Origin: Norana najaformis
Taxonomy: Eukaryota > Annelida > Clitellata > Crassiclitellata > Hormogastridae
Assembly (NCBI GenBank): GCA_964023275.1
Contig: OZ029914.1
Coordinates: forward strand, 40,217,924 to 40,281,923
Length of the DNA stretch: 64,000 bases
Reading direction: 5' to 3'
Under the pieces are notes generated by a model. That model had not been told where the DNA came from, ran no database searches, and saw nothing but the letters and a program-made list of their open reading frames with translations. Position 1 is the first letter of the stretch; every line of letters begins with the position of its first letter. This document shows positions 1 through 64,000 of this stretch, piece by piece. Both the position numbers and the translations under genes were made by a program.

Positions 1-235
1 CAGTACCATAAGTATTATCTCCCATTGTATATCAGAACTCTAATTCTATGCCCCATAAGCATCACCAAGCATTTTCACCACTAAAAAAATTAATTGTGCA
101 ATCTCTTCAGTGTTTTGCGAAACTTGAAATTGACAGATTAAGATAAGTAAGCAATAGCCTTCTAGGAAAAAGTAGAATATAACAAAAATTAAATCAAAGA
201 GCAGCAAGGTAAAAGCTGTGCTAAAGAGTACTTAC

Positions 236-1469
236 ATCACGAAAAACTGGAAACGAGTCCATAATGCATCTAGCCATTGCAGTCTTCTCCTCTTTACATG
301 GCCGGTCTTGTCTAAATATAAAGACAAAAAAATTTGTATTTCAAAAGCATGTCCTAAATTGTAATATCATGCCTAACCAGAATGAAGACAAGGTATTTCA
401 AGCAGAGGAAGTCCCTGCAGGTGAAAATAAGTGATCCAGCTTCACCCCAAACAATACAAAAAAGACCCTGAAATCCTATAAATTAACATACAATTGGACA
501 GCTGAAAGTAAATAGGCACTACACAGAAGAACTACTTAATTCTTCCCAAGCTTTTTAAAATGGTACTTCTTTGAAGAAGAAACTAACATTTTGCTGTTGT
601 TCATGAGATGTCGGCCCATGATTTTCACAACAAGCATGCTGTATCCACCACCACCACTGAGTCGTGTTGCAAGTTCCCTTCCATCAATGGCTCCTTTTCT
701 ATACTGGGACAAAACATCTGCAGCTCGACATCCCTGAATGAAGACAAAGTGCACAAGGTTAGTATTTAGCATGTCTGTGGAAGCAGGTACTAAATGTCAG
801 GTCACCCTACCTCTTGTGAACTTGGGCATCATAAAAGCACTTACTTTGAACTGTTTACGATTCACAATTGAACCTGATAGCCAATGTGAACTTCCTGTTG
901 ATGAAGTTGGTGTTGAGAAAGCTGCTGGAGAAGGAATTGACAAAGTGTCGGATGTAGAAGTGTCTAGGAAGCTTTGGTTGGTTATCCACTGCATCAGAAG
1001 CTTTCGAGGTACCATTCCAAATCCCAACTCCTTCAGATCCGACTCGTTGAGAAGCATGAAAGATTCCTTAGACAGACCTTCAGCTATGCATGCAAACAGC
1101 CCACACAATGCAACATGTTTATTTGTGTTATAACATTAACTTCAATATATATTCGAATGAAAGCAGCTTCATATGTAAAAACAGTAATCACCTAGTACAG
1201 TTTAGACAATTATGGTGAATTAGTCATGTGTGAACATTACTAATTCTGAATATAATGTACTTATAATTTAGTGCAATAGCAAATGTAAAAAAGTAGCTAA
1301 GAACAAAAACCATTTCAATGAACATATTCCACTTCACTGAACATATACTAGGCAACACACCTCTCAACTTGCAATCGAGATCCATCGGAAGATTGTGAGA
1401 GCCACCGACAACCTGTTCAATTTCTTCCAGCAAGCTACGAGGGTTATTTCTCACTGTTGCTGAATCCAT
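236..1469 (-). CDS. SAM-like domain gene, 5' exons (3' part unresolved)
   Basis: Exon 1 (1361-1469) opens with an ATG and encodes 36 codons ending in a phase-1 GTGTGT donor. Exon 2 (845-1083) begins in matching phase after an AG and carries a SAM-like helix pattern (LNESDLKELGF...PRKLLMQWI); it ends phase 0 at AAA followed by GTAAGT. Exon 3 (536-733) starts in phase 0 after TTCATTCAG and includes a Gly-rich stretch (LSGGGGYSMLVVKIMG) and a stop at 536-538. A further exon-like block (236-311) reads QDRPCKEEKTAMARC... and ends in a perfect GTAAGT donor, so exon 3 may use an unseen alternative donor and the gene may continue past the window edge. SAM domains usually mediate protein or RNA binding. 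The gene starts 113 bases after the transposase relic ends, so it may be the second gene of that element rather than a host gene. Confidence 0.5.
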
Positions 1470-1582
1470 GTCCTAATCGTGATCAGATAGTGCTAACAGA
1501 AAAGAAATTTTATATTGTTAAACCAAACATCAGTTAAATATACAAAGATAAAAAATATGCCCCATATACTAAACTTTAAACA

Positions 1583-4087
1583 CTATGCTCTAAATATGTG
1601 ATATGGAAGACGCAGGAGGTATTTTGTAAAACCATCCAAATGAACAGAATGGCAGTGTAATGGATGATGATCGATAAAGCTACCAAGACTGCAAACACGA
1701 TATACAGGAGGCTCATTTTGCTGCACCTCAAAAGCATGAAAATGACTGCAGAATCATTCAGACTCCAAAATGCGAGCAACAAATTGCCATTCCTGGCTAC
1801 TGCTGTTGTTAACAAAGGAAATAATTTTTTCAAACACAGGGAGCCCTGATTCTGGCTCCTCATCAACTACTACATGATGACCCAGCTTGTAGTCAGTGCT
1901 GGAAACAGAAATTTTGTCACAAGTTGCAACATCATCAGTGGGCTGTAAAGAAAATTTTTCACACAATAAATCACAAAAAGGAAGAGCACGAACTAACATA
2001 TTTCTATGCCGTCCAGTAATCGCAGCATCAGAAACGTGTTGCTTGCCTAAAAGGGCACACAATGCATACTGCTGGTGTCGATATGCAAGCGTCTTGCATA
2101 TATTCTTGAAGTTGCATACAACGTGGGCACTCCTCTTAAAAAAAGAATTCTTTAACTCATACCGCAGACAGCTCATGTTAAGTAAAGGACCTGACTTTAG
2201 GATCACAGAAGGCAAGTGAACAAGCAAGTGATGCTTGGGTCGAAGTCTAACCTCACCACTGTGACAATACAAGTCAACAAACAGCTGTAGGTGTTCAGCA
2301 ATAACAGCTTTCAGATAGGTGACCATGGCAACAGTGAATCATGGTGCAAATAATAAATCTACCAAATGTGACAAATGCAACAGAAATCGCCAGTTTGGGT
2401 TATCACAAGAAACCTTGGTGCCTAGTGCACATGGTAAGTATTTTAGGAGGGCCCAGTATTGATAAGCAGTCATGGATGGTGAGAGGCCATTGCCGGGCAG
2501 TTCAATTTTGCTGAGTTCTGTTGGCTTATTCTTCTTGTCAACGGTCAACTTTCCCCACAACACTAGCAAGTTCCTATTTATTTCCTGCAATGTCATTACT
2601 TTGTCCCTGACACACAAACCATGCAGGATACAACCCAACTCAAAGGGAATGATGCCCTCCAGTACAATATGCATGATGTCCAATGTCCAGTTGTTTGTGA
2701 TGTGATATCCTGATATGTCATTCAAGTTACATTTTCGTTTAACTCCACGGTGGTGGCCTCCATGTTTTTGAATATGTGCAACATCTGCATTGTACTCGTG
2801 CATGCTACAGAGTTCGAACTCTTCCTCAGTGAATTTTATTTGTATATCTGCTTGCTTTGCATAACAAATTTAACAGAAATAGTTACAGCTAAATGGCTCT
2901 ATCAAACCCAATATACCATTCAATGCAAGGTTGTCCCCCGCAACCTGGCATAAGTTTGCAAATACAGTTCTACAACCAACATTTGGAATATTAACTTCTA
3001 AACCAATACAGCTTAGATGCTTCATTTCAGCAACAAGTTTTTCTATAACTCTGTCAAAGCCGTAAACATTAAGATCCTGCTGATAGCACAAGGCCAAGAG
3101 ATGAACATTTGCAAAGCAAGAATTGAATCGAGTAGGTAAATTTTGGATAGTGTAATAAAAAACTCCAATGTCAGTTAAACTATGCTTTCCTTGCAGTGGA
3201 TTAGTTGTGCCCATGCCATCATAAAACAATTGCAGCACAATAGAGGTTTTTTCAGAATCTCCAAATAATGTGTGCTTAGTATGTCATGTGCCATCTGCAA
3301 AGTCCTTTAGAATAACTGAATTTCCGGGCACTTCTGAAAGGTTCCTTAGCTTTGGCAAAATGGCATGGATATAATCTGGGTTTTGTAATAGTGATGCTAA
3401 GGTTTTTGCCACAGACACGTACTGAAATGAGTCATGGACAAACTGACTTTGTCCGCTGTGGGATTCGAGCCTTCTGGAGAAATACACTGTTACAGGTTTA
3501 ACTGCTAGCGGGTGGTTGTCAAAAAACTTATCTTGCTTGTAGCGTGTATCTAAGAATTCTAGTGGTGCGCTGCAAACCTGATCGTCCAAATCTTGCTTAA
3601 CTTTAGCTATGGTATCACTATCAATTTTAGAGGCGGCTAATGTTGTCACAATTTATGACTTGGCATTATGCAGCACACTACTTGTTATCTGGTTAATTGA
3701 TTCCACAATTCTTGTAATAACAGTATACGGAACGCTGCTATTTGCACGTAATTCCGCGATCATAGCAATACCCTCATCACGCAAATCACACATTTCAGGT
3801 TTGGGATTAATTTCAGTTATACTGGAATGATTTGGGTCAACAGTCCCTAAACTATCTTCACATTCCATTCTAACGCCTACTGGAGATTTGGTAACTGTAT
3901 GCGCCTTGGGTTTTATGTGATACATTTCAATGTGACGAAATAAATTGAATAGTTTGCGGAAAGAACTTCCGCACGACCCACAACGCACAGGGATTCGCAA
4001 CTCGCCAACATTATTGTGTCTTTGCAAATGGGCTCTGAAAAGCGGGTAAGATGGTTCGCAAATGTCACATATGTAACAGACAAACAT
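1583..4087 (-). pseudogene. Intronless C2H2 zinc-finger/transposase-like relic
   Basis: One reading frame runs from the ATG at 4087 to the stop at 1583-1585, interrupted by in-frame stops near 3653 (TAA), 3284 (TGA), 2870 (TAA), 2339 (TGA) and 1754 (TGA), plus a one-base frameshift near 2840. The N-terminus has C2H2-type pairs (CYICDIC...H, CGSCGSSF...H). The middle carries LDIMHIVLEGIIPFELG, which resembles the D-x-x-H...EG core of KDZ/CACTA-type transposase-like proteins. The C-terminal end (HAFEVQQNE...) also fits that family's tail. The joins between fragments stay in frame through the stops, which shows decay rather than introns. It cannot make the full protein. Family assignment is from motif memory only. 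Confidence 0.65.
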
Positions 4088-4234
4088 TTTAAATCACATT
4101 AACATAAATCTGAAACCAACAGAATAAGAATTACGGTCAAATTGTCGGTCAAATATTTTTGCTTTCAAACCAGCAAGCACCAACACAAAAGGAACGACAC
4201 TTCGCGCTGGACCAGTATATATCATTGGCTGGAC

Positions 4235-4345
4235 CATAGATATAATAACACTGGATACAGCATACAACCAGATTTGTGAAGCCAGCATCTAATTTTAGCC
4301 GGTGACGTCATGGGTGGCAGAAAGCAGCCTTGTACGGTGGAAATT
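4235..4345 (+). repeat. Left terminal/subterminal inverted repeat of the P-like element
   Basis: It begins CATAGATATAATAACACTGG and matches the reverse complement of 6290-6409. The outermost 28 bases are identical; inner similarity is interrupted by small indels. Confidence 0.8.
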
Positions 4346-4519
4346 CATGAAAAGAACTGCAAGTTCGTGTTGGGAATCGTCTTTACAGAGACATTTATGT
4401 ACACAAATATTTTAACAAATAAATTTAATAATGCAATATGTTTTGGCTAATGGCGGAAATGGAGATAATGAGGCTTTTAAAATCATAATAAAAATATACA
4501 ACTGGATTCTTCAGATCTA

Positions 4520-5560
4520 GGAATCAGGCAGGCCGACAGTCAGATGGCTACGGCAGATGGTGTTTCGGATGGAGGCCAAGAGAGAGAGAGACAGAGAGAC
4601 AGAGAGACAGAGAGAGACAGAGGCAGAGACAGCAACAGACAGAGAGACAGAGACAGAGAGAGACAGAGAGAGAGACAGAGAGAGACAGAGAGAGATGTGG
4701 GGAAGAGGAAAAAGCAGTATAAGATTTTTGGAAAAGTAATGTTTTCAGTTTTGAGTGAAAGACCAGCCAGAAATTGCCAGAGGTGAAGTGTTGGTGAGTT
4801 CTTTTGATGGGTCAGATAACTGTATAGCCATAGCTGCTCCACCTCTCTGGAATAAATTCTGGTGGGAGTTTATTCCAGAGCAGCTATGGCTATATAGCGA
4901 CTTCCAAATTTTAAGGATGAAATGATGGGGTGGGAAAAAGAAGTGTTAGGACAGAATAGGATTGGGTTGAATGGAGTGTTTGGAATGCAAATAAATGACA
5001 AAAATAGGAGGGTTGGGAAGATTGAATTGTGTTATAGGTAAGCAAAAGAATTTTATACTCTCTGTGTTCAGATACTGTGTTTTTAATCCAATGAAATGAT
5101 TGGAGAACAGGACCATCTACAATGATAAAAAGTGAATTGAATTGGACTATGGATGTGGCAATGGTAGATGCAGTTTTGAAGTCAAGCATATGTAAGGCAA
5201 ATTGTGCAAAGGTCATGGATATGCATAAAGCAAGAATGGGAAAGATGGGTGATATGATCAGAAAAGGTGAGGTTTTGGTAGAATATTACACCTAATTTGC
5301 AGACAGGAGTCAGCGTTAATGGTGTTGGTGGAGGTAGAATCCGGGCTAAGGCAGATAGAAGGATCAGGAATTTTCTTGAGGTTGTTACATAGGCCAACAA
5401 GTAGGAATTTGGTTTTAGATGGGTTCAGGCACAAGAGATCAGAAGGTGGAATGGTGAAAATGAATAGAAAGAATTCAGTCTCTACAGCAAAGTTTATATT
5501 GGGCCCAAATGGTACTATTCCCATGTGGGGCCCCTGCATTTTGGACCTATCAAATGTTCA
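4520..5560 (-). mobile_element. L2/CR1-like LINE, 3' part of reverse transcriptase and tail
   Basis: Three broken minus-strand frames line up with the end of an L2/CR1-type reverse transcriptase: LNPSKTKFLLVGL, then KLGVIFYQNLTFSDHI, then LDFKTASTIATSIV, in the order expected for the thumb region. Further on, a W-N-K-L-P block and the LSLKTENITFPKIL tail match the copy at 29.5-30.2 kb. A GACAGA-type microsatellite sits at the 3' side. Several stops and shifts; inactive. It lies within the P-like element and so inserted after it. Confidence 0.7.
4567..4695 (+). repeat. GAGA/GACAGA microsatellite
   Basis: Imperfect repeats of GAGA and GACAGA, longest uninterrupted stretches around 10 bases. 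Confidence 0.9.
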
Positions 5561-5623
5561 TGGGCTATAGTAATACAACTGTAATATTACTGTGAATTCA
5601 TAATTTATACTAAAATAGTTTCA

Positions 5624-5648
5624 ACACACACATACACACACACACACA
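5624..5648 (+). repeat. (CA)n microsatellite
   Basis: A short CACA tract with one interruption. Confidence 0.85.
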
Positions 5649-5830
5649 GTAAACTAATTTTAATATGAATTTTTAAAATTATGAATTTGTGTCAAATTGG
5701 CATGCCTTTCCCCAAACAGCATCATATGTAGGGCATATGTAGCTATATGACAATATTCCCAGATAGGCTTCATATTTCCTGTACATGGTATGGAAGGATG
5801 GTAACATTGCAAACATAGGATTCATATAAC

Positions 5831-6230
5831 CTAGGGTATGTCATATATCTTACATATGACGTTGCTCATGGAATGCTGGAACCGTGCAATCACTGTAGCC
5901 CTATTTATACCTCTGTACTCTTCAGCATATAAATCATTTAGTGTGCTCATGAGATGACATACAAAATTAGCTGTATCTTCAATAAATAATTTTTTCCAGT
6001 AAATGAAATATAACTTGTCCTGCTGCTGGCATTTTGAAGTTATTTTTGTGAAACCAGGTTGGCCTTTCACACTGCAAAACCACCGCCTCAATGTATTTTG
6101 GTGAGGGAGACATGTGTTAATAGTTTTCCTCACATATTCGTAGGTCTTTGCTGAATGAACATGCAAAGTGTGGGCTAATGTACGCAACAGGGACTTGACT
6201 TTATTCTTTCATCTCCCTTGGCATATGATT
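5831..6230 (-). pseudogene. THAP9/P-element-type transposase N-terminal fragment
   Basis: The reading frame contains TLHVHSAKTYEYVRK, LPHQNTLRRWFCSVKG and QPGFTK. This is the recognisable block found after the THAP domain in THAP9 and P-element transposases (x-LHFxSxKAYxYVRK...LPHxxTIRxWYxSVxGxPGFT). The frame closes after about 118 codons, and the RNase-H catalytic part is absent, apparently replaced by the LINE on its 3' side. The orientation and position near the right terminal repeat fit the element's own transposase gene. Confidence 0.7.
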
Positions 6231-6289
6231 TAGTCATTTTCAAAAATGTATACTTCGACAGCGCTCAACTTTCCTCTAGGGCGCATACG

Positions 6290-6409
6290 ACGACCGTGCG
6301 AAGCTCAGCTTTCTGCCACCCATGACGTCATTTGACCCAGGAGATGTTGGCTTCACTGTGTAGCATAGAAATCGGGCTGTCTGCTGTATCCAGTGTTATT
6401 ATATCTATG
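6290..6409 (-). repeat. Right terminal/subterminal inverted repeat of the P-like element
   Basis: The reverse complement matches the left arm, including the TGACGTCATGGGTGGCAGAA block at the inner side. Confidence 0.8.
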
Positions 6410-7169
6410 GGCTGGACCAAACGAGGGTATAACGAAAACAACAGATTACGGCAGATACGCCCGTCTGCATTACGTCATAAGTTTCTAACGTAAAAATTCA
6501 TGAACATCTTTACTTAACGCAGAAAACACAGAAAACACCGAAATCATAGAAAACAAAAATTACCTCACACAGGAAAGATCACCATTGTTCAGAAGTCCAA
6601 AAAATTAACCTCGTTGCGTATAGGACATGAAATCATATAACTGGCTATACAGTTGGTGAATGGTGTTATCGGGTCAGCAACTCGCTGGCAACTCATCTAA
6701 GCGTTTACGACTACCATAAAATCTACTGCTGGAAAATGCTTATTTCGGCCGGGATTTAAACCGTTTGTTCAGCAAGATATTATAATTCAAGAAATATTTT
6801 CCGTTCGAGTCCGCTTCTGCTGACTATACTTAGTCAAACGAAATCCTGTACTTCACTGGTTTCGATGATTTCATCCACGCGTATACGAACGTCACTGCAT
6901 CCAGCGACCCGCGTTTTCCATGTGCTTAATCCTTAAACCTATGGATTTGGACTGTCAAGCTGACTCCAAGAATCTCGAGGCATGTATTAAATCTGACAAT
7001 GCATGTATACATATTTACGTCAAATTCGGAGTCACTTTGGGTGTCTCTGAATGACAGTAACAGATATTATATAAACTGCATATTTTGTTAAATGTTTGTG
7101 TTTACCTTACATTAACATACTAAAATATCCAAAGCCTATTTTCTAGCAACAATTTTAGGCCTTCTTAAA

Positions 7170-7300
7170 AGAAATATTAGTCCACATTAGTGTTGCATTT
7201 TAAATCCACATTGAGTGTTGCATATTTTTTGCTACACTTAGTGTTGCACAAAAATGTCCACACTTTATTGCAAAAGCATCCACATTAGTGCTGCTAAATC
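7170..7300 (+). repeat. Short interspersed tandem motif (CACATTxAGTGTTGCA)
   Basis: AGTGTTGCA occurs three times at roughly 30-base spacing, each preceded by CCACATT- or TACACTT-like sequence; weaker versions follow up to 7330. Confidence 0.55.
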
Positions 7301-8495
7301 CGCTCAACATTAGATGTAGACAAAGTGGTCTACACTTTTTCTTACAGAGTAGGGACGCGGGAGCTTTACTGATGTTCGATAGCTGCGGTCGCGTTTGCGT
7401 TTCACCCAAATTAACATCGGGACCACACTTCTGAGGAATTTCTACAGAGGTATGCATTTTTAATGTCACCCTATTTCAATAGAAGGCCAGAGAAGAGAAT
7501 ATTAAACAACAAAGCGAGATGTAATCAATATATGGTTATAAGACAAGTGTAGCTGTCAGTTGTATAGCAGCAGGCCAGCAGTTGTTGCAGGCGCTCGATG
7601 TGGTTTTTCCAATATTTTTCCATATAGATGGTTTTTCCATGGTTTCTGTACAGGTGACTCATGTTTATTTATTATTGAAGCTAATATCCTACTGTTTAGA
7701 GTAAGCCGTCTTAATGTTATTCATTTTCAGCAGTGACACAAGTAAAACTCATAATCATCTTTATAATCATTATCATTTTGTCGTTGTAGTCGTCAACGTC
7801 ATATTCATCATAAGCAGCATCAGCAACATCATACACAACATTGATTATCATGATCATGTTTCTTGGGATAAGTCATTAGATGTGTCTTAACAATTAAGTT
7901 TAGTTAAAGAACACGCTAACATCATGAAAACTATATACCAGGGAAGCGGTATTCCGGAAGTGTACATCATCCAACAAGCAAAATTATATTGCCTGCCATT
8001 TCTCTTTTCTGGAGGTGACCTATTTCCTATTTCATAATTGAAACGTCAAGATGCATTCAGAAATCGCATGACCTTTTTACACGCTAGTAGGAAATCTGTG
8101 TTACAAACCAGTGATACAGAAATTGAAGATGATCCATATCAGCAAGTGATGATATAAAATGCTGAGAGATTCTACACCCATAATATTTGATGATTTATTG
8201 ATAGAATGGACTGTGGAGTGACATAATCTTTTAACAGTTGAACATATTCGGTTTCCAAATGAAAAATTCAAGTTGGTCTTTATTCTTTTTTGTTCCGTTG
8301 CCAGTAATGTATGTTCTGGATTAGATCAAAATTGTCATTATTCCTAAAAATAAAAGAATGCAGGCTGAATGTTTTCACAACTAATTATGAAATTTCAAAA
8401 CCATTTAATACTACAGGCAGGCAATCCATTGACATGAATGCTAAGGATATAAATATTCTAAGTGTCCTTATTTCAGGGTCGAACAACTCATATAA

Positions 8496-8521
8496 ACACA
8501 CACACAAACACACACACTCAT

Positions 8522-8559
<38 letters not shown>

Positions 8560-8560
8560 G
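8496..8560 (+). repeat. (CA)n followed by (TA)n microsatellite
   Basis: An interrupted CACA tract passes directly into a pure TATA tract of about 25 bases. Confidence 0.9.
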
Positions 8561-8815
8561 GCCTTTGATCCTTTATAAATGCGATGTCAATCAGTTAACG
8601 TCAATTTTGATTGGATTATTTTATAAGCCCGTTCTGTGCCTAATGTAAGCAATCATGTGATTCATTGATTCCCTTCGAAACTCAAAAGTAAGATATGTTT
8701 CTTTCTTGCTTTTGCTTTCTTCAGGCGCACAAACCAAGGCTCGTTTGATTCGATTTGTGTATCTATGCTTGTTTTGGAACAGAAAAACTGTAATATTGTG
8801 GCGTTCTCGGTCGGG

Positions 8816-9478
8816 CTAACTTTCATGGGGTGGGGGCAACTCTAGCCCAGTTCTACGCTCAGAGCCAACTGCCTCGCTGCCCCTTGCACTCTCATCGTAC
8901 AATGACCTTCCCGTATCATCTCTTCGAATAGTGTATGTTCTCTCCAAGGAAGACCTAGGATGGGTCTCTTCCACAAGGGAATCAACGCTGTAACTCTCAG
9001 TCTCGGAATCCGACTTTGCCTCTTCCGCGGTCGCCGGATGGGCAACGTCCTGAGGATGGCCTTTACTCAGAACAGGGTTCGTTACTTTACCGGCAACAGT
9101 CGTTCCCCTTCTGCGTGAGGACTTTCTCGTAACCACCATTCTACATCTCGTAGCTCTCCCGTTACCGCCAATATTTTCAGGCACCAGTCGTTTTCTCGGT
9201 TCCGGGAACAGGGTAGTCTCACAACGAGCCTCTGTGTCTTTCCGCCCTAGGCACAAGGATACTGGGCGACACATCTTCCCACTATCTCGCTCCATTTCCG
9301 TGTATAGGATTTCCGGAGTAAGTTTCCGCACCAGATCTCTGTTGGCAATTATCGACCAACAGTGCTTCAGAGGATAGGATACCCCTATGGAACACTTAAG
9401 AGAAGGTCCCTCTCTAACCTTCTGTAAAACACACCAACCTTCGTACCGAACTACGCACGAGGGGGCCCTTCCCCGCAC
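8816..9478 (-). CDS. Unrecognised 220-codon open frame in GC-rich block
   Basis: An uninterrupted minus-strand frame. The product is basic in its middle (VTRKSSRRRGTT) and then acidic (EEAKSDSETESYSVDSL), ending ELPPPHES. No domain is recognised. The layout (basic linker, acidic Ser/Glu stretch, short proline tail) resembles the C-terminal tail of some LTR-retrotransposon polyproteins, but no integrase or reverse transcriptase motifs are visible nearby. The high GC of the block makes stop codons rarer, so the length is weak evidence for coding. Confidence 0.25.
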   Translation of the reverse strand: MRGRAPSCVVRYEGWCVLQKVREGPSLKCSIGVSYPLKHCWSIIANRDLVRKLTPEILYTEMERDSGKMCRPVSLCLGRKDTEARCETTLFPEPRKRLVPENIGGNGRATRCRMVVTRKSSRRRGTTVAGKVTNPVLSKGHPQDVAHPATAEEAKSDSETESYSVDSLVEETHPRSSLERTYTIRRDDTGRSLYDESARGSEAVGSERRTGLELPPPHES

Positions 9479-9828
9479 TTCAGTCAGTCTTCTGATGAGT
9501 GTGTGGCGACAAGCATATAGAGGAGTCGGTATCTTCCCGTGTCGACTCCGGTATTATCGGGGAACCGACCCGGACTATGATGTACCGGGTATTTTCTTGG
9601 TCTGCGTTAGTTTCCGGTCTCTTACGTACCGGGGCTTTACTTGGTCTGCGTTATGATCCGCGGGTCTTCCCGTATCCCCGCCGTCTGAATTTCGACCGGG
9701 AGAACCGCGGCCTCGACTTTACCCGTGTTTCGCACAACCTGTTATCTTCCAACTATCGTGACCTACTCGACCGTCTCGCGACGTTCCAACAAGGTGGGCC
9801 CGAGCCCTGCTGGACCAACGTGGAGCCA

Positions 9829-9909
9829 GTCAGAAATCAGACAGATTGGTTCGTAACGGCTGCGACGTTCCCGGGAGCGCACTGATCAGATTTTTCTCTT
9901 ACGCGGTCA
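9829..9909 (+). repeat. Imperfect direct repeat, copy 1
   Basis: It shares CAGAxAG/CCGGGAGCGCAC/GATxAGA-TTTT segments in the same order with 10074-10150, 245 bases further on. Translation in the open plus frames gives related peptides (RNQTDWF...PGAH and RNQTVIA...PGAH). Confidence 0.6.
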
Positions 9910-10073
9910 AAGGGGTAGCTTCCGCAACTTTCCCACTTGTTTTACACAGACCTGTATTTATTTCTTTTGAACAGGGTCTTTCCCCGGGTTCTGTCCAACC
10001 TCAACGTCCACCGTCGTGGCTTAGGCCGCCTCGCTATCTACGATAGAGCCCTCGCTCCACTCGGATCGGCGCC

Positions 10074-10150
10074 GTCAGCCCGAAACCAGACAGTGATTGC
10101 CTCGGTCGTCCCGCCGGGAGCGCACAGATTAGACTTTTCCGCGGACTATC
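10074..10150 (+). repeat. Imperfect direct repeat, copy 2
   Basis: Second copy of the unit at 9829-9909, more GC-rich and diverged. Confidence 0.6.
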
Positions 10151-10250
10151 TCGTCCGTATATTTTATCGTAACCGGGACCGTATCGAACACGGGCTTCTC
10201 CGGACGTCACCCTCGTCCGTATATATGTATTTGTATACGCTATGAATTCG

Positions 10251-11639
10251 CTCACAGAACGATATCAAAACACTGTAACTCGTATATGTGAAGGCACGCA
10301 ACCATCCTTCACGACAATAGCAAATCACCATGCGACACGGTTTATTCAACCCTCGATTCCTATTTACATCGGGTTGCTTATATACTAGCACGCTGGAAAA
10401 TTCGTAAATAAAGGTGTCTAAAAGTGCTCGATTAAGTGCCTTGAAACAAATATCTAGAGACCTATAAATTAGACCAATTTTATGCATTATATTACTAAAA
10501 ATAAACTAAAAACTTTGCTCGGCCTAAATATTCAACAATTATAAGAATAAACTTAAATTTAATAAAAATTAATTTCTAAAAATCATACTGAAGTAAAGCG
10601 GCCGAACCGTGCACATAAGCGCAGCACTTAATGGCTACCTAACGCGGGTCATAGATAATCCCGCCTCTTACCCAACAGGCTTGTCTTGTGGCCGATCCGC
10701 CACAATTTGCAGGTCTAATGTTATGTAAAATTATGTAACGTAAAGTGTGACGTAAAATGTAAAACTCCGATATTTCTGAGAGCTAAAACAAAAGCTGGTT
10801 CGGAAAGACCAGCTTAGCACCGGCGCCATATCAATTCAAGTCTGCAAGAGTCAGGTTGTTGGATCAGTTTCAGTGCCCGTTCAGATCCAAGTATCTCTAG
10901 CCGGAGAAGACAGCGCGTTGCTAAGGTCGGAGGTGATTATGATAGAAAGGGTGGCGCAGGATGGTTCAGGATCGTGTGAGGAATAGGTCCGCTTCATAAA
11001 AAGAACTTGCGGTTATAAAATTTTGACTGGCAGTGTTTAGACAACCTGTAGTAAGGTTGAACAGTTCTTGCCTTTAATTTTTACATGTTTCACACAGTTT
11101 ATTAGCTAAGCTAAGAAGATCATCATGAATTGAATCAAAACAATTGTTTATAAGCCAAACCGAATGCAGCACGCATATAAACTTGCGCGAAACTTCGAGC
11201 AACGTTATGCAACGCATATGAATATCCGCCATTGCGTGTTCGTGTGTAGGCCTCGCCATGACAGTTTCAGCAGTCAGGCTCAGTGGTTATTGCTGGCAAT
11301 GTTGTAGACTAAAGGTTTCACACAACGAATGCTCAAGCGCTGTGTTAAGATATTCAAAGATCCTGAACGCTTAAATCTGGCTACATACCTGCTTTTATAT
11401 GAAGAGTTTTTCCACAAAAGAAAAAAGCAGAGTGGAACGAATATTCAAATTATCCACGTACGGGACAGTGTTAGATGCAGCCTAGAGGTCATGAATATTA
11501 ATTAGAACGCTGAACGCATACAGAGGATCTGTGGAGACAAATGATAATGCATGCAGTGCACACCTACGGGCTCTTGGCCCATGGATCATGATGATGATGA
11601 TGAACGCCTACAGGGGTAGGGTCTGCGATAACACCACCA
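10251..11639. other. Non-coding stretch without recognised gene
   Basis: AT-rich, stops in all frames. Nothing beyond an ATGATGATGATGATGA run at about 11587-11602 was recognised. Confidence 0.55.
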
Positions 11640-11840
11640 CCCAGCATTCCCATTATTATTATCTATGCAATTATTAAGCGCCACTATCACATGACTAAGC
11701 ATCAATCGATGGCGCTGAGTAGCGATGAGCGAAGGAACTGCTCAAAGTCCCTATGCAGTAACTGTCCAGGAGACACTCGAGCCCGTACTCTCCGCGTGAC
11801 GACCCAAACGCTCTATCCCATCGGCTACCGTGCCCAATTT
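11640..11840 (-). mobile_element. tRNA-derived SINE
   Basis: Read on the minus strand, it has a tRNA-like head with A-box-like (TAGCCGATGGGATAGAGCG) and B-box-like (GGGCTCGAG) segments. It then has the tail shared by the other SINEs here (CAGCGCCATCGATTGATGCT, then GTGGCGCTTAATAATTGCAT) and an AT-rich end. Confidence 0.75.
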
Positions 11841-13617
11841 TATTTATGTGCCCAACTTTATTGGTGGTAGATGCCGCATCGTCCAGATACCCCTCGAACT
11901 GACTAGGACTGGTATTTGTCGCGTGACGATAGGTCGTAAGGCCATCCGTAATTAACAGTCGACGTTAAGCCAAAGACACTTGCCGCTCCTCCTCTTCCTA
12001 GACCGTTACCCGGCTACCCGGCTGAAGACGGCGTTCACAAGTCCGTAGATTTGAGGCTCGACCGTACAAGCCAGTTTTATTTTCAGTTGTCCTCATGAGA
12101 ATAGGCCTATACTTTTCTGACGATTGTATACAAGTAGGCCTAAATCGTTTTGTATTTTGTCTTGTTTTAAGAAATTCTGCCGATTTAATGTTGCTGGGTG
12201 GTATAACACCAACAGTGTCCGACTGCCATCCCACAACTGATGAATTTTATTGTTAGTGAAAACTGCATTGACAGTTTAAGCTACCAACATAAACAGACGA
12301 CAGATGAACACAAAGACAGCATAAAAATATCCTTACGAAGAAAAAGACAAACATAATGACCCGGATATGTATATGCACATTATATTAAAGATGCTACATA
12401 GCAAGATTATATATATATCTTGATATATACCGTCTTTAATAAAAATAAAAATAAAATAAATATATATATATATTGCGTATTTTTGTTCATCTGCCGTCTG
12501 TCTATGTTAATTAATTAACGTCTTTAGTTAACCTCTCATATTCAATGAGAACTACTCTAAGGTCATAACTATATACTGTATGTTCCTGGTATACAAACAG
12601 GTCATTTTCATATTATTAAGCAAACAGCTGAATTTTAAATTACATCCTTTCGGTTTCGTCTTGTAGAATAAAAGTATTATAAGATGAAGGGCCTATTTTA
12701 TCTGTTTATATGCAACTATCGAAAGCCGGCATCCGGTGTACATCTGCCTATTTTGTAAAACACCTGTTGATGGAACTTTCAGGAGATTCGTGGATGCATT
12801 CGATTCTGTGAAGTCGCAGTGTTACCCCCTGTTACGCAGCTTGTGAGACTAAAGCTGTTCGCTCAATATCATTCATATCTAAAGCTAAGAAGCATGAATA
12901 AATTGCACAATTATTGCTCATATTTGCTGCATAAATGTTCGGCAGACGTTCGAATTCAAATAGTAACTGACGGAACAAGGAGCGTATTGGCGCCTAAAAT
13001 TTATCTAAACGACCGTTGGCCTATGACGACATTGTTTAAATAGGAATCAAGACAAGTCAAGGAGCTAATAAAGAGAGAAGAGTAGGAGTTAAAACAGACG
13101 CAGTGTGCACAGGACAAAGGAAACAATGCAAATAAAACGGGATAAGAGCGAGTCAAGGGGGTGGAAGGTTAAGACAGAGAAAAGGGAGTACCTGATCCCA
13201 TAGAGTGAACACAAGAATATTTAACAGAAGAGCGGTCTGTACTAAAGAAATTAAGTTGAATAAATGCAAATATAAATTTTGTCTGTAGCGATCGTATGTC
13301 GAATTAGACAATGGAAACACAACGTTATAAATATATGGAGCGCCGCAGCCCCGAATGGTCTTATATACCTAAACGCAGATTACACTGCAAAATATATGGG
13401 GGAAAACGCGTTTGTGCAGCATGGTTTTTGATGTGTTCTGCGCTCAAAACCACCGATTAAAATCATGCAGGTTGCACCTGGATAACGTTGTGCAGGCTTG
13501 GGGAAGACCCAGGTTATTTAATGCCAGAAAAATAATATTTCGGATATTTCCAGCAGTCATTGTGGGAAAACCCGCAAGTTGATTATGCATGGACTTTACA
13601 CTTGGTTATATTCCCGA
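11841..13617. other. Non-coding stretch without recognised gene
   Basis: Only short frames without domain character. An AT-repeat patch with self-complementary TATATA runs lies at 12405-12475. Confidence 0.55.
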
Positions 13618-13716
13618 GCCCCTAAGACGAGACCCGTCCTTGGTGGACTGCCAAAATGTTGCGCCCCTTAAATATGCCCTTCCCCACGCAAGCAATCCTG
13701 GATCCACCACTGTCCA
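13618..13716 (-). mobile_element. MITE-like repeat, copy 1
   Basis: Read on the minus strand, it begins CAGTGGTGGATCCAGGATTG and continues CTTGCGTGG...TGGCAGTCCACC. The opening resembles the CAGTGGCGGATCCAGG terminus common among non-autonomous DNA transposons. It pairs with the plus-strand copy at 14522. Confidence 0.6.
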
Positions 13717-14521
13717 TCACCTCTAGCAAAGTACTAAAACCTGCAAAATATTTTCTATATTTAAATCGGGTTAAAACTCTCAACGAATAGTATGTCCATA
13801 TTAATTCCCGTGTACTTATTAACATAATTTGAAAAATCGAGTAACCGGATAACAGATTACAAGACAAATAATTTGTCTTGAAGATATTAAACACCCTCTT
13901 GGCATAAAACCAACTGGTACCATTTCCCTACGAGGTCCTCTACTTCTATGGCCTTCACAAGTTCACAGACAAGCAAAATAAACTTTTTAGAAGCCTTAGG
14001 CAGCAAATCTGATACGTGAACTGGTTCGTGAAATTTTATTTAGAAACTAGAACACTGCGGCGTTCGAAGAGTTAATTCCTCTTGATATAGGTTTAAGGTT
14101 GCTTGTCTAAAGAAAGTAGTTAATTTAATCTGCGCTTGGCAGTGTGAATAGCCGCCCTATTTTGAATTAGAACACATAGAAGACACTGTAGAAGTAGAAT
14201 GCCTCTGTAATCAGTCCTACAAAGAATAGGCTGTTTCAGTCATAAACGAAAATATTTGTTGTCTACTAAGCACCGTAGTATACATATATATATATATTAC
14301 TTAATGTGCCTCAGCTTAAACCAGAACAAGAGTTTTACTTATTATATAAAACACGCGGACCGCTGATGGAGCTTGCAATGTTGTATCTGCAATGCACATT
14401 TGAATTAGTAATATTCAATACATAGTCCAAAAACACAATATTATTGTCGCAATATGTAAATGTGAATGTATGGTATCAAACTGTGGCGATTCTATCTTTT
14501 CTGTTGTCACTTTGCAATAAT

Positions 14522-14690
14522 ACCAGTGGCGGCTCTAGGATTGCTTGCGTGGATGAAAGGCATTTCCACAGGGACACCACATTCTGGCAGTCCACCATGC
14601 ACGGGTCTGGTCTGATGGGCGCCGGTATATACCCAGGAGGGCATGGGGAGAGGCGAACCGCTCTCCCACGCCTATAACTAAATCCCCATT
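14522..14690 (+). mobile_element. MITE-like repeat, copy 2
   Basis: It begins CCAGTGGCGGCTCTAGGATT, shares GCTTGCGTGG and CTGGCAGTCCACC with copy 1, and extends further. The two copies point away from each other. Confidence 0.6.
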
Positions 14691-15399
14691 GAATGTTATC
14701 TCAGCATTTAGTATGCAGAAATTGTTTGAGTATGCAATAAACTGTTCAGTTCAGGATATGCAGTTATTTAATAATACTGTCCGCTAGACGACTGTATTAT
14801 CAGGGAGGATATTGTAAACTGATATATCCTTCGCTGTGACCTAGATCTGTCCTATCATTCATCGTGAGCCAATCTATGAGGTTGTTTGCGTATTGCCCAT
14901 AAAACTGAGAAGCAATAATATTAACCGGATGCAGGCACTTGTGATATCCACACGTCGTATCTGGGTATCAAAGGTCAGATCGGCCTACTCAGATCTAAAC
15001 CTATAATAGTGCCATAATATACATTCAAATGTATGTAATTCATTTTCATTTTGTCTCGTTTTTTAGAAATTGCGCCGAGCTATGTAGCCGGGTCGCATAA
15101 CCCCAACACTACCCGACTGCCACCTCTACAACTGATGAATTTCATTGTCAAACTGAAAATGCAGACGGTTTGAGATAGACGGTAGCATTGCCGAACTTAA
15201 TCCCACTGTTGCAAATACAAGTTAAGACAAGTAGCATTGGTTCGTCTACATTTCTTCTGCTTTCATTTTGTCAAAGAATAAAACTGCGTAGTAGTAAAAT
15301 TTTGCTTCATGTAATCGAAACTTCGGAATTTCTTCAGCGCCCAGTAGCTACTTCGTGTGAAGCAGCCTGTTCACAGGCGCGCTTAGTTAAAAACAATAT
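14691..15399. other. Non-coding stretch without recognised gene
   Basis: No domain-like frame. The plus-strand frame at 15188-15493 looks spurious: it runs into the repetitive LINE-tail sequence. Confidence 0.5.
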
Positions 15400-15560
15400 C
15401 GCTGAGGCAGGTATGATTCGGTTTGGTTTCAAGGTCAATTCTAAAGGTCAGGCAGACAGACAGACGGCTATGGCGGATGGGGTTTGGAAATGACGAAGCG
15501 AGACAGATAAGTTAAAGAGAATGAATAGGGTTATATGTATATAATATATATTATATATGA
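15400..15560 (-). repeat. L2-like LINE 3' tail fragment
   Basis: The GCAGGTATGATTCGGTTTGG...GCAGACAGACAGACGGCTATGG segment recurs at 29517, 51668 and 52800, each time next to other L2-like remains. A short TATA microsatellite follows. Confidence 0.55.
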
Positions 15561-15639
15561 AGTTTTAATTAGCGCCTTATGTAAACTTTGAAATGCACCG
15601 CCGATATTTAATCACGTGTTTATAAGCGTCTAATGATCG

Positions 15640-15760
15640 TAATCGTAATCTCTATAAATTCTAAATCGCTACTTTAAAGCTAAACGAGCGCTGTGTCAAG
15701 TCAGAGGGGTTGTCCAAAGATGCTATGTGGAAAACAAAATCTGGTAGCCAGAAGACCAGA
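15640..15760 (+). repeat. Dispersed repeat (AGCGCTGCTTT...CCAGAAGACCAGA family)
   Basis: Copies of this roughly 190-base unit occur at 30180-30325 and 41935-42020 (plus strand) and 34195-34382 and 60379-60566 (minus strand). Shared landmarks include GTAATCGTAATC, TCAGCTATGCGCAG, CTTATTCACGAGC and GCCAGAAGACCAGA. Confidence 0.6.
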
Positions 15761-16252
15761 GACATAGGTTAGGGGCAGAGGAGAGGTTATGGTGGGTTGT
15801 GCTTAGGCTGAGAGAAATGGGAAGGGGCGGATGTTATGGGGTTCTCATGAGGTTGAGACTCACTGGCCAACGAAGACAACTGTAGCAACGAGCAAAACAT
15901 CAGATATCAGTGAATTGAATTTAAGCATAATCATGTGTAGTGTGACTTTAATTGTATTTCGTGTCGCATCTTACCCCATATTAGCTATAACCTACATTAG
16001 CAGGGTGTTTGACTGCCAACCATGAGTGTGAAAGGCCTAATAGTTCTAATATAGGAGTATGGGGTTTCCTGTTAACATTTATTCAAACGATAAGAATAAA
16101 TCGCCCTGTTCTTAAATTCAGTTACTTCACGAAAAGACGACCACTTTCTCCGTTTTCTTCAATGATCCGACCAAGCACGCACTTGACCCAACCCGACAAG
16201 ACCCAGCATTCCTACACAAATTCTGTTTCGACCCAATTCGACGCATTTAAAA

Positions 16253-16553
16253 GAGGGACAGGAAAAGACATTGATGGACAGGTATAGAGAAAGAAGACTG
16301 ACTTGGTTTGGGCACGTAACGAGGATGGACAGCGGAAGCACTCTATGGCCATGAGGAGGGAACACGGAGTCGAGGAAGGCAGACAAAGAAATGGATGGAC
16401 AATGTGAAAGAAGATCTGGAAATCAAGGGATTGGACATGAGAACGGCAATTCATACAATCAAGGATAGAACGAAGTGGAGGCGTCTTGTTCAAACCTCAT
16501 CGTCGGCACACGCTTGACGGAAGAGAGAAGAAGAAGAAGAAGAAGAAGAAGAA
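16253..16553 (+). mobile_element. RTE-like LINE 3' end with (GAA)n tail
   Basis: The plus-strand frame reads RERRLTWFGHVTRMDSG, the typical end of a non-LTR reverse transcriptase, and, after frameshifts, DRTKWRRLVQ. It ends in an oligo(GAA) tail. The paralogous sequence beside gene 4 (near 53885) lacks the insert and joins the two flanks directly. Confidence 0.75.
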
Positions 16554-16921
16554 CGTTATAATTTTAAACAGGTCAGCTAACTTCTCAACAACGCGTTTAG
16601 AGAAGCTAATAGATACTTAATCATTAGATAGTGGCGCCAAAAAGGACAGAAATTACAATAAATAATCATGACCCACGCTGTGAAACCACAGGGCATGTCA
16701 GCCCTATGTAATCATGTTTGTCAAGTGAAACCATGCACACAGGTGCGCATCACATACATTGTCGCATAAGTGTTTTCACGAATATGCTGCTTTTGTTTTT
16801 GCTTCATTGATTAAGATTGTCGTAGATTTTCATTAAACAGCTTGTTATGCAGATAATCACAAATAATAATATGCAAAAATGCTAGCTATGTTAGTTGAAT
16901 GTTTTCTGCCGTTTTCTGTGT

Positions 16922-17256
16922 CTAGGGTAGATTCATCATTCTCCAACACGATTCACTGCAATCGGTCACATTGGCATCGACAACATACCCCGCTTCTACA
17001 TAATCACCGACTCCGGAAACAATAATTTTTTTCTCGGATAACAACTTCCAATCGCTGGACATACACGAGGCGTCGACAGCAGTCATCTCGCATTTGCCAT
17101 CATCGCAAACAGGATCGTGTATCAGCCAACGACTTTCGTTCCTCAGAGTCACAACAACTCCGCACAGCAAAGCATCTGGACAGCAGCTGTCGCATTTTGC
17201 ATACAGCTGAGCCTTTACAACACATTCGTCGTAGATCTCAGTCAAATTGGCTCCAT
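16922..17256 (-). CDS. Gene 1 exon 7: Cys-rich C-terminal domain
   Basis: The acceptor is TTTCAG, phase 1, and the stop TAG is at 16922-16924. The 335-base length is identical in all four paralogues. Conserved motifs are IYDECVVKA, KCDSCC, LLCGVVVTLRNESRWLIHD, CDDGKCEM, DASC, WKLL-EKKI and DCSESC. It is not recognised; the Cys spacing with a beta-rich pattern could suggest an OB/NTR-like fold, but that is a guess. Confidence 0.8.
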
Positions 17257-20200
17257 CTGAAATGCAGAGCCACACAATTCGACAGTTTAATAACAAAGAG
17301 TTTATATGAAAGAGAATCGCATCGTAGGAATCTTTTTCTTGAAGTTCTCTGCCCCGAGCAGGTTTGAACATCGAATGGAGCCATATCTGACGTTGTTGGA
17401 CCCCCTTCATCAGTTTACCGTATCCGCCCACCATCAGCCAACCTAGTAGCACTTGTGTATCTCTTCCTCTTCTTTTCTTTCCCTTCCTCTTTCCTCTATG
17501 ATATCTCTCAGAAAGGAATCACCTATCAGTATGTGTCCAATCCATTTCCTCTGCACCTTCCTATTGTAGCCATCAGAGATCTTTTCTCCTCCACCTGTTG
17601 AAGGTGAAGGAGAAAGGTTCCCTGAAAGCTAAATATGAACCATTCACATCTAAATCATTCACATCTAAACGAACCATCAATGTAAAATAAAACGAATTAT
17701 TAGCACCTAAAACTTGTGGTTATCAGTGGTTAGGTTTATAAATGTGAAAAGATTTCATTACTTACTCGATAAATAGATGCTTACCGGACCAACAGTTGCC
17801 GTCCTTTGTACAGCTTAGTGGAGGGCATGTTGGACACGATGGACAATTACATTCTGCACAGTTGAAACAAGTGATGCTGTTATCTTTGTTTATAGGACAA
17901 GGAGTGTTCAGATGTACTGAATTATATCCACAATGAGTTCAAAACAAGTATGCACCTAATCATACACTAAATGTTAACGAAATAAGTTATGTCCATTCTA
18001 GTTGAATAATTTATTTTAAATAGTCACTTTCTAACGTCTCAGCATCGTAGCATTATTTCACATAGAAAAGCAATCGTTGCTTCATTAAAACAGGCCAATC
18101 TTCTGAAACACAAAGTAGTCATTTCCAGTAAAGTTAGAAATGAAGTCAATGTTTGATGGTATTACTCTGAAATTGCTGAGTTTGCATTACCTCAGTGTCC
18201 CCCAAAATTAGCGCTTCAGATGATTGTAAGCTCTAACTTTAAGATGAATGACTGATTCTAAAAAAATTGAGACGGCATTACATGCTGAAGTTGATTGTAG
18301 ACTTGCTATTAATATTGGCAGAGTACCTGTTGTCAAAGGCATTGTAGTTATAGTTGAACGCAGGGTAGTTGATGATTTAGTCGTAAACGTTGGCCAAGTA
18401 GTTGTAGATTTTGGCCAAGTGGTCGTTGGTGGATAAGTCATAGATGTTGGCGAAGGGCAGGTTGGACACGATGGACAATGACACTCTGTAAAATTGAAAC
18501 AAGTCACGCTGTTACCCTTGCTTATATGACAATGTGCTCAAATATACGGAATCAATGTTCGTAATTAGTTTAAGACAACAGTAGATCTATTCAGACACTA
18601 AAAACTAATGAGATAAGTTAAATCCACTCTAGGTTAACAATTATTTTGATTTGTCTAATATCTAACGTCTGAGCCTTGTAATATCATCTTACATATCAGG
18701 GCAATCGTCAGTTCATAATAGCAGGCCACTCCACTGAGGCATAAAGCAGTCATTTTCAGTAAAATTAGAAATGAATATTTGATGGTAAGTATTGCTTTGA
18801 AATTGCTCGGTGAGTTTGCATTACCTCCATAATCCCCAAAATTTGCGCCTCAATTTGTTGTAAGTTCTAACTTAAAGACGGATGACTCGTTTCTAAAATA
18901 CTGATACGGCACTCCTTGCTGAAGTTGATTGTAGGCTTGCTATTAATATTGGAAGGGTACCTGTTGTCGAAGGCAATGTAGTTATAGTTGAACTCAAGGT
19001 AGTTGTTGATGTTGGCCGTGTAGTTGTAGATGGTTCAGTAGTAGATGATGGCCAAGTGGTTGTAGTCGTAGGTATTGGCCAAGTGGTTGTAGTTGGTTGA
19101 GTCGTCGTCGTCTTAGTAGTAGTAGTGGTTGTGGTAGTAGAAGTAGTAGATTTTGGCCGAGTAGTTGTAGTCATATGTATTGGCCAAGTGGTTGTAGGTG
19201 GTTCAGTCGTAGATTCTGGCCAAGTGGTTGTTTCTCCGTTGTTACCTGAATAAATACGTAAACAAATATCTCAAAGGCCAAATAAGTACAACCGAATGGT
19301 AACGAGTGTGAAGACCGTAGAATAGTTACTACCATATTTAATGCGACAACTTGTCCATGCCAATTTTATTTTTGAGAGCTATTGTTTTTGGTGGTGGATG
19401 AATAGTTGTTGTTGGGCTGAGTAGCAGCTGTGGGTAGCTAATTAGTAGTGATGGCTTGCTGAATGGTAGTTGTGGGTGGGTGAGTGGTAGTGGTCGGTGG
19501 ATAAGTAGTAGAAGGTTCAGGCTAGAGAGACAAAATAAATTTATTGCAATGCACCAGGGCACCACCTAACTTTTTACATCCTACAAATGTATTGTTCTGT
19601 TGCAATTTCAACTTCCTTCTTCAATGGGTCGATTTCACTCAAGGGCCCAACTACTTCACCAAATAGTATTCAAGCAGATAACGGAAAGCGTAATATTTCG
19701 ACACCATTCAACTGCGAAATTGCGTAATAACAAAGGAGCATTGTATTGCGACAGTTTAAATTGTAAAAGCTGCTCGAGTAATAGCATTAACATGAAAAAA
19801 AGTTCAAACAGTTGCTGCTACTTTCCACTTTTATCACACCATCAGCAATGGACTTCTTTAGTCTTTACATCTGAGTAAACACAGAATTCCGGTTTGCCTC
19901 AGAAATTTAGAAGAAGAAATCGCTTAAATTTCTGTCGTTAGTGGTAAGATTGCTAAACTCCATGAAAGGAAAGGCTTTACATAAAGTTTACAACTTGTCC
20001 ATCTGTGTAGTTCATGACACGCAACTTCTTGATTCGCTACAACTTCGTTGATAATATTCAGATACCCTCTAATAGTTCCTTTTTCAGGTAAATAGTCATA
20101 CCTCCACAAACTTCATCTTCACTGACAAAACATTGTCACAAGAGAGACCGAGTAGTTGAGACGAGTCCCTGTCCTCTTTGTCAGAAAAGAGACCGGGAAA

Positions 20201-23200
20201 ATTAGGGTAATCTGAAATGTACCATAAGTGGTGTTCAAAGACGTCTCTTGCAGCCACACCAATCCCGTGATATTTGAATTGCTATTTTCCAAATTAGTCC
20301 AAAGTGTAAGATCTTCTTCATCTGTTTCAACTGCAAGTGGAGCTTCCCACACGCTTTGATGTAAGTGAGAGTCCCAAACTCAACAAGTCGCTGAAGCTGT
20401 GTTTCGACCAACTTTTGAGTTTGAAGGCCTCTCGCTGACCATACAAGAGAAATAATTTGATGGCATACCTTAACTTAACCATCAGCCTGGCATGGTAAAC
20501 GGTCTGGAGTTCTCTAGTCAATCCTTATAATGATATTTTCGAGAACAAGCATTGCGAGCTCAAGGTATCTGATTTTTCATCAGTCTTCTCCGATCAACTC
20601 TTTCCTTCCAATCTCATCATACAGATTCTTCATTGTTGATTCTTCGAAAACATTTGCTGCAACCTTCGATTCTAATCCATAGCACATTTCGCGTATCACA
20701 TTGCTTGGAAACGGTCTAAACTCTGCTGAAGGTCGGAATTTCTGATGACCTCAAAAGGTCCACAGCACAATTTAAACGGCTTCGTTAGAATCAATATATT
20801 TCGATTCATAGGTACAGCAAGCCTACCACAGGAGCTCAGGGTCAAGCAGCTCTTTTAGAAAAACACAAGATTCCTGTAATTAAATTAACTGTGCTCACAA
20901 GACCATGTTTTAAAGCTTAGAGCTTGATGATGCTTTTTCTTCAACTTTCATAGGGTTTGCAACGTTGTGTTCATTCTTGTAGTGACCATTTTGACACGCT
21001 ATAAAGTTCATCTAATCCATGTTACGAAAAGACCACTGGGAAACTGTCAACTTTTTCATGTACGTAAATCTCTGGAAGTTTTCGCCATCCCAGTAGACTA
21101 CCAGAGAATATTTTGATAAATATTCGTCAAATGCAGATTCAGCATGTTCTTTTCTGGCTTTTGTTTGCATTTGCTCGATGGTGCTTTGCGAAAGAGGACG
21201 TGGTAATATTCAAGAGCTGCAGCAATTTGTACAATCAATCAACCTGCTGCACGATTAGTTGATTGTTTCAGATTTAAAAAATTCAACATTTTAGATAACA
21301 GGTGATATGTTGAGATTGGTGGAATTTTGTTTACCCGTTGTTCTTTCTTTGAATTTTTAGTTCTGATGGTTCAAATACGGCATCAGAATTTCTGGCAATC
21401 ACAGAACTTTCTGTTTCATCAAGTAGATCTCAGTCTGAGATGATGCTGATGCAGAAGCAGCGATGAATCTATGGCGTCGTTTTTCATCCATATATCGATA
21501 ATGAACGCACTCCAGCTTTACGCCAGATTCTTGTATTTGGATGCCACATTCATATTCTCGTCTCTCGCTATTTAAGGATGAGTTTGCGATTTCATTGATT
21601 CTAATTATAGTCAAGTCATGGACATGGTGCTATCTTAAAATGTGTAATTTTTCTGATTGCATCAGCTGCCTGCTTACATGCACACTGGCCCAGGCCTTCA
21701 TACATAAAAGACTATCCGTTGACTCGACCTTGTTTCATTATGCAGCAAATTATGCTGCAGTATAGCTTATGCGTATGGATGGTTGAAAATAGTCTTGCAG
21801 TTGGCGTGGAAAGCTCACATTTTACCAGAATGAAACAATAAATGACAGTAAAAAACCGAGTGGTGCCATTTTATTTCTATCATTTTCAGTTTTTAAATAC
21901 TCTATTGACTATTGATGGCTGGTTAGCAGTTTTAAGTGGCTAAATAGTAGTTTTGGGTGGTTGTGTATTAGTGGTCTGTTGCTGAGTAGTTGATGTGGAT
22001 GGCTGAGAAGTAGTTAACTGTGGCTGAGTTGTGAGTTGTGTAGCAGTAGTTGTGGAGGCTTAGTAGCAGTTGTGGGTTGCTGAGTAGTCGTTGTCGTAAG
22101 GGGCTGAGTAATAACTGGAGGTGACTGAATTAGTGTTGTAGGTAGTTCAGTATTTTGTACTCGGGTTGAATTAATGGCTGAGTAGCTATAGTTAAGGCCT
22201 GAGTATTTGTCGTATGTAGTTTTGTACCATTCGTAGCTCTTCAGCTTGTTGTGGTAGTAGGATATCGGTGGTAGAAATAGTGGAATCGGCTGGTATTATT
22301 GTGGATTATTTTTCGTTTTTGGTGTTGGTTTGATCGTTGGTTGCTTCAATATTACTGCACAAAGGGAAAAAATTAGAACATGGTGCTTACTGCATTATAA
22401 TGGTGGTTTTTAGGGAGTGTGGAGGCTATCATCCTGCCGAGAAGATTTTAAAGTCATGTTTATTAGGACTAACCTAAGATTTCTTCGGATTGGCATTTCA
22501 GTGTCGTTACAATTTTAATTTAAAACGTCGTCGTTTTCGTCATTTTGCTATTATTGTTACTAATATAGGCCCTAATTTTTAATCTTAGTGTTATTTGTTA
22601 TTTGAACTGTTGTTATTTGTTATTTGAACTGTTATAAGAATTTTATACATAGCGCCCAGTGAAGAGAAACTTATCAGAGGCGGTCTGTATGCTATCTTAA
22701 ATGATGCTACAGTTCATTGTAAGGAAAAGGCTGCTGCCTTACGAACTTAATTTCATGAATATACACTAGAGCTTAGTTGACTAGAAAGCTCAACAGTGTA
22801 CGTGTATGACATGCTGATAAAATATAGCTTTGTGATTTTTCCAAAATACGAGGATGATATGGCAACTCAGTCTCTAATGCCTGATAAATTCACGCTGACG
22901 TTAAAGAACAGACTGATCTAGATTTACATCCAACTCACAAGGTGAATTGCAGGATGCGGTGAACGCGGGTGCATTTGTTGCTACCCAGGCGTACTGGATG
23001 TTCGTCGGTTTCGCAAATGTAACAATGCATTGGTAGTCTGCTGGAACGTCGGCATCGACTGTGATCGTTGATGTCGATACGAACCAATATGTGTCAACTC
23101 TCGACCTCGTCGGCGTTTCCCAAGTGTAGAAATCATCGTTGGACGTCCAGTTCATAACTGCTTTGATAGGATGGAAACTGCTATCGGCATACTTGATGCT

Positions 23201-26076
23201 ACAGCTCAGTTGAAGAAGAGTAGTTGAATTGCTAGTTGAATTGCTAGTTGAATTGATCGCATTGCACGTACACGTTGGACCTTCGCCTGTAGAAGATATA
23301 ATCAGATAGTAATAGCGAAGGAAAAAGGTGAATATGTCCGAAGTGCATATGTATGATTCAGGGCAACAACAGAAGTTCAGGTAATTAAAAGCTAAATTCA
23401 TTAGAATTCTTTATGAAAAGGTGAAAGAAGATTACTATAACTGCTTAGTAACATCACAAATGCATCTAATAAATACAAGACCCGAAACAAGCCTGTGGTT
23501 TGTAACGTTTACTCTGTCAGGAAAACGTTCACTCGTATGAACATTTTAAGATGTTTACTTCATTTATTTAGATATTAGACATCAGATGACACATAAAAAG
23601 TATCTGAAAAACTACAAAAACAGAAACTAATAGCACATAACTCATAAAAACAAGGACCTTGACATCGACATTCTTGGCATTTTTGCATACTGAATATACA
23701 ACCTCAATTTGATTTCTCAATTTCATTTCCAGGTGTTGTAGCGTTGTAGACTCTCATTCCAGTTTCATTAGCACCAAAGACAGCCATAAATGGAGGAAAA
23801 ATAATGTTGTCATAGATTGTAATACATCAAACGATTGCCTCGTCTGAAGTTGGATACACCTTCCAGGTGCCCTTGCAAAGACTGTTGCACAGCTGCCTGA
23901 AAGGTTGGCAAATCAAAGTGGCAGCCGCCGTAGTACTCAATCATGCCAACCATTCAACCAAAGTTATCACGTTCTTTACAATTTTATATTATTTTCATAA
24001 GTTCATCATCATTATATACAGTACGTATATATGTCTACTTACGAACGACAAGTAACTTGGCGCCGCGCCTGACACTGGTAGTGTTTTCTGCGATATACAA
24101 GCCAGCAGTTAATGTCTGATTTGTTCCTGGAGTTGTTGTTGCGTTCTTTATGGTCAGACCAGCCTGGTTGGCTCCATAGAGGCCCGCATAGGAAGGATTA
24201 ACAGAGTCGCTAGAGTTTGTGATAGTAATAACCGTTAGCTCCTCTGAAGTTGGAAAAACCTGCCAAACTGAGGGTACTTGTCTGTTGCAGGTCATTAATG
24301 TATCCAGAGTTCCTTCGTAAACGGCCTGATTTATTGGCGGACTCGAACACTGACCATGGACACCTGGAAAGTAAAGTCAATGATGTGAGCTCTTCGTGAA
24401 GAACTGGGAGCCGCTCATCTGTTTCTAACATTGAGTTTTCCTATGTGATTGCTCATGTATTTGTCAGTATTCTGCTGGGCAACCTTTTCTGCATTTATAT
24501 TCACTTCAACTACAACCTACCCATCTATTAAATCTACCATCTAATATTACTATGTTTCCTTCATGCGCCAGTATTCTGTTGGGCAACATATAATTTATCT
24601 TATCACGCAGTGTGTTTTGAATTTAGGCGTCCATTTTTGTTTAGAAGAAAGGCGCTAAATAAAGTTTCGTTCATAAACCAAAATTCTGTTCTTGTCTGTC
24701 GAGTTCTTGGATTGATTCGTTTCAAGAATAAGTATTTGGTACAGAATTGATAGAGACTGGAGGGACATCTACACAGATCCAAGCGGACTCCGCTCAGCTG
24801 CTTAAACGAAAATTATAAATTACCTTAGCTTGCAGTACTCCGCCGCTGCCTTTTAGTCGGGTAGTGCCAGTCCCAAGCCTGGATAAAGGAGGAGGGCGAC
24901 GTCAACGTCCTTTGATGCCGTAAGATGTCGTTAAACAGTAGAACTGCTACTACTACCTTACTATACATTTTAGAACAGCGCATTACAGTACGCTACAGTA
25001 TGTTTAGTACAATAATATACACCATAATAAGGCGCAATACAATACAATGCAATAAAAATAATGCAGTAAACTGATATTTTTTGGTATTTCCTTATTAAAA
25101 GTTGAGAGCTTCAAGAGCGGATATAAAAGCTATAAGTCGTCTTGGAGCTCTAAAGAAGAGTGTTCGTTTCTTTCGTAGTCGAGTGACATTTCCATCGTAG
25201 AAGAAGTTGTACACGGCAGCCGATTAGTTAGAGTGCTTTGCTTGTAACGAGGAGAATACGGGTTCAAACCTCCCCTCGGACTTTTACTGTGTGGGACCTG
25301 GAAGTCCTTCACTTGCAATTGCTCAGCGCCATCGACTGATGCTTAGTCAAAAATTGTAGCGCCTAATAAATGCATAAATAATAAAAAGTGAAGAACTCCT
25401 AGGACACTTTGACACATCACGCACGTTCAAAAGTTAACGCAGCTTTGCTTATAGCAACAAGAACCGGTTGTGTGACCTGGCGGTCTATTCAGTAGATCGC
25501 CTGGTCTGTAATCCAACGTTTGTTCGAACCATCTGAGCAGACTACGTGTAAACATCCTGGACATGTTGTTTACACACACTCATATAGCGCTTCAGATTCA
25601 GATTTACTGACTTAGCGGGCGTAGAAATGCTATGAATAACAATATGAAAAGAATGGGAATAAACCCATGAAAAGCTCGCTTATCTCAGAATTACAGGTTC
25701 TAATACACCTGATATTACAGATAACGCGGCTACCAACCAACGAAGAGCACTCTGTGATAACAGGCGATGCCACTCAGAAAGCACCATTAACCGTATTTCT
25801 GAAGTGACTAACTGCAAAATTAGCATATTAGCAGTCTATAAAAGTAAATAGGCAAATGACAGATATATGAATATGTCTTAGACTGACCCTAAAATGCAGG
25901 TCATTTAGTCCAGTGTTGGGCTGAAGGCTCTAACAATGGATTTTCTGATGACCATTGCACATAGTAATCACTCTTACTGACATATAGTAAGCCTACTCAC
26001 CTTTTCCCAACAAATCGAATAGTAGCAGAGTGAATGCCAGTCGTAGTAGCATTTCCCTTTTGTTGCCGTTGGTCAT
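16922..26076 (-). CDS. Ig/Thr-rich secreted protein gene 1
   Basis: Model, 5' to 3': signal peptide 26001-26076; Ig1 24043-24363; Ig2 22939-23286; Thr-rich stalk 18961-19245; Cys-Thr module 18327-18536; Cys module 17785-17883; C-terminal domain 16922-17256. The exons sum to 1674 bases, 557 residues plus stop, with all internal junctions in phase 1. There is a signal peptide and no transmembrane segment, so the product should be secreted. The ATG at 26076 was chosen because it precedes the hydrophobic LLLRLAFTLLLF-type core; a second in-frame ATG lies 24 bases on. Ig2 has a 9-residue NST-rich insertion absent from paralogues. The stalk is the irregular TTTWP type, not the 36-base repeat. Role unknown; extracellular recognition is inferred. 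The weakest join is the acceptor of the Cys-Thr exon. Confidence 0.75.
17318..17620 (-). mobile_element. LINE 3' end fragment in last intron of gene 1
   Basis: The minus strand reads RKVQRKWIGHILIGDSFLRDIIEERG with a following Lys/Glu/Arg-rich run, the C-terminal pattern of an RTE-like reverse transcriptase. The same intron in genes 2-4 is shorter and lacks it. Confidence 0.65.
17785..17883 (-). CDS. Gene 1 exon 6: short Cys module
   Basis: 33 codons, phase 1 at both ends, donor GTAAGC. It encodes CFNCAECNCPSCPTCPP and a final CWS. The acceptor AAAG lacks a clear pyrimidine tract but is the only one giving the right phase, and it recurs in all four genes. Confidence 0.7.
18327..18536 (-). 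CDS. Gene 1 exon 5: Cys-Thr module
   Basis: 70 codons, phase 1-1. It starts with a CFNFTECHCPSCPTCPSP module like exon 6 and continues into TTTWP repeats, ending TTG with a GTACTC donor. The acceptor at TTTGAG was chosen because the nearer AG gives the wrong phase; gene 4 has the same 210-base arrangement. Duplication of exon 6 plus stalk sequence is likely. Confidence 0.6.
18961..19245 (-). CDS. Gene 1 exon 4: Thr-rich stalk
   Basis: 95 codons, phase 1-1, acceptor ATTCAG. It encodes irregular TTTWPxxTT repeats with poly-Thr, mucin-like and probably heavily O-glycosylated. It starts with the same NNGETTTWPESTTE sequence as gene 2. Confidence 0.75.
19320..21480 (-). pseudogene. Relic transposon-like reading frames inside gene 1 intron
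   Basis: Broken minus-strand frames (for example 20119-20352, 19924-20109, and ESAFDEYLSKYSLVVYWDGE near 21120) are matched base for base in gene 4's intron (56.6-57.7 and 59.6-60.2 kb), where the same peptide is KYPLVVHSDGEIFPE in another broken frame. A VVHWDG-containing protein is common among unclassified invertebrate transposon-like genes, but I cannot name the family. It is absent from gene 2 and mostly deleted from gene 3. Confidence 0.4.
21900..22355 (-). pseudogene. Gene 1 decayed Thr-rich exon
   Basis: It begins after a TTTGTGCAG acceptor-like site and contains repeated ACAACTACTCAGCC-type units encoding Thr/Pro/Gln, but stops and indels break every frame. Equivalent regions lie in genes 2, 3 and 4. 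Confidence 0.5.
22939..23286 (-). CDS. Gene 1 exon 3: Ig-like domain 2
   Basis: 116 codons, phase 1-1, acceptor TCTACAG, donor GTGAGT directly after CNSP. It has canonical Ig features: Cys in LQLSCSIKYAD, Trp in AVMNWTS, and DVPADYQC. Extra cysteines (TCTC at the start, TASC at the end) may form a second bond. The frame stays open past the donor to a stop, also seen in the paralogues. An NST repeat adds 9 residues. Confidence 0.8.
23708..23897 (-). pseudogene. Gene 1 dead second Ig1-like exon
   Basis: It aligns with the Ig1 exon (C-N-S, T-W-K-V-Y-P-T-S-D-E, FGANETG, YNATTPG), but a TGA follows DEAIV and there is no donor in the right phase. It sits between Ig1 and Ig2. Confidence 0.65.
24043..24363 (-). 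CDS. Gene 1 exon 2: Ig-like domain 1
   Basis: 107 codons, phase 1-1, acceptor TTTCCAG, donor GTAAGT. It starts VHGQCSSPP and contains MTCNR, VWQV, GLTIKNATT, AGLYIAE and GAKLLVV in Ig V-type order. The usual second Cys (Y-x-C) is replaced by Y-I-A, so the C-strand bond must differ; the N-terminal GQC is a possible partner. Confidence 0.8.
24835..24960 (+). repeat. Dispersed repeat with GGTAGTGCCAG...GGAGGGCGACGTCAAC
   Basis: It matches 41235-41345 (CTCCGCC, GGGTAGTGCGAG, CAAGCCTGGGTAAA, GGAGGGCGACGTCAAC, AAGATGTCGTTAAACA). It is probably the end of a non-autonomous or LINE element; class unknown. Confidence 0.55.
25195..25385 (+). mobile_element. tRNA-derived SINE in gene 1 intron 1
   Basis: The tRNA-like head has TTAGTTAGAGTGCTTTGC (A box) and GGGTTCAAACC (B box), followed by the shared tail CAGCGCCATCGACTGATGCT and CCTAATAAATGCATAAAT. 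The same insertion occurs at the matching place in gene 2. Confidence 0.8.
26001..26076 (-). CDS. Gene 1 exon 1: signal peptide
   Basis: ATG at 26074-26076, then a basic segment (NKRE), a hydrophobic core (LLRLAFTLLLFDLL) and a GTGAGT donor in phase 1. The 76-base length equals that of gene 2. Confidence 0.8.
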
Positions 26077-26654
26077 GTTAATTAAGTTTCAGTGCTTAGA
26101 CTTGCTCTCGATCCGGACTTTACACTAAGCACCCGTAACAAAGAAAGTCCAGTTAGAAGTTAGAGTGAAAACCTTGCAAAAACAGGATAACAGTTTTAGC
26201 CTTAGTACCCCAACAAAAATCAATGTCGGTTAAAATAACATAGGGCAGCATGTTGCATAAGCAGAGTTAGACTTGTCAAAATCCTAGTTTAATTGCTTCA
26301 TGATCACAAGAAAGTGAACACAGAGTTACTTCTTGCAATAGATCTACACATCGTAATTCTTTTAAATAGGTGTATCAACTCTGAAACAACGTCAATGAAG
26401 CTGTTTCGATCTCTGCGCAACTGTTTTGCAACATATTGTTGAACAAGTATAATCTCAACTATCTGTTGTCATAATTGTAGATTAGTAAATCAACGGCAGT
26501 TTTCACCTTAATGAATAATCAAAACTAAAAGTCAAACTCAGTGTTCAACGCCTTTTCAGAAATGACAAAGCCATGTCAAGAGCGCATATTAAATGCAACA
26601 CATTCGTTTATTCGTCGAGTCAAAAGGCGCCGTATATTTTTGTTGACTGTTCAG

Positions 26655-26740
26655 TCATTGCTCTGCATCTGACTTTTGTTGGGCGAAATACACCCAGGCC
26701 ATTAAATCAGTCGTACGCATCACGTGCATATTTATAACTT
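26655..26740 (-). promoter_or_regulatory. Candidate core promoter of gene 1
   Basis: TATAAATA on the minus strand (26729-26736) lies inside a block conserved in genes 2 and 3 (ATATGCACGT next to TATA, and GGCCTG 25-30 bases downstream). It is about 650 bases upstream of the ATG. Confidence 0.5.
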
Positions 26741-29500
26741 AAGCTAAAACGCCACACAGGCACAATCATGATTCGGTCAGAAGTATGGTCACGTCTCTGT
26801 TTAGACAAGAGTGATTTCAGTCAAATATTACGGTTCTCTGAGTTTTATGTGATGGCCCGGAGTGAAGCTCTTTATTCTGAATGCAACGTACTGTGACACG
26901 ACCATGCCTGAACTGCATTGCCAAAAAAATTCAGAAAGGGTTTGACAATACAGTTTCCCAGTCATGTAGTCGATGGATTTCTTGCAAAAAACCATATATA
27001 ATACTTGTTGTTCAGGTATTGCCGAATAAATATTCTTGACATTCAGAACAAGTCATAATTAAAAGACACCTGCAAGATGTGGTCTAGTTCTTCCATATGT
27101 TCAACCTGGGTTAAAAATAACCCTGCCTGAAGGCCAAATGTGCTTATTCATTATATTGCTACACGGTAGATGAGCAGTGTCTCCTCAATGTGCTGGAGAA
27201 AATCGCCGGTCCACTTTGAACTCTCAACATATAATGTAAACTTGAATATACAGTAGGACTATGTGTTCACCGAATTGTGTCGACCTTCAAAGAAGGATTC
27301 AGGATTTAAAATTTTCGAACCAATCTGGTATTTCGGCTACTTTGAAGTACGTAATTAGCCACCTTCGATTTACTGATAGCGTATTGTGAAAGACTTACGT
27401 CCGTATTTAAAAATTGCAAAAATTTCTTTCATCCTGTAGGCCTACTTCATACGCAATTAAGTATGCGTTCTAAATTCCTGTGTCGGTAAGACTACAAAGC
27501 GATTAGTGAAGAAAGGGGCGGTACTTCACCACTTGTTCAGACTACCTCCAACTGAAAATACATTTATCGTACATTGAAAGAAAATGAAACAGTACGTCAT
27601 ACAGATATTGGGAGTGGCATGCATATCTGACAAGGCACCAGAAGCCAAGTTGAGATGGTATGGTCATGTGATGAAGAGAGAGGAGAAATTTTAATTTAAA
27701 AGAATTGTGAGAGCAGAGGTTTACGGACGTGGCAGTCGGTGACGACAAAAGAATAGATGAAGACTGAAGAAGGAAGATACAGGAGAGAGAAACAGATGGA
27801 AAATAAGGATCCGTGTGGCTGACCCCTTCCCCAGGAGGGATTAATTCCAGCCAGAAGGAGAGGGATTACTTTTATTTCTTTCACCCACTGGCACTACCGC
27901 AAATAACACCATGCAAAAGACTGCATTTCTCTTCTGGCCGTGATATAAAATCATTCTTTTTCACGATTACAATTAACAGTTTCCAGAATGGCTGAACTTG
28001 ACAGTTTGGCGCAGAGCATTACATATAAATGTAATGGACAAATTCCCAATTAGATAAAATATCATAACATAATAACATTAACTGCTCACCAACGTCATAC
28101 TATTCAAATTGTACGTTCAGGTACGCATAATCATAAAAGTAATTATGTACTGAAGTTTTAGTTCCGATGATGGATTTAAAATTAATCTGTGTTTAAAAGT
28201 AAGATTTCAAGTTAGATTTCATTAGTACGATGACAAATTGTTTCTTTTTGGAACATGAAGAATCAGACAAGCAGTGCATACAGGCAATTGAAGGATTGTA
28301 AGCCACTTATTTAAGAAACATCCAGTACATTGCGTGAGTAATTCTGAAAATAGTTGTAAATCGATAAGTAACACATAGAATGCAATTTTTTCATTATAAA
28401 TATTCAATAGTTTTTAAATTTTATGCTGGTTATTAAAGCGTATTGCAAGAAAAAAGTTGATAGATCATGTATATCATGCTTCACAGTAAATGACCTAGGG
28501 TGGTCACTGACTCATTGTACCTGGAGTGAAGATGACTTCATGATGCTACGTTCGTGCGCAGCCAATGATTGACTAAGTTGTGTTTATATACTGAATATTT
28601 ATAATGTGTGTTATAGGTCGATTTCCTTCTGTTGTTACGAACAAACACACGGGAGAATGTTTCGCGATATTTGTACCTAACCTAAGTTTGCAAAGCGTTT
28701 TCTCACTTTGATTTAAGCAGCTAACTGACTTGTAGTGAATAGAATTCCGTACATATTTTTGAACACTTAGCAAATAATAAACACAATGGGTTGAGACAGG
28801 CTGCATTTATGGTCGTCGATGAGTTACGGATCAAACCTCTGCTGTCAAAACATGCATCATAATTAATATCAAGCCAGAAACTCTGAGCGTCAAGAGCCTT
28901 TTGGCCTCGTTAGAATAATGTGGCTGTTTAAGTAAACACACTCATTTGCAAGTCAAATGCAATTGCATTCATAAACTCAGCAGCGAACATTAGCAATTCA
29001 TTGAACGTCATTCAAAAATGGATTGCTTGTATCTAGAGTTTAAAAACACTAATCGGGCCTTATGCACGCTCATTGTGGCCCCTACCAGTATGACATGCTA
29101 TCCGTAGCCAACACTTCGAATTACAGTACGCGAGATATATGCTTGGTGCTCGGTTCTGCAATGAATGAGTAATTCCATACTGCACCTACAATCGCATCTA
29201 TTTGTTAGGTGCAAAATCAGTTCATTTCTTTGGAATAAATTAGCTAGATAGGTGCTACTGATGTCATATGTTGGCTGTCGTAGTTGAAGGTCGTGGTTGT
29301 ATAAGGTCATATAACGTGTTGTTGTATCGGTCGTCGCTTCTTGGATCTCCTTGTTCCACCTACCGAGGACGTCAACCCTTACGCTGTCTCTATCGTGTTG
29401 AAGATATTACCATACGCGTATTCGAGTCATCGTAACCTGCGGATTTCTGCAGCGCCAAATAGCTAAATCATGTGAAGAAGCCTATTCACAGAAGCTTAAT
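26741..29500. other. Spacer upstream of gene 1
   Basis: Collinear with the spacer upstream of gene 3 (49.93-52.4 kb), so part of the duplicated unit. Apart from the inserted LINE fragment no coding sequence was recognised. Confidence 0.6.
27590..27885 (+). mobile_element. RTE-like LINE 3' fragment
   Basis: The plus strand reads ISDKAPEAKLRWYGHVMKREE and, after shifts, IRVADPFP-like sequence. The flanks match 50540-50640 beside gene 3, where the fragment is missing. Confidence 0.7.
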
Positions 29501-30175
29501 CAAAAACAATATCGTTAAGGCAGGCATAATTCGGTTTGGCTTCAAGGCCAGTAGAAAAGATCAGACAGGCAGACAGGCAGACGGCTATGGCCGATGGTGT
29601 TTGGGAATGGCGAAAGGAGGCAGATAAGCAAAAGACACTGAATAACGCCATATATGCGGGGTTTTAATTAGCGCCTTAAGAAAACTTTGAAATGCACCGC
29701 CCATATTTAATAATGTGCTTATAAACGACGGATGATCGTAATCGTATATTCGAGATTTCCACAGCGCCCAACGAAGCGACGTCATGGGGACCAGCTTATT
29801 CACAGGCGTTCATTCAAAACAAAATCGATAGGCAAAAAGGGTTGGGTTCCAGATGAAGATCCAAAAGCCAGGTTCAGAGACAGCGTTGGAGCAACGGTGG
29901 GTGATGTTTAGGATTGAAGCGAAAAGAGAGATAAGAGGAAGAATGGATGTCATGGTAGGATCCTGGAAAGAGAAATGGTTTCAGTTTTGAGTGAAAGACC
30001 AATGAAGAAATTGCTAGAGGTAGAGCATCGATGACTTTGTATGATGGGTCAGATAACTTTCGCAGTTCTGGGGAGTTTATTCCAGAGTGGTGGGGCAGCT
30101 ATGGCTAAGAAGCGATTACCACATTTTAAGGATGAGGTGACGGACGGGCGGAGAAGATTTAGAGCAGAAGAAGAG
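29500..30175 (-). mobile_element. L2/CR1-like LINE 3' end
   Basis: The minus strand encodes FLAIAAPPLWNKLP, then FIGLSLKTETISL, the usual C-terminal end of L2/CR1 reverse transcriptase, followed toward lower coordinates by the CCATAGCCGTCTGCCTGTC-type tail. Similar remains lie at 52.8-53.4 kb beside gene 4. Confidence 0.7.
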
Positions 30176-30179
30176 CGGG

Positions 30180-30319
30180 TTGATCGTAATCGTAATCTCG
30201 AGAACTTCTAAAGCGCTGCTTTTCAGCTATGCGCAGGGCACCAGCTTATTCACGAGCACGGCATCAGGTCAGAGAGATTTTCAAAAATGCTATGTGGAGG
30301 ACAAAGTCTGGTTGCCAGA

Positions 30320-30325
<6 letters not shown>
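30180..30325 (+). repeat. Dispersed repeat (AGCGCTGCTTT family)
   Basis: Same family as 15640-15760; it runs directly into the GA microsatellite. Confidence 0.6.

Positions 30326-30412
<87 letters not shown>
30325..30412 (+). repeat. (GA)n microsatellite
   Basis: A pure GA tract of about 85 bases. The matching place near gene 1 (15750) has only a short interrupted form, so it expanded after duplication. Confidence 0.95.
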
Positions 30413-30413
<1 letters not shown>

Positions 30414-31234
30414 CTGCTTTGGTTGGTTGTGTTTAGGTTGAGAGAAATGGAAGGCGGCGGGGTTATCCAATTCCATATGTGGTTCAGACTCACTGACCAA
30501 GAAAACAAACAGTTGTTGCACCGAATTCGAAGTATGCTTTTAAACGAGGCTAGCATTAATATTTTCCACAGGTCAGCTAACTACTCAAAATCGCGCATAG
30601 AGAAGCTAATTGATAATGTACATAGCCATTAGATAGTTGTGCCTAACAAGTACAGAAATAGTAGTTAATAATTATGACCCACGCTGCGAAACCACACAGC
30701 ATAGTCATCCCGTCTAAGCTGCTGAGTGTCCTTCCACATGTAGATAGGGCCCACACATTCATTTGGACCATGTGAAAGTTGACGCCGGTTACAGTGTGCT
30801 ATCGCTTTGAGCTCTGCGAACTCGGCTGTCTGGACTCCGACCTTTATCGTCTGTATGGTGTATTCTCCTTCATAAAATGTCTAAGCTTTTACCATCTCCA
30901 CAAACAGCGTACTGCACGATTATGCCATTCTCTCATTATATCATTATGTTATAGTGAAGAACAGGTGACTGGAAACAACGACCCCTTATACAAGTGTTCT
31001 TTGTAGCGTTTGGCAGATCCCCTGTATCATGCTGCATTGGCTGCTCTAAACGAATTCTTGAGGACTATTATTACGTTTGTTAAGTGAAACCATGTGCAGA
31101 GGAAAGCATAGTCTTCATAAACGTCTAAGAGTTTCTACAAATATGTTAATTTTGTTTTTGCTTTTGGTAGATTGTCATTAATCACATACAATAGCATGCA
31201 AATATGTCAGATATGTTTCTGCCGTTTTCTGTGT

Positions 31235-31569
31235 CTAGCGAAGATTCATCATTCTCATACACGATTCACTGCAATCGTTCACATTGGCATTGACAATATT
31301 TCCCGCTTCAACATATTCACCGACTCCAGATATTATAATTTTTTTCTCGAATAACAACTTCCATTGGCTGGACATACACGAGGCATCGACAGCAACCATC
31401 TCACATTTGCCATCATCGCAAACAGGATCATGTATCAGCCAACGACTTTCGTTTCTCAGTGACACAACAACTCCGCACAGCAAAGCATCTTGACAGCAGC
31501 TGTCGCATTTTGCATATAACTCAGCCTTTACAACACATTCGTCGTAGATCTCAGCCAAATTGTCTTTGA
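31235..31569 (-). CDS. Gene 2 exon: Cys-rich C-terminal domain
   Basis: 335 bases, acceptor CGTTTCAG, stop TAG at 31235-31237. All conserved cysteines are present (KCDSCC, LLCG, CDDGKCEM, DASC, DCSESC). Confidence 0.8.
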
Positions 31570-34500
31570 CTGAAACGCAGAGCCACACAGTTCGAAAATT
31601 TAATACTAACATGTTTAAATGAAAGAGAATAATGAATCGCATCGCTTGAATCAATTACATCTAAATGAATAAATAACGTTAAATAAAACGAATTATTAAC
31701 AGCTTAAAGTTATGGCTGTCAGTGGTCGAGTTTTAGATGTGACAAGCTTTCATTATTTACTCGATAAATACATACTTACCCGACCAACATTCGTTGTTTT
31801 GCTTACAGTTTTGGTGTTGGTCTGGTGGAGGGCAGATAGGACACGACTGACAATTACATTCTGTAATGTTGAGACAAGCGATGCTGTTACCTTTGTTTAT
31901 ATAGCAAGGAGTGCTCAGACATACTGAATTAGTATTCATAATTAGCTTCAAACAACAACAGATCTAATCAGACACTTAGACCTAAGATCTGAGGTGAACA
32001 TTTCATTTTTACTTCGGCTAAATTCTCATGTCTCAGCATCGTAGCATTGTACATTTTACATAGAGAGGCAAAGGTAGGTTCATCATAACAGCCAAATCTC
32101 CTGAGACAAAATATTTTAGGGCAAAGCTACTAACTTTTGTGCCAATTTAGTATTAAAGCCAATCTTTGACGGTAAGTATTGTTTTTGAATTCCTGTGTGA
32201 GTTTGCATTTTCCTCCATATCATCCATAATGAGTGTTACGGATGATTGCAAGCTCTAAATTTAAGATGGATGACTTGATTCTAACAAAATCGATACACCG
32301 CTACCAATATTACTCCAACTAGAGTACCTGATGTCGAAGGCATTGTAGTTATAGTTGAACGCAAGGTAGTTGATGATTTAGTCGCAAACGTTGGCCAAGT
32401 AGTTGTAGGTTTTAGCCAAGTGGTCGTTGGTGGATAAGTCGTAGATTTTGGCGAAGGGCAGGTGGGACACGATGGACAATGACACTCTGTAAAGTTGAAA
32501 CAAATCATGCGTTACCCTTGTTTACATGACAGTGTTCAGATATACTTCGCAATAAGTTTGAAATAACACTAGATCTAATCAGATACTTAAAATTAACGAG
32601 AAAAGTTAAGTCCACTCTAGGTTAACAATTATTTTAAATTTTTTAATATCTAACATCTGAGCACTGTAGGATAATCTTACATATCAGGACAATCATCAGT
32701 TCATAATAACATTTAACTCCACTGAGCCCCCAGGCAGTAATTTTCAGTAAAGTTATAAATGAAGGCAATGTTTGATGGTAAATGTTGCTTTGAATAGCTC
32801 GATGAGTTTGCATTACCTCCGCATTCCCCAAAAGTAGCGTCTCTAATCGTTGTAAGCTCTAACTTAAAGATGGATGACTCAATTATAATAAAATAGATAA
32901 GGCACAACTTGATGGAGATGGCTATTGGTAACTATTGTGGTTGGTAAAGTACCTGTTGTCGAAGACACTGTAGTTATAGTTGAACTCAGGGTAGTTGTGG
33001 TTGATTCAGTCGTAGATGTTGGCGAACTAGTTGTAGGTGGTTCAGTAGTAGATGTTGGTGAACTAGTTGTTGGTGGTTCAGTCGAAGATGTTGGCGAACT
33101 AGTTGTAAGTGGTTCAGTCGTAGATGTTGGCGAACTAGTTGTAGGTGGTTCAGTCGTAGATGTTGGCGAACTAGTTGTAGGTGGTTCAGTCGTAGATGTT
33201 AGTGAACTCGTTGTAGGTGGTTCAGTCGTAGATGTTAGTGAACTCGTTGTAGGTGGTTCAGACGTAGATGTTGGCGAACTAGTTGTAGGTGGTTCAGTCG
33301 TAGATATTGACGAACTAGTTGTAGGTGGTTCAGTCGTAGATGTTGGCGAACTAGTTGTAGGTGGTTCAGTCGTAGATGTTGGCGAACTAGTTGTTGGTGG
33401 TTCAGTCGTAGATGTTGGCGAACTAGTTGTAGGTGGTTCAGTCGTAGATGTTGGCGAACTAGTTGTTGGTGGTTCAGTCGTAGATGTTGGCGAACTAGTT
33501 GTAGGTGGTTCAGTCGTAGATATTGACGAACTAGTTGTAGGTGGTTCAGTCGTAGATGTTGGCGAACTAGTGGCAGGTGGTTCAGTCGTAGATGTTGGCG
33601 AAGTAGTTGTAGGTTGTTCAGTCGTAGATGTTGGCGAACTAGTTGTATGTGGTTCAGTCGTAGATGATGGCGAACTAGTTGTTGGCGGTTCAGTCGTAGA
33701 TGTTGGCGAACTAGTGGCAGGTGGTTCAGTCGTAGATGTTGGCGAAGTAGTTGTAGGTTGTTCAGTCGTAGATGTTGGCGAACTAGTTGTAGGTTGTTCA
33801 GTCGTAGATTCTGGCCAGGTGGTTGTTTCTCCATTGTTACCTGAATAAATACATAAACAAATATCTCAAAGGCCAAATAAGTATAACCGAACGAATACGT
33901 ATATGAAGATCGTGGAATAGCAGCAATTTGCACCATCTATTAAACTGCTGCACGAATAGATGTTTGATTCTGATTCGAAACATCTGCGACATTCTGGATG
34001 AACAGCTGAAATGTTGAAATTGGTGGAATTTTGTTTGCTTGTTGTTCTGCCTTTGAGGTTTTTAGTTCTGACGGCTCAGTACAACATCAACATTTCTGGC
34101 AAACTCAGAACTTTCTGTTTGACCATGCAGGTCTCAGTCTGAGATTATACTGATGTTGAAGCAGCGATGGATCTCTGGCTCCTTTTTCATCCATATTTAA
34201 ACACAACCCACCCTAACCTCCTCTCCTCCTATCTTTGGTCTTCTGGCTAGCGGACTTGGTTCTTGCTACTGCACCTTTGGACAGCCACACTAACTTGACT
34301 CAGCGCTCGTGAGTAAGCTGCTGTCCTGCGCGTAGCTTTTAAGTAGCGCTTTAGAAATTTCGACTTTACGATTACGATTAAGATGGTGAACCCGCTCCTG
34401 CTTTATCGACAGATTCTTTTATTCGGTTGCCATTTCATTCGGTCCCTCGCTGATCACCGATAAGTTCGCGATTTATTCGATTCTAATCAGTCAAGACATC

Positions 34501-37500
34501 GTCATGAGCGCTCTCATAAAGTGTGTACAATTTTTTTGTGTACATCAGTCGCCAGCTTACATGCAGACAGGCTCAGCCTTACTTACATGTACATAAATAA
34601 AAACTATCCGCTGACTCGACCTTGTTTCATTATGCAGAAAACTGTGCTGCTGTACAGCTGTTCTCTGCACGGGTGGTTGAGCGTGGTCCTGCAATTTGGG
34701 TGGGAAGTTGAACTTTTATCGGATTAATATTATAAATAAAAGTAATAAAAACGAGGGATGCCCTGGTATTTCCTATCAATTTCAGTTTTTAAGTACACAA
34801 CTGAATAGTAGCTATTGATGGCTGATTTGCGGTTTTAAGTGGCTAATTAGTAGTTTTGGTTAATTGTGTGGGAGTGGTCTGTGGCTGAGTAGTTGATGTG
34901 AATTGTTCAGTAGTGTTGGCTGCTGAGACGGAGAAGTAGTTGAATGTGGCTGATTTATAGTTGTGGATTGCGTAGTAGTAGTTGTGGAGGCTTAATAACA
35001 GTTGTGGGTGGCTGAGTAGTCGTTGTAGTAAAGGGCTGAGTAGTAGACTGCGGTGGGTGAGTCAGTGTTTTAGGTGGCTCAGCAGTTTGCGTTCGGGTCG
35101 TGTTGTAGTTGTCTGTACGTGAGTAGCTATTGTTGAGGCCTGAGTTGTTTGTGGTTTTGTAGTATTCGTAGCCTTTCGGTTTATTCTGGCATTTGGATCG
35201 GCGAAGTACTATTGGGTTCGGATATTGTTGTTGTAGAGTATTCTTTTCGTTCTTGGTTTTTTGGCGATCGTTGGTTGCTTCGTTGTTACTGCACAAAGTG
35301 AATAAATTAATGATAGGGTGGTAGTAGGAGCTCAGCGGATTATAATACTGGTTGTTAGTGAGTGCCTGTTTAGTGGAGGCTATCACCCTAGCGAAAAGAT
35401 TTTAATTCATTGTTATTTCGACTGACCATTTATTTTGTTTTTTTGGCATTTCAATGGCGATGCAATTTGAATTTAGAACCGGCCTTACGCATAACGTCGT
35501 CGTTTTCGTCATTTTGGTATTACTGTTACCATTAATTTTTTTAATCATTGTGCTATTTGTTATTGCACCTGTCGTAAGAAGTGTACATAATGCCCAATGA
35601 AGAGAAACTTAACAAAAGCGATCTCTATGCTATCCTAAATGATGCTACAGTTCAATAGTATCCAAAAAGATACCGAAGTGTGCACTTAATTTCATGAATA
35701 TACAAGTAGTGCTAATGTAACTGGAAATGTTGCCAATGCACGTGAATGCTATGTTCGCAAAATAAAACGTTTTGATGTTTACGAAATGCGAGGATGATAT
35801 GGTAATTTAGTCTATAATGCATGATTTATTTACGCAGACGTTAAAGAACAGACTGGTCTAGATTTACATCCAACTCACACGGTGAATTGCAGGATGCGGT
35901 GAACGCGGGCGCATTTGTTGCTACCCAGGCGTACTGGATGTTTGTCGGTTTCGCAAATGTAACAATGCATTGGTAGTCTGCTGGAACGTCGGAATCGACT
36001 GTGATCGTTGATATCGATACTAACCAATATGTGTCAGCTCTCGACCTTTTCGGCGTTTCCGAAGTGTAGAAATTACCGTCGACCGTCCAGTTCATAACTG
36101 CATTGATAGGATGATAACTGCTATCGGCATACTTGATGCCGCAGCTCAATTCAAGAAGGGTAGTTGAATTGATTGCATTGCACGTACACGTTGGACCTTC
36201 GCCTGCAGAGGGTATAATCTGAATTTAATAGCGGCGAAAAAGGGCGACGATATCTGATGTGCATATGTATGATTCAAGGCAACGATAGGAGCTCACGTTA
36301 TTAAAAGCTAATAATATCAAAAATCTTTAGTAAAGGCTTAAAAAAATTACTATAGCTGTTTAATAACATCACACATGCATCTTTTAAAACATAATACAAG
36401 ATCCGAACAGGCCTGTGATTTGTAGGGGTTACTCTGTTATGAAAGGCTTAATTCGTAAGAACATTTTGAGACGTTTACTTCAAGTATTTAGATATTAGAC
36501 ATCAGATGACGCATGAAAAAGTCTCGGAAAAACTACCAACACAGAAACTAATCGCACAAAACTCACGAACATGCAGGATCTTGGCGCTGACATTCTTGGC
36601 AATTTTTTATAACTGAAAATACAAACTGAAACTGAAATTGATACCCAGTCCTATTTTAGGTGTAATAGCGTTAGAGGCTGTCACGCCAGTTCCATTAACA
36701 CCATTGACAACCTCCAGTGGAGGAGATAAAATGTTGTCATAAATTTGATACATCAACGAGTTAGCTCGTCTGAACTCCGCTACATCTTCCTGGCCACAAC
36801 GCAAGGACTGTTGCATAGTAGCCTGGAAGGTTGGCAATGCAAGGTGGTAACTAATTTCATGCTTTACCTTGCCAACTTTCCCTCTAAAATCATCAAGCTG
36901 TTCATAAGTTTACATGACATTCATAAGATTGCCACCATAATATTCAATAGTATACAAGTCTACTTACGAACGACAAGTAATTTGGCGGCGCTCCTGACGC
37001 TGGTAGTGTTTTTTATGATATACAAGCCAGCATTTGCTATCGGATCTCTTCCTGGAGTTGTCGTTGCGTTCTTTATGATCAGACCAATCCGGTCGGCTCC
37101 ATAGATGTCCGTTAACGAAGGATTAACATAATCACTAGAGTTTGTGATCGTAACAGTATTTAGCGCATATGAAGTTGAAATAACCTGCCAAACTGCGTTT
37201 ACGCGTCTGTTGCAGATCATTACTATCTCCCGAGTTCCTTCGTTAACGGCCTGATTTATTGGCGGAGTCCGGCATTGACCATGAACACCTGCAAGAAAAA
37301 GACAATGATGCTTCGTAAAGAACTGAGACCTGCTTATCTGTTTCTAACATTGAGTATTTCAATGTGATTGCTCGCGTATTTGTCAGCATTCTGTTGGGCA
37401 ACCTTTTCTGCATGTATATTCACTTTGAAAGCCTTAAGCAAATACAGCCCATCCATCTATTAAATCTAGCATTTTATATTCTTGCACGATTGCGTCTTCC

Positions 37501-38958
37501 ATCAATATTCTTTTGGGTAACAATTGGTTTTGTAACATAACACTTATCCTATCACTTTAAATACCGAGTCATGAATTCATCTGGACTTTTCCATGATTCA
37601 TAGTCTGCTGGCCATGAATGTAACGATAGTACTGCTAAGTAGCGAAAAAGATTTACAGAGCTTTTTAGATACCTCTCGATAGTAATCCTCGCCAGCAATG
37701 GCGTGATATCAATGTGTTCTTTTGCGCGGATACAGTGTGAATTTCTGAACTTTATAAAGGGACATTAGCAAATTTCTGTTGTAGTATGTGGTCGATGTTC
37801 AAAAAATAATAACCGTTTAGTTCCACCAACTCAGTCTAAATTGCATGAAACGCCTCTCACTCGATCGTCTTCGTCTGATAAGGAACTATAATGGATCTAG
37901 GTTTACAGTCTGACAACCGTGCGCAAAGTGCAACTCTGAGTTCCGTATGAGTCGTTGTACAAGTATTACGTTTGTGGGGCAGTTACAGTTCTCGCAGTCC
38001 ATAGGATGCAGGGTTTGTGATGACAGGCGTTCTATTTTCGTTTTTTAAAAAGGCGCTACATAAAGTTAAGCTTATAAAATAAACTTAGTTCTGGTCTGTC
38101 GAGGTCTTGGATTTACTTGTCATGAAAAAGCAATTTATACAATAGAGACTGGAGGGACATCTACACAGTTCCCAACTGGCAGAGACTCGGCTCAGCTACT
38201 TAAAGAAAAATGTATAAGCATAATCTTGCGTTACCTTTAAATTAGGACAGTACAATACAATAAGTACATTACTGCAGCCCACACCATAATAAGGTACAAT
38301 ACAATACGATGCAATAAAATAATACAATAAACTAAAATCCACGCCTAATCGTATTTTCTTATTATTCCTTGAGAGCTTCAATGGCGGGTATGAAGCTGTA
38401 AGTGGTTTAACGAAGAGTGAGCCTTTCTTCCGTACTCAAGTGAAATTTGCATCACAGAAGGTGTGGAGCACTGTAGTCGATTAGTTAGTGTGCTCGGTTT
38501 GTGTCGCGGAGAATACGGAATCGAATCTCCCCTCAAACGGCTACTGTGTAGGGGGATATGCTCAAGGCATTGAGCAAGTCCTTGATTCGTAATTGCTCAG
38601 CCCATCGATTGATTCGTAGTCAATGGATAATAACGCTTTATAAATGCAGCAATAGTTAAAAGAAGGGCAAGTTCATCGCCTTCGGCAAAAACGCATGATG
38701 CAGGTTAAAGAGTTATATTCGTTTATAGCTACAAGTGCAATGGCAGATATAAACATTTATCCTAGACTGACCCTAATGCAGGTCTTCAGGTCTAATGTGT
38801 TGCTGAAGGCTCTAATAATAGAGGTTCTAATGGCCATCGTGCATAATTATCGCTCTTACTGAGATATAGTAAGCCTACTCACCTTTTTCCAACAAAGCAA
38901 ATAGTAACAGAGTGAATGCCACTCTAAGTACCATTTCCCTTTTGTAGCCGTCAATCAT
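31235..38958 (-). CDS. Ig/Thr-rich secreted protein gene 2
   Basis: Model, 5' to 3': signal peptide 38883-38958; Ig1 36968-37288; Ig2 35879-36202; Thr-rich stalk 32953-33840; Cys module 31780-31890; C-terminal domain 31235-31569. Total 2055 bases, 684 residues plus stop, all joins phase 1. The second Cys-Thr exon present in genes 1 and 4 is recognisable at 32328-32517 but damaged and left out. The stalk has about 24 units of a 12-residue TTEPPTTSSPTS-type repeat. Ig2 is nearly identical to gene 1's, while the C-terminal domain is closest to gene 4's, so the copy is mosaic. Secreted, no membrane anchor seen; function inferred only. Confidence 0.75.
31780..31890 (-). CDS. Gene 2 exon: Cys module
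   Basis: 37 codons, phase 1-1, donor GTAAGT. It encodes CLNITECNCQSCPICPPP and ends CWS. Confidence 0.7.
32328..32517 (-). pseudogene. Gene 2 damaged Cys-Thr exon
   Basis: It still reads CFNFTECHCPSCPTCPSP...TTTW, with a GTACTC donor, but two bases are missing in the start (GTAACGC instead of GTAACAGC) and the acceptor AG used in genes 1 and 4 is AA here. Skipping it keeps the frame because the neighbours are phase 1. Confidence 0.6.
32953..33840 (-). CDS. Gene 2 exon: Thr-rich repeat stalk
   Basis: 296 codons, phase 1-1, acceptor ATTCAG, donor GTACTT. After NNGETTTWPESTTE it is almost pure 36-base repeats (ACAACTAGTTCGCCAACATC then TACGACTGAACCACCT) encoding TTSSPTSTTEPP. Mucin-like stalk. 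Confidence 0.8.
33060..33800 (-). repeat. 36-base coding minisatellite, gene 2
   Basis: About 20 near-perfect units. Some variants (GTCGAAGTAGTT, GTGGCAGG on the plus strand) occur in pairs, showing block duplication. Confidence 0.9.
34195..34382 (-). mobile_element. Dispersed repeat inserted in gene 2 intron
   Basis: Reverse copy of the AGCGCTGCTTT family. The same insertion is in gene 4 (60379-60566), while gene 1 has the uninterrupted site near 21492. Confidence 0.65.
34800..35301 (-). pseudogene. Gene 2 decayed Thr-rich exon
   Basis: It follows a CACTTTGTGCAG acceptor-like site and reads TTRTQTAEPPKTLTHPPQSTTQP in part, but stops interrupt it in the phase demanded by Ig2. Confidence 0.5.
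35879..36202 (-). CDS. Gene 2 exon: Ig-like domain 2
   Basis: 108 codons, phase 1-1, donor GTGAGT after CNSP. It keeps the canonical Cys-Trp-Cys core (LELSCGIKYAD, AVMNWTV, ADYQC). Confidence 0.8.
36640..36828 (-). pseudogene. Gene 2 dead second Ig1-like exon
   Basis: It reads MYQIYDNILSPPLEVVNGVN and SNAITPK, parallel to Ig1, without matching splice sites or the C-terminal strand. Confidence 0.6.
36968..37288 (-). CDS. Gene 2 exon: Ig-like domain 1
   Basis: 107 codons, phase 1-1, donor GTAAGT. It has MICNRRVNAVWQV and AGLYIIK, again without the second canonical Cys. Confidence 0.8.
38455..38655 (+). mobile_element. tRNA-derived SINE in gene 2 intron 1
   Basis: Same element and same position as 25195-25385 in gene 1: it inserted before the two copies separated. 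Confidence 0.75.
38883..38958 (-). CDS. Gene 2 exon 1: signal peptide
   Basis: ATG at 38956-38958, a KRE basic segment, a hydrophobic VLRVAFTLLLFALL core and a phase-1 GTGAGT donor. Confidence 0.8.
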
Positions 38959-39554
38959 CTTAATTAAGTTCCAATGCTTAGAGTTGTTCTCGATCCGGTC
39001 TTTACAACAAAGAAAGTCCAGTTAAAAGTTGGAGAAGGCCTAAAGACTCACTGAAAACAGCATTACAGTTTAACCTTATTACCACCAACAAAAATCAACA
39101 GGACAAAACAATCTAGAGCAACATTATGCATAGCTAGGTTCGATTTCTTCGATTTCTTCGATTTTTTAAATGTCGAGTTTAATTGCTTCATAATCACTGG
39201 AAAAAGAACAAATCGCTACTGCTTGAAATAGATCTGTGCATCGTAATTCTTTTGAATAAGTCTATCGACTCACAAAGACACCAGTGAAGCTGTTTCGATT
39301 TCTGCTTAACTGTTTAACAACATATTGTTGGAAAATTGAAACTTCAACTACCTCTCGTCATAATTGTCGATTTGTAATTAAGTAACACTTTTAACTTTAC
39401 TAAATAGTGAAAACTAAAAGTTAAACTCAGCGTTCAAAGCGTTTCAGGAATGACGAAGTCATGTCAAGATCGCTGATTAAATACAACACATGCATTTATC
39501 TGTCGAAGCATGAGGCGCCGTATACTTTTTGTTGATTGTGTAGTCATTGCTCTG

Positions 39555-39630
39555 CTTCGGGCTTATGTGGGGCGAATTACAGGCAGGGCAGTCAATCAGC
39601 CATACGCCTGACGTGCATATTTATGGTGTG
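39555..39630 (-). promoter_or_regulatory. Candidate core promoter of gene 2
   Basis: ATAAATA on the minus strand at 39618-39624 with the same ATATGCACGT neighbour as genes 1 and 3; 660 bases from the ATG. Confidence 0.5.
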
Positions 39631-40704
39631 CATTGTGTAGGCCTAAGCTAAAAAGCCACAAAGGGATGCCCAATATTCGGTTAGAAATATGGTCACACGT
39701 GCATGTTTAGACAGAAGTGATTTCCCTCAAATATTACGGTTCGCCACGCTTTGTTTGATAGCCCAGAGTAAAGTCCATTGTTTTAAATGTAACAAACTAT
39801 GATGCTCGAAGTTTTGAATGGGGAAATTGATCTACTTTTTGTCCAATTTATCTGAAAATGACAAACAAATTTTTAACTTGGAGATTATAACAGAGATTTA
39901 TTGAAATCTCAGCAACAGTTCCTGACTCAAAATTTCTTGAATTTTATGTCATCGTACTGCTTTGCTCCTGCAATTCTTCAACTGACTAGAATTACTGAAA
40001 CTTTTGCGATTTTAATTGGCAGTATTTTGCTAATACTTAAAATTATGCGCTACAGAAATGCACAAATAGGATTTAAAAACGACGGAGAAAAGCTATTTGT
40101 GTCGCATCTTACCCATCACTTTCGTTAAGATGCAACACAGTCTAAACAAGAGAAGGACTCTGACCTGGAGAGTTACCATCCTGTTACAACTTCGCCGAAA
40201 ATGAGTTCCTCAGGTTCTATAGACGATTGTTTACCTGTAAAGACGAGTTTCTGAGTCCCATTCTTTGTCTGTAGAGATTTTTCTTAGACCAGTATATATC
40301 AGAATGTATATGTAGGTCTATGCTCTAATAAATACTAATGCATTGCACTGTGCATCAGCAGTGAACAATAGTTTAACAGTATCAGTCTGAATACCATAAA
40401 AAGATTTGTCCTGTTTCCAGCCCATACCTGAAAAAAACTACAAGATCTCGCGTGTATTACTATGTAGCCCAGAGTGACAACGTATTGAATAACCCATCCT
40501 GTTCGGTCACCCTGTTTATTCAGCTATGTGTCAATTCAGAATGTGAACAGTCCGGCAGTGCCGTTTGTCAGAAGTGAATGCACAATTGGTTTAGACTTGT
40601 AGAATATGTAGATAGCCCATTCTTTGTTTAGCAATGGATTTCAAGGATAGGCATTAGGTTTACTATCGACTTTTGTTGAAGCATGAACAATGCATTGCAC
40701 AGTT

Positions 40705-40890
40705 ATTAAGCTGAGAAATGTAAATAGGGCATGTTGGCTAGAGCGCTTGGCGTACCACGCTGATTGTATGGATTCAAGCCTCCCCTGAGAGGGTTGTGGT
40801 GCAGAGTCCTTGGTCAACTCTTTCACTCACAATTGCTCGGTGACATCGACTGATGCTGAGTTACTAGGTAGTGGCGCAGAATGAATGCAT
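40705..40890 (+). mobile_element. tRNA-derived SINE
   Basis: Head TTGGCTAGAGCGCTTGGCGT and GGATTCAAGCC, tail GACATCGACTGATGCTGAG and GTGGCGCAGAATGAATGCAT. Confidence 0.75.
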
Positions 40891-41234
40891 AAATGATCTT
40901 GTCCAGTTTAGAAACTGCTAGCAAGGCAACCGACAGTCAATCTCACTTTTTCAGACAGCCGATATTGAAAAGTTGGCAACAATCAGTTGCATCATCAAAG
41001 ATTTATTTTTTTATCTTCATTTGGAACGAATAAAGCTAGTTCGATTCGTTAGGCATATTTTTCGTTATTTAACGTCAAAGGATAATAAATTCAAAATAGC
41101 CATGAGCTAACGTTTACTGAACTGTTTTAACATTCAGCAGCCTTTGAACTAGTCAAAGTTTTGTTATCTTCTTTTTCTTTTGCTAAGATAAGTTAGACAG
41201 CAAACGATTGCTCTTAATCAGTTTGTGATGCAGC

Positions 41235-41345
41235 AATAAACTCCGCCAATACCGTAACTCGGGTAGTGCGAGAATCAAGCCTGGGTAAAAGAGGAGGGCG
41301 ACGTCAACAGGGTTTTGGTGCCAGAAGATGTCGTTAAACATTGGA
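41235..41345 (+). repeat. Dispersed repeat (GGAGGGCGACGTCAAC family)
   Basis: Second copy of the unit at 24835-24960. Confidence 0.55.
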
Positions 41346-42393
41346 AACTACTACGATGCAGCAAATCGGAATTGTATAATTGCAACAAAAAGTCAATTTT
41401 CATTTGGAAATGCATTATGTCATATAGGCATTCACTGGGCAAAGAGATATGTTAGCCATGACATTTCCAAATGGTGAATATTTTGCCTTCTTCTGTTGCT
41501 AGCACAGATTCGCCTTTCGCTTACACTTTTAATAACTCTTTGCAGCAGAGTTTTGTCCTCTATATCTGGAATTATCGCAGAGTAAATTTGTAACGTAACT
41601 TCCATCTTCAAGCAAGATTGAGCACCTTAAAAGCCCTTGCTCTAGTTCTGAATGTTTTTGCCCTTTATATCTCTTATATTGTCGTAATATCCAGACGCTT
41701 ATTATTTTTATTTCCATATACTTTTGAATGCGTGCTAAACTTATCTTTTCTCTTTTGTATTTTAAACATGGACCAGCCGTATTACAGCATTTGGCAAAAC
41801 TTTTTGAACTCATGACTATGTTCTAAACCTCAATTTTGTCATAAAGTCATTTGACTCTGACTTATTTCCTGATCATAATTGAAATTTTGATTTGATTGAA
41901 TAAATTGTAGAAGGCTCTATTGTTACGGCTACATCGAAATCGTAATCCTAAAATTTCTAAAGCCTTGCTTTGCAACTAAGCGCAGAGTACCGGATTATTC
42001 ACAAGCTGTATATGCATTGGTCTCACAGATGCTAAAATTTAAACGTGCACTGTTTATTCTTAAGGAAATAATGCTAGATGCTAGAATCAAACCGTATGAT
42101 TGAACATTGAGACGTATTACTTGAAACTAACAACTAAGAAGTGAGATTTATTTATTGCAGATTAAAAGAGAATATACATTTTTCTCTTGGTGCAGTGTTG
42201 TATGTTGGTCGAGTTTAACTGTACGCAGAGGCACGCAACGTATCCACAAACGTATAAGGGTTCTGATGACTTTAATAATTTTTGCTTAATTAATTTAGGA
42301 GTCGTAATCAGTTTGTTATGCAGTTACTCAGATGCGCGAAAATGTAAACATACTAACTATGCTAGTTGAATGTTTTCTGCCGTTTTCTGAAGT

Positions 42394-42728
42394 CTAGGCC
42401 AGTTGTATCATTCTCTTACACGATTCACTGCAATCGCTAATATTAGCATTAGCAATATTTCCCGCTTCTATAAAATCACCGACTCCAGACACAATAATTT
42501 TTTTCTCGTCTAACAACTTCCAATCATTCGACATATACGAGGCGTTAACAGCAGCCATCTCGCATATGCCATCATCGCAAAGACGATCGTGTATCAGCCA
42601 ACGACTTTCGTTCCTCAAAGTCACAACAACTCCGCACAACAACGCATCTTGACAGCAGCTGTCGGATTTCGCATATAACTCAACCTTTGCAACACATTCC
42701 TCGTAGATCTCATTCAAATTGACTCCTT
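42394..42728 (-). CDS. Gene 3 exon: C-terminal domain lacking two cysteines
   Basis: 335 bases, acceptor GGTTTCAG, stop TAG. KCDSCC is KSDSCC (codon at 42664-42666) and DASC is NASY (codon at 42535-42537). The remaining cysteines are conserved. Confidence 0.8.
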
Positions 42729-45700
42729 CTGAAACCCAAAGCCACAAAATTTCTTAACTAATTTAATACCAAAGAGTCTCAAGTGTTATATAATAATAAA
42801 TCGCATCGTATGAATCACTAATATCTAAATGAATCATTAATTATGAATGAGAGGAATTATTAACACATGAAAGTTATGGTTGTCATTGTTCATGCACATA
42901 AATGTGAAAAGATGTCATTATTCACTCGATATATGCAGGCTTACCTGACCAATATTCGCTGGCTTTCGCACAGTTTTGGTCTGACGGAGGGCAGGTTGGA
43001 CACGATGGACATCTACACTCTGTACAGTTGAAACAAGTCATGCTGTTACCTTCGATTATATGTCAAATATTATTGAGATATACTGAATTATATCCACAAT
43101 TACTGAAAAACAACAACGGAACTAATCACACACTAAGTACTAACGAAATAAACTATGTCCACTCTAGTTAACTATTTTAACTTCGTTAATTTTGAAGATC
43201 TTTGCATACTAACACTATTTTACATATTAATGCAATCGTCGATTCACAAAGCAATCATTTTTAGTAAAGTTAGTAATGAAGGCAATGTTTGATGGTAATT
43301 ATTCCTTGGAAATTGCTGGGCGAGATTACATAAACTCTGAATTCTTCAAAATGAACGTTTAAAATGATTTTAAGCTCTAATTTTAAGAAGGATGACACGG
43401 CACTACTTGCTGCAGTTGGTTGCAAGCTTGGCATTATTGTTATTATTATTGATAGAGTACCTGTTGTCGAAGGCAATGCAATTTTTGCTGAGCTCAGGGT
43501 AGTTGTAACTGGTTCACTCGTAGATGTTGGCAAACTAGTTGTAGGTGGTTCAGTCGCAGATGCTGGCGAACTAGTTGTAGGTGGTTCAGTCATAGATGCT
43601 GACGAACTAGTTGTAAGTGGTTCAGTCGCAGATGTTGGCGAACTAGTTGTAGGTGGTCCAGTCGTAGATGTTGGCGAACTAGTTGTAGGTGGTTCAGTCG
43701 TAGATGTTGACGAACTAGTTGTAGGTGGTTCAGTCGTAGAAGTTGGCAAACTAGTTGTAGGTGGTTCAGTCGTAGATGTTGGCGAAGTAGTTGTAGGTGG
43801 TTCAGTCGTAGATGTTGGCGAACTCGTTGTTATTGGTTCTGTCTTGGATGTTGGCAAACTAGTTGTAGGTGGTTCAGTCGTAGATGTTGGCAAACTAGTT
43901 GTAGGTGGTTCAGTCGTAGATGTTGGCGAACTAGTTGCAGGTGGTTCAGTCGTGGATGTTGGCAAACTAGTTGTAGGTGGTTCAGTCGTAGATGTTGGCG
44001 AACTAGTTGTAGGTGATTCAGTCGTAGATGTTGGCGAACTAGTTGTAGGTGGTTCAGTCGTAGATGTTGGCAAACTAGTTGTAGGTGGTTCAGTCGTGGA
44101 TGTTGGCAAACTAGTTGTAGGTGGTTCAGTAGTAGATGTTGGCGAACTAGTTGTAGGTGGTTCAGTAGTAGATGCTGGCGAAGTAGTTGTAGGTGGTTCA
44201 GTAGTAGATGTTGGCGAACTAGTTGTAGGTGGTTCAGTCGCAGATGTTGACGAACTAGTTGTAGGTAGTTCAGTCGTAGATGTTAGCGAACTAGTTGTAG
44301 GTGGTTCAGTCGTAGATGTTGGCAAACTAGTTGTAGGTGGTTCAGTAGTTGGCGAACTAGTTATAGGTGGTTCAGTCGTAGATGTTGGCGAACTAGTTGT
44401 AGGTGGTTCAGTCGTAGATGTTGGCGAACTAGTTGTAGGTGGTTCAGTCGTAGATGTTGGCGAAGTGGTTGTAGGTTGTTCAGTCGTGGATGTTGGCGAA
44501 CTAGTTGTAGGTGGATTCGTCTTAGATGTTGGGAAACTAATTGTAGGTGGTTCAATCGTGGATGTTGGCGAACTAGTTGTAGGTAGTTCAGTCGTAGATG
44601 TTGGCGAACTAGTTGTAGGTGGTTCAGTCGTAGATGTTGGCGAAGTAGTTGTAGGTGGTTCAGTCGTAGATGTTGGCGAACTCGTTGTTATTGGTTCTGT
44701 CTTGGATGTTGGCGAACTAGTTTTAGGTGGTTTAGCCATTGGTATTGGCGACCTTGTTGTAGGTGGTTTAGCCGTTGGTATTGGCGAAGTAGTTGTAGCT
44801 CTGTGGCAAACTGAATAGTTATGTAAAGAAAAATCTTAAGGCAAAATTAATATTATCGAATGAATACGTATGTGAAGACTGTGGAATAGTTCCTAGCATA
44901 TCTAATGCGACAACTTCTCAATGCCAGTTTTATTTTTGATAGTTATTTTTTTATTTTCGGTAGCTGAATAGTTGCTGTCGGGGACTTAGTGGCAAATGTG
45001 AGTGGCTAAATGTAGTTGTGTGTAGTCGATTAGTAATCATGGATAAAATGTAAATGTAATTGTGCACGTTTTTCCAAATGGTTGGCTGAGTAGTAATTTT
45101 TGGGGCTGAGTGGACTGTTTTTGAGTTGTTGGTTGTTCAGAGCTACAGGAAAAAATGAAATAAATGCCAAAAACCTAAAAGGTCCATTAATTTTTTGCAT
45201 TTAGCAGGCGTATTGTTCCGGGGCATTTTCAGCTTCCAAATTCTACTGGAAGATTGTACTTAAAGACCTTACAACTTTACTAATTAGAATTTGCATTGAA
45301 ATTTCAAGCGAATTGTAGAAAACTGCGAATTGTACACTGAGAAAGAAGCATTATGTTGCTTCAGTTCCAATTGTAGAGTGTGAAAATGAACAAAAGTTTA
45401 CGTAATTACATTAATCCTAAAATGAGTTCAGACAGTTGCTGCCATACATTCCTCTTTTAGCACAAGGTAAGCAAAAGACTGTGACTTTCACAAATCAACT
45501 TTTTCGACTCGCTCCCTTTTGTTGATAGCATTTGGATGGCCTCTTATACTTAATGTTCCGTGTGAAGTAGTCACACTTACACAACTTTCACTTATGCTGT
45601 GGAAACTTTGTCACAAGAGAGAAAGCGAGGACCACATGGTCTCTGAAAGGTACCATAAGTGGTGTTTAAAGACTTGTCTTGCAGCCATGCTAACCTAACG

Positions 45701-48700
45701 ATCAATGACTTGGTATTTTGTAAGACCAGTGCAGCTGCGATCATTGAATAGTAGTTAACGGCGGAGAGGTAGTAGTTTTGGGTAGATCAGTCGTTATTGT
45801 AGGTTTTCTGAATAACAGCTGGAGGCGAATGGGTTTAGTGTTGTCTGATTCGGTGTTATTAGTGGCTGAGTCGTTATTCTGTGTAGATGAATAATAGTTA
45901 TATGTGTCTGAGTAGTGTAACAGATTAATATAACAGAATAATATAATCGATGGCTGAGTGGCAGTTTCAGTCGGTGGCTAAGTAGTGAATGTCAGTGGCT
46001 GAGTTGTTCTTGAGGCAGTGGAGTAGTTTTCGTTCCGGCACGAGTTCTAGGTGGGTGATTAGTTAGCGTTAAGGCATGAGTTGTTGTCGTTTATAGTTTC
46101 ATAGTATTCGCAGTTTTGAGGTTTATTGTGCCAGTTGGGTCGATCGAAGTTGTGGTAGGGTCTGCTATTGTTTTTGTTGTGGAATAGTTGTTTGTTTGTG
46201 GTGTTGTGGTGATCGTTTGATGCTATGTTGTTTCTCCACAAACAGAAAACTATAGTAACAGGGTGTTAGTAGCAGCTTAATCGACTATGATAGCGACTGT
46301 TAGTGAGTGTAAGTTTTGCGAAGGCTGTCATCCAACCACGAAGATCTTTAAAGTTCTTTTACGATAAACCCAAGATTTCAACAAATTTGAAACGGATTTT
46401 AGGCCTAACGCTGTGGTTGTCGTCACTTTTGTGTTACTGCAAATATTATTATTTCCTTGTTCCATGTTTTATTTTACTTCTTATCAGACTTTTCCAAAGC
46501 GCCGCGTCAACACGAAATTATCAGAGGCCACCTCTTTACTGGTCTATATGATGCTGCAGTTCATTATTTGGTAAGAAACTACTGATGTACTTACTTAATT
46601 TCATGAATATGTCAATGAAGCTGAGATAAAGAGAAAAGTCATCAATGTATCTGAATGCCATGTTGACAAAATATAGCTTTGTGATTTTTTCAAAATATGA
46701 GGCTGATATGGCAATTCAATCTCCAGTGACTGATCAATTCACGCAGACGTTACAGAATAGAATGATCTAGATTTACATTGAACTCACAAGGTGACTTGCA
46801 GGATGCGACGAACTTGGGTGCATTGGTAGCGACATAGCGGAACTGAGTGCTCGTCGGTTTCGTAAATGTAAGAGTACATTGGTAGTTTGCTGGAACGTTG
46901 GCATCGACTATGATTGTTGATGTTGATACGAACATACGATTAAGTCTAGACCTCTGAGGCGTATCCCTTTTGTATAAATCTCCGTTGGATCTCCATGTCA
47001 TGATTGCCTTGATCGGATGGAAACGGCTGTCGGCATATTTGACGCTGCAGGACATTTGAAGGCTTGTTGAATTGACTGCATTGCACGTACACGTTGGGCC
47101 TTCGTCTGTAGGATTCATAATCAGTAAAATAATGGAGAAAAAAGCTGACGATGTCTGACGGAGCAAATGATTTCAATGGAGGGGAATAAGAGAATTTAAA
47201 ATGACCTATATTGAAATCTAAGAAATGATTATTATAGCTGTTTAATAAAGTCACAGAAGATTCTCTTAAATAAAAAACCCAGTGTTCGAAACACTTCTTA
47301 GATTTTAAACGTTGGTCATGTTAGGAAACGCTTTCTGCAATTGTATGGTCATTTTGGAATTTTCACTTACAAAATTTAGGTAATACACATCAAAATGCCG
47401 ACATGTAAAGTAATGGCACAAAACTCACGAAAAACAAGGACTTTAGCTCCGATAGCCTTGGTTATGTTTGCCTACTGAATATACAACCTGAAGCTGATAT
47501 CTCATTTTCATTCTCAGTTGTTGTATTCGTTGAAGAGCGTCACGCAAGTTTCATTAACACCATAGACAGCCAAGCATGGAGGAGAAAGAATGTTCCCTTA
47601 GGTTGTAACACATCAGCTGATTAGCTCGTCTGAATTTCGATACTCTTCCAGGCTACCATGAGTGTTGCTTTGTAGTCTGAATGGTTGATAAGTGAAGATG
47701 GTATCCAACTCAATGCCTAACCACGCCAACCCTAACCCACTTTACAGATTTATTTGATTTTCGTAAGTTTATCACCAAGAATTTACTCTGCGTATATGTG
47801 TCTACTTACGAACGACAAGTAATTTGGCGCCGCGCCTAACATTGGTAGACGTTTCTGCGAAATACAAGCCAGCAGTTGCTATCCGAATTCTTCCTGGAGT
47901 TGTTGCCTTCTTTATGATTAGACCAGTGTGATTGGCTTGATAGATTTTCTTTAACGAAGTATGAACAGTCTTGCCGGAGATTGTGATAGTAACATAATGT
48001 AACTCATCTGAAGTTGAAATAACCTGCCAATCTATGTTTCCTAGTCTGTTGCAGGTTATTAGAATGTCTCCTGTGCCTTCGTAAACGGCCAAATTTTTTG
48101 GTGGCGTCGAACACTGACCATGAACACCTGGAATGAAAAGCCAATGATGAGAGCTCTTCATAAAGAATTTGGACCTGCTCATCTGTATCTAACATGGAGT
48201 ATTCATACTTGACTGCACACGCCGTTGCCAGTATTCTGCTGGGCAATTGTTTTCTACATTTATATTCACTTTTAAAACTTTAAGCAAATACAACCTATTT
48301 ATGTACTAAACGCCCTACGAGATTACTTCCGGCATAGGGGTATAATGGTTACAGCCTTCTGCGTGTAACACAGATTTTGGGTTTGAGCATCCCCTCGTAC
48401 GCTGATAGCCACCTTCAAAAACGTATCTTGCACGTTCAACAGTTAACGTCGATTTGTTTATGGCTAGAAGCGCCTGTTGAGAGTCTTTAATATCTATTCA
48501 CTAACATTATGAGCCTGAATTCCAACTATTTTTCGAAACTACTGAGCGGACTCCGTATAATGATCGTGGACATATCTTATACGCCCACTCGTGTCCCGCT
48601 TCAGATTCGGAATTACTGGCTTATTATAGATGTAATGAACAGTAACATAAAAGGAATGTGAAGAAACCAATGAAAAGTTCGTTTCTCCTAGGTTTAGAGT

Positions 48701-49068
48701 TACGTAAGTCGCCGTCGGAAGTTTCTAGTACAAGTTAGTGAAAATGAAGATAACAAAGTTGCTAACCAATGAAAAGCAGTGTCTGTTTACACTTGGTGCT
48801 GTTCATTGAGACACACAGCGAAAATTCTCATATGGCTTAGAGACTAGCATTGTCTGTCCAAGTCACTAGGCATTATTGCAGATATGCACATATAATTAGA
48901 TCGACTATATTTCAGGTCATTTAGTCAAATGTGGCGACTGAAGGCTCTGTCAGTGTATATTATACTGGCCATTGTACATATTAATCACTCCTATAGAATA
49001 AAGTAAGTCTACTCACCTTTCCCCAACAAAGCGTATAATATCAGAGTGAATGCCACACTAAGTAACAT
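42394..49068 (-). CDS. Ig/Thr-rich secreted protein gene 3
   Basis: Model, 5' to 3': signal peptide 49017-49068; Ig1 47810-48127; Ig2 46788-47105; Thr-rich stalk 43461-44810; Cys module 42945-43049; C-terminal domain 42394-42728. Total 2478 bases, 825 residues plus stop, all joins phase 1. It has the longest stalk of the four (450 codons, about 37 repeat units) and the most diverged Ig and C-terminal domains. The upstream Met codon used in genes 1 and 2 is AAG here, so translation should start at the second, conserved Met. Two cysteines of the C-terminal domain are replaced together. No Cys-Thr exon was found. Confidence 0.75.
42945..43049 (-). CDS. Gene 3 exon: Cys module
   Basis: 35 codons, phase 1-1, donor GTAAGC. 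It encodes CFNCTECRCPSCPTCPPS; the final CWS of the paralogues is YWS. Confidence 0.7.
43461..44810 (-). CDS. Gene 3 exon: Thr-rich repeat stalk
   Basis: 450 codons, phase 1-1, acceptor ATTCAG, donor GTACTC. It starts with the CHRATTTSPIP type also found in gene 4 and runs through TTSSPTSTTEPP repeats with variants (SLPTS, TSPTS, SKTEPITT). It is fully open despite about 37 units, which suggests selection for coding. Confidence 0.85.
43500..44730 (-). repeat. 36-base coding minisatellite, gene 3
   Basis: About 34 regular units. A block with the rare SKTEPITTSSPTSTTEPP variant occurs near 43830 and again near 44690, indicating duplication of a multi-unit block. Confidence 0.9.
45780..46232 (-). 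pseudogene. Gene 3 decayed Thr-rich exon
   Basis: Corresponds to 60970-61451 in gene 4; Thr/Asn-rich but with stops in all frames. Confidence 0.45.
46788..47105 (-). CDS. Gene 3 exon: Ig-like domain 2
   Basis: 106 codons, phase 1-1, acceptor CCTACAG, donor GTGAGT. Core LQMSCSVKYAD, AIMTWRS, DANVPANYQC. Confidence 0.8.
47490..47690 (-). pseudogene. Gene 3 dead second Ig1-like exon
   Basis: Nucleotide similarity to the matching relics in genes 1, 2 and 4; no open frame remains. Confidence 0.55.
47810..48127 (-). CDS. Gene 3 exon: Ig-like domain 1
   Basis: 106 codons, phase 1-1, donor GTAAGT. VHGQCSTPP, ITCNR, DWQV, AGLYFAE, GAKLLVV. Confidence 0.8.
48330..48415 (+). repeat. tRNA-like fragment in gene 3 intron 1
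   Basis: TATAATGGTTACAGCCTTCT and GGTTTGAGCAT resemble A and B boxes, but the arms do not pair as a complete tRNA. Probably a truncated SINE head. Confidence 0.45.
49017..49068 (-). CDS. Gene 3 exon 1: signal peptide
   Basis: ATG at 49066-49068 followed by LLSVAFTLILYALLG and a phase-1 GTGAGT donor. The upstream Met of the paralogues is AAG. Confidence 0.75.
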
Positions 49069-49261
49069 TGCTGTTTTGTTGCCTTCGGTCTTGTTAATAC
49101 AGTTCCACTGGTCAGAGTTGCTCTCGATCCGGCCTTTACACTAAGCAAACATAACAAAGAAAGTCTTGTTAAAAGTTATAATAAAATTCGCAGAAAACAG
49201 AATTACACTTTTAGCCTTGGTGCTACCAACAAAATTCAATGCAGAATATACAACAATATAG

Positions 49262-49458
49262 AACAATTATATTTATTATTTTTGCATTTATGAAGCGTCA
49301 CTAACTAATGACTAATCATCAGTCGGTGGCGCTGAGCAATTGTGGGTGAAGGACTGCCTCATGGTTCCTACACTATAATCGTTTGAGAAGAGGCTGGAAC
49401 TCGTACTCTCCACGTTACAAGCCGAGCGCTCTATCCCATCTACTACCACACCCCACAC
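49262..49458 (-). mobile_element. tRNA-derived SINE in gene 3 leader
   Basis: Read on the minus strand: GATGGGATAGAGCGCTCGGC, GAGTACGAGTTCCAGCC, CAGCGCCACCGACTGATGAT. It accounts for the extra 200 bases between the TATA block and the ATG compared with genes 1 and 2. Confidence 0.75.
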
Positions 49459-49854
49459 GAAGTTCGATTTGTTCGATTTGTCAGAATTCCAGTTTTAGTG
49501 CTTCACAATAACTGGCAAAAGTAAAAATAACACAGACCTACTACTTGGCATAGATCTACACAGTTACCTTATTTAATTTAAATAAGTCGATCAAATCTGA
49601 AAAAAACACCAGTGAAGCTGTTGATATCTCTGCATAATTATTTCGCAAAATATTAATGTAAAAGGAATGCTTCAGCTCTATCTCTCATCTTCATTAAGAA
49701 AGCAATTGCAATGTTTACCTTAATGAATAGTTAAAACTAAAATTTAAAATCACATTTCAATCCCGCTTAAAATGATATAATTATATAAAATGCAACACAC
49801 GTGCATCTATTTCTTCTTTCGGTTTAAATGATCCCTTTGTTTTTTATTGCTCTG

Positions 49855-49930
49855 CCTCTGGCTTTTATTGGGAGAACTACTGCCAGGCCGTTAAATGAGT
49901 CTTACGCCTAACGTGCATATTTATGTTGTG
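49855..49930 (-). promoter_or_regulatory. Candidate core promoter of gene 3
   Basis: ATAAATA at 49918-49924 on the minus strand in the same conserved block (GGCCTGGC, ATATGCACGT) as genes 1 and 2. Confidence 0.5.
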
Positions 49931-52789
49931 ATCCAAAACATCGCACTGGCAAGCTCATCCTTCGGCCATAAATATGATTCCTTTTGCGGTCTTAGACAAA
50001 AGTGATTTTAATCAAAGATCAAGGTTCAACATAGTTTTATTTGATAGCACTAAATGAAATCCTTTGTTGTGAATATCAGGAACTATGATGCGACAATACC
50101 TTAATTGCATTGCCAAAACGTTCTGAACGGGCTTAGCAATCAATTTTGTCAGATTTAAAGTACTCCATGGATTTCTTTTTAAAAAACCATATAATTATAA
50201 TATTTGTTTTGTTCAGGTATTCACGCATTAATAATTCTTGACATTCAAAGTTAAAAAAAGTCGAAATCAGTTGCCAAAGATGGAGTTCTTCTCCCATGTG
50301 TTAAGCCTTATCTTCCTACCGAATAAATCCGGCATTTTATAGTCGATTTATAGATCAGGTATAAGGAAAGGCTTATATCAGAATAAAAAAAATTGGAAGA
50401 TACTGCCACTGGGCTTTTCTTCAACGTGCAGGCTTACTTCATACAAAACTAAGCACATATTCTGAATTTTTGTAATGCTATGTCGTGATTTGTAAAGCAA
50501 GAGGCGGTTTTTCTCCATTTGCTCAGACTGCCCCCAACTGTAGGTACATTTCCTCGTACATTCAAGTCTTTCAGTCACTGCTTTCGTCACAAATGACACT
50601 TACATAAGACTGCATTTCTCTTCTGGCTGTTATATGAAATCATTCTATTCCACCATTAAAATTGACACAGTTTATCAGGGTGGCTGAACTAGACAGTTTT
50701 GTGAAGAATATTGAATAAAAGTAATGGAGATAATTTAACACAGATAGAATAGCAAAATCAAATAACATTAACAACTAACCAACGTCATAACATTCTAATT
50801 GTATGCTAAATGACGCAAAATGATAAATGAAATTATTAAATGAAGTCTAATTTCCGATTATGGGCCAAAATTGTTTTAGGATAAAAGTGAGATTTCAAGT
50901 TATGCTTCATTGATAAGATGTCAAATTATTTCTTATTGGAGTGTGAAGCATCAGACAAGCTTACAGGCAGTTAAGTTATTTAAAGCACTTGCTTGAGAAG
51001 CATCGGATAATGTTGAAACAGAGTGCCAGATTTAAACTGAAAATATATTGTAAAAGATAAGTAACACTAAGAAATGTGTTTTTTCACCATCCGCATTCAG
51101 TAATTTTCAAATTTTATGTTGATTATTAATGCAAATTGCAACAAAACGGATGAAGTGGAATAGGTCGTGTATTTCCTGCATCATGTAGTTACAGGTTAGC
51201 AGCTTTTGAGTTTCACTAACTCACTATACTTGGTGTAAAGATGGCATTACTGATACCATGTTCTTGCACATCCAATGAATAGTTGTGAAAATTTTAAGCC
51301 TACTTCTGCCTTTGTTTTTGCGTGAAAGCAACTCGCCCGATGAACGAGAAGACGTGATAGTGTTTTTTGATATTATCGTCCTACCTGATTTCGCAAACTG
51401 CAATATCACTTTCTTTCAAGTAAAATGCTAACAAGCATTGAATAGAATTCCGAACACAATTTGGACAATGAGGAGATATAAAACACGGCGACAAACTGTA
51501 TCGATGACCATCGATGCGCTGCGTGTGTTTGATTAATTTAAACGACTTTATACCATCATAGGATGCGTCCAAATCAATACCAAACTTAAAATTCCGTACA
51601 TTATTATCCGATAGCTAAGTAAACAGGCTCATTATTCAATCACATGCAAGAAAAGTAAAATCGACGAGGCAGGTATGATTAGGTTTGGTTTCATGTCTAG
51701 CACCAAAAGTCAAGCAATTAGACAGGCAGATGAAGGCGGTTGATGGTGTTTGGAATTGGAGAAGAGAGAAACATAAGATTTTTTGAGGTATTTTAACATC
51801 CTGATGCAAAATACATGCACACATATAAGAGGATCTAGGCAGCACCTTTATAGAACCTCAACTAGCTAGCACAAAGCAACAATTTGATTACCTAACATTA
51901 ATATTAACATTTTCCAAAAAGCTTTTCTTCTGAGTTTTTGTATGGTCATAGCGACAATTTGTAAATAAGTATTGGCGAATAAATATAAGCGGCCCTTCTT
52001 TTGAAAACTAAACAGCACATTTGTAAATAGTATTAGCAGAATGCATTCAGATCTAATAGAAAGATAATCAATCTTCAAAATGTATTATACTATGAAAAAG
52101 TAACAACATAAACTATTTTTATATCTCATTGGTTAAGGTCGCCGAATTGAACGAGTGTGCCTATTGTAATTCGTTTTTAGATGGTTGGCTACAAATTGTA
52201 CAGAGAGTATAAAATTCTTAAAAATAATAACATGCAGTATATGAATTGCGTGATGCTTTTCAAAACAAGCCAACTTTAAGGTCTTTGGTATAATACCATA
52301 GTATAGTCCTAAAACCATTGGCGATTGATCTGCCCTAACGGTCCCTAACGGTGTGACATGCTATCTGCACACTTCGAATTATAATACGCAAGATATGTAC
52401 TTGGTATTCGGTTTTGCAATGAATGAGTAATTCTATTAGTGAAAATATTTGATGCCTATGCAGCACCTACAATCGCATCTAGCAATTGGATACAAAAACA
52501 GTTCATTTCTTTGGAATAAACTAGCTAGATAGGTGCTGCTGATGTCACATTTTGGCTATCGTAGTTGAAAATGCTTCCATCGTGGTTATGCATGGTCATA
52601 TAACGTGTTGTTGTATAATACATCGGTTGGTGCCTTGTTCCACCTACCGAGGACGTCAACCCTTACGCTGCCTTTATCATATTGAAGATATTACCGTACG
52701 CGTATTCGTATAATCGTAACCTCCGGATTTCTTCGGCGCCCAGTAGCTAAGTCATGTAAAGCAGTCTATTCACAGGCGAGCTTAATCAA
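49931..52789. other. Spacer upstream of gene 3
   Basis: Collinear with 26.74-29.5 kb upstream of gene 1. An L2-tail piece lies at 51668-51790. No coding sequence recognised. Confidence 0.6.
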
Positions 52790-53460
52790 AACAATATCCT
52801 CCAGGCAGGCATGATTCGGTTTGGTGTCAAGACCAGTTCAAAAGTTCAGTCAGGCAGGCGGCTATGGCCGACGGTGTTTGGAAATGTAAAAAGGAGACAG
52901 ATAAGCAAAAGACGATGAATAAGGCTATGTATGTGGGGTTTTAATTATCGGCTTAAGAAAACTTTGAAATATACCGCCCATATTTAATAATGTGTTTAGA
53001 AGCAACGGACGATTGTAATCGTAATCGTAATCCCCAGATTTCTACAGCATCCAACGAAGCCGCGCCTAGGGGACTAGCTAATTCACAGGGGCTCAGTCAA
53101 AACAAAATCAATAGTCAAAAAGGTTCGGTTCCAGGTTAACATCTTAAAGTCTGGCAGAGACAGCGTGGCAGCTACGGCGGGTGATGTTTGGAATCGGAGC
53201 AGAAAGAGAGATAAGAGGAAGAAGGGAAGTCAGGATAAGATCTGTGAAAGAGAAATTATTTCAGTTTCGAGTGAAACGCCAATGGAGATATTCCAAGCGG
53301 TGGAGCATAGACGAGTTTGTATGATGGATCAGATAACTGTCGCAGTTTTGGGGAAGTTTATTCACAATGGTGGGACAGCTGCGGATGTTATCCAATTCCT
53401 TGTGTGGTTCAGACTCACTGACCAAGACAACAAAGACAATTGTAGCAGCGAGCAAAATAT
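52790..53460 (-). mobile_element. L2/CR1-like LINE 3' end
   Basis: The minus strand reads NKLPQNCDSYLIHHTNSS and corresponds to 29500-30175. Both lie downstream of a paralogue, so the insertion predates their duplication. Confidence 0.6.
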
Positions 53461-54587
53461 CTTATGTTAGCGAATTGAATTTAAGCATTATCATGTCTAA
53501 TGTGACTTCAACTGTAATTCGAGTCGCGTATCACTGCAGATTAGCTATATCTAAGCACGGTGTTTAACTGGCATCCATGAGTGTCAAAGGTAATACGGTT
53601 GGCAAATATGAAGTTTGTGTTAACATTTATTCTAACAATCAAAATAAATGGCCTGTCCTTAAACAAGAAAAGGTTTTGAAATAGTCTAAAATGATCATGC
53701 ATTTTTAGTTTTACGTGACTTCTTTATATCCGGTTAAATATGATTCAGTTCGCTCACGAAGAGATAACCCCTTTCTTCAGTTTCTTCAATTTTAACGACC
53801 CGACTAATCATCATAGGCTGGACCCAACCAGGTACCACCCAGCATTGCTACACAAATTCCGATCCGACCCAAATCGACGCATTTAAGAGGCTAATATTAT
53901 AATTTTAAAAAGGTCAGCTAACTTCTCAACAACGCGCCTAGAGGCTTAGCGATGCTTATTCATTAGATAGTGGCGCTTAAAAGTAGAGAAATTATGATAA
54001 ATAACCGTGACCCACGCTGCGAAACCACACGGCATGTCAGCCCTCTTAGCTGTGAAGTTTCCTCCCAGACCTTCAGCCATATTCATCTGGCCCATTGCGC
54101 AGATCACCAGTTGCCACGGTTACACCGTGCTCGCTCTGTGAGGCAAACGAACACTGCTGTCTGGATTCTGACCTCTATCCTCTCTATGGTGTATGCTTCG
54201 TCATAAAAGGTTGTATGTCCTATTGCTTTTTCGATCACCCCAAACAACCTATTGCACGATTATTGAAGAGAACAAATGACTGAAAACAACGACCCTACGT
54301 ACACATGTTGTTTGAAGCATTTAGCAGATCCACAGAATGATGCTGCATTAGCTGCTCTAAACGAATTCTTGAGGAGTGTTATGCCGTTTATCAGTGAAAC
54401 CATGCGCAGTAGCACGCAGATTATACACAGTCGTCTAAGGGTTTTTACGAGTATGTTAACTTTGCTTTTCCTTAATAGATTAAGATTGTTGTAGATTGCC
54501 ATTAATCATGTTATGCAGTTAATTACATAAATTATCATTCACATATGCTTCCTATGTTTGGAGAATGTTTTGTGCCGTTTTCTGTGT

Positions 54588-54922
54588 CTAGCGAAGACTC
54601 ATCATTCTTTTACACGATTCACTGCAATCGGTCATAGTGGCATTGACAATACTTCCCTCTTTTATATAATCGCCGACTCCAGATTCAATAATTTTTTTCT
54701 CGTGTAACAATTTCCATTGGCTGGACAAACACGAGGCATCGACCGCAGCCATCTCGCATTTGCCATCGTCGCAAACAGGATCATGTATCAGCCAACGACT
54801 TTCGTTCCTCAAAGTCACAACAACTCCGCACAACAAGGCATCTTGATAGCAGCTGTCGCATTTTGCATACAACTCAGCCTTCACGACACATTTGTCGTAG
54901 ATTTCAGTCAAATTGGCTCCAT
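54588..54922 (-). CDS. Gene 4 exon: C-terminal domain
   Basis: 335 bases, acceptor GTTTCAG, stop TAG at 54588-54590. KCDSCY replaces KCDSCC; the other cysteines are kept. Confidence 0.8.
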
Positions 54923-57900
54923 CTGAAACGCAGAGCCACACAATTCGATATTTTAACACGAAAGAGTTTTATATGAAAGAGAATATTGAAACGCATCGCA
55001 TAAATCAATAACATCTAAATGGATGATTACTGTTAACTAAAACGAATTACTAACAGCTAACAGTTACGGCTGTCAGTGGTCGAGTTTCAGATGTGACAAG
55101 CTTTCATTATTTACTCGATAAAGACATACTTACAAGACCAACACTGGTTGTCTTGCGTACAGTTCTGGTGTCGGTCTGGTGGAGGGCAGGTTCGACACGT
55201 CTGACAATTACATTCTGTAACGTTGAGATAAATGATGCTGTTACCTTTGTTTATATGACAGGAAGTGCTCAGATATCTGAATTAGTATTCACGATTAGTT
55301 TCAAACAACAGCAGACCTAATCAGACACTTACATCTAACGACTCGAGGTGAACAATTCAATTTTACTTTCGCTAATTTCTTACGTCTGAGCATCGTAGCA
55401 TTGCATATTATAAATATACAGGCAAAGGTCGGTTCATAAAAACAACCAAGTCTGCTCAGACAAAATATTTTGGAGGCAAAGCTACTAACTTTTCAGCCAA
55501 TGTAGTAATAAAGTCGATCTTTGATGGTAAGTGTTGTTTTTGAATTTCTGTGTGAGTTTGCAGAGTACCTTTATAACCTCCGGAATAAGCGCTACAGATG
55601 ATTGTAAGCTCTAAATTTAAGAAGGATGATTTGATTCTAACGAAATCAATACACCGCTACTTGCAGCAATTAGTCGTAGGCCCAATATTACACCAAGTAG
55701 AGTAGCCTACCTCTTGTCGAAGGTATTGTAGTTATAGCTGAACGCAGAGTAGTTGATGATTTAGTCGTAAACGATGGCCAAGTAGTTGCAGGTTTTAGCC
55801 AAGTGATTGTTGGCGGATAAGTCGTAGATGTTGGCGAAGGGCAGGTTGGACACGATGGACAATGGCACTCTGTAAAATTGAAACAAGTCACGCTGTTACC
55901 CTTGTTTATATGACAATGTGCTCAGATATACGTAATTAGTTTAAGACAACAGTAGATCTAATCAGACACTAAAAACTAATGAGATAAGTTAAATCCACTC
56001 TAGATTAACAATTAATTTGATTTGTTTAATATCTAACGTCTGAGCATTGTAATATCATCTTACATATCAGGGCAATCGTCCATTAATAATAACAGGCCAC
56101 TCCACTGAGAAGCAAGTCAGTAATTTTCAGTAAAATTAGAAATGAATGTTTGATGGTAAGTATTGCTTTGAAATTGCTCGGTTAGTTTGCATTACCTCCA
56201 TATCCTCAAAATTTGCGCCTCAAGTTGTTGTAAGTTCTAACTTAAAGATGGATGACTCAATTCTAATAAAATAGAAACCTCGTTACTTGATGAAGTTGGA
56301 TATAGGTTACCATTAATGTTGGTAGAGTACCTGTTGTCGAAGGCATTGTAGTTATAGTTGAACTCATAGTTGTTGTTGATGATTTAGTTATAGTCGTTGG
56401 CCAAGTAGTTGTAGGTGGTTAGTCGTAGATGTTGGCGAAGTAGTTGTAGGTGGTTCAGTACTAGATGTTGTCCAAGTGGTTGTTGCTCTGTGGCAAACTG
56501 AATAATTATGTAAAGAAAAATCTCAAAAGTCATATAAATATTATCGAATGAATACGAATATGAAGTCTGTAGAATAGTTTCTACCATATTTAATGCGACA
56601 ACTTGTCCATGTCAATTTCATTTTTGAGAGCTGTTGTTTTATTGTCGGTGACGCATCAGTTGCTGTGGCGGCAGAGTAGCAGTTATGGTTGGCTAAATAG
56701 TAGTGATGGGTTGTTGAATAGTAGTTGTGGGTGGCACAGTGGTAGCGGTCGCAGAATGAATAGTAGCTGGTTCAAGGCCACATTGAAGAAAATAGTTAAT
56801 GCAATACACTAGGGCCCCACCTAATTTTTACATCTAGCAAATATTATGCTCTGGAGCAATTTTAACTTCCTACTTCAATGGGAAGATTGTGCTCAAGGCT
56901 CCAACGAAATAGCATTTGCATAAAAATTTAAGCAGATAAGAGAAAACGTATTATTTCGATAACACACGCAACTGCGAATTGCAAATTAACAAACAAGCGT
57001 TATATTGTTTCAGTTCTAATTGAAGACGCTGAAAATTAAGAGTTTTATTAATTATATTAATCTGAAAATGTGTTCGGGCAGTTGCTGCTACATTCCTCTT
57101 CTAGCACAGCTTCAGCAACAGACTGCTTTATTGTCTGAATGAAAGAGAAATCCGAGTTGCCCCAACAGCTTGAAGAAGAAATCGCTTATATCTCTGTCGT
57201 TAGTTAAAAGATTGTTAAACTGATCGAAAAACTCAACTCGGCCAGCTGTGTCGTCTACGCCTCGCAACTTCATGAATCGTCTCTTCTTTCTAGACAGTAT
57301 TCTGATCGCCTCTTATAATTCCTTTTTTGGGTATGTACAGTAGTCACACCTCTACAAACTTCTTCTCCTCTTTTGAAAGTTTGTCACAAAAGAGATTTGG
57401 AAAATTAGGGTCGTCTGAATTGTACCATAAGTGAAGTAGGGTCGTCTGAATTGTACCATAAGTGGTGTTCAGAGACTGCTCTTGCAGCCACACCAATCCC
57501 GCGATATTTTACTTGGTATTTCCAAGATATGGGAGTTTGAAGTTCTCTCGCTGACCATACAAGAGAAACAATTTGATTGCGTACCTTAACTTAGCCATCA
57601 GCCTGGTATGGTAAACGGTCTCGAATTCTTCAATATATCCTTATAATGGTACTCCCGAGAACAACCATGGTGAGATCAACCTCTTTGATTTTTGATCAGT
57701 AATATTTGATCAATGATTTCCCTGCAAATAACACATCGCTGAGATTGGTCATTGCTGATTCGATGAAAAATTTTGTTGCAGCCTTCGGTTTCAATCAATG
57801 TTCTCTTAAAGCTGCGCACGTGCGAGCGCACACAAGTTTTAAGGATAGCGCGCACAACAATTTTCTGCCAGCCCACACATTTTGTGAGCGTTCCGGTTAC

Positions 57901-60900
57901 GTAAAAGTTAAATTCAGCTCACTGTTGCAGCTTTTGGCCTAGCTGTCCTACTTAGCTCAGACGGCGAAATATTCTTTACCCTATATTGCAAAACCATACG
58001 GCTGCCTAGTATGTGAAGAATCCTTCCCGCGTGTTCCACATAATACATTTGTCCAAACAGCTGGTCACTAGTTGTCAAAAGTCCAACGGTGCGCGCGCTG
58101 CTTGAATTCTGAACTCTGGCCTCTTTATATAGAATGCTTGAATGACACCTCCATCTACTGGTCAGTCGTCGCAGCATTTTATTTAAAAGACTCAGCCTAA
58201 TGAACTAACAGTAACCCACGACACAGAACCGACCAGCATCGACACTAAACCGAACAGCATCGACACAGAACCGACAAGCATCGACACACACACCATAGAC
58301 CAGCATCGACGCAGAACCGACCATCATCGACAAAGAACCGAGCACCATCGATGAAACCGGCCAGCATCGACACAACCGCCCAGAATCGACAAACAGCCGG
58401 TCAGCATCGACTCGCAGCAGGCCAGCATCGACACACAGCCGGTCAGCATCGATAAATAGGCGGCCAGCATCGACTCGCAGCAGGCCAGCATCGACAAACA
58501 GCCGGTCAGCATCGACAAATAGGCGGCCAGCATCGACTCGCAGCAGGCCAGCATCGACTCGCAGCCGGCCAGCATCGACACAGCCGGCCAGAATCGACAA
58601 AGAGCCGGTCAGCATCGACAAATAGGCGGCCAGCATCCACATAATATATTTGGCCAAACAGTTGGTTACTAGTTGTCAGAAATCTCACGGTGCGCGCGCT
58701 GTTTGAATTCTGAATTCTAGCCTTTTTGAGGGATGCTTGAAACAGGGGCAAAACATGAATGACACCTCCATCTACTGGGCGGTGGTCGCTGATATTTCAT
58801 ATGAGTCGGTCTGCTATGTAAGAAGCATATAGTACAGACACTCTTGGTTAGTAGGCTTATTTTATTCTTGTAGACTAGTGTGTTTGACTTGATAGTTCTA
58901 TGCTCTTTATATTCAACCGTTTGCAATTAAATAGTTCACACAATAATTATCCGTCCGCTGTGTATCGATGCTGGCCGGCTGCAAGTCGATGCTGTCCGAA
59001 AAGGGCGGAAGAAGGGGTCACCCAATTGCAGACAAGCGGGGGCTATGCCCAAATGAGGGTGTCCAAGTCTAAATTGTTATTTCTGTACCCTCTGTACCTT
59101 AAACACCAAATTCAGTCAGACAGCAGTCTGTACCACATTGGATCTAATTAGATTAGATCTAATTGCTGGATGCAGCAGTATCAAAGTAACTCACTGCATA
59201 GCTCAGTTAGCCCTGCAAGGTCAACAGGGAAGCCCAATCCATATGCATTAATGCTCCGTTGGAGTGCGGACGTCGGCAAAGAGGATGGGCGGTAATGCCA
59301 AATGCGGACAAATGCACAGAAGAGTAGGGAGGGTCGATTGTAAGTCTTTGCTCTAATGTCCTCTATAGACGATCGAAAATACAAACTAGAGATAATCTTA
59401 ATATAAGTTTAACTTGTTCTGACCGGCTTTTCTTTCTATACAATGCAAATTTACAGACTTTTAGTTTAGGCTAAAAAGATATGCATTCTTACACAGACTA
59501 TAGCTCAGGTCTCAAATGTTGCTGCTCACGCGGTAGGCCAGTGCGCACACGACGAAAAAAATTAGAGGGAACATTGGTTCCAATCCATAATACACTTCGC
59601 ATATCCTATTACTCGAAATGGTCCTAAATATTTTGAAGATTGGAATGTCTGGTTAACTTAAAGGTCCGCAGCACAAGGTCAACTTTTTCGCTTAAATCAA
59701 TTCTAATACATAGGTACAGCAAGCTTACCGCAGGAACTCACGGCCAATCAGCTCTTTTAGAAGAACACAGGCATTCCGCAGTTAAATTGTGTTCATAAGA
59801 TCTTGTCCAGAAGCTAAGGGCTTGATCCTATTCACTCAGCTTCCACGGGGTTTGAAGCTTTGTCTTAATTCTTGCAGCTACCATTATTGGCACGCCAAAA
59901 ACTCTTCCAATCAAATGACCACTGGAAAACTGTTAGTTTTCGAGGTACATGAACCTCTGGAAATATTTCGCCATCCGAATGGACTACCAACGGATATTTT
60001 TGATTCATTCGCCAAATGCAGATTCAGCATGCTCCTTTCTGGTTTCGATTTGCATTTGCTTTATGGCGCATTGTGAGAGATGTTATGTTCACATACAAGA
60101 GCTGCAGCAAATTTGCACCATCAATAAAACTGCTGCGCGATTAGATGTTTGGTTCAGATTCAAAAATCCTGCGATATTCTGGATGAATAGCTGACATGTT
60201 GAAATTGGTGGAATCTTGTTTGTTCGCTGTTCTGCTTTTGAATTTTTAGTTCTAATGGCTCAGTACGACATCAGAATTTCTGGCAGTCTCATAACTTTCT
60301 GTTTGACCATGTAGATCTCAGCCTGAGATGATACTGATGTTGAAGCAGCGATGGATCTATGGCGTCGTTTTTCACTCATATTTAAACACAACCCACCTTA
60401 ACCTCCTCTCCCTCCTCTTTCTGGTCTCCTGTAAACGGGCCTTGGTTTTTAACATAGCATCTTAGGACAGCCACATTGACTTGCAGTGCTCGTGAATAAA
60501 CTGGTGCCCTGCGCTTAGCTTTTAATTGGCGCTTTAGAAATTTTGAGTTTACGAGTACGATTAAGACGGTGAACGCGCTTATGCTTTAGCGCCAGATTCT
60601 TGCATTTAGTTGCCATATACATCTTTCGATCCGTCCCTGATCACGGATAAGTTCGCGATTTATTCGATTCTAATCAGTCAAGACATCGTCATGAGCGCTC
60701 TCAGAAAGTGTGTACAATTTTTTTGTGTACATCAGCTGCCTGCTTACATACAGACAGGCTCAGGCCTACTTACATAGATAAAAACTATCCGCTGAATCAA
60801 CCTTGTTTCATTATGCAGAAAACTGTGCTGCTGTATAGCTATTCTGCACGGGTGTTTGAGCGTGGTCCTGTAATTGGCGCGGGAAGTTGAACTTTTATCC

Positions 60901-63377
60901 GATTAATACAATAAATAAAAGTAATAAACCCAAGGAGTGCCCTGATATTTGCCATCAATTTCAGTTTTTAAGCATCCATCTGACAGTAGGTCTTAATGGC
61001 TGATTAGTAGTTGTAAGTGGCTAAATAGTAGTTTTGATGGTTATGTTGTAGTGTTCTGTGGCTGATTAGTTGATGTGGATGGTTGAGAAGTAGTTGAATG
61101 TGGCTGAGTGGTAGTTGTGGGTGGCTGAATAGTAGTTGTGGTTGGCCAAAAATCAGTTGTTGGTTGATAAGTAGTAGTTGCCTTTGGGAGCTGAGTCAGT
61201 GTTGTAGGTGGTTCAGTAGTTTGCGTTGGGGTCGTGTTGTAGTTGTCTTTTCTGGTCGTGTTGTAGTTGTCTGTTCTGGGAGTAGCTAATAATGAGGCCT
61301 GAGTTGTTCCTTGTGGTTTCATAATTTTCGTAGCTTTTCGGTTTGTAGTGGTAGTTGGATGGGTCGTAGGAGTAGTGGAGTTGGCTGTTGTTATTGTGCA
61401 GTATTTTTCGTTTTGGGTGTTGTGGTAATCGTTGGTTGCTTCGTTGTTACTGCACAAAGTGAACAAATTAATAAGAGGGTGCTAGTGGGAATTCAGTGGA
61501 TTATAGTAGTGGTTGTTAGTGAGTGCATGTTTTGTGGATGCTGTCACCCTAGCGAGAAGATTTTTAAGTCATGTTAATGACGACTAACCTAAGATTTCTT
61601 CGGTTTGGCATTTCAATGGCGATGCAATTTGAATTTTGAACAGGCTTTAAGCCCAACGTCATCGTTTTCGTCATTTTGCTATTATTGCTAATAATATAAT
61701 ATTTAATCTTTGTGCTATTTGTTATTTTAACTGTCATGAGAATTTGAAGAGAAACTTATCAGAGGCGGCCTCTGTTCTATCCTAAATGATGATACAGTTC
61801 ATTAATATCAAATAACGACGTACTTACTTACTAAAGTTGCGCAAATATAGTTAGAAATGTTGCCAGTGTACGTGTGTGCCATGTTGGTAAAGTAAAACGT
61901 TTTGATGTTTACGAAATACGAGGATGATATGGTAATTTAGTCTGTAATGGCCTGATTCAATTATGCAGACGTTAAAGAATAAACTGATTTAGATTTACAT
62001 CGAATTCACAAGGTGAATTGCAGGTTGCGGTGAACGCGGGTGCATTGGTTGCTATCCAGGCGTACTGGATGAGCGTCGGTTTCTCAAATGTAACATTGCA
62101 TTGGTAGTTTGCTGGAACGTCGGCATCGACTGTGATCGTTGATGTTGATACGAACCAGTATGTGTCAGCTCTCGATCTAACAGACGTATTCGATGAGTAA
62201 AAATCGCCGTTGGATGTCCAGGTCATAAAGGCATTGATCGGATGGAAACTGCTGTCGGCATACTTGACGCTGCAGCTCATTTGAAGGCTTGTTGAATTGG
62301 TCTCATTGCACGTACACGTTGGACCTTCGCCTAGAGGTGATACAATCAGATAATAATAGCGTAGAAAAAAGGGTGACGATACGATATCTGGCATGCACAT
62401 GAATGATTCAAGACAATGATAGAAGTTCACGTTATTAAACGCTAGTATTATTAAAAATCTTTATTAAAGGCGGAAAGAAGGTTACTCTACCTGTTTATTA
62501 ACATCACAAATGCATCCAATAAGTATAGAATACAAGATCCGAAACAAGCCTGAGGTTTGTAACGTTTACTCTGTTAGGAAAACCTTCATTCGTATGAACA
62601 TTTTGAGATAGTTACTTGAAGTATTTACATTTTAGACATTAGGTGACACACGAAAAAGTATCTGAAAAACTACGAACAGAAGATAATGGCATAAAACTCA
62701 CAAAGAGCAAGAATCTTGCCGCTGACATCCTTGGCACAGTTTTTCATACTGAATGTACAACCTGATTGATATCTTGCCCCATTTTATGTGTAGTAGCGTT
62801 ATAGACTGTCACACCTGTTCCATTAAAACCACAGACAACCCCTAGTGGAAGAGAAGCAATATTGTCATAGATTTTGATACAACAGCCAGTTAACTTGTCT
62901 GAACTCCGATACACCTGAAAGGTTGGCAATGCAAGATGGTAACTATCTTCATGCTTTACCATGCCAACTTTCCCTCTAAAATCAAGTTGTTCACAATTTT
63001 ACATGAATTTCATAAGATCGCCACAATAATATTCGGTAGTATGTATGTCTACTTACGAACGACAAGTAATTTGGCGCCGCGCCTGACAGTGGTAGTGTTT
63101 TTTACGATATACAAGCCAGCAGTTGCCATCGGATTTGTTCCTGGAGTTGTTGTTGCGTTCTTTATGGTCAGACCAGTCTGGTTGGCTCCATAGATGCCCG
63201 TATAGGAAGGATAAACAGTATCGCCAGAGTTTGTGATAGCAGTAGTAGATAATTCATCTGAAGCTGAAATAACCTGCCAAATTGCGTTTACTTGTCTGTT
63301 GCAGATCATTAATGTGTCCAGAGTTCCTTCGTAAATGGCCTGGTTTATTGGCGGCGTCGAACATTGACCATGGACAC
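54588..63377 (-). CDS. Ig/Thr-rich secreted protein gene 4 (5' end outside window)
   Basis: Visible exons: Ig1 63057-63377; Ig2 62010-62330; Thr-rich 56331-56497; Cys-Thr 55711-55920; Cys 55134-55244; C-terminal 54588-54922. The signal-peptide exon should lie beyond 64000. The Thr-rich exon is 167 bases, not a multiple of three, because one base is missing near 56421, giving an early stop. If that exon is skipped, the phase-1 neighbours still join in frame and give a stalk only of the Cys-Thr type. A hAT-like transposon occupies the long intron. One C-terminal cysteine is Tyr (CDSCY). It may be functional with a short stalk or on the way to a pseudogene. Confidence 0.65.
55134..55244 (-). CDS. 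Gene 4 exon: Cys module
   Basis: 37 codons, phase 1-1, donor GTAAGT. YLNVTECNCQTCRTCPPP, ending CWS; the first Cys of the module is Tyr. Confidence 0.65.
55711..55920 (-). CDS. Gene 4 exon: Cys-Thr module
   Basis: 70 codons, phase 1-1, same length and layout as in gene 1 (CFNFTECHCPSCPTCPSP then TTTW-type repeats). Confidence 0.6.
56331..56497 (-). pseudogene. Gene 4 frameshifted Thr-rich exon
   Basis: It starts CHRATTTW like gene 3 and enters the 36-base repeat, but GGTTCAGTCG is GGTTAGTCG near 56421. The shift leads to a stop within about 12 codons. Splice signals are intact. Confidence 0.7.
57409..57466 (+). repeat. Tandem duplication of about 30 bases
   Basis: AGGGTCGTCTGAATTGTACC...ATAAGTG occurs twice in a row; gene 1 has a single copy at 20203-20231. 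Confidence 0.8.
58033..58170 (-). repeat. Internal direct repeat of the hAT-like element, copy 1
   Basis: Shares CCACATAATA, CACTAGTTGTCA, GGTGCGCGCGCTG and GAATGACACCTCCATCTACT with 58636-58787. Confidence 0.75.
58215..58640 (-). repeat. 21-base minisatellite (CAGCATCGAC core)
   Basis: About 20 units on the plus strand of the form CCGGTCAGCATCGACAAATA with variants; the distal half is regular, the proximal half looser. Long frames here (58205-58657 and 58324-58581) are caused by the 21-base period. Confidence 0.9.
58636..58787 (-). repeat. Internal direct repeat of the hAT-like element, copy 2
   Basis: Second copy of 58033-58170, with a short insertion (AAACAGGGGCAAAACAT). Confidence 0.75.
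58962..58992 (+). repeat. Inverted remnant of the minisatellite
   Basis: TCGATGCTGGCCGGCTG followed by AAGTCGATGCTG is one and a half units in the opposite orientation to the main array. Confidence 0.65.
60379..60566 (-). mobile_element. Dispersed repeat inserted in gene 4 intron
   Basis: Same insertion as 34195-34382 in gene 2. Confidence 0.65.
60970..61451 (-). pseudogene. Gene 4 decayed Thr-rich exon
   Basis: The best preserved of the four: after GTGCAG it is open for about 135 codons in a Thr/Pro/Gln frame (TTTTIQPPTTTTQ), but that frame needs phase 2 while Ig2 ends in phase 1, and the phase-1 frame stops after 20 codons. It could also be a real alternative exon. Confidence 0.5.
62010..62330 (-). 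CDS. Gene 4 exon: Ig-like domain 2
   Basis: 107 codons, phase 1-1, acceptor CTCTAG. The donor is GTGAAT, weaker than GTGAGT in the other copies. Core LQMSCSVKYAD, AFMTWTS, ANYQC. Confidence 0.75.
62765..62925 (-). pseudogene. Gene 4 dead second Ig1-like exon
   Basis: Reads TFQVYRSSDKL, IKIYDNIASLPLGVV and VYNATTHK, parallel to Ig1; truncated at the start. Confidence 0.6.
63057..63377 (-). CDS. Gene 4 exon: Ig-like domain 1
   Basis: 107 codons, phase 1-1, donor GTAAGT. VHGQCSTPP, MICNRQVNAIWQV, AGLYIVK, GAKLLVV. Confidence 0.8.
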
Positions 63378-64000
63378 CTGGAATGAAAAGTCAATCACGT
63401 GAGCTCTTCGTAAAGATCTGGGACCTGCTCATCTGTTTCTAACATTGAGTATTCCTATATGATTGCTCAAGCATTTGTGAGTATTCTGCTGGGCAACCTG
63501 TTCTGGATTTTATATTCGCTTTGAAAACCGTAAGCACATACAGCCCACCCATCTATTAAATCTAACATTTCATATTCCTACGTGATTGCTCCTTCCGTCA
63601 GTATTTTGTTGGGTAACAATCGGCTATGTTAGATATCACTTATCCTATCACTTTAAATACCGCGTCGTGAATTCATTTGGCCTTGACCGGTTATTCAAAT
63701 TCTGCTAGTCATGAATATAAAAATAGTAATGTAGTGTAGAGGAACAGATTTGATATCAATGTGTTTGTGTTCTTTTGCTCGGATTCAGTGTGCATTTTTG
63801 AACCCTATGAATGGATATTATCAAATTTCTTTTGTAATATGTGGTCGATGTTCAAAAGTGATAATCGTTTAATTCGACCAACTCAGTCTAAATTGCATGA
63901 AACGCCTCTCACTCGATCGTCTTCGTCCAATAACGAACTATAATGGATCTTGGTTTATAGTCTGACAACCGTGCGCAAAGTGCAACTCTGAGTTTCGTGT

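Follow-up and report, generated by a model that had tools for sequence, protein, structure and literature searches.

Tandem genes in Norana najaformis for apparently secreted, mucin-stalked proteins with diversified Ig-like heads and a conserved C-terminal domain

Four paralogous genes (A, B, C and D) lie on the minus strand of the window, the 64-kb stretch of Norana najaformis DNA analysed here, and belong to a large family that has expanded in tandem. We regard it as an evenly balanced call that this modular family consists of Ig-headed, mucin-stalked recognition proteins with a diversified Ig1 and a conserved C-terminal domain (CTD); its targets may be microbes or foreign surfaces of another kind. 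A recognition family had been proposed in an earlier note on this DNA. Our support for this idea is indirect and comes from the tandem expansion, the fast-evolving outer Ig1 as opposed to the conserved CTD, and the discordant exon trees.

Gene models and protein modules

The copies repeat one unit that can be aligned over exons and introns alike; stalk repeats aside, most BLAST segments show ~66–85% DNA identity. This bears out the four same-strand paralogues of the earlier note, and its outer limits were accurate as well: position 16922 is the last base of the stop codon of A and position 63377 the first base of the Ig1 exon of D. In the copies with all exons inside the window (A, B and C), exons bordered by GT/AG and joined in phase 1 (Table 1) give one continuous open frame each, of 522, 719 and 815 aa, the splice joins of all models being predicted from sequence. 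The modeled order is signal peptide, Ig1, Ig2, Thr/Pro stalk, CPxCPxCP modules and a 110-residue CTD. This order had been described for all four genes and holds in full for A and B; copy C has no CP1 exon, so that its model contains CP2 only, and D is incomplete, its first exon with the signal peptide being absent from the 64-kb window. Likewise, the whole-codon totals reported before are found in the open models A, B and C but not in D, whose frameshifted stalk exon measures 167 bp (2 modulo 3) and contains stop codons when read in the expected frame.

The CTD exon is 335 bp long in 4/4 copies without any indel, and inter-copy indels in the Ig1 and Ig2 exons are all whole codons. The introns carry 1–15 gaps per pair (11–24 in the intron between signal peptide and Ig1), and in every copy pair more than half of the intron gaps are not multiples of three. 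All used Ig exons are open in the four copies, while a decayed Ig1-like exon in the Ig1–Ig2 intron has a full open frame in none of them: in A, B and C it is interrupted by stops or breaks of the frame, in D by a deletion. The Thr-rich block after Ig2 (e.g. 61041–61481) looks like a decayed duplicate stalk because the indels separating its copies have lengths not divisible by three, and our models use the later stalk exon instead.

Table 1. Exons and exon relics of copies A to D in the window
Copy	Feature	Position	Strand	Remark
A	Signal-peptide exon, phase 1 end	26001..26052	-	aligned in A, B, C
A	Ig1 exon (1-1)	24043..24363	-
A	Decayed second Ig1-like exon with stop, Ig1–Ig2 intron	23728..23889	-	tblastn E 5e-10, translation
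A	Ig2 exon (1-1)	22939..23286	-
A	Thr/Pro stalk exon	18961..19245	-	T+S+P 76%
A	CP1 exon	18327..18485	-	CHCPSCPTCP + Thr tail
A	CP2 exon	17785..17853	-	CNCPSCPTCP
A	CTD exon with stop	16922..17256	-
B	Signal-peptide exon	38883..38934	-	aligned in A, B, C
B	Ig1 exon	36968..37288	-
B	Ig2 exon	35879..36202	-
B	Stalk exon	32953..33840	-	~23 units of 36 bp
B	CP1 exon	32328..32486	-
B	CP2 exon	31780..31860	-
B	CTD exon with stop	31235..31569	-
C	Signal-peptide exon	49017..49068	-	aligned in A, B, C
C	Ig1 exon	47810..48127	-
C	Decayed Ig1-like exon, Ig1–Ig2 intron	47430..47633	-	tblastn E 0.002
C	Ig2 exon	46788..47105	-
C	Stalk exon	43461..44810	-	~36 units of 36 bp
C	CP2 exon	42945..43019	-	copy without CP1
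C	CTD exon with stop	42394..42728	-
D	Ig1 exon	63057..63377	-
D	Ig2 exon	62010..62330	-	donor GTGAAT, not GTGAGT
D	Stalk exon	56331..56497	-	frameshifted
D	CP1 exon	55711..55869	-
D	CP2 exon	55134..55214	-
D	CTD exon with stop	54588..54922	-

The proteins of the four genes are apparently secreted. Models A–C have a hydrophobic start (best 19-residue means 1.61–1.92), and no transmembrane segment is apparent in them since no 19-residue mean exceeds 1.22 past residue 25. An Ig domain is marked by a B-strand Cys, a C-strand Trp and a Y-x-C in the F-strand. C20, W38 and Y76-Q-C78 of Ig2 are invariant in 4/4 copies, as are C25 and W33 of Ig1, in which the F-strand Cys is absent. The heads are probably antibody-like, the Ig fold being assigned from these motifs. 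The searches did not confirm the Ig identity claimed earlier: no Pfam Ig family was listed for Ig1 or Ig2 of the four copies at E up to 10, antibody light chains among the PDB sequences matched Ig2 at E 0.31–0.56 and ranked below photosystem chains, and the predicted structure of Ig1 was unusable (pLDDT 29). Because divergent Ig domains can be missed by Pfam, we call Ig1 and Ig2 Ig-like and do not file them under the immunoglobulin superfamily. The stalk shows the long Thr/Ser/Pro tandem repeats of mucin-type stalk proteins, with T+S+P accounting for 76–85% over 94–449 residues in A–C. A literature search for the string CPSCPTCP gave no match.

Extent and diversification of the family

Further copies beyond the window, anticipated in the earlier note, were sought in the genome (608 Mb, 17 contigs), where 23 CTD, 81 Ig1 and 87 Ig2 matches were found; 60 of the Ig1 and 66 of the Ig2 matches fall into a 0.7-Mb region close to the end of one contig. 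In a second cluster, the two genes read are 37–43% (Ig1) and 34–36% (Ig2) identical to A; they keep a CP module, and their CTD is 71–74% identical to that of A. COX1 sequence in this genome consisted of nuclear mitochondrial fragments on contig C15.

Ig1 evolves fastest and the CTD slowest, with dN/dS over six pairs each of 0.85–1.44 for Ig1, 0.40–0.77 for Ig2 and 0.30–0.48 for the CTD. Comparing M2a with M1a over nine copies, we obtained p=0.0031 for Ig1, with 35% of sites at omega 2.3, and a weak signal for Ig2 (p=0.017), in a site test of our own implementation in which iqtree branch lengths were only scaled and whose result gene conversion can inflate. The same comparison was not significant for the CTD (p=0.78), whose omega of 0.60 is below 1 (p=0.0022). 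Over all sites, omega of Ig1 is 1.02 and does not differ from 1 (p=0.89). In 6/6 pairs, the dS of Ig1 is lower than the divergence measured for the neighbouring intron, an effect that raises omega.

The exons also differ in how they group the copies. Split counts of Ig1 and Ig2 differ from those of the Ig1–Ig2 intron, whereas those of the CTD do not (permutations as extreme: 1/2000, 0/2000 and 468/2000, respectively). Since the exon trees conflict, gene conversion between copies is suggested. Of the Ig2 sites joining A with B, 8/12 are synonymous, as conversion predicts. The Ig1 sites grouping A with D are mostly nonsynonymous (9/11), and selection rather than conversion could therefore explain them.

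An omega near 1 over all Ig1 sites would also be expected of a structural or adhesive mucin family, serving in mucus, egg jelly or an attachment secretion, in which the stalk does the work and Ig1 varies under weak constraint. This alternative, which we hold to be unlikely though worth weighing, would account for the long, repeat-driven stalks (the 36-bp units of B and C, and a Thr/Pro frame of ~1360 codons in L034) and for copies E and H, where stalk, CP and CTD frames are present and no Ig1 or Ig2 matches were found. Yet the Ig1 frames stayed open while the adjoining Ig relic decayed, and the site test gives a class above 1. It is highly improbable that the array is decaying and retains few functional genes or none: the frameshift in D, a match in copy F with two TAG codons in Ig1 and the relics of an Ig exon and a stalk fit such decay, but the frames of A, B and C are open throughout, 76/81 Ig1 and 84/87 Ig2 matches lack internal stops, and the CTD is under the constraint given above.

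The CTD and its relatives

As the earlier note stated, the CTD is unrecognised as far as Pfam, NCBIfam and the PDB sequences go, with no accepted match in any of them. It is not unique, however. By sequence similarity along the domain, the CTD belongs to an unnamed secreted family with the signature H-x-GVVVTLxxGxRWLxHKG...DNC and is no orphan. Stand-alone genes with a hydrophobic start are present on contig C12 of the same genome (E 1.3e-9 to 3.4e-9 with the CTD as query) and related frames on C6 and C2; relatives also occur in Mercenaria (E 3.1e-4 with the CTD profile) and in the fishes Enoplosus (E 6.5e-4) and Echeneis. The CTD aligns with stand-alone members over the whole domain at 29–41% identity, although the CTDs of the Ig genes differ from them by the missing first His, extra Cys and the fusion to Ig-mucin modules. 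NCBIfam has no family at cut-off for the CTD or its stand-alone relatives, and no CTD was found in viral contigs. Pfam matches such as Nbas_N, PSI_PsaE, zf-HC3 and DUF3337, among others, were under the cut-off and are taken as chance. With a predicted CTD model too poor for the purpose (pLDDT 39.7), Foldseek found nothing at E ≤0.001.

The active site of LRAT and PPPDE enzymes is a His/His/Cys set. Among the 14 aligned Ig-type CTDs, the second His and a later Cys are present in all and the first His in none, and for this reason the CTD of the Ig genes is probably non-catalytic. For its fold, a permuted papain-like (LRAT/PPPDE-like) one is a weak lead. LRAT and PPPDE are assigned to cluster II of the permuted papain-like proteins in the excerpted text of PMC10318531, and they have the H-x-[AG]-[IV] and N-C motifs in common with the stand-alone family; against this, no Pfam match is accepted and the His/Cys set of the CTD is incomplete. 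An enzymatically active CTD, working as a secreted thiol hydrolase or acyltransferase that the Ig heads guide to its target, appears very unlikely to us. Stand-alone relatives retain H-x-G...H-K...N-C, which recalls both enzyme groups, the Mercenaria relative matches PPPDE at E 0.005 without reaching the cut-off, and the local hhalign score against LRAT/PLAAT (23.6) was equalled by 0/100 column shuffles. Apart from the lost His, this is opposed by an hhalign probability of 9–13.5%, by the global mode, which gave no signal (14/60 shuffles as high), and by Ser or Ala in place of the Cys in some stand-alone members. A netrin-like/TIMP fold, suggested by eye, was rejected (hhalign probability ≤1%, register other than expected). 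Its TIMP-pair score of 15.9 exceeded 60/60 shuffles, whereas C5 and mixed profiles did not exceed them; because a rejected pair also beat its shuffles, the shuffle control is weak.

Possible function and comparison with known systems

In the recognition reading, the protein would be exported, and an O-glycosylated Thr/Pro stalk would keep the two Ig-like heads away from the base, with the CPxCPxCP modules forming disulfide links. The conserved, probably non-catalytic CTD could bind a constant partner such as mucus, matrix or a host receptor, and the diversified face of Ig1 could bind variable ones, for instance microbes. The diversity would arise by duplication, by selection on Ig1 and by conversion between Ig exons. 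Allorecognition, fertilisation and immunity are all compatible with tandem Ig genes that evolve fast and show signs of conversion. Self/non-self or gamete recognition in place of microbial defence would therefore suit the same data, but models A–C are without a visible transmembrane segment, and we consider this role distinctly improbable.

A bolder version of the recognition reading, offered tentatively and with more doubt than confidence, is an undescribed animal recognition repertoire: ~80 exons each of the Ig1 and Ig2 heads, the majority gathered close to the end of one contig, which selection and gene conversion have diversified. The heads would be carried on mucin stalks and, in as many as ~15 copies, on a domain that descends from an ancient secreted enzyme of papain-like type, is no longer active and now serves as anchor or sensor. 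If confirmed, the family would add a new layout to the few recognition families of secreted Ig-type proteins in invertebrates, with a variable head and a conserved base within one protein, an unnamed conserved tail tied to a widespread, unnamed secreted animal family, and an exon-level gene conversion signal that is testable in populations.

On the best reading of the sequences, these Ig-mucin proteins are laid out like FREPs or VCBPs and are members of neither. Biomphalaria FREPs consist of IgSF1, IgSF2, an interceding region and fibrinogen, and gene conversion has been reported for them (excerpt of PMC7588048). According to the same excerpt, they have one or two N-terminal Ig domains, a spacer and a conserved C-terminal domain, the Ig domains being more variable, and our family resembles them in this layout; the more variable Ig domain is IgSF2 in FREPs but Ig1 here. 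Our C-terminus is not fibrinogen-like, as the profile search gave no fibrinogen match to the CTD, and a Thr/Pro stalk with CP modules takes the place of the interceding region. Ciona VCBPs, as described in the excerpted part of PMC7947342, are secreted and have a leader, two N-terminal V-type Ig domains and a C-terminal binding domain. Leader, two N-terminal Ig-like domains, one C-terminal domain and apparent secretion are thus shared, although our heads are Ig-like by their motifs. No chitin-binding match to the CTD was found in the profile search; VCBP-D also lacks this domain according to that excerpt, which further describes four unlinked genes in Ciona in contrast to the large tandem family reported here.

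Gene models in the window and copies elsewhere

The genome comprises 608 Mb in 17 contigs, and the window (C2:40217924-40281923) is animal nuclear DNA, judged by introns and gene content. The four same-strand paralogues proposed in the earlier note hold up: units A-D lie on the minus strand and align with one another across exons and introns alike. Exon borders were set by alignment and GT/AG sites; under the resulting inferred splice models, with phase 1 at the junctions, copies A, B and C would encode open proteins of 522, 719 and 815 amino acids. The module order is signal peptide, Ig1 and Ig2 (putative Ig domains by motif), Thr/Pro stalk, CP1 and CP2 (CPxCPxCP modules) and a C-terminal domain (CTD). 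The claim that all four share this order is borne out for A and B; C is without CP1, and the stalk exon of D (167 bp) is out of frame, its Ig1, Ig2, CP1, CP2 and CTD exons being open and its first exon falling outside the window.

The 335-bp CTD exon has no indels in any of the four copies, and Ig1 has 3-bp indels only. In the Ig1-Ig2 intron, each pair of copies differs by 9-15 gaps, of which 8-13 have lengths not divisible by three. This intron contains a decayed Ig1-like exon, detected by tblastn in A and C; DNA alignment places the region in all four copies. By eye, none keeps a full open Ig frame: the frame is interrupted by stops or breaks in A, B and C, and D carries a deletion. Because this unused exon lost its frame and the used Ig exons kept theirs open, it serves as an internal control.

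The earlier note suggested a search for copies beyond the window, and these were found genome-wide: at least 81 Ig1 matches (two in the 40-Mb cluster being the decayed exon), at least 87 Ig2 matches (some being fragments of a single exon) and at least 23 CTD matches, all lower bounds because scoring covered the best candidates only. A relative used as query added four CTD matches on contig C6, bringing the total to at least 27. At least 60 of the Ig1 and 66 of the Ig2 matches lie at 51.03-51.72 Mb of contig C2 (51.80 Mb long), 59 of these 60 Ig1 matches on the same strand. Stops are present in 5 of the 81 Ig1 and 3 of the 87 Ig2 matches listed. Among the matches listed, 60 Ig1 face 5 CTD in the 51-Mb stretch, and therefore most Ig pairs there appear to be without a recognisable CTD. 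Two genes at 51.04-51.08 Mb are 37-43% identical to copy A in Ig1, 34-36% in Ig2 and 71-74% in the CTD; each retains a CP module, and one of them clearly has a long Thr/Pro frame. Such a frame follows the Ig2 exon in two of the three stretches read in this region (L033, L034, L038). The 2239-bp periodicity in L033 could come from a cassette amplified recently or from an error of assembly. Upstream of the CTD in copies E and H, no Ig1 or Ig2 match was found.

Locations of CTD matches and of further features in the window and genome
Feature	Location	Strand	Observation
CTD matches	C2 40.23-40.35 Mb cluster		at least 10 (4 inside window, one partial)
CTD matches	C2 51.03-51.38 Mb		at least 5
CTD matches	C12		at least 5
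CTD matches	C2 33.0 and 36.9 Mb		at least 3
Ig1-Ig2 pairs	L033:1-10000 (C2:51.202-51.212 Mb)		every 2239 bp, translations identical or nearly so
Thr/Pro frame	L034:5919-9998		open, ~1360 codons, downstream of Ig1-Ig2, reaches stretch end
Copy E	L009:8798-9175		CTD gene with stalk and CP frames
Copy H	L013:2528-2905		CTD gene with stalk and CP frames
Frames adjoining an Ig1-Ig2 pair	L035:3-374, L035:9375-9794		like C-type lectin end (by eye), and further Ig-like frame
COX1 fragments	C15 (L036, L037)		apparent nuclear copies of mitochondrial sequence
Tandem repeat array	window 58219-58641		21/63-bp, within copy D
P-element-type transposase HTH domain	window 5831-6208	minus	PF12017, E 1.7e-12
Series of long open frames	window 797-4093	minus	single strand; resembles degenerate mobile-element gene; one frame weakly matches a C2H2 zinc finger (E 1e-4, slightly under cut-off)

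The C-terminal domain and its relatives

The CTD had been described as unrecognised. This stands in so far as Pfam, NCBIfam and PDB sequences gave no match of note, but stand-alone relatives exist in the same genome, and there are relatives in Mercenaria and in fishes. Each of the five C12 matches and of the three at 33.0 and 36.9 Mb of C2 is one open frame that starts with a hydrophobic segment and continues into a CTD-type domain. One such member as query retrieved 14 proteins (identity 50-68%), and a profile search 27 at E ≤1 among 7995 candidates scored. A profile of the Ig-type CTD found 20 proteins, including Mercenaria LOC123523859 (E 3.1e-4) and proteins of Enoplosus armatus (E 6.5e-4) and Echeneis naucrates (E 0.023). 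In the relative P0008 a different Cys-containing N-terminal segment precedes the domain, so that fusion of this domain may have happened repeatedly.

The stand-alone members share, with exceptions, the motifs H-x-GVVVTLxxGxRWLVHKG and DNCxHA, which recall LRAT and PPPDE enzymes. Against four LRAT-type sequences, three of them possibly inexact, hhalign gave E 0.0037 (probability 9%, 0 of 60 shuffles as high) with the first His in register, and in a second comparison E 0.0021 (probability 13.5%, 0 of 100 shuffles) with that His out of register; the global-mode score was equalled by 14 of 60 shuffles. A TIMP pair was rejected although its score beat 60 of 60 shuffles, which weakens the shuffle support for the LRAT likeness. 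One relative reached E 0.005 against PPPDE, short of the family cut-off. Kinship with either enzyme group is thus weakly suggested. Across 14 of the 15 Ig-type CTDs (partial copy F omitted), the first His is absent and the second retained in all 14, and we infer that the CTD of the Ig genes is probably non-catalytic.

Tests for selection on the exons and proposed function

Pairwise dN/dS is 0.85-1.44 for Ig1, 0.40-0.77 for Ig2 and 0.30-0.48 for the CTD. For Ig1, Ig2 and the CTD in that order, site tests on the four copies returned p=0.04, 0.0096 (one site) and 0.13; on nine copies, diverged second-cluster copies at ~51 Mb excluded, the values were 0.0031, 0.017 and 0.78 (Ig1 and Ig2: A, B, C, D, G, I, J and two from elsewhere on C2; CTD: A, B, C, D, E, G, H, I, J). 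A strong claim for selection on Ig1 is weakened, since its omega across all sites is 1.02 and, in all six pairs, its dS falls below the divergence measured in the neighbouring intron.

On the favoured reading, the proteins would be exported, a variable Ig1 face meeting changing targets, with the stalk, the disulfide modules and the constant CTD holding the protein in mucus, in matrix or on a host partner. FREPs (PMC7588048) and VCBPs (PMC7947342) match this Ig-headed layout. The C-terminal domains that define these two families were not found in the CTD, and the Ig-mucin family may therefore work as they do and belong to neither. It is also possible that such proteins form a structural mucin family or a self-recognition system. 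Searches of open-licence PubMed Central turned up no title or opening of an abstract that sets out this architecture, which may nonetheless have been published.

Exon histories and possible gene conversion

Two-two splits of copies A-D, counted as AB/CD : AC/BD : AD/BC, are 7:32:7 in the Ig1-Ig2 intron, a pattern repeated in the stretch after Ig2 (6:19:5) and in CP2 with its intron (0:12:1). Ig1 (4:4:11; p 6e-4) and Ig2 (12:2:1; p 1.4e-5) differ from the intron, and the CTD (4:5:1) does not (p 0.2). Since 8 of the 12 grouping sites in Ig2 are synonymous, the sequence pattern favours conversion at this exon; 9 of the 11 in Ig1 are replacements, which selection could explain instead.
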